Positions 1 through 21,918 of a DNA stretch of 21,918 bases are shown here, piece after piece. Position numbers and translations under genes: made by a program. Each line of letters opens with the position of its first letter. Position 1 is the first letter of the stretch. The notes beneath the pieces are model-generated. The model worked only from the letters and a program-made list of their open reading frames with translations, ran no database searches and had not been told where the DNA came from. Origin of the DNA: a virus. The DNA lies in the IMG/VR virus record IMGVR_UViG_3300020439_000097, positions 1 through 21,918 of that record; one strand, 5' to 3'.

Positions 1-215
1 ACATCCTGGAATGTTAATTCCGGAGGCTGGTCCCAATTAACAAAGAACCAGCCATCCTCTATTGCTCTTTCTACAACTTGATCTGAAGTGTATCCGGTTT
101 TAGATAAATATCTGAATGTTCCTTTATCTGTAATACACTTCAAATCAGAGACCCATTTATCAGTTGATCGAAGTTTGTTTTGTGCAAACCAACTTAAAAA
201 AGGTTTATTAATCAT
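1..215 (-). CDS. Hypothetical protein, partial (C-terminus beyond window)
   Basis: This is the last visible gene of the leftward operon. It opens at an ATG whose complement is at 213-215 and stays open to the window edge, giving about 71 residues that begin MINKPFLSWFAQNKL. The start overlaps the stop of the gene before it as ATGA, and a GAGGG Shine-Dalgarno (SD) sits a few bases upstream inside that gene's last codons, so coupled translation is likely. The peptide is mixed in charge and rich in Trp and Phe, with no signal peptide or membrane segment in the visible part. I do not recognise the family. It is probably an early accessory protein, judging only from position. Confidence 0.7.
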   Translation of the reverse strand, partial: MINKPFLSWFAQNKLRSTDKWVSDLKCITDKGTFRYLSKTGYTSDQVVERAIEDGWFFVNWDQPPELTFQD

Positions 216-514
216 TTACCCTCACAGACTTTCATGCAGATCTCTTCTGCTAGTTTGTTAGAAGTAAAATATCTATCCTTCTTATTGAATGGGATATTGT
301 TGGCCATAAAGAGTTTGTGCACCTTCACTCTCTGAAAAGGTGTGGCATCTCTTAACCACCATTTAACTTCATGATCCCAGAAATAAGCCTGGCCCATATA
401 GTGATCTGTACCAACAAATGATTTATCTAATTTATTGATAGCTCTAGCTGAGACTGTATCGTAATTTAAGACCAGCTCGATCTTCCAATGTTCTTTCATA
501 GATACTTTGTTCAT
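212..514 (-). CDS. Hypothetical small protein, leftward operon
   Basis: This encodes 100 residues and is rich in Trp, Tyr and Lys (for example FWDHEVKWWLRDATPFQRVKV in the middle). It has no membrane segment and no motif I recognise. The start overlaps the upstream gene's stop as TAATG, and the SD AAAGGAGGG lies just upstream, which is close to optimal. Its own end carries GAGGG, the SD for the next gene, and its stop overlaps that gene as ATGA. The context (leftward, short, divergent from the replication genes) suggests an early accessory role such as host takeover or anti-defence, but nothing in the sequence proves it. Confidence 0.75.
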   Translation of the reverse strand: MNKVSMKEHWKIELVLNYDTVSARAINKLDKSFVGTDHYMGQAYFWDHEVKWWLRDATPFQRVKVHKLFMANNIPFNKKDRYFTSNKLAEEICMKVCEGK

Positions 515-795
515 TAGCCCTCCTTTTTCTTAATTAAATAAATTCCATCACTTTCATTATCGTAATGACAATTTATGTTTAAGTTTTTTTCATCACAAAA
601 ATCTTGTATTGCAAGAGTGTCGTGATCATACATACCAGGCGAATAATCCTCCCATAGAAGATTGCATTTTTTCTCAATCCATGTTTTGTAGTCTGGATAT
701 AATTCTCCAAAATCTACATCGTCATTGACCCATCCAAAATGCTCAACCTCTGTTGGAATATTAATAACTTCTTTTTTTAATTTTAAGTTATTCAT
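514..795 (-). CDS. Hypothetical acidic small protein, leftward operon
   Basis: This encodes 93 residues and is acidic (many Asp and Glu, with DDVDFGELYPDY near residue 25), apart from a Lys-rich C-terminus. Small acidic phage proteins are sometimes DNA mimics or inhibitors of host enzymes. That is only a possibility here, because no family is recognised. Start and stop both form TAATG overlaps with the neighbouring genes, and the SD AAAGGGAGGG precedes the start. The protein ends IKKKEG, and those codons double as the SD of the following gene. No signal peptide or membrane helix is visible. Confidence 0.75.
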   Translation of the reverse strand: MNNLKLKKEVINIPTEVEHFGWVNDDVDFGELYPDYKTWIEKKCNLLWEDYSPGMYDHDTLAIQDFCDEKNLNINCHYDNESDGIYLIKKKEG

Positions 796-1004
796 TATCC
801 CTCCCTTTTTTGTAAGATTGATAATAGTTGACCCTTCTCAAGTCTTTTATGTCCCCACTTGATAGGAGCATCTTTAAAATCTTCGAGTTTAATTTTATTA
901 TCTAGAAGATTTAAAACATCTATTAAAGGTGCTCTGTAAGTGTCATTGCCTTTTACAAACTCTAGTCCAAAGTTTGCTGTTACTCGTACATTGTCCCAGG
1001 CCAT
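795..1004 (-). CDS. Hypothetical small protein, leftward operon
   Basis: This encodes 69 residues. The N-terminal half looks like short strands (MAWDNVRVTANFGLEFVKG). The C-terminal half has the charged helical stretch DVLNLLDNKIKLEDFKDAP and ends LQKREG. TAATG overlaps join it on both sides, with a GGGAGGG-type SD directly before the start. I do not recognise the family. The strong SD and perfect operon fit make it a real gene despite its size. Confidence 0.72.
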   Translation of the reverse strand: MAWDNVRVTANFGLEFVKGNDTYRAPLIDVLNLLDNKIKLEDFKDAPIKWGHKRLEKGQLLSILQKREG

Positions 1005-1486
1005 TATCCCTCCCTCTTTTCTAATGCTACAGAGTTAACATTGTTTAGTCTTTTTTCTTTTTCTTCTGTGCTTAGTTGGTCCCAATCTTCCGGAAATTGT
1101 ATTCCAGGAACTTTTTCATAGAACCTTTTTTGATATTTAACTTTAGCCTCTTTATCATTCTCAGATAAAAGACCGAACATAGCTGAAACCATGCCAACAG
1201 TTTTTAACATATCCGGAGCTGGTTTATCTTCATAGCCTCTAGCTTTTTCAAAAGAGCTTTTAAAATCTTTGTGTGGTATTCTTAAAAACTTTCTTTCTAC
1301 TCCAGCATAATCCTCAATCCAATTAAGGTGTTTTGCTGTTGTTACACTCCAGACATTTTCTGAAATTGTAAGTTGACCATCTTTAATAAAAGCTACCGGA
1401 GTAGTGTAAGAATAAAAAACTACTAAACCATCTTCATGCTTTTTATAAAGATTTCTTGTTGATCTTAGATATACTTTTGCACTCAT
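1004..1486 (-). CDS. Hypothetical protein, first gene of leftward operon
   Basis: This encodes 160 residues, beginning MSAKVYLRSTRNLYKK. I chose the ATG complementary to 1484-1486 because AAAGGAGGT lies 3 bases before it. The longer in-frame starts (GTG at 1534, ATG at 1525) fall at about the predicted transcription start and have no SD. Residues about 25-60 read FYSYTTPVAF, then SENVWSVTTAKHLNWI. From memory this pattern (YSY-T-VA, then TT-KH-I) recurs in small phage and plasmid proteins of unknown function, of the kind labelled DUF8033. I am not certain of that assignment. The C-terminal half is charged and helical and ends EKREG. The gene is transcribed from the promoter at 1540-1568, away from the replication genes. 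Confidence 0.8.
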   Translation of the reverse strand: MSAKVYLRSTRNLYKKHEDGLVVFYSYTTPVAFIKDGQLTISENVWSVTTAKHLNWIEDYAGVERKFLRIPHKDFKSSFEKARGYEDKPAPDMLKTVGMVSAMFGLLSENDKEAKVKYQKRFYEKVPGIQFPEDWDQLSTEEKEKRLNNVNSVALEKREG

Positions 1487-1539
1487 GGGACCTCCTTTTG
1501 TTGTTTCCTTGTTAATTGTTCTCATATTGTGCACCTAGA

Positions 1540-1568
1540 GTAATAGTATATTTCTAATATATCGTCAA
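1540..1568 (-). promoter_or_regulatory. Sigma70-type promoter for the leftward operon
   Basis: On the minus strand TTGACG (complement of 1563-1568, 5/6 match to the -35 consensus) is followed by a 17-base spacer and TATTAC (complement of 1540-1545, 4/6 match to the -10). This predicts transcription starting near 1533, about 47 bases before the chosen start codon at 1486. The region also separates two divergent operons, so operators for the neighbouring ribbon-helix-helix protein could lie here. I see no comparably good rightward promoter between 1500 and 1590. Confidence 0.6.
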
Positions 1569-1594
1569 CATATATTTTAAATAAAGGAGAAAAT

Positions 1595-1813
1595 ATGTCA
1601 AAAAAGCCAAAATTAGTTGGTGTTTACTATAAAATCCCACAAGAACTAAAGGACAAACTCCAGGACCAAGCCAAAATTGAGAGAATACCGGTGGCAACCC
1701 TAGTTTGTGATATGTTAGAATTGAGCCTGGCCATAAGGCCCAAGGTCAGACAAGACCGGCTCGATAAACTCGTAAATTCTGCAAGAGGGATGGTGTCAGA
1801 TGTCAAAAGATAA
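1595..1813 (+). CDS. Ribbon-helix-helix (Arc/CopG-like) DNA-binding protein, putative
   Basis: This encodes 72 residues. Residues about 6-14 (KLVGVYYKI) fit a short DNA-contacting beta strand. A helix (PQELKDKLQDQAKIE), a turn (RIPVA) and a second helix (TLVCDMLELSLAI) follow, which is the classic layout of a dimeric ribbon-helix-helix fold. The tail is basic. The start has AAAGGAG 6 bases upstream. It is the first gene of the rightward early set and faces the leftward promoter, a natural place for an autoregulator controlling both directions. The fold call rests on pattern rather than a signature motif. The target site is unknown. The 3' end overlaps the next gene by 14 bases. Confidence 0.65.
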   Translation: MSKKPKLVGVYYKIPQELKDKLQDQAKIERIPVATLVCDMLELSLAIRPKVRQDRLDKLVNSARGMVSDVKR

Positions 1814-2165
1814 AATTAATCCGGACCATTACAAAAATAATTCAATCGAAACATTTAAAGCAATCACTTCACAATTCACAGAGGCTGAAACAATCGGAGC
1901 TATAAAATTTAATATTGCAAAATATATTTTTAGAGCTGGTAAGAAGGTCCAGAGCCTGGAAGGTGCAAGAGAAGATGTCAGCAAGGCTCATTGGTACACC
2001 GAGAAACTTTTGCAAGTGTTAAACGATTTAATTAAAAAAAGAAATAAGGACCCGAACAGAGAATTGACAGACGATGAACTTGAAGATCTGCTCAACCCTG
2101 GTCGAGTTATAAAATTTAAAAACAAAAGGAAAAAACATTACGATGACGACAAAGATCCCAAATAA
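1800..2165 (+). CDS. DUF3310 / T7 gp1.7-like nucleotide kinase family protein
   Basis: This encodes 121 residues. Residues 7-70 carry the DUF3310 pattern: NPDHY (7-11), IETF (16-19), FNIAKYIFRAGKK (37-49) and EDVSKAHWY (58-66). In this family T7 gp1.7 is known as a thymidylate/nucleotide kinase that feeds phage DNA synthesis. The other members are mostly uncharacterised, so kinase activity here is inferred. Residues 75-121 are a highly charged, probably disordered tail (KNKRKKHYDDDKDPK). The gene overlaps the upstream gene by 14 bases and the downstream gene by 23 bases, so the set is probably one transcript. Confidence 0.85.
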   Translation: MSKDKINPDHYKNNSIETFKAITSQFTEAETIGAIKFNIAKYIFRAGKKVQSLEGAREDVSKAHWYTEKLLQVLNDLIKKRNKDPNRELTDDELEDLLNPGRVIKFKNKRKKHYDDDKDPK

Positions 2166-2697
2166 TGTAATGAAACCTCCGAAGGGTTTCGAGTATGTAA
2201 TAAATAAAGATCCATCCAAGCCAAGAGTTTCAGTACAAAGGCAAGACAAAAAAGATAATGAAAGAATTTCGCAGCTTGAGGACATGATTTTTAACTTACA
2301 AGACGAGCTCAGAGTATTAAAAAGAAATCAAAAGCAGCAGATTAACTCTTCAAATCAGAAACAAAAAAGAGTTTGGATGGAAGATATATTGGATGCAGTC
2401 TGTAACCATTTTAATGTTGGTAAGGATTATATTCTGAGCCCTAAAAGATATGCTGAGATTGTAGAGATAAGATCATGCTTTATTAATTTATGTTATGAAT
2501 TAACTAATGCCTCTCAACCAGCTATTGGCCGGTATTGTGGAGGAAGAGATCACACAACAATCATTCATCATGTAAGACTTAAAAGAAACAAAAGTAATTG
2601 CTGGGACATAAGGACCAAGAATGGCTTAGATTTATGGAATGACTTCAACAAACTATCAACTAAGCTGAAGGCCGAGGCTGAACCCGATAATGAATGA
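2143..2697 (+). CDS. Stand-alone DnaA domain IV (DnaA-box-binding) protein
   Basis: This encodes 184 residues. Residues 1-35 are loose. Residues about 36-66 form a likely coiled coil (ISQLEDMIFNLQDELRVLK). Residues about 80-147 match the C-terminal DNA-binding domain of bacterial DnaA: DILDAVCNHFNVG, then CYELTNASQPAIGRYCGG and the signature GGRDHTTIIHH (133-143). In DnaA this motif reads GRDHTTV and contacts the DnaA box. There is no AAA+ ATPase module, so it cannot open an origin as DnaA does. It could bind DnaA-box-like sites as a replication or transcription factor, or compete with host DnaA. I did not spot a perfect TTATNCACA box in the window. It shares an ATGA overlap with the replication-like gene downstream. 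Confidence 0.85.
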   Translation: MTTKIPNNVMKPPKGFEYVINKDPSKPRVSVQRQDKKDNERISQLEDMIFNLQDELRVLKRNQKQQINSSNQKQKRVWMEDILDAVCNHFNVGKDYILSPKRYAEIVEIRSCFINLCYELTNASQPAIGRYCGGRDHTTIIHHVRLKRNKSNCWDIRTKNGLDLWNDFNKLSTKLKAEAEPDNE

Positions 2698-3569
2698 CAA
2701 AAGATAAGCCAGACTATGGAAAAGGCAAGACACCTGGACACTTCTGCGTCATACCACAACGAGCTGTTGCTGATATAAGATTTAAGAAGTATCCGAGAAC
2801 CTTCATGGTGCTTTGTGCTCTGGGTAATTATACATCCAGGCAAGGTGTCTGTTGGCCGAACCAAATCACTATTGCTAAAGTATTAGGAATAAAGTCTCAG
2901 TCTACTGTATCAAAACATATTAAAAAATTAATTGATATGGGTTATATAAGATATGCTAAGAAACATCCTGGACTGAAGGGCAACAAGTATTTTATGGTGT
3001 TCGATCCGGATATTACTGAAGAGGATGCGAAGGCTACAGCTACAGATCAAGATCGAGCCTATGAGGAAAAGCCAGAAATACCTAAAGGACCTAAGATGAA
3101 TGATAAGACCAAGTATTCACTCAGAAGGAATACAAAGAAAGAGGAAAAAGCTACAGTAAAAGCGAGGGATAAAGAAGATATTCACTACAAGGAATATGTA
3201 GATATTCATTCAGAGACGATACATAACAACAAACTTAACAATGATATATACCCTATAGGTAAATCTATATTAAATAAGTTTAAGAAACTAACCGAAGAGA
3301 TATTCGGTCAACACATACAGTACGATCAAGGCCAACTTGATTTAGTCTCTTCCTGGATAAAAGATAAGGGATTGACCGAAGATTATGCTGTAAAAAGAAT
3401 AAAGGAAGTATTAACCTGGCGAAGAAATAACAAGCGAGATAGTGTGAAAACAATTAAATTCTTTGAATATGTATTCTTTAAACAAGATAAACCCAAGGAT
3501 AATAAGGAACTAATACAAAGGATTGTTAAGAAGATAGCAAGGTCCAAGAGTATAAGGAATTATAAATAG
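2694..3569 (+). CDS. Winged-helix replication-initiator-like protein
   Basis: This encodes 291 residues. Residues about 30-102 form a winged helix: CWPNQITIAKVLG, the recognition helix SQSTVSKHIKKLIDMGYI (68-85), then a wing (KGNKYFMVFDP). This resembles the N-terminal DNA-binding domain of phage replication O-type and HTH_36 proteins. Residues about 105-180 are a charged, probably disordered linker. Residues about 185-270 form a second small helical domain (ILNKFKKLTEEIFG to KTIKFFEYVFF), also typical of such replication proteins. The protein is basic overall. It overlaps the DnaA-like gene by ATGA, and the gene-free stretch right after it could be its target or an origin. A transcription regulator is the main alternative. 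Confidence 0.7.
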   Translation: MTKDKPDYGKGKTPGHFCVIPQRAVADIRFKKYPRTFMVLCALGNYTSRQGVCWPNQITIAKVLGIKSQSTVSKHIKKLIDMGYIRYAKKHPGLKGNKYFMVFDPDITEEDAKATATDQDRAYEEKPEIPKGPKMNDKTKYSLRRNTKKEEKATVKARDKEDIHYKEYVDIHSETIHNNKLNNDIYPIGKSILNKFKKLTEEIFGQHIQYDQGQLDLVSSWIKDKGLTEDYAVKRIKEVLTWRRNNKRDSVKTIKFFEYVFFKQDKPKDNKELIQRIVKKIARSKSIRNYK

Positions 3570-3667
3570 TAAACGAACCTTTACACTTTATAAAAGCTAG
3601 GCTTTACGCAGAGAATATACGAAAATAGAACATTTGCGTACATCGGTGGTACAAAAAGCGAACACCT

Positions 3668-3717
3668 TCCCCCCTGGCGTCTGTCTACTATATGGGGGGG
3701 ATCCTCACAATTTTTTT
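3668..3717 (+). terminator. C6/G7 hairpin with downstream T-run, possible terminator
   Basis: TCCCCCC at 3668-3674 can pair with GGGGGGA at 3695-3701, giving a 7-bp stem that is nearly all G-C with a 20-base loop. A run of seven T residues follows about 10 bases later (3711-3717). It could end the early transcript that stops at 3569. The long loop and the gap before the T-run are atypical, so a regulatory RNA structure or protein-binding site is equally possible. Confidence 0.35.
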
Positions 3718-3744
3718 GCAGAATTTTTATTAATGGTTTATAAC
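3716..3744 (+). promoter_or_regulatory. Candidate sigma70 promoter for the SSB-like/terminase operon
   Basis: TTGCAG (3716-3721, 3/6 including the TTG) is followed by a 17-base AT-rich spacer and TATAAC (3739-3744, 5/6 match to the -10). Transcription would begin near 3751, leaving a leader of about 28 bases before the ATG at 3779. The SD AAAGGAAA lies just upstream of that start. The match is moderate, but the position, after a probable terminator and before a new gene block, supports it. Confidence 0.45.
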
Positions 3745-3778
3745 AAAACAAATCGGAAACATAACAGAAAGGAAATAT

Positions 3779-4093
3779 ATGTCTAACGGACCGACACACA
3801 GCAACCGAACCTTCAAGCTAATGAGAACTACTACCTTATCAGAAGGAAAGTATATTATCGAAACTTGGAAAGGTTCTAATTACAATAAAGAGACTGGGGA
3901 AAGAACTGATGTCCCTGGAGCTTTAGATATTAAGATCTATAATTTAGATCCATCTAAAGAATATAACAAGGGAGATGCAGTTATCTTTTTCAGAGTGTTT
4001 GAGAATGATAATTCTAGCAAAGGGAATATACCTCAACACCAGCAATCAGCAGCAGAAAAGACTGAACTAAAAGATGACGAAATCCCCTTCTAA
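3779..4093 (+). CDS. Putative single-stranded-DNA-binding-like protein
   Basis: This encodes 104 residues. It ends DDEIPF, almost identical to the acidic DDDIPF tip through which bacterial SSB proteins recruit partners. Residues about 10-75 alternate polar and hydrophobic positions as expected of beta strands (KYIIETWKG, GALDIKIYNL, GDAVIFFRVF), compatible with a small OB-like barrel. A polar linker (about 76-95, rich in Gln, Ser and Asn) joins this to the tail, as in SSB. I see no classical SSB core motif and the protein is short, so the function is inferred mainly from the tail. The position after the replication genes agrees. It overlaps the small terminase gene by 20 bases. Confidence 0.55.
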   Translation: MSNGPTHSNRTFKLMRTTTLSEGKYIIETWKGSNYNKETGERTDVPGALDIKIYNLDPSKEYNKGDAVIFFRVFENDNSSKGNIPQHQQSAAEKTELKDDEIPF

Positions 4094-4577
4094 AAAAAGG
4101 ATCGTTAAGCCTCCTCTGGATCGTTTCGGTGGTATCCGAGTGGTTCAGAGAAGGTTAAAGAAATCCGAAGTGATCGAGCACAACAAAGAAAATGTTGCTC
4201 AAGAACTTATTGATATAGCAACGGCTAATATTGCCGATATTGTTTGGTGGGATGACCAGGGCAATGTCTCTGTAAAAGATCCTAAAAACATACCTAAAGC
4301 AGCAATCAAAGCTATTAAAAAAATAAAAATGATCCCGACAAAAGCCGGTCCTCAGTTGGAAGTAGAACTGCATGATAAAGTTTCTGTGTTAAGAACTTTA
4401 GCTAAAGCATCTGGTTTATTAGAAAGCCAGGATGATGTAGAACGACCATCTGTAGTTGGGATTGTAATGCATGGACCCGAACCTAAAATAATTGATGGAG
4501 AAATAGATGAAGAGAAAATTGAACCACAGCGAAGTGGAGAGGATCCAAGTGGTGATGTTAAAGAAACAACTAAGTGA
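4074..4577 (+). CDS. terS: Terminase small subunit
   Basis: This encodes 167 residues. Residues about 42-120 match the central and C-terminal part of phage small terminase subunits: ELIDIATANIADIVWWDDQGN, then NIPKAAIKAIKKIKM and KVSVLRTLAKASGLLES. In that family the segment forms the oligomerisation core of the DNA-recognising ring that loads genome ends onto the large subunit. The N-terminal 40 residues are basic and lack the usual helix-turn-helix. Residues about 130-167 are acidic, Pro-rich and probably disordered, and that part overlaps another reading frame (4507-4695). The direct position before the large terminase supports the call. Confidence 0.75.
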   Translation: MTKSPSKKRIVKPPLDRFGGIRVVQRRLKKSEVIEHNKENVAQELIDIATANIADIVWWDDQGNVSVKDPKNIPKAAIKAIKKIKMIPTKAGPQLEVELHDKVSVLRTLAKASGLLESQDDVERPSVVGIVMHGPEPKIIDGEIDEEKIEPQRSGEDPSGDVKETTK

Positions 4578-4695
4578 TAGGCAATGTGCAGATCTCGCTG
4601 GTCGAACACTTGCCGATTGGAGAGATATTGTATTTAAAAAAAAATCGGAAGATGATACAACAATCAAATCTATGCTTGAAAGATTAGAACAATGA
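4507..4695 (+). CDS. Small helix-turn-helix protein overprinting the terS 3' end
   Basis: This encodes 62 residues in the +1 frame relative to the small terminase gene, overlapping its last 71 bases. The ATG at 4507 has GGAG 6 bases upstream. Residues 6-20 form a helix (NHSEVERIQVVMLKK). LSDRQCADLAGRTLADWRDIV (22-42) then reads as a helix-turn-helix with a typical Ala-Gly turn. The remainder is charged. The stop overlaps the large terminase start as ATGA. Because the small terminase here seems to lack its own DNA-binding HTH, this protein might supply DNA binding to the packaging complex, or it might be a regulator. Both are inferences. An internal ATG at 4555 would give 46 residues but would cut the first helix. 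Confidence 0.6.
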   Translation: MKRKLNHSEVERIQVVMLKKQLSDRQCADLAGRTLADWRDIVFKKKSEDDTTIKSMLERLEQ

Positions 4696-6212
4696 GTAGT
4701 GCAATAACTAATCTTAATTTAGATTTCTCTACATCACCTACTGTATGGAAGTTTCTAAAAGATAAAAGTTTTGTTAGAGGTTTAATGGGTCCAGTTGGAT
4801 CCGGTAAATCGTATGCTTGTGCAGCAGAGATTATGCTTAAAGCTGTGAGCCAGGTACAAAGTCCTCGAGATGGGATCAAGTATTCTAGATTTGTTGTTGT
4901 GCGTAATTCTTATCCGGAACTGAGGACAACTACTATAAAAACATGGCAAGAATTATTTCCAGAAAACATTTGGGGACCATTTAGATGGAGCCCTCCATTG
5001 ACGCATCATATAAAATTACCACCGAGAGACGGAGCTCCAGGAATAGATTGTGAAGTTATCTTTTTAGCTCTTGATCAACCTAAAGATGTTAGAAAGTTAT
5101 TATCAATGGAGTTGACTGGTGCATGGGTTAACGAGGCAAGAGAATTACCTAAAGCTGTTATAGATGGATTAACACACAGAGTTGGAAGGTATCCTACATT
5201 ATCAGATGGTGGAGCAAAACCCTGGAGAGGAATTATTATGGATACGAACCCAATGGATGATGATCATTGGTGGTATAGATTATCTGAAAAAGAAAAGATG
5301 TCTGGCCAGTATGCCTGGAAGTTTTATAAGCAGCCAGGTGCAGTTATTGAATACACTAAAGATGATTTACCGGAAAATCCAGAGGCTAATGGTTTTATTA
5401 TGTCAGCCAATAAATGGTGGATGTCTAATCCTAAAGCAGAAAATAAAAAAAATTTACCTAACGGATACTACGAACAAACACTACTCGGAAAGAATATAGA
5501 TTGGATTAGATGTTATGCTCAAGGTTTATATACTTATGTTCAAGAAGGCAAAGCTGTTATTACAGAGTACGATGATAACATTATGTCAACGGATGTTATA
5601 GAGCCAGATCCATCTGTACCAATTCAAGTTGGTGTTGACTTTGGTTTAACTCCAGCAGCTATCTTTGGCCAAAGATTAACTAATGGTAGATGGGTTATCT
5701 TACATGAGCTTGTAACTTTTGATATGGGTCTTGAAAGATTTGGGACCATGTTAAAATCAGAACTCGCAAGTCGATTTCCAAAGTTTGATGTTTTAGTTTG
5801 GGGAGACCCGGCTGGACAAAAGAGAGATGAGATTTATGAAGTAACTGCATTTGATCATTTAAGATCTATTGGATTGACTGCTAGACCAACTGCAACGAAT
5901 GATTTCAAAGTAAGACGAGAGGCTGGTGCAATGCCTATGAATAGATTGATAGATGGTAAGCCAGGATTATTGATTGACAAAAAATGTAAGAGACTTCGTA
6001 AAGCATTGAGTGGTGGTTATCATTTCAAAAGAGTACAAGTAACCGGGCAAGAAAGATTTAGAGATCAACCTAACAAGAATGAACATTCCCATGTCGGTGA
6101 TGCTTATATGTATTTATTATTAGGTGGTGGTGAACACAGAGCTCTAACTAGAGGATCTAATCCTAAATTCAGACAAGCTACAGCCAATACAGATTTTGAT
6201 ATTTTTGCATGA
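4692..6212 (+). CDS. terL: Terminase large subunit (packaging ATPase-nuclease)
   Basis: This encodes 506 residues and is the motor that pumps DNA into the prohead and cuts it. The Walker A motif is GPVGSGKS (33-40). The Walker B region is around LTGAWVNEARE (141-151), with the catalytic Glu in NEA. IIMDTNP (181-187) fits the coupling motif. The C-terminal RNase H-like nuclease has its metal-binding aspartates in VGVDFG (D316), VWGDPAG (D372) and SHVGDAY (D470). Length and motif order are complete. The start overlaps the HTH gene by ATGA and follows the small subunit, the usual arrangement. The packaging type (repeats, cos or headful) cannot be told from this sequence. Confidence 0.95.
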   Translation: MSSAITNLNLDFSTSPTVWKFLKDKSFVRGLMGPVGSGKSYACAAEIMLKAVSQVQSPRDGIKYSRFVVVRNSYPELRTTTIKTWQELFPENIWGPFRWSPPLTHHIKLPPRDGAPGIDCEVIFLALDQPKDVRKLLSMELTGAWVNEARELPKAVIDGLTHRVGRYPTLSDGGAKPWRGIIMDTNPMDDDHWWYRLSEKEKMSGQYAWKFYKQPGAVIEYTKDDLPENPEANGFIMSANKWWMSNPKAENKKNLPNGYYEQTLLGKNIDWIRCYAQGLYTYVQEGKAVITEYDDNIMSTDVIEPDPSVPIQVGVDFGLTPAAIFGQRLTNGRWVILHELVTFDMGLERFGTMLKSELASRFPKFDVLVWGDPAGQKRDEIYEVTAFDHLRSIGLTARPTATNDFKVRREAGAMPMNRLIDGKPGLLIDKKCKRLRKALSGGYHFKRVQVTGQERFRDQPNKNEHSHVGDAYMYLLLGGGEHRALTRGSNPKFRQATANTDFDIFA

Positions 6213-6355
6213 AAAAAAAATGGAAAGTTAAAATCTGGTCTGCGTTAGATTTAGAACAAAGTATCGAAGTAGAAGTAGAGGCTACAGAAAAAGAAATGCA
6301 AGAGATAAAAATTTCTGATAAATTTAGGATGACCTATGAACTTAGCGACACTTGA
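6209..6355 (+). CDS. Hypothetical 48-residue protein
   Basis: This begins at the ATG that overlaps the large terminase stop (ATGA) and runs into the GNAT-like gene by 20 bases. It fills exactly what would otherwise be a 123-base gap. The peptide starts MKKKWKVKIWSALDLEQSI, has a short acidic middle (EVEVEATEKEM) and ends YELSDT. It could form two or three beta strands. I recognise no family. The tight overlaps on both sides are the best evidence that it is expressed. Confidence 0.55.
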   Translation: MKKKWKVKIWSALDLEQSIEVEVEATEKEMQEIKISDKFRMTYELSDT

Positions 6356-6839
6356 GAGTATATTTGGTATCCAGGGCAAAGACGATCCGTTAACAGTATT
6401 ACCTTTTAAATCTTATCTACTAAACTTGATGGACCTACATCAAGATGATTACGATCACATGAAACAGATACCTGGTTATCTAGAGTATTTAGATAATGCT
6501 ACTAAACAAGGTTATGGCTATACAGTCTTAGATCAAGGTAAGCCTATAGTTTGTTTTGGTTTGGTCCCACAATGGCCTGGAGTTGCAGAGCTATGGTTGA
6601 TACCAGATATGAAACTAATATTTAAACATAAGTTAAAATTTCATAAAGGAGCTAAGAAGTTTATGGAGCTTTGTGCTGAAGAGTTAAATTTGCATAGACT
6701 TCATGTAACAGTAAGTGCTCGAAATGTTCGGGCTATCAAATGGATAGAAAAAATATATTTCTCTAGAGAAGGAGTATTAAAAAAATATTCCTTTAATAAA
6801 AATGATATGTTAATGTATAGTAGAATATTTGAGAGGTAA
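6336..6839 (+). CDS. GNAT-like protein (T7 gp13 / DUF2833 type)
   Basis: This encodes 167 residues. The core looks like an N-acetyltransferase fold: GYGYTVLDQGKPIVCFGLVP (59-78, strands), AELWLIPD (84-91), a helix KGAKKFMELCAEEL (104-117), then RLHVTVSARNVRAIKWIEKI (121-140), which matches the GNAT substrate-side strand and helix. T7 gp13, an internal-core assembly protein, is thought to share this fold, and many podoviruses carry a homologue near their structural genes. A clear acetyl-CoA R/Q-x-x-G-x-G/A loop is not visible, so a structural rather than enzymatic role is plausible. It sits between the terminase and the small proteins before the portal. Confidence 0.7.
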   Translation: MNLATLESIFGIQGKDDPLTVLPFKSYLLNLMDLHQDDYDHMKQIPGYLEYLDNATKQGYGYTVLDQGKPIVCFGLVPQWPGVAELWLIPDMKLIFKHKLKFHKGAKKFMELCAEELNLHRLHVTVSARNVRAIKWIEKIYFSREGVLKKYSFNKNDMLMYSRIFER

Positions 6840-6840
6840 A

Positions 6841-7104
6841 ATGGGAAGTTTATTTAAGGTACCAAAGTATACTCCACCACCGGAACAAGCACAGACTGAT
6901 AAGTTGCTTGACCAAAGGAATGAGAGAGCAGAGGCAAGTGAAAAAAAAGAGGCAAGAAAACTTGCAGCTAAAAAGAGAGCTCGTAGACAAGGTGGAAGAT
7001 TACTTTACTCTCAAGATAGAGCTGTTCCACAATTAGGAGTAGGAACTACATTAACTGAACAAAGTATGGTTAGAAACCCATACAACGATGAGAGGATGGC
7101 ATAA
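6841..7104 (+). CDS. Small basic Pro-rich protein before the portal
   Basis: This encodes 87 residues. It starts MGSLFKVPKYTPPPEQAQ, a Pro-rich head seen in many small podovirus proteins near the portal. A highly charged helix of about 35 residues follows (QRNERAEASEKKEARKLAAK), then RRQGGRLL and a C-terminus carrying MVRNPYNDERMA. I chose ATG 6841, with GAGAGG just upstream. The in-frame TTG at 6829 has no SD. No membrane segment is visible. The role is unknown. A virion or portal-associated function is inferred from position and basic charge. The stop overlaps the next start as TAATG. Confidence 0.72.
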   Translation: MGSLFKVPKYTPPPEQAQTDKLLDQRNERAEASEKKEARKLAAKKRARRQGGRLLYSQDRAVPQLGVGTTLTEQSMVRNPYNDERMA

Positions 7105-7424
7105 TGGGAGGATCACCAGCAAAAGTAATTAAGAAAGTTATCGAGGCTCCAGTTAAAATTATTTCTGGAGGTGGAAGTAAACCACCAGCAACATCACCAG
7201 TAGAAGATAGAAGATCTGAAGTTGCTAAAGAGACAGAACCAGCAGCAAAGAAAGTTGTAAGAACTATGAAGAGATCTACTAGAGCTACTAGAAAAAGAAG
7301 AGTTGGTGGATCATTAATAGGTGGAAGATTAGCCGGGTTTGTTCCAGATCCTAGAGGTGCAGAAGGTACTTCATATTCACCAATAAGAAATCCTAGAGAT
7401 ACATCTAAGTTAGGGAGTGCATAA
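7104..7424 (+). CDS. Small basic protein, possible paralogue of the preceding gene
   Basis: This encodes 106 residues that are strongly basic and low in complexity. Gly, Pro and Ser fill residues 1-40, Arg and Lys follow (VVRTMKRSTRATRKRR, about 50-66), then GGSLIGGRLAGF and a tail with SPIRNPRDTSKLGSA. The GGRL and xxRNP elements come in the same order as in the preceding protein (RRQGGRLL, MVRNP), hinting at an old duplication. It has TAATG junctions on both sides. No fold or function is recognised. The charge suggests contact with nucleic acid inside the capsid, which is an inference only. Confidence 0.68.
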   Translation: MGGSPAKVIKKVIEAPVKIISGGGSKPPATSPVEDRRSEVAKETEPAAKKVVRTMKRSTRATRKRRVGGSLIGGRLAGFVPDPRGAEGTSYSPIRNPRDTSKLGSA

Positions 7425-7495
7425 TGGATCATCACGAACAAGAATATATTAGAAATCCAAAGTACAGACCAAAGAATGAGGAAAATAATGGCTAG
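7424..7495 (+). CDS. 23-residue mini-protein with RNP motif
   Basis: This begins at the ATG overlapping the previous stop (TAATG) and reads MDHHEQEYIRNPKYRPK followed by a short Glu/Asn-rich end, stopping at TAG 7493-7495. AGGGAG lies about 7 bases before the start. It repeats the (I/V)RNP element found near the C-termini of the two preceding proteins. At 23 residues it is at the limit of what can be called. The conserved motif and the exact junction are the reasons to list it. Confidence 0.45.
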   Translation: MDHHEQEYIRNPKYRPKNEENNG

Positions 7496-7676
7496 TCAAT
7501 ATCATACAACAAAAGACGGAAAGAAAGCTAAGAAGGGTTTGTATTATTATATAAATAGAAAAAAAAAAGCTGGGAAGTCAAATCCAAAATCTAAATCAAC
7601 TATTTCTGATGAAAGCTATGCAAATATGAAAGCTGGTTTTCCTAAGAAGAAAAAAAGAAGGGAAGGGTTAGTATAA
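7488..7676 (+). CDS. Small very basic protein (KKGLYYYINRKKKAG type)
   Basis: This encodes 62 residues with a large excess of Lys and Arg. The sequence includes YHTTKDGKKAKKGLYYYINR (5-24) and SDESYANMKAGFPKKKKRR near the end. From memory, short proteins with these two elements recur beside portal genes in marine podoviruses and have no assigned function. I chose ATG 7488 because GAGGA is 5-6 bases upstream. ATG 7476 has no SD. The start overlaps the preceding mini-gene by 8 bases and the stop overlaps the next start as TAATG. Confidence 0.72.
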   Translation: MASQYHTTKDGKKAKKGLYYYINRKKKAGKSNPKSKSTISDESYANMKAGFPKKKKRREGLV

Positions 7677-7804
7677 TGTATAAAATGAAAATGAAAAAAA
7701 AATCTACTGCTAAAAAAAATCTTGCAGCAAAGTATGGTGATAAGAAAAAAATTACTAGAGGCGACATCATAGCAGCAGCTAAAGAAAATAAAAAGAAGGC
7801 ATAA
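7676..7804 (+). CDS. 42-residue basic protein
   Basis: This starts at the TAATG junction with the preceding gene and reads MYKMKMKKKSTAKKNLAAKY, then GDKKKITRGDIIAAAKENKKKA. The C-terminal ITRGDIIAAAK looks like a capped helix. From memory a similar element occurs in short proteins beside marine phage portal genes. SD-like GAAGGG is about 10 bases before the start. Almost half of the residues are Lys or Arg. The function is unknown. Confidence 0.6.
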   Translation: MYKMKMKKKSTAKKNLAAKYGDKKKITRGDIIAAAKENKKKA

Positions 7805-7805
7805 C

Positions 7806-7916
7806 ATGATCGTGTTTGGTCATACTCCTAGAGAATGGAAGAGAAGAGCATTACTTCACAAGTGGTGTATCTCATCTGTAATTATTAGTTTTGTTTTAGG
7901 AGCTGTAATATTTTAA
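7806..7916 (+). CDS. 36-residue tail-anchored membrane protein
   Basis: This starts at the ATG one base after the previous stop and ends in a TAATG overlap with the next gene. The N-terminus is basic (HTPREWKRRALLHKW), and residues about 20-36 form one hydrophobic segment (CISSVIISFVLGAVIF) ending at the stop. That predicts a small inner-membrane protein with the basic end in the cytoplasm. A holin-like or lysis-control role is possible but unproven, since no endolysin or spanin is visible in the window. A membrane-docking role in DNA entry is another option. Confidence 0.55.
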   Translation: MIVFGHTPREWKRRALLHKWCISSVIISFVLGAVIF

Positions 7917-8191
7917 TGGGATTTTCTAAGGAACATAAAAATCCTAGTGGTGGTCTTAATGCTAGAGGTAGAGCTTTTTTTAAAAGAACTGAAGGTAGTA
8001 ATTTAAAAGCACCAGTATCTAAGGGAACTAATCCGAGAAGGGTATCCTTTGCAGCGAGGTTCTCCAAAGTTAAAGGACCATTAATGAAAGATGGTAAACC
8101 AACAAGATTAAAACTTGCATTAAAGAAATGGGGTTTTGGATCTAAAGAGGCAGCAGCTAAGTTTGCTGCAAACAATAAGGCTAGAGCATAA
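7916..8191 (+). CDS. Small basic DUF6321-like protein
   Basis: This encodes 91 residues and is basic. The layout is SGGLNARGRAFFKRTEGSNLK (11-31), then APVSKGTNPRRVSFAARFSK (32-51), then KPTRLKLALKKWGFGSKEAA. I recall this SGGL / GSNLKAPV / RRxSFxARF pattern from a widespread group of small phage proteins annotated DUF6321, with no known function. The assignment is from memory. TAATG overlaps join both neighbours, and the next gene is the portal, so a virion or packaging role is plausible. Confidence 0.72.
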   Translation: MGFSKEHKNPSGGLNARGRAFFKRTEGSNLKAPVSKGTNPRRVSFAARFSKVKGPLMKDGKPTRLKLALKKWGFGSKEAAAKFAANNKARA

Positions 8192-9792
8192 TGCATTTAA
8201 AAGCACAACAAGTATTAGATAGATCAAACAAAGCATTTACTCGTAAAGAGTTATGGAGAACTATCTATGAAGATTGTTATAGATATGCTTTACCACAAAG
8301 AAATTTATACGAAGGTTACTACGAAGGAAATGTTCCTGGCCAAAATAAAATGAACATGATCTTCGACAGTACAGCAATTCATTCCGTACAAAGGTTTGCT
8401 AACAGAATACAGTCTGGCCTATTTCCTCCATATAAAAAATGGTGCAGACTTGAGCCTGGGAATGAAATACCAACAGAGAGAAGAGCAGAGGTTCAGACAG
8501 CTCTCGACCTATATTTAGATAAAATGTTTAGTGTACTCCGTCAATCAAACTTTGATTTAGCTATAGGTGAATTTCTACTCGATCTCTGTGTTGGTACTGC
8601 TACAATGCTTATTCAACCAGGTGATGACATTAATCCAGTTAAATTTACACCAGTCCCACAATACCTTGTTGCATTAGAAGAAGGACCAAATGGAACTGTA
8701 GATAATGTTTATCGTAAATACAAAGTTAGAGCAGAGGCTATTACAAGACAGTTTCCAGATGCTAATATACCAGAGACTTTGCAAAGACAAATAGATGATA
8801 AACCACAAGAGCAAATAGAACTTATAGAGGCTGTTATCATTGATGTTGATCGTGGTGATTATTGTTACCATGTGTTACATGAAAAATCTAAAGAAGAGTT
8901 AGTATTTAGAAGAATGGATCAAAGTCCATGGATTGTAAGTAGGTATATGAAAATTCCAGGTGAAGTATTTGGAAGAGGTCCATTAGTTTCAGCATTACCA
9001 GATATTAAAACTTTAAATAAAACTTTAGAACTATTATTAAAAAATGCATCAATAGCTTGTGCTGGTGTTTATACAGCAGCAGACGATGGTGTTATTAATC
9101 CTTCTAATATTCGTATTCAACCTGGATCTATTATTCCAGTTGCAAGAAATGGTGGACCACAAGGTGCATCATTAGCTCCATTACCTAGATCTGGAGATTT
9201 CAATGTATCTCAAATCGTTATTAATGATTTAAGAATGAATATTAAAAAGACTTTACTAGATGATACTTTACCACCAGATAATATGTCAGCTAGATCTGCA
9301 ACAGAGATTGTAGAAAGAATGAAAGAACTTGCTCAGAATATGGGTGCTGCATTTGGTAGACTTATAACTGAGACGATGGTTCCAATCATTCGTAGAACAC
9401 TCTTCATTATGGATCAAAAAGGAATGATCCAGCTCCCTTTGAAGGTTAATGGGCTAGAGGTTAAAGTTACTCCTGTTAGCCCATTAGCAAAAGCACAAAA
9501 TTTAGAAGAGATAAATGAAGTTATGCAATTCTTTCAAATAGCAAACTCATTAGGACCAGGAGGTGTTGCAGAATTAAAACCAGATGCTATAGCAACTTAT
9601 GTTGGTGATAAACTTGGTATACCATCTGAACTTAGAACTACACCAGAAGAGAAACAACAAGTATTACAACAAAGCATGGCAATGTTCTCACCAGAGGCAG
9701 CTATGCAAGGTGCACCAGGAGGAGCTCCGGCAGCACCTACACCACCAAGCAATGAACCAGTAGAGGCAGTAGAAGAACAATTAACATCATGA
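8191..9792 (+). CDS. Portal (head-tail connector) protein, T7 gp8-like
   Basis: This encodes 533 residues, close to T7 gp8 (536). It forms the dodecameric ring at one capsid vertex through which DNA enters and leaves, and to which the tail binds. The N-terminus (RKELWRTIYEDCYRYALPQR) followed by IFDSTAIHSVQRFANRIQSG (58-77) is the hallmark of the podoviral connector family. PWIVSRYMKIPGEVFGRGPL (about 246-265) and SARSATEIVERMKELAQNMG match the wing and stem region. The C-terminal 40 residues are Ala/Pro/Gln-rich and probably disordered. The stop overlaps the next gene by ATGA. Confidence 0.93.
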   Translation: MHLKAQQVLDRSNKAFTRKELWRTIYEDCYRYALPQRNLYEGYYEGNVPGQNKMNMIFDSTAIHSVQRFANRIQSGLFPPYKKWCRLEPGNEIPTERRAEVQTALDLYLDKMFSVLRQSNFDLAIGEFLLDLCVGTATMLIQPGDDINPVKFTPVPQYLVALEEGPNGTVDNVYRKYKVRAEAITRQFPDANIPETLQRQIDDKPQEQIELIEAVIIDVDRGDYCYHVLHEKSKEELVFRRMDQSPWIVSRYMKIPGEVFGRGPLVSALPDIKTLNKTLELLLKNASIACAGVYTAADDGVINPSNIRIQPGSIIPVARNGGPQGASLAPLPRSGDFNVSQIVINDLRMNIKKTLLDDTLPPDNMSARSATEIVERMKELAQNMGAAFGRLITETMVPIIRRTLFIMDQKGMIQLPLKVNGLEVKVTPVSPLAKAQNLEEINEVMQFFQIANSLGPGGVAELKPDAIATYVGDKLGIPSELRTTPEEKQQVLQQSMAMFSPEAAMQGAPGGAPAAPTPPSNEPVEAVEEQLTS

Positions 9793-10052
9793 AACAAGGA
9801 TGGGATGGCATAGAATTTTTAGATGTAAAATCTAAGAGTGAACCAAAAGATACAGAGTTAGAAACTAATAAATCTTTTGCTAGAACTTTTGAAACAGAAG
9901 AAGGTAAAAAGGTTTTAGAGTTTCTAATTAAAAAAACATTAGAACAACCAACATGGGTTCCTGGTGGTGATCATTCTTTTGGTTATGTGAGAGAAGGACA
10001 AAATAGTATCATCAGAGAAATCCAAACTAGAATAGAGAGGGCAAAACAATGA
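9789..10052 (+). CDS. Bbp19-like small phage protein
   Basis: This encodes 87 residues. Residues about 28-85 (SFARTFETEEGKKVLEFLIK, then QPTWVPG, GYVREGQNSIIREIQTRIE) fit the Bbp19-like phage family, in which a short helical domain with G-(Y/R)-REGQ recurs. Function in that family is unknown. The genes usually sit between portal and scaffold, as here, so a role in head assembly or packaging is likely. ATGA overlaps tie it to both the portal and the scaffold genes. Confidence 0.7.
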   Translation: MKQGWDGIEFLDVKSKSEPKDTELETNKSFARTFETEEGKKVLEFLIKKTLEQPTWVPGGDHSFGYVREGQNSIIREIQTRIERAKQ

Positions 10053-10843
10053 ACGCAGAAAATGAAGGCTTGATTGCAAATGTATCTCCACAAGAGGAAG
10101 AGCAATCACCTAATCCAGAAGAGACAGTAGTATCTCATATTGAAGAGGAAAATAAAACTGTTGAACAAGCAAAAGCAGAAGAAGAAAAAGTTACTTTAGA
10201 AAAACCAGAATACTTAGAAGATAAATTTTGGGATCCAGAAAAAGGAGTTAAGACTGAAGAACTAAATCATTCTTACAAAGAATTACAAAAACAATTTTCT
10301 ATGGGTAAACACAAAGCACCTAAAGAATATGACCTAAATGTGTTAGAGGATGTAGATGTAGAAAATGATGAATTAGCACAATTCTTTATGCAATGGGCTC
10401 AAGAAAATAAACCAACACAAGGTGCATTTAATGATCTTGTAAATAAATTTAAAGAATTATCTGTAGCTCAAGAGCAAGAAGATAGTATTGATATTGAGGC
10501 TGAGACTAAACAATTAGGTCCTAATGCAGATCAAATTATTAAAGGTATTACTGATTGGGGTAAAGGATTAGTAAGCAAAGGTGTTTGGTCAGATCAAGAT
10601 TTTGACGAATTTAAAGTATTTGCTGCTACAGCTAACGGCATCAATGCATTAAATAAAATCAGAAAATACTATGGTGAACAGACTATTCCTACTGCTCCAG
10701 CAGATGTAGATGGTGCTGTAAGTAAACAAGAACTGTACGAAATGGTGTCAGATCCTAAATATAAAACAGATCCAGCTTTCCGTAGAAAAGTAGAACAGTC
10801 ATTTGCTAAAGCATTTCCAGGTACAGTTAATAATGAATATTAG
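10049..10843 (+). CDS. Capsid scaffolding protein
   Basis: This encodes 264 residues, is acidic and is rich in Glu and Gln. Residues 1-55 are a disordered Glu-rich head. YLEDKFWDPEKGVKTEELNH (about 55-74) and KAPKEYDLNVLED are typical of podoviral scaffolds. The middle is helical, and the C-terminus (LYEMVSDPKYKTDPAFRRKVEQSF) supplies the basic capsid-binding helix. Scaffolds guide prohead assembly and leave before DNA fills the head. The location directly before the capsid gene fits. The SD GAGAGGG precedes ATG 10049. It is the last gene before the non-coding capsid leader. Confidence 0.87.
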   Translation: MNAENEGLIANVSPQEEEQSPNPEETVVSHIEEENKTVEQAKAEEEKVTLEKPEYLEDKFWDPEKGVKTEELNHSYKELQKQFSMGKHKAPKEYDLNVLEDVDVENDELAQFFMQWAQENKPTQGAFNDLVNKFKELSVAQEQEDSIDIEAETKQLGPNADQIIKGITDWGKGLVSKGVWSDQDFDEFKVFAATANGINALNKIRKYYGEQTIPTAPADVDGAVSKQELYEMVSDPKYKTDPAFRRKVEQSFAKAFPGTVNNEY

Positions 10844-11008
10844 AAATTAGACTTGATTTAATTTTTAAATTATCATATTTCTATAACTGAAGATAACCGA
10901 ATTATTTTTGGCCTTCTGGCTGGTGGGCAACTACACCATTTTTTGTCAGCCGGGCTTTACCCGACAACTGCAAGTTAAGTAAAACTGTGTTAACAAAGGA
11001 GAAAAAGT
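10844..11008 (+). promoter_or_regulatory. Capsid gene leader with promoter-like site and two hairpins
   Basis: These 165 gene-free bases hold several signals. TATAAC (10882-10887) is a 5/6 match to a -10 but has no good -35. A hairpin TGGTG/CACCA (10921-10938, 8-base loop) is followed directly by six T residues (10939-10944), resembling a weak terminator or attenuator. A bulged hairpin at 10943-10967 has TTGT/ACAA below and CGGG/CCCG above, with CAGC bulged out and a CTTTA loop. The strong SD AAAGGAG lies 8 bases before the capsid ATG. Together these could give the capsid gene its own transcript and a protein- or ribosome-controlled leader. Each element is small, so this is inference. Confidence 0.5.
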
Positions 11009-11860
11009 ATGGCACAATCAATAACCAATGCTTTTGTAACTTTGTTCGATGCCGAGGTAAAACAAGCATATCAAGGTGAAAGCTCACTTTTAGGATGTGT
11101 AAGGCTAAGACAAGGTGTACAAGGCAACACTTACAAGTTTCCAAAACTTGGTAAGGGGTCTGCTACTGCTAGAATACCACAGACTGATGTTACTCCATTA
11201 AATGTAACATACAGCCAGGTAACGGCAACTATGTCAGACTACAATGCTGCTGAATACTCAGACATCTTCCATCAAGCAAAAGTAAACTTTGATGAAAGAC
11301 AAGAGCTTGTTCAAGTAGTATCTAAAGCAATCGGTAGAAGAATGGACCAACTAATCATTGATGGATTAAATGGTGCATCTTCACCTTCAACTGTAGCTAA
11401 AACAGTAGTAACATCTGGATCAGCAGCAGCATCTAACTTAAATGTTGGAAAGCTAATCGCTGCTAAAAAAGCTCTTGATGCAAACAATGTTCCGTTTGAT
11501 GACAGACACATTGTTGTTCATGCTAATAACCTTTCTGGTTTATTAGGTGATGAGAGAGCAATTTCTGGAGACTTCGCAACTGTGAAGGCTTTGGTTGCTG
11601 GTGAGATCAACACTTTCTTAGGTTTCAGATTTTATGTAATCGGAGACAGAGATGAAGGTGGTCTACCATTATCAACAAACGACAGAAGTGTGTTTGCGTT
11701 CCATAGATCAGCAATAGGTATGGCAACTAACATGGCACAAAAAACTGAGATCAACTATGTTCCGGAGAAAACTTCGTTCTTAGTTAACTCTATGTTTAGT
11801 GCTGGTGCTGTAGCGATTGATGACGAAGGTATCGTTAAAATCACTTGTGATGAAAGCTAA
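11009..11860 (+). CDS. Major capsid protein
   Basis: This encodes 283 residues. It follows the scaffold, has its own leader and the strong SD AAAGGAG. Its codons end in C more often than those of its neighbours (AAC, GAC, TTC), as expected of the most abundant virion protein. The sequence (VVSKAIGRRMDQLIIDGLNG in the spine-helix region, TFLGFRFYVIGDRDEGG, and VNSMFSAGAVAIDDEGIVKI at the C-terminus) fits HK97-fold capsid proteins of marine podoviruses. It is shorter than T7 gp10A (345 residues). No protease is encoded nearby and no N-terminal propeptide is evident. A strong terminator lies one gene downstream. Confidence 0.88.
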   Translation: MAQSITNAFVTLFDAEVKQAYQGESSLLGCVRLRQGVQGNTYKFPKLGKGSATARIPQTDVTPLNVTYSQVTATMSDYNAAEYSDIFHQAKVNFDERQELVQVVSKAIGRRMDQLIIDGLNGASSPSTVAKTVVTSGSAAASNLNVGKLIAAKKALDANNVPFDDRHIVVHANNLSGLLGDERAISGDFATVKALVAGEINTFLGFRFYVIGDRDEGGLPLSTNDRSVFAFHRSAIGMATNMAQKTEINYVPEKTSFLVNSMFSAGAVAIDDEGIVKITCDES

Positions 11861-11875
11861 TAGAGGAGAATAATT

Positions 11876-12157
11876 ATGGCTTATACTAAAGTAAACTTAC
11901 AACCAATCGGTGGTCAAGCTAAAGCTGGTAATGCTCCTCAAATGTGGAGTTACACAGCTCCTGGTACTGATGCAATCGCAGACATTAATACATCTGGCTA
12001 TTTCAATGATGCTAGTGATGTATTAAAAGTTGGTGATTTAATTCATGTATGGGATAGCTCTGTACCAACATCGACACTTGTTACTGTTTTAAGTAACGCA
12101 AGTGGAGTTGTTGATGTATCTGATGGAACAGCTCTATCAGTTGCAGACGCAGACTAA
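11876..12157 (+). CDS. Small capsid-associated protein, probable decoration protein
   Basis: This encodes 93 residues and is Ala/Asp/Gly/Ser-rich with predicted beta strands: NLQPIGGQAKAGNAPQMWSY, then GYFNDASDVLKVGDLIHVWD and TLVTVLSNASGVVDVSDG. It follows the capsid gene after 15 bases with a good SD (GAGGAG) and lies before the terminator, so it is transcribed as strongly as the capsid. From memory, proteins of this type often follow capsid genes in marine phages and are annotated hypothetical or head decoration/fibre. That function is inferred from position and expression, not shown. Confidence 0.72.
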   Translation: MAYTKVNLQPIGGQAKAGNAPQMWSYTAPGTDAIADINTSGYFNDASDVLKVGDLIHVWDSSVPTSTLVTVLSNASGVVDVSDGTALSVADAD

Positions 12158-12169
12158 TAAATAGACAAG

Positions 12170-12194
12170 GAAGGGCCTTCGGGCCCTTCTTTTT
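12170..12194 (+). terminator. Intrinsic (rho-independent) terminator after the capsid block
   Basis: A perfect 8-bp stem (GAAGGGCC at 12170-12177 with GGCCCTTC at 12182-12189) is closed by the very stable loop TTCG (12178-12181) and followed by TTTTT (12190-12194). It ends the capsid and decoration transcript, as the T-phi terminator follows the capsid gene in T7. Tail genes begin 16 bases later and must be served by read-through or by a promoter I do not see. Confidence 0.93.
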
Positions 12195-12209
12195 AATTAT
12201 AGGATTATT

Positions 12210-12845
12210 ATGGCAAGTGGAGATACAAATGTAACAATCTGTAACCAAGCATTAAATTTGCTCGGTGCTGATACTATTTCATCTTTCTCAGATACTACAA
12301 ATGATGCTGCAACTGTCTGTAATAATATTTACGAAACTGTAAAACGACAAACTCTTTCAATGTACCCTTGGTCATTTGCAATGACTAAAGTACAACTATC
12401 TAGATCAGCTACTACTCCAGTTAATGAATGGGCATATCAATACGATTTACCATCTACTGCTTTATCTGGAACTCCAGTACAAGTTTATAATTCTAGCTCG
12501 ACAAGAGTATTACCAATACAAAATTACGAATTACTATATACGGCCTCTGGTCCAACAATAGCTACAAATGAAGAGAAGATCTATATTGATTATATAACTT
12601 CTGCAATAACTGAAGGTGTTATGCCTTCTTATTTTGTTCAACTGCTAACATACATGATGGCATGGCATTTAGCAGAACCAGTAACAGATCAAATTACTAA
12701 ATCTGATTACTGGAGAAAAGTGGCTGTTGGGACCGAGACGGAGAATGGTAGGGGTGGGTACTTCCGTCAAGCAACAAATGTTGATGGTAGAGGTAAACCT
12801 AATTATTTTATAACTGATTTTCCATTAACAGATGTTAGAAATTAA
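12210..12845 (+). CDS. Tail tubular protein A (T7 gp11-like adaptor)
   Basis: This encodes 211 residues, close to T7 gp11 (196). The N-terminus (ICNQALNLLGADTISSFSD) and ETVKRQTLSMYPWSFAMTKV (42-61) are the hallmark of the tubular tail A / gatekeeper family. A ring of these subunits binds the portal and seats the nozzle. Later motifs (EWAYQYDLP, LLTYMMAWHLAEPVT) also fit. The SD is weak (AGGA), and the gene follows the strong terminator, so expression is probably lower than that of the capsid. The stop overlaps the next start as TAATG. Confidence 0.92.
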   Translation: MASGDTNVTICNQALNLLGADTISSFSDTTNDAATVCNNIYETVKRQTLSMYPWSFAMTKVQLSRSATTPVNEWAYQYDLPSTALSGTPVQVYNSSSTRVLPIQNYELLYTASGPTIATNEEKIYIDYITSAITEGVMPSYFVQLLTYMMAWHLAEPVTDQITKSDYWRKVAVGTETENGRGGYFRQATNVDGRGKPNYFITDFPLTDVRN

Positions 12846-14818
12846 TGAGCAGAGCTGTAACGATACAATCAAACTTTACAACGGGTGAGATAGATCCGTT
12901 ACTAAAATCTCGTATAGATATTAATCAATATTATAATGCATTAGAAGAGGCTAGAAATGTTTTGATACAGCCACAAGGTGGTGTTGAGAGACGACCTGGT
13001 TTACAATTTATTAATGAGATACCAAGTGCTGCATCACCTGGAGATGGATTTAAGTTAGTACCTTTTGAATATTCAACTACACAAAGTTATATGTTGTTAT
13101 TTACAAACAACAGAATGTATGTTTACAAAAATAAAGAATTAGTAACTAATATTAACGGATCTGGTAATGATTATTTAACAACTACTATTGCAGCAGCTAG
13201 AATAGCTAACATGGATTTTGCACAATCAGCAGATACTTTGATTGTTGTAGAAGAGGACATGGCTCCAAAAGAAATTGTTAGAGGTGCAAGTCATAGCTCA
13301 TGGACAATATCAGATATAACATTTGATCATACACCTAAATATCCTTTTACTATTTCTACAACATCTGGAACATCAACTTTAACTCCCTCTGCTGTAGATG
13401 GTAATATAACACTTACAACTGGATCTGCTTTTTTTACAACTGGTTCAAGTCAAGTTGGTCAGTATGTAGAGGCCAATGATGGATTAGGTAGAGCAAGAAT
13501 AACTAATGTAACATCTACTACTGTTGTAGAGGCTATAGTTGAAATACCTTTTTTTAATACAAATGCTATTGCAAGTGGTTCATGGTTTTTAGAAACTGGG
13601 TATGAAGATACTTGGTCCTCAACAAAGGGTTATCCTAGATCAGTAACTTTCCATGAAGGAAGATTATATTTTGGTGGAGCTAAATCTAGACCTAATACTT
13701 TGTTTGCATCTAGAGTAGCAAGATTTTTTGATTTTAATCCAGGTGAAGGATTAGATGATGATGCTATAGAAGTTACAATAGCAACAGATAGTACAAATGC
13801 TATAACTGGTTTATTCTCTGGTAGAGACTTACAAATCTTTACAAAAGGTGCAGAATATTTTTTACCACAGTCTACACTAGATCCTATTACTCCATCTAAT
13901 GTTGTAATCAATGGTGCAACAAGAAGAGGATCTAAAGAAGGTATAAAACCAGTTGGTGCTGAAAGTGGAACTTTATTTATACAAAGAGCTGGTAAGGCAT
14001 TAAGAGAATTTTTATTTAGTGATGTAGAGTTATCATACATATCAAACAATATTTCATTGTTATCTTCTCACTTGCTCAAGTCCCCTAAGTCAATGGCATT
14101 GCGAAAAGCAACATCAACGACTGATGGGGACTTATTGTTATTAGTGAATGATACAGACGGGTCCTTAGTTACTTATTCTATTTTAAGAGGACAAAATGTT
14201 ATTGCTCCAAGTTTAAATACAACAGATGGAACATTTGAAGGTGTAGCTGTAGATGTAGATCAAATCTATGTTGTAGTAAAAAGAACTATTAATAGTGCTA
14301 CAAAATATTATGTAGAAGTTTTAAATGATGACAACACAACAGATTGTGCAAAGTTATTATCTGGTGCAAGTAAACCATCAACAACTACTGTAACTGGATT
14401 AAGTCATCTTCAAGGCAAGACTGTTAAGGTTATAGCTGATGATGCTATGCAATCAGATAAAACAGTTAATGCATCTGGTGAAATTACATTAGACGCAGTA
14501 CCTACAACTTATGTTGAGATAGGATTAAATTATACACCTAGTGTAAAAACCTTACCGGTAGAATTAAAATTACCTAGTGGTAATATTATGGCTCAAAGGA
14601 AAAGAATTGTAGAGGCTACAGCTAATTTATATCTCTCGCAAAATTTAACATTAAATGGTAATGATTTCTTATTTACAGCCGGTGATTTTTTTACTGGAAA
14701 AAAAAGAAGGAAACCAATGTTAGGATATGATAAAGAAGGACAGATGACATTTTCCCAGTCTCAACCTTTATTTTTTACATTATTGGGAATAGAATTTAAA
14801 GTGAGTGTAGGACAGTAA
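12845..14818 (+). CDS. Tail tubular protein B (T7 gp12-like nozzle)
   Basis: This encodes 657 residues (T7 gp12 has 794). The N-terminus (QSNFTTGEIDPLLKSRIDIN at residues 8-27, then LIQPQGGVERRPGLQFI) is diagnostic of the podoviral tail nozzle. The interior is beta-rich (KSRPNTLFASRVARFFDFN, then GRDLQIFTKGAEYFL), as expected of its propeller domains. Six copies form the tail tip that opens for DNA ejection. No SD is evident, so translation probably depends on the TAATG overlap with tail tube A. A stretch near 14060-14180 is richer in G/C-ending codons than its surroundings. Confidence 0.93.
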   Translation: MSRAVTIQSNFTTGEIDPLLKSRIDINQYYNALEEARNVLIQPQGGVERRPGLQFINEIPSAASPGDGFKLVPFEYSTTQSYMLLFTNNRMYVYKNKELVTNINGSGNDYLTTTIAAARIANMDFAQSADTLIVVEEDMAPKEIVRGASHSSWTISDITFDHTPKYPFTISTTSGTSTLTPSAVDGNITLTTGSAFFTTGSSQVGQYVEANDGLGRARITNVTSTTVVEAIVEIPFFNTNAIASGSWFLETGYEDTWSSTKGYPRSVTFHEGRLYFGGAKSRPNTLFASRVARFFDFNPGEGLDDDAIEVTIATDSTNAITGLFSGRDLQIFTKGAEYFLPQSTLDPITPSNVVINGATRRGSKEGIKPVGAESGTLFIQRAGKALREFLFSDVELSYISNNISLLSSHLLKSPKSMALRKATSTTDGDLLLLVNDTDGSLVTYSILRGQNVIAPSLNTTDGTFEGVAVDVDQIYVVVKRTINSATKYYVEVLNDDNTTDCAKLLSGASKPSTTTVTGLSHLQGKTVKVIADDAMQSDKTVNASGEITLDAVPTTYVEIGLNYTPSVKTLPVELKLPSGNIMAQRKRIVEATANLYLSQNLTLNGNDFLFTAGDFFTGKKRRKPMLGYDKEGQMTFSQSQPLFFTLLGIEFKVSVGQ

Positions 14819-14819
14819 T

Positions 14820-15308
14820 ATGGCAAATCCATTTGTATACATAGCAGTTATAGCATCAATGGGAAAAGCATACGCAACTTATCAAGCTGGTATGGCCCAA
14901 AAAGCATATTATGATGGCAAGGCTGATTTTGCTAAACTTCAATATAAAGAAAAACAAATTGAGGCTAAAGAGGCTGGAGTAGAGGCATTAAAAGAAACTA
15001 ACAAAGCATTGTCTACAATTATAGCTAAAGCTGCTGCTGGAGGAACTTTACCAGAAGAAGGATCTAATCTTGTTGCACAAACAATGTCAATTAGAGAAGG
15101 TGCAGAAGATTTTCAAATGGCAAAACTTAATGAAGAGATTATTCAAAATTTAGGATTGATAGAATTTAAAAACTTAAAACAAGCTGGTAAGATAGCTAAA
15201 CAAGCTGGTATTATGAGTGCTATATTTGGTTTAGGTACAGACATAGGACAGATAGGTATGAAAACTTATACTCCTCCTAAAGATACAAACAAAAAGGATT
15301 TAGCATAA
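14820..15308 (+). CDS. Internal virion protein (T7 gp14-like position)
   Basis: This encodes 162 residues and is Ala/Lys-rich. A hydrophobic N-terminus (FVYIAVIASMGKAYATYQAG, 5-24) is followed by a long amphipathic helix (ADFAKLQYKEKQIEAKEAGV) and a second hydrophobic patch (AGIMSAIFGLGTDIG, about 128-142). This is the pattern of the first ejection protein, gp14 of T7, which enters the host outer membrane and starts the DNA channel. The assignment rests on architecture and on position directly after the tail nozzle. The start lies one base after the previous stop, and the end overlaps the next gene as GCATAATG. Confidence 0.8.
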   Translation: MANPFVYIAVIASMGKAYATYQAGMAQKAYYDGKADFAKLQYKEKQIEAKEAGVEALKETNKALSTIIAKAAAGGTLPEEGSNLVAQTMSIREGAEDFQMAKLNEEIIQNLGLIEFKNLKQAGKIAKQAGIMSAIFGLGTDIGQIGMKTYTPPKDTNKKDLA

Positions 15309-17245
15309 TGGGAGTAAGAAAACAATTTCCTGGAGGAATGGTAAAAGGTGTTAGTATACCTGGACAAAGTTTTTCTAACTTTCAACAAGCATCATCTAGT
15401 TTCAATACATTAGCAAGTAAATTAGATCGTATGGTTAACTTTGCTGTTAGTGAAGGTGAGAAAGTTGCTGTTGCTCAAGGTGCTGAGTATGCTGCTGCTA
15501 ATCCTATATCGGTCCAACAATATTATGATGCTAATCCAGAAGAAAGAGAAAAAATGGTGGGAGGTGATAAGTACACTTCTTACGGCAAAGCATTAAGAGC
15601 AGCACAGATAAATTTTCTAGCTACAGACTTAGCAATCAAAGCTGAGAAAGATATGGTTAAATTAAAAACTATAGCTGTTGGTTCTAATATGGATGTTGAA
15701 ATGTATGAGGCTGGTTTAGATGGAATTGTAAAAGGATATACAGATGCAATGGCTGATACTGATGCAGAGGCAGCAATATCTGTAAAAGCTAAAATAGCAT
15801 CTTCAGCTAATACTTATTATACATCTTACCTTGATGATAAAATCAAAGATTACAAATCACAACAAAAATTAAATGCTATTGAGTATGGAGAAACTAAAAT
15901 AGCTCAAATATCAGATGAACTAAAAGCTGGTGTTGAAAGATCATTGTTATTAGATACCGGTGAAGATTATGAAGAATTTGATATTGATAAACATTTTGCA
16001 ATTAAGAAAGAACAATATCTTGCAGAACTAAAAAAGAAAGATCCAGGCAAAGAATATATAAAAGGATGGATTGCTAGATGGGATGCTGAAGTTATACAAG
16101 AAAAGAAAAATTATATGTATAGCAAATATGTTAATACAGATGAAAACTTGTCAAGCACAATAAAAGCAAGAGCAATATATAAGGAAGTACAAAATGGTAA
16201 TTTTGAAGGTAACAAAGAATTACAAAAAATATTTAATAGCTTAGACGATGAAGAGAAAAAAGATTTTGTAAATCAAGTTAGAGATTGGAGAAACAATTTA
16301 ATTGACGATAAAAAAATAGAACAAGAAGATGATGAAAGAGATTTAACACAAACTAAATCTACTTTTATGAAACAATATTTAGAGTATGAAGAAAATAATG
16401 ATGTAGCCGGTGCTAAAAAATTAATTAAAGATGCTTATGCTATTGATGAAAAGTTAGGTAATGAATTAAAAGTATTATTTAATACAGAAAAAGAAGAAGG
16501 TAAATTCTTTAATCAAGAAACAAAAGACGATTTATATTTTGATTATTTGCAAAATAAACTTAGCCAACAAGAAGTTTTTGATGCAGCTAAAGAAGGATTA
16601 ATATCTAGAGAAACAGCATTAGATTTAACTAGCAGATTAGCTACAAAAAATAGTGCTATTTATACAAAAGCAGATTTAGAACTTAGAAGATTATTAGGTG
16701 TACCAGAACCAGAGGCAATAAATTCTTCTATATTAAAATCTAAAAAATACAGAGAGTATATTAGAGCATCTGGTGAGCTTATAAAATATTATAATAAAAA
16801 TTCTATGAACCAAAGTTTAACTGGTGAAACTTTATTACAATATGCTCAAGGTTTAGTTACTACACAAAAAACAACTGATATAGAAAAAGAAGAATTTAAA
16901 AATAATGCATTAGAAATTATTGGTACTTCTCCACAAGGATTTAATCTTGATAGCTCAGACTGGGAAAATTATTTTAGAAATTTTTATAATAAAAATTATA
17001 CATCTGCTAGTTATGATTTCTTTGATTTTAATGATAAAGGAAAATTAGATTTATTAATTAAAGAATTAAAAGAACTTAAATTAATGAAACCAGGTACAAG
17101 ATATAAACCTGGAACTGTTCCACCAAGTCAATTAGAAGTTGGATCTGGTGTTCCATTAGTAGGTACAGATAAATTTGAAAGACCTAATGGTATAACAGAT
17201 GATCAATTAGATATATTAATAACTAGATTGGAAGATTTAAAATAA
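15308..17245 (+). CDS. Internal virion / ejection protein (T7 gp15-like position)
   Basis: This encodes 645 residues (T7 gp15 has 747), almost entirely helical and charged. It begins MGVRKQFPGGMVKGVSIPGQ, then FQQASSSFNTLASKLDRMVN and GAEYAAANPISVQQYYDANP, a pattern common to the second ejection protein of podoviruses. In T7, gp15 forms the periplasmic part of the DNA-translocating tube. No membrane segment or enzyme motif is visible. The assignment uses size, composition and order (between the gp14-like and the two following internal proteins). TAATG overlaps lie on both sides. Confidence 0.82.
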   Translation: MGVRKQFPGGMVKGVSIPGQSFSNFQQASSSFNTLASKLDRMVNFAVSEGEKVAVAQGAEYAAANPISVQQYYDANPEEREKMVGGDKYTSYGKALRAAQINFLATDLAIKAEKDMVKLKTIAVGSNMDVEMYEAGLDGIVKGYTDAMADTDAEAAISVKAKIASSANTYYTSYLDDKIKDYKSQQKLNAIEYGETKIAQISDELKAGVERSLLLDTGEDYEEFDIDKHFAIKKEQYLAELKKKDPGKEYIKGWIARWDAEVIQEKKNYMYSKYVNTDENLSSTIKARAIYKEVQNGNFEGNKELQKIFNSLDDEEKKDFVNQVRDWRNNLIDDKKIEQEDDERDLTQTKSTFMKQYLEYEENNDVAGAKKLIKDAYAIDEKLGNELKVLFNTEKEEGKFFNQETKDDLYFDYLQNKLSQQEVFDAAKEGLISRETALDLTSRLATKNSAIYTKADLELRRLLGVPEPEAINSSILKSKKYREYIRASGELIKYYNKNSMNQSLTGETLLQYAQGLVTTQKTTDIEKEEFKNNALEIIGTSPQGFNLDSSDWENYFRNFYNKNYTSASYDFFDFNDKGKLDLLIKELKELKLMKPGTRYKPGTVPPSQLEVGSGVPLVGTDKFERPNGITDDQLDILITRLEDLK

Positions 17246-18666
17246 TGAATGATTTAGAAAAAGCATACATTAATTATTTAGATAGCTTAGAAGTTGATAG
17301 TGTACTTACAAAGGATGGTTACACTATAAATAAAAAAGGTTATGAAATATTTGGTGTTAATCTAGAAGAGGCTGAGAAGGGTGCAGAAAAAGTATCTGAG
17401 GTTATGTCAGATATAGGGACCGGTATAAAAAGAGGTGGAGCTAAATTAGTTGAAGGTGCTGGATCTCTTGCATTAGCTGGATTAGAAAAATTAGATTTAA
17501 TCTCAGATGGATCTGTACAAAAATTTGGTGAGTTTTTTGCTAAAGAAGTTTATCCAAGAATGGGAGAGACAAAAGGATTACCTGGAGACTTAACAGAAGG
17601 AGTTGTACAATTTCTTACTCCAGGTGTCGGATATTATAAATTATTTGGTACATTAATGAAAGTACCTAAAACTGCTAGTACAATAAGAAAGTTTTTAAAT
17701 AATGTAGGAAAAGTTACAGCAGCAGAGGCAGCAGCAGTTGGTACAGCTCAAGTAGCTGGTGATCCAAACTTTGCTGGTTTTTTAGTAGAGCTTTTAGATA
17801 TAGATATAGAAAAAGCAAATGGCCTTACAAAAGAGTTTGCAACATTTTTAACTACACCAGAAACATCTAAAAATGCAGATGCAGTATTAAAAGATAAAGT
17901 AAAAGCAATAGTTACTGATACACCAGTAGCTTGGGCAGCAGAAGGTTTAGTAGCTTTTGCAAAAATATTAAAAGGTATAAAAGGTGATCCTAAAATAGAA
18001 GAAGAAGTATTTGATATTAATAATCCACCTCCAGGTGCTATTGAAGAACCAATGCCACAAAGAGGAGATCCAGATTTTCAAGAAACAGTAACAGATCCTA
18101 ACGCAGATATTAAACAAGAATTAAAGGATGATATAACTGCACAACTAAAAATGGATGATGTATCTAGTTTATTTAATACAATTACTAAAAACCCAGAAGG
18201 ATTTTCTGTTACAATAAATGGCAAAACTCCGGCAGATTTAGGGTATGAAGGTGGCTATATGGTAGCACCTTTGAAACAAACTGAAATAGTGTTTGATAGT
18301 AAAACATTTAGTAATGCAGATGTTGAAAAACTACTAGATAATGTAGAGGCTTTAGAAAAAACATTAGATGGTAGATATGCTGAAGTTTATGCTGGTGGAT
18401 GGTTAGAAAATGGTAAATATTATCTAGATGCATCTGTTAGAATTGACAACCTAGATGATGCTCTGTATATTGCCCAGAGTGGAAATCAATTAGGAATATT
18501 TGACTTAAAGGAGTTTAAAACCATTGACACAAAAGAAGGCATCGAACAGCTCAAACAAACTGGATCTTATAGCTCTACCAAAGACAGCAAACAGAGAGCA
18601 GAGACGAAAGCTATTGGTGAAGGCTTTGAAAAAGCAAGGATGGAAACTGAGGGAGGATCCGAATGA
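17245..18666 (+). CDS. Internal virion-associated protein with C-terminal beta-rich domain
   Basis: This encodes 473 residues. Residues 1-240 are Ala/Gly-rich helices (GIKRGGAKLVEGAGSLALAG, VQFLTPGVGYYKLFGTLMKV), suggesting membrane-active or tube-forming segments. Residues about 250-310 are an acidic linker. Residues about 318-445 form a separate alpha/beta domain: GYMVAPLKQTEIVF, then YAEVYAGGWLENGKYYLDAS and DDALYIAQSGNQLGIFDLKE. I recall this GGW...GKxYLD...AxxxAxxxNQxxIFD pattern as a recurring domain in large phage proteins, with unknown function. The position between gp15- and gp16-like genes makes it an ejection-complex partner. It overlaps the next gene by ATGA. Its last 80 codons are richer in C-ending codons than the rest. 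Confidence 0.7.
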   Translation: MNDLEKAYINYLDSLEVDSVLTKDGYTINKKGYEIFGVNLEEAEKGAEKVSEVMSDIGTGIKRGGAKLVEGAGSLALAGLEKLDLISDGSVQKFGEFFAKEVYPRMGETKGLPGDLTEGVVQFLTPGVGYYKLFGTLMKVPKTASTIRKFLNNVGKVTAAEAAAVGTAQVAGDPNFAGFLVELLDIDIEKANGLTKEFATFLTTPETSKNADAVLKDKVKAIVTDTPVAWAAEGLVAFAKILKGIKGDPKIEEEVFDINNPPPGAIEEPMPQRGDPDFQETVTDPNADIKQELKDDITAQLKMDDVSSLFNTITKNPEGFSVTINGKTPADLGYEGGYMVAPLKQTEIVFDSKTFSNADVEKLLDNVEALEKTLDGRYAEVYAGGWLENGKYYLDASVRIDNLDDALYIAQSGNQLGIFDLKEFKTIDTKEGIEQLKQTGSYSSTKDSKQRAETKAIGEGFEKARMETEGGSE

Positions 18667-21629
18667 TACCAAAGGACAACCTTCTCAACAAGGATAATAA
18701 ATTAGAAGATAAAGATCTTACTTTTCTAGATCAAGTTTTACCAGAACCAAAACCTTTAGTACCAGATACATCTGAAGATAAATCTATTGAAACTGTAGAA
18801 AGTGAAAAAGAATATATTGAACCTCAAGAACAAGAGGAAATTCTTTTAGCTGGACCAATCCCTAAAAATTTTAAAATAAAAAAGAAAACTCTTACAGATA
18901 AGAGTGCAGATGATTTGACTAATAAAGAATTAGGAGATCAACAACAAGAGCAATTAAAAACAAAAACAGAAGGAGAGACTTTTGTATTTGAACAAGGAAC
19001 TGGTAAAGCAATATTTTCTGATTTTACAGATGAGCAAATGCTTGACATTGAAAAATCATTACAAAAATTTGGTTTAGGTGATTTAGATCCAACAAAAAAA
19101 AGATCTTTAAAATTTATATTTGATGAGCTTGATGCAGATATAAAAGGAAACAAATTATTAGATACAAACAAATTTTCAGATTTAGTTACAAAATTTATTC
19201 CTAAAGGAAAAACAACTACTATTAAAGATATAATGGAAGAGGCATCTAATCTTAATAGATCTGATGTTTATATGAAACTTCTAAAATTAAAAGAAGGCCA
19301 AACTGTTGATATACCTACAATGGTCCGAGGTGTTATGGAGGCAAAACTTTTATATATTAAATTAAGAGACATAGGATTAAGAGCAGCAGAAGGTAAATTT
19401 ACAGAATTAGATAAACAACAATTTTATCAACTATATAGATTATGGGGTTCTCTGTATGCAAAAACAGCCGGAGATATTAGCTCTAGAGCATCTGGAATGA
19501 GAGTAATACAATCTATTGATAAACCTACAAAAGAAGGTGCTGAAGATATTATAAAATTATTAGAAGATGAAATGGGAGCAGATTTTTCAGATGAAGGTTT
19601 CCAAAGATTTACTCAAGCATTTGTTGAGCTAAAACCATTTCAAGCTGGTAAGATGGTTAAAGATAGTTATGGTAAAAAACTTAGAGATGCTTGGGCAGAA
19701 GTCTGGGTTAACTCAATGTTATCTTCTCCAATAACTCATGCTGTCAATGTTGTAGGTAACACTACATTTAATTTATTAAGAATATCTGAATATGCTATTG
19801 CTGCTGGTATTAATAAAGTACCAGGATTAGGTGGTCCAGATGGTGTAGCTTTTTCTGAAGTTATGCAAATGATTATGTCAATGAAAACCGGCACAAGATT
19901 AGGTTTTGAAAACATGACAAAGGCTATAAAAAGTGGAGGCCAAGTACAAACAACAAAATTAGATTTAAGAAAAACAAATGCTTTTGGTAAACGATTATTA
20001 CCAGAAGGTATGCAAAATAATTTTTATGGTAAATCTTTAGAGTTTATGGGCTCTATGTACAGACTACCTGGTACTGCATTAGTAGCAGAAGATGAATTTA
20101 TGAAGGGTATTTTGTATAGAATGGAATTAGAAAGAATAGGTAAAGTAAAATATAATGAACATTTAAAATTAAATCCAGGTGATGTTGATGGTGCTGAAAA
20201 AGCATTTTTAGATACAGTTAATAATCCTAACAATGCTACAGTTGATGAGGCTCAACAATTTGCATTAGAAGGTACATTCCAACAAGAATTACCAGATGGT
20301 GTTTTAAAAAAATTTCAATCTGTATTTAATATTCCAGAAATGAAATTATTTGTTCCATTTTATAAAACAATCACAAACATATTTTTAGAAAGCAGCAAAA
20401 GAAATCCAGTTATAATGGCTCCTTTTATTGCTGGTAATCCTAAATTAAAAGCAGACTTTTTAGGTAAAAATGGAAAAAGAGCACAACAATTAATGTTAGC
20501 TAAATTATCTACTGGTACTTCTTTAATGGTAGGTTTTGGTATGTATGCTTATGGTGTTAATCAAAATAGTAGTGATTTTATGATAACGGGTATGGCTCCA
20601 TATAATAAAAAAGAAAGAGAAATGTTTTACAGAGAAGGATTACAACCATACTCATTATGTGAAAAAAAAGGTAACACTTTTAAATGTACATCGTATTCAA
20701 GATTTGACCCAGTATCATCTTTGTTAGCTATCTCTGCTGATTTTGCATACTTATCAAGTAGGCCAGATCAATATGGTAGAGTAGGTTATGGAAATGAAAT
20801 GGCTAATATGGCTGCTGCTGCATTAGGATCTATATTTCCATATTTAACACAACAACCATTTTTAACTGGACTACAAGAAATATCTAGAGTGTTTCAACCA
20901 GGTGCATTTGATCCAGCAAATGTTGGTGGTTCAGCTTTTGCATTTTTAACAGAGAAAGTTTCTGAAGGTGCATTGGCTTTAGTGCCAGGAAACTTAGGAA
21001 GTTTTGGTAGATATTTACAAAGGATGCAAGATAATACAATTTATCAAACAGATATTACTGCATCTCAAGATGCATGGTACAGAGAAACTTTTGGAGAGAA
21101 TGAAGATATACCTTTACCAATTAGAAAATTCTATAAGGCTTATAATGGTATGATGTTGCAAAGCCCATTCTTTAATGAAAAATTAAGACCTAAATTAAAT
21201 TTTTGGGGTGAACCAATTAAAGGACCAGAGCAAGGTTATTTATCACCTATTAGAGTTAAAAATTCTAAATACAAAAAAGTAGATGAAATGTTAGTTAAGT
21301 TAGGTTTTGGTATTGCAATGCCTAGAGCATATATAGCTGGAATACCATTAAACCAAGATGAGTATTATCAATATATAAAACTAATGAATAAAAACAACGA
21401 AATGTTAGATGAATTAAATACATTGGTATTAGACCCAGACTTCCTTACTACATCTATAGAAGATCCAGATACTGCTTTAAACGACATACAAAGTGTTGTA
21501 GAAGGATTTAGACAAGAGGCACAAGAATTATTTTTATCAGATCCTAAGAATAAAAATTTCTTAGCAAGAAAAACAAAGATTGATAATATGAAAAATGAAA
21601 GAATTAAAAAGAGGTTACAAAATAATTAA
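18663..21629 (+). CDS. Large internal virion / DNA-ejection protein (T7 gp16-like position)
   Basis: This encodes 988 residues (T7 gp16 has 1318). Residues 1-110 are acidic and disordered. Residues about 115-350 are helical. SPITHAVNVVGNT (about 355-367) matches a motif I know from very large marine phage ejection proteins. Hydrophobic segments occur near 617-632 (GTSLMVGFGMYAYGV) and around 700-740. No lysozyme-type catalytic motif (as in the T7 gp16 transglycosylase domain) is visible, so cell-wall opening must lie elsewhere. It probably forms the inner-membrane end of the DNA channel. The stop overlaps the tail fibre start as TAATG. Confidence 0.82.
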   Translation: MIPKDNLLNKDNKLEDKDLTFLDQVLPEPKPLVPDTSEDKSIETVESEKEYIEPQEQEEILLAGPIPKNFKIKKKTLTDKSADDLTNKELGDQQQEQLKTKTEGETFVFEQGTGKAIFSDFTDEQMLDIEKSLQKFGLGDLDPTKKRSLKFIFDELDADIKGNKLLDTNKFSDLVTKFIPKGKTTTIKDIMEEASNLNRSDVYMKLLKLKEGQTVDIPTMVRGVMEAKLLYIKLRDIGLRAAEGKFTELDKQQFYQLYRLWGSLYAKTAGDISSRASGMRVIQSIDKPTKEGAEDIIKLLEDEMGADFSDEGFQRFTQAFVELKPFQAGKMVKDSYGKKLRDAWAEVWVNSMLSSPITHAVNVVGNTTFNLLRISEYAIAAGINKVPGLGGPDGVAFSEVMQMIMSMKTGTRLGFENMTKAIKSGGQVQTTKLDLRKTNAFGKRLLPEGMQNNFYGKSLEFMGSMYRLPGTALVAEDEFMKGILYRMELERIGKVKYNEHLKLNPGDVDGAEKAFLDTVNNPNNATVDEAQQFALEGTFQQELPDGVLKKFQSVFNIPEMKLFVPFYKTITNIFLESSKRNPVIMAPFIAGNPKLKADFLGKNGKRAQQLMLAKLSTGTSLMVGFGMYAYGVNQNSSDFMITGMAPYNKKEREMFYREGLQPYSLCEKKGNTFKCTSYSRFDPVSSLLAISADFAYLSSRPDQYGRVGYGNEMANMAAAALGSIFPYLTQQPFLTGLQEISRVFQPGAFDPANVGGSAFAFLTEKVSEGALALVPGNLGSFGRYLQRMQDNTIYQTDITASQDAWYRETFGENEDIPLPIRKFYKAYNGMMLQSPFFNEKLRPKLNFWGEPIKGPEQGYLSPIRVKNSKYKKVDEMLVKLGFGIAMPRAYIAGIPLNQDEYYQYIKLMNKNNEMLDELNTLVLDPDFLTTSIEDPDTALNDIQSVVEGFRQEAQELFLSDPKNKNFLARKTKIDNMKNERIKKRLQNN

Positions 21630-21918
21630 TGGCTACATTTAATATCAATGAAGTTGCAAGACGAGCTCAGTATACATCTACTGGCCAAGATGGTCCTTAT
21701 GCTTTTAACTTCCAGGTAAATGCTGCATCTGAATTACAAGTTTACAGAAATGATAATTTGCAAACAGACAGCACACACTACAATGCTACAGTAGGTGCAG
21801 ACGGAACCGGGTCTATAACTTTTATTGATGATAGTGGATCGGGTGGAACAGACCATACTCCAGTCAATGGAGATCTAATTACTATTATTGGTGATCAACC
21901 ATTATCTAGAACAACAGT
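21629..21918 (+). CDS. Tail fibre/spike protein N-terminus, partial
   Basis: This starts at the TAATG overlap and is open to the window end (96 complete codons). The first residues (NINEVARRAQYTSTGQDGPY), then FNFQVNAASELQVYRND, THYNATVGADGTGSITFIDD and DLITIIGDQPLSRTT, match the N-terminal virion-binding domain of T7 gp17-type fibres, which plugs into the junction of tail tubes A and B. The receptor-binding part, which sets host range, lies beyond the window. SD-like GAGG is about 15 bases upstream, so coupling to the preceding gene probably matters. Confidence 0.88.
   Translation, partial: MATFNINEVARRAQYTSTGQDGPYAFNFQVNAASELQVYRNDNLQTDSTHYNATVGADGTGSITFIDDSGSGGTDHTPVNGDLITIIGDQPLSRTT

Follow-up and report, generated by a model that had tools for sequence, protein, structure and literature searches.

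Absence of GAAGC/GCTTC and of further words resembling Type II restriction sites in a podophage genome fragment and its relatives

The avoidance of restriction sites by phages is an established phenomenon. It concerns almost wholly the sites of orthodox Type II systems, for which complete elimination is typical in non-temperate phages, while Type IIG, III and I sites are little avoided (Rusinov et al. 2018, PMC6286503). Similarly, the depletion of GANTC splits the phylogeny of the pelagiphages (PMC9516812). Of interest in the phage described here are the number of missing sites and a possibly undescribed specificity, GAAGC.

The window analyzed is the whole length (21,918 bases) of the IMG/VR record IMGVR_UViG_3300020439_000097, a phage genome fragment. 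It is part of a podophage distantly related to the OM43 phage MEP301, in an aquatic (marine or estuarine) and probably non-temperate lineage. Related contigs number in the hundreds. The window also carries an internal virion protein gene, and the features needed below are the following:

4692 to 6212, plus strand: terminase large subunit (TerL), the marker for the family tree; best cultured relative MEP301, 68%
8191 to 9792, plus strand: portal / head-tail connector
11009 to 11860, plus strand: major capsid protein (MEP301, 65%)
12845 to 14818, plus strand: tail tubular protein B-like
4577 to 4692, plus strand: junction between the gene at 4074 to 4577 and TerL, an optional site for a C5-cytosine methyltransferase in the relatives L106, L231, L267 and L050; empty in the window

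The phage protein encoded at 2143-2697 has the C-terminal DNA-binding domain of DnaA and adjoins a replication-initiation-like gene.

Neither GAAGC nor GCTTC occurs in the 21,918 bases, as the original prediction had stated from the sequence. Base composition gives an expectation of 24.3 (about 26 had been predicted), and a maximal-order Markov model gives 30.1 (z = -5.5), which makes this the most depleted 5-mer of the window. In 1000 synonymous codon shuffles that preserved every protein and the codon usage, 38.8 +/- 4.3 occurrences were expected (z = -9.0). Both the Markov and the shuffle comparison had been proposed as checks, and the shuffle null is not near zero. The one-base neighbors GAAGA (94), GAAGG (76), GAAGT (57), AAAGC (84), CAAGC (32) and GAGGC (40) are frequent. 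The statement that all five-base neighbors are common holds for these six but has a sole exception in GAATC, which is absent because GANTC is likewise avoided.

The deficit is visible in codon choice. All 32 Glu-Ala pairs counted (33 in the original prediction) are GAG-GCN and none is GAA-GCN, although outside these pairs GAA exceeds GAG by 337 to 113 (P about 6e-20 for the contrast). The 18 Ala-Ser pairs with a TCN serine (about 19 in the original prediction, which had described them as lacking GCT and mostly using GCA) have GCA 16 times, GCC twice and GCT never, against 233 GCT and 232 GCA among the alanine codons. Lysine between a G and a C is AAA in 15 cases and AAG in none. The deficit thus affects both strands and several reading frames, mostly through synonymous changes, and spans genes.

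Moreover, GAAGC is not alone. In a ranking of all 4- to 6-mers and interrupted palindromes, with thousands of words tested, eight named words including GAAGC each reached P<1e-4. The detection pipeline made 13 calls in the real coding sequence and 0 in 12 codon-shuffled windows. The counts against expectation are 0/38-39 for GANTC, 0/17-18 for GCNNGC and 0/15-16 for CASTG, the expectations for degenerate words varying with the Markov model, and 0/12-13 for ACGT, 0/12 for CCTGC, 0/11 for CCTGA and 0/9 for CCGC. GTSAC stands at 0/8. The missing words fall into two sets:

1 to 21,918, no strand: words with an individually significant deficit, GANTC, GCNNGC, CASTG, ACGT, CCTGC, CCTGA (CCTGT occurs once) and CCGC; P<1e-4 each
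1 to 21,918, no strand: words at zero for which the window by itself lacks power; pooled kin support most of them, namely GGACG, GAAGAC, GATATC, CTGCAG, AAGCTT, CAATTG, ACCGT and ACGCT

The pooled close relatives (183 kb) added GGACG, ACCGT, ACGCT, GAAGAC, GATATC, CTGCAG, AAGCTT, CAATTG, ACTAGT, AGTACT and CTTAAG; the group was picked by its avoidance profile, which makes the pooled counts a description of the clade and not a test. For six-base words, where the window itself has too little power, the evidence comes from these pooled kin, whose relatedness means that they are not independent. Other words at zero, namely GTSAC, GAATGC, GAATTC and CAGCTG, vary among the kin. GCTAGC, GCAAGC, GCCAGC and GCATGC merge into the single interrupted palindrome GCNNGC. 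About eight of the 64 six-base palindromes are emptied, such as GATATC (2/45), CTGCAG (0/38) and AAGCTT (1/39) in the pooled kin; most others are near expectation, with AGATCT at 145/146 and TTTAAA at 240/256 in the same comparison, which rules out a general avoidance of palindromes. A scan for bipartite Type I-like sites gave no convincing signal. The near absence of CCTGC, CCTGA and CCTGT from the window goes along with an enrichment of CCWGG (55 versus 18 expected).

The avoided words have the shape of Type II sites: specific palindromes, the interrupted palindromes GANTC and GCNNGC, and CASTG with its degenerate center. Many of them are well-known Type II sites, those of HinfI, Cac8I, TspRI, MaeII, AciI, BbsI, EcoRV, PstI, HindIII and MfeI. 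We know of no enzyme for GAAGC, CCTGC, CCTGA or GGACG, and neither GAAGC nor GCTTC was found as an enzyme specificity in the open-access papers that were searched.

The distribution of GAAGC across the family is sharply divided. In the avoiding clade, the window and eight contigs of 25-36 kb (nine contigs, 273 kb in all) together have the word twice versus 274 expected, 0 or 1 per contig. Because membership of this clade was the basis on which they were picked, independent evidence comes from the contrast with relatives and from the comparison of aligned sites. Family members whose TerL is 86-88% identical to that of the window have normal numbers (L018 43/51, L053 30/29, L042 20/26, observed/expected), as do the cultured phages MEP301 (85/81) and Hodr (49/53). 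This comparison with related phages, also suggested originally, therefore separates an avoiding clade near zero from other members at normal levels. GAAGC avoidance follows the phage lineage and not protein content, and on the TerL tree the GAAGC state must have changed at least 5 times, 3 of these changes being forced by well-supported branches. The avoided sets themselves differ: L139 avoids GATC (3/69) and also GGTGA, L060 avoids CTNAG (0/74) and ACTGG (0/37), and L124 is without TCGA and ACGG.

Alignment of TerL to 84,980 species genomes returned only scattered MAG contigs from a mixture of taxa, with no member of the avoiding clade among them. GAAGC is normal in one relative, L184, which lies in a 186-kb Hyphomicrobiales contig (65% GC). 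A further contig, G049 (60.6 kb; L326-L328), considered as a candidate for carrying host DNA, is instead an apparent chimera of two related phages, in which the avoidance of CCGC, CASTG and GGCC ends near 21 kb.

The closest comparison is given by L106, the TerL sister and nearest TerL relative of the window (fork support 100/100), in which GAAGC occurs 37 times versus 30 expected. GANTC, CASTG, ACGT and CCGC are still avoided there over almost the whole length. In addition, L106 newly avoids AGATCT (0/9) and GGGAC (0/7), both of which are normal in its kin. None of the 22 aligned L106 GAAGC sites is kept in the window, versus 117 of 233 neighbor words (P = 1e-6); most of the 22 differ there by one base, GAGGC being the commonest replacement. 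A move to a host strain with other enzymes would be expected to produce just such a trade of one avoided word for two. Separately, the tail-fiber stretch of L106 (L222, contig G001 25,600-26,500) holds 19 CCGC and most of the CCTGC of the contig, both almost absent elsewhere, and we read it as a recent import or a misassembly.

The swapping of avoided motifs between sister phages, one by one, is best explained by Type II site avoidance under changing host strains. Selection has very probably purged the window lineage of the Type II restriction sites of the bacteria it infected, GAAGC among them, and we infer that the selective agent is a host restriction endonuclease of the orthodox Type II(S) kind. 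Phage DNA without the recognition site would escape cutting on entry, so that site-destroying and mostly synonymous changes (GAA-GCN to GAG-GCN, GCT-TCN to GCA-TCN) would be favored until no site remained. When a lineage shifted to host strains with other enzymes, the old sites would drift back and those of the new enzymes would vanish, and each sister lineage would end with its own avoided set. Since Type IIG, III and I sites are little avoided according to Rusinov et al., an asymmetric 5-bp site would need a Type IIS-like enzyme. The number of avoided sites is large for a single host, and several host strains may have contributed to it. The original proposal of DNA-site avoidance under host restriction is well supported by the failure of the shuffle null, the involvement of both strands, the spread over genes, the normal GAAGC of MEP301, Hodr and the family members with 86-88% identical TerL, and the switching between lineages. 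GAAGC is, however, no lone signal: it belongs to a set of 8 to 20 or more avoided words, many of them matching known Type II specificities.

Among the other explanations, the one that survives best, though still unlikely, is that self-methylation replaces avoidance: L106 would tolerate GAAGC through its own C5-cytosine methyltransferase, with a target-recognition region that includes this word. Among the close relatives of the window, L106 alone shows normal GAAGC throughout a long contig, and it encodes such an enzyme (P0001; PF00145, 1e-49) directly upstream of TerL. The clade of L267 and L090 likewise has the gene, with GAAGC, CCGC and CASTG all normal, while the methyltransferase-free L157 avoids all three; in L054 and L169, the enzymes are near-identical apart from a swapped target-recognition region. 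Against this, L231 has an enzyme almost the same as that of L106, target regions included, yet GAAGC stands at 0/4 in 5.5 kb. Moreover, L050 and L048 have the gene and counts of 0/10 and 0/5, L145 lacks it and has 27/35, and the two new avoidances of L106 point to a change of host. Presence of the gene thus agrees with the return of GAAGC in L106, L267 and L090 and disagrees in L231, L050, L048 and L145. As a full explanation of L106, the methyltransferase was set aside as unproven. It is possible that a phage methyltransferase represents a second strategy beside site loss.

The gene upstream of TerL is an optional cassette in L106, L231, L267, L050 and others, with variable target-recognition regions. 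C5-cytosine methyltransferase genes whose target-recognition arrays are exchangeable were seen in L221 (contig G001, 12554-13711, minus strand), L054, L169, L267, L231 and L050. Pfam recognized no methyltransferase of any family in the window genes scanned, in a record that covers part of the phage genome, and tblastn of the L106 enzyme to the window gave no match. The N4/N6 methyltransferase family PF01555 was absent in 30 records searched, the whole window record among them.

Somewhat less probable again is a different sequence-reading defense (BREX, phosphorothioation-linked or Type III) in place of Type II restriction. The asymmetry of GAAGC resembles the sites of several such defenses. 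Type III systems, however, tolerate sites in one orientation, and the word is at zero in both. The words avoided together with GAAGC are palindromes typical of Type II sites, and Type I and III sites are seldom avoided in phages (PMC6286503).

That a phage nuclease degrading host DNA has these specificities, the phage sparing itself, appears very improbable: the annotation of MEP301 does include a putative endonuclease, but one nuclease cannot account for eight or more unrelated, independently switching words, and no restriction-like gene was recognized among the window genes scanned. Weakest of all is a codon-pair, dinucleotide or mutational bias of phage or host with no enzyme involved, which the biased codon usage and AT-rich genome might suggest but which is refuted by the codon shuffles (expectation far above zero), the aligned L106 sites and the silent shuffled controls, and which also runs against the several reading frames and both strands affected, the normal neighbor words, the interrupted palindromes hit as wholes and the normal GAAGC numbers in near-identical proteins of relatives.

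If loss of host Type II sites is the correct reading, metagenomic phage genomes would reveal the sites cut by their hosts without culture or methylome data. Because near relatives erased different sets, phage genomes would be readable as a record of the DNA-cutting enzymes of their hosts, and with counts of 0-2 against 30-60 the sets would be distinct enough for the prediction of enzyme specificities, among which GAAGC may be a new one. They could also group phages by host strain and expose chimeric contigs as well as genes imported recently, and the rate of restriction-site exchange on host change would be measurable from phages. More tentatively, with the chances a little short of even, GAAGC would be an undescribed but common Type II specificity of an uncultured aquatic host group, and the phage family a quantitative, motif-by-motif record of the restriction repertoire of the host population, with sisters differing by single enzymes.

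The window resembles the cases of Rusinov et al. (PMC6286503) in that Type II-like sites are wholly eliminated, strongly so in apparently non-temperate dsDNA phages, and in that the avoidance is missing in relatives presumed to live on other hosts. It differs in having 8 individually significant words in a 22-kb fragment and sets that differ between sister phages; its relatives give 16-24 raw avoided-word calls, overlapping words included. As in the pelagiphages (PMC9516812), these are marine podophages with GANTC gone in some clades only, but there a single motif is tied to a host methyltransferase, whereas in the window GANTC is one of many. MEP301, a Methylophilales (OM43) phage, and the MEP301-type metagenomic phages (PMC8024684) share related proteins (TerL 68%, capsid 65%) and an apparently similar gene order. 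MEP301 itself is without comparable multi-site avoidance, as its GAAGC count illustrates, and its GC content is 40% versus 34% in the window. Finally, in the Pelagibacter phage EXVC031P Hodr (OQ414635; L325) some ten Type II-like words are avoided as well, namely ACGT, CCWGG, CCTTC, GGTGA, CATCG, GAGAC, GCWGC, GGNNCC, GAAGAC and GCGC. Its set is different, with GAAGC at normal levels, and its TerL is only 45% identical to that of the window. That about ten words are avoided in a phage with the listed host HTCC1062 suggests that such sets may reflect a host population rather than one strain.
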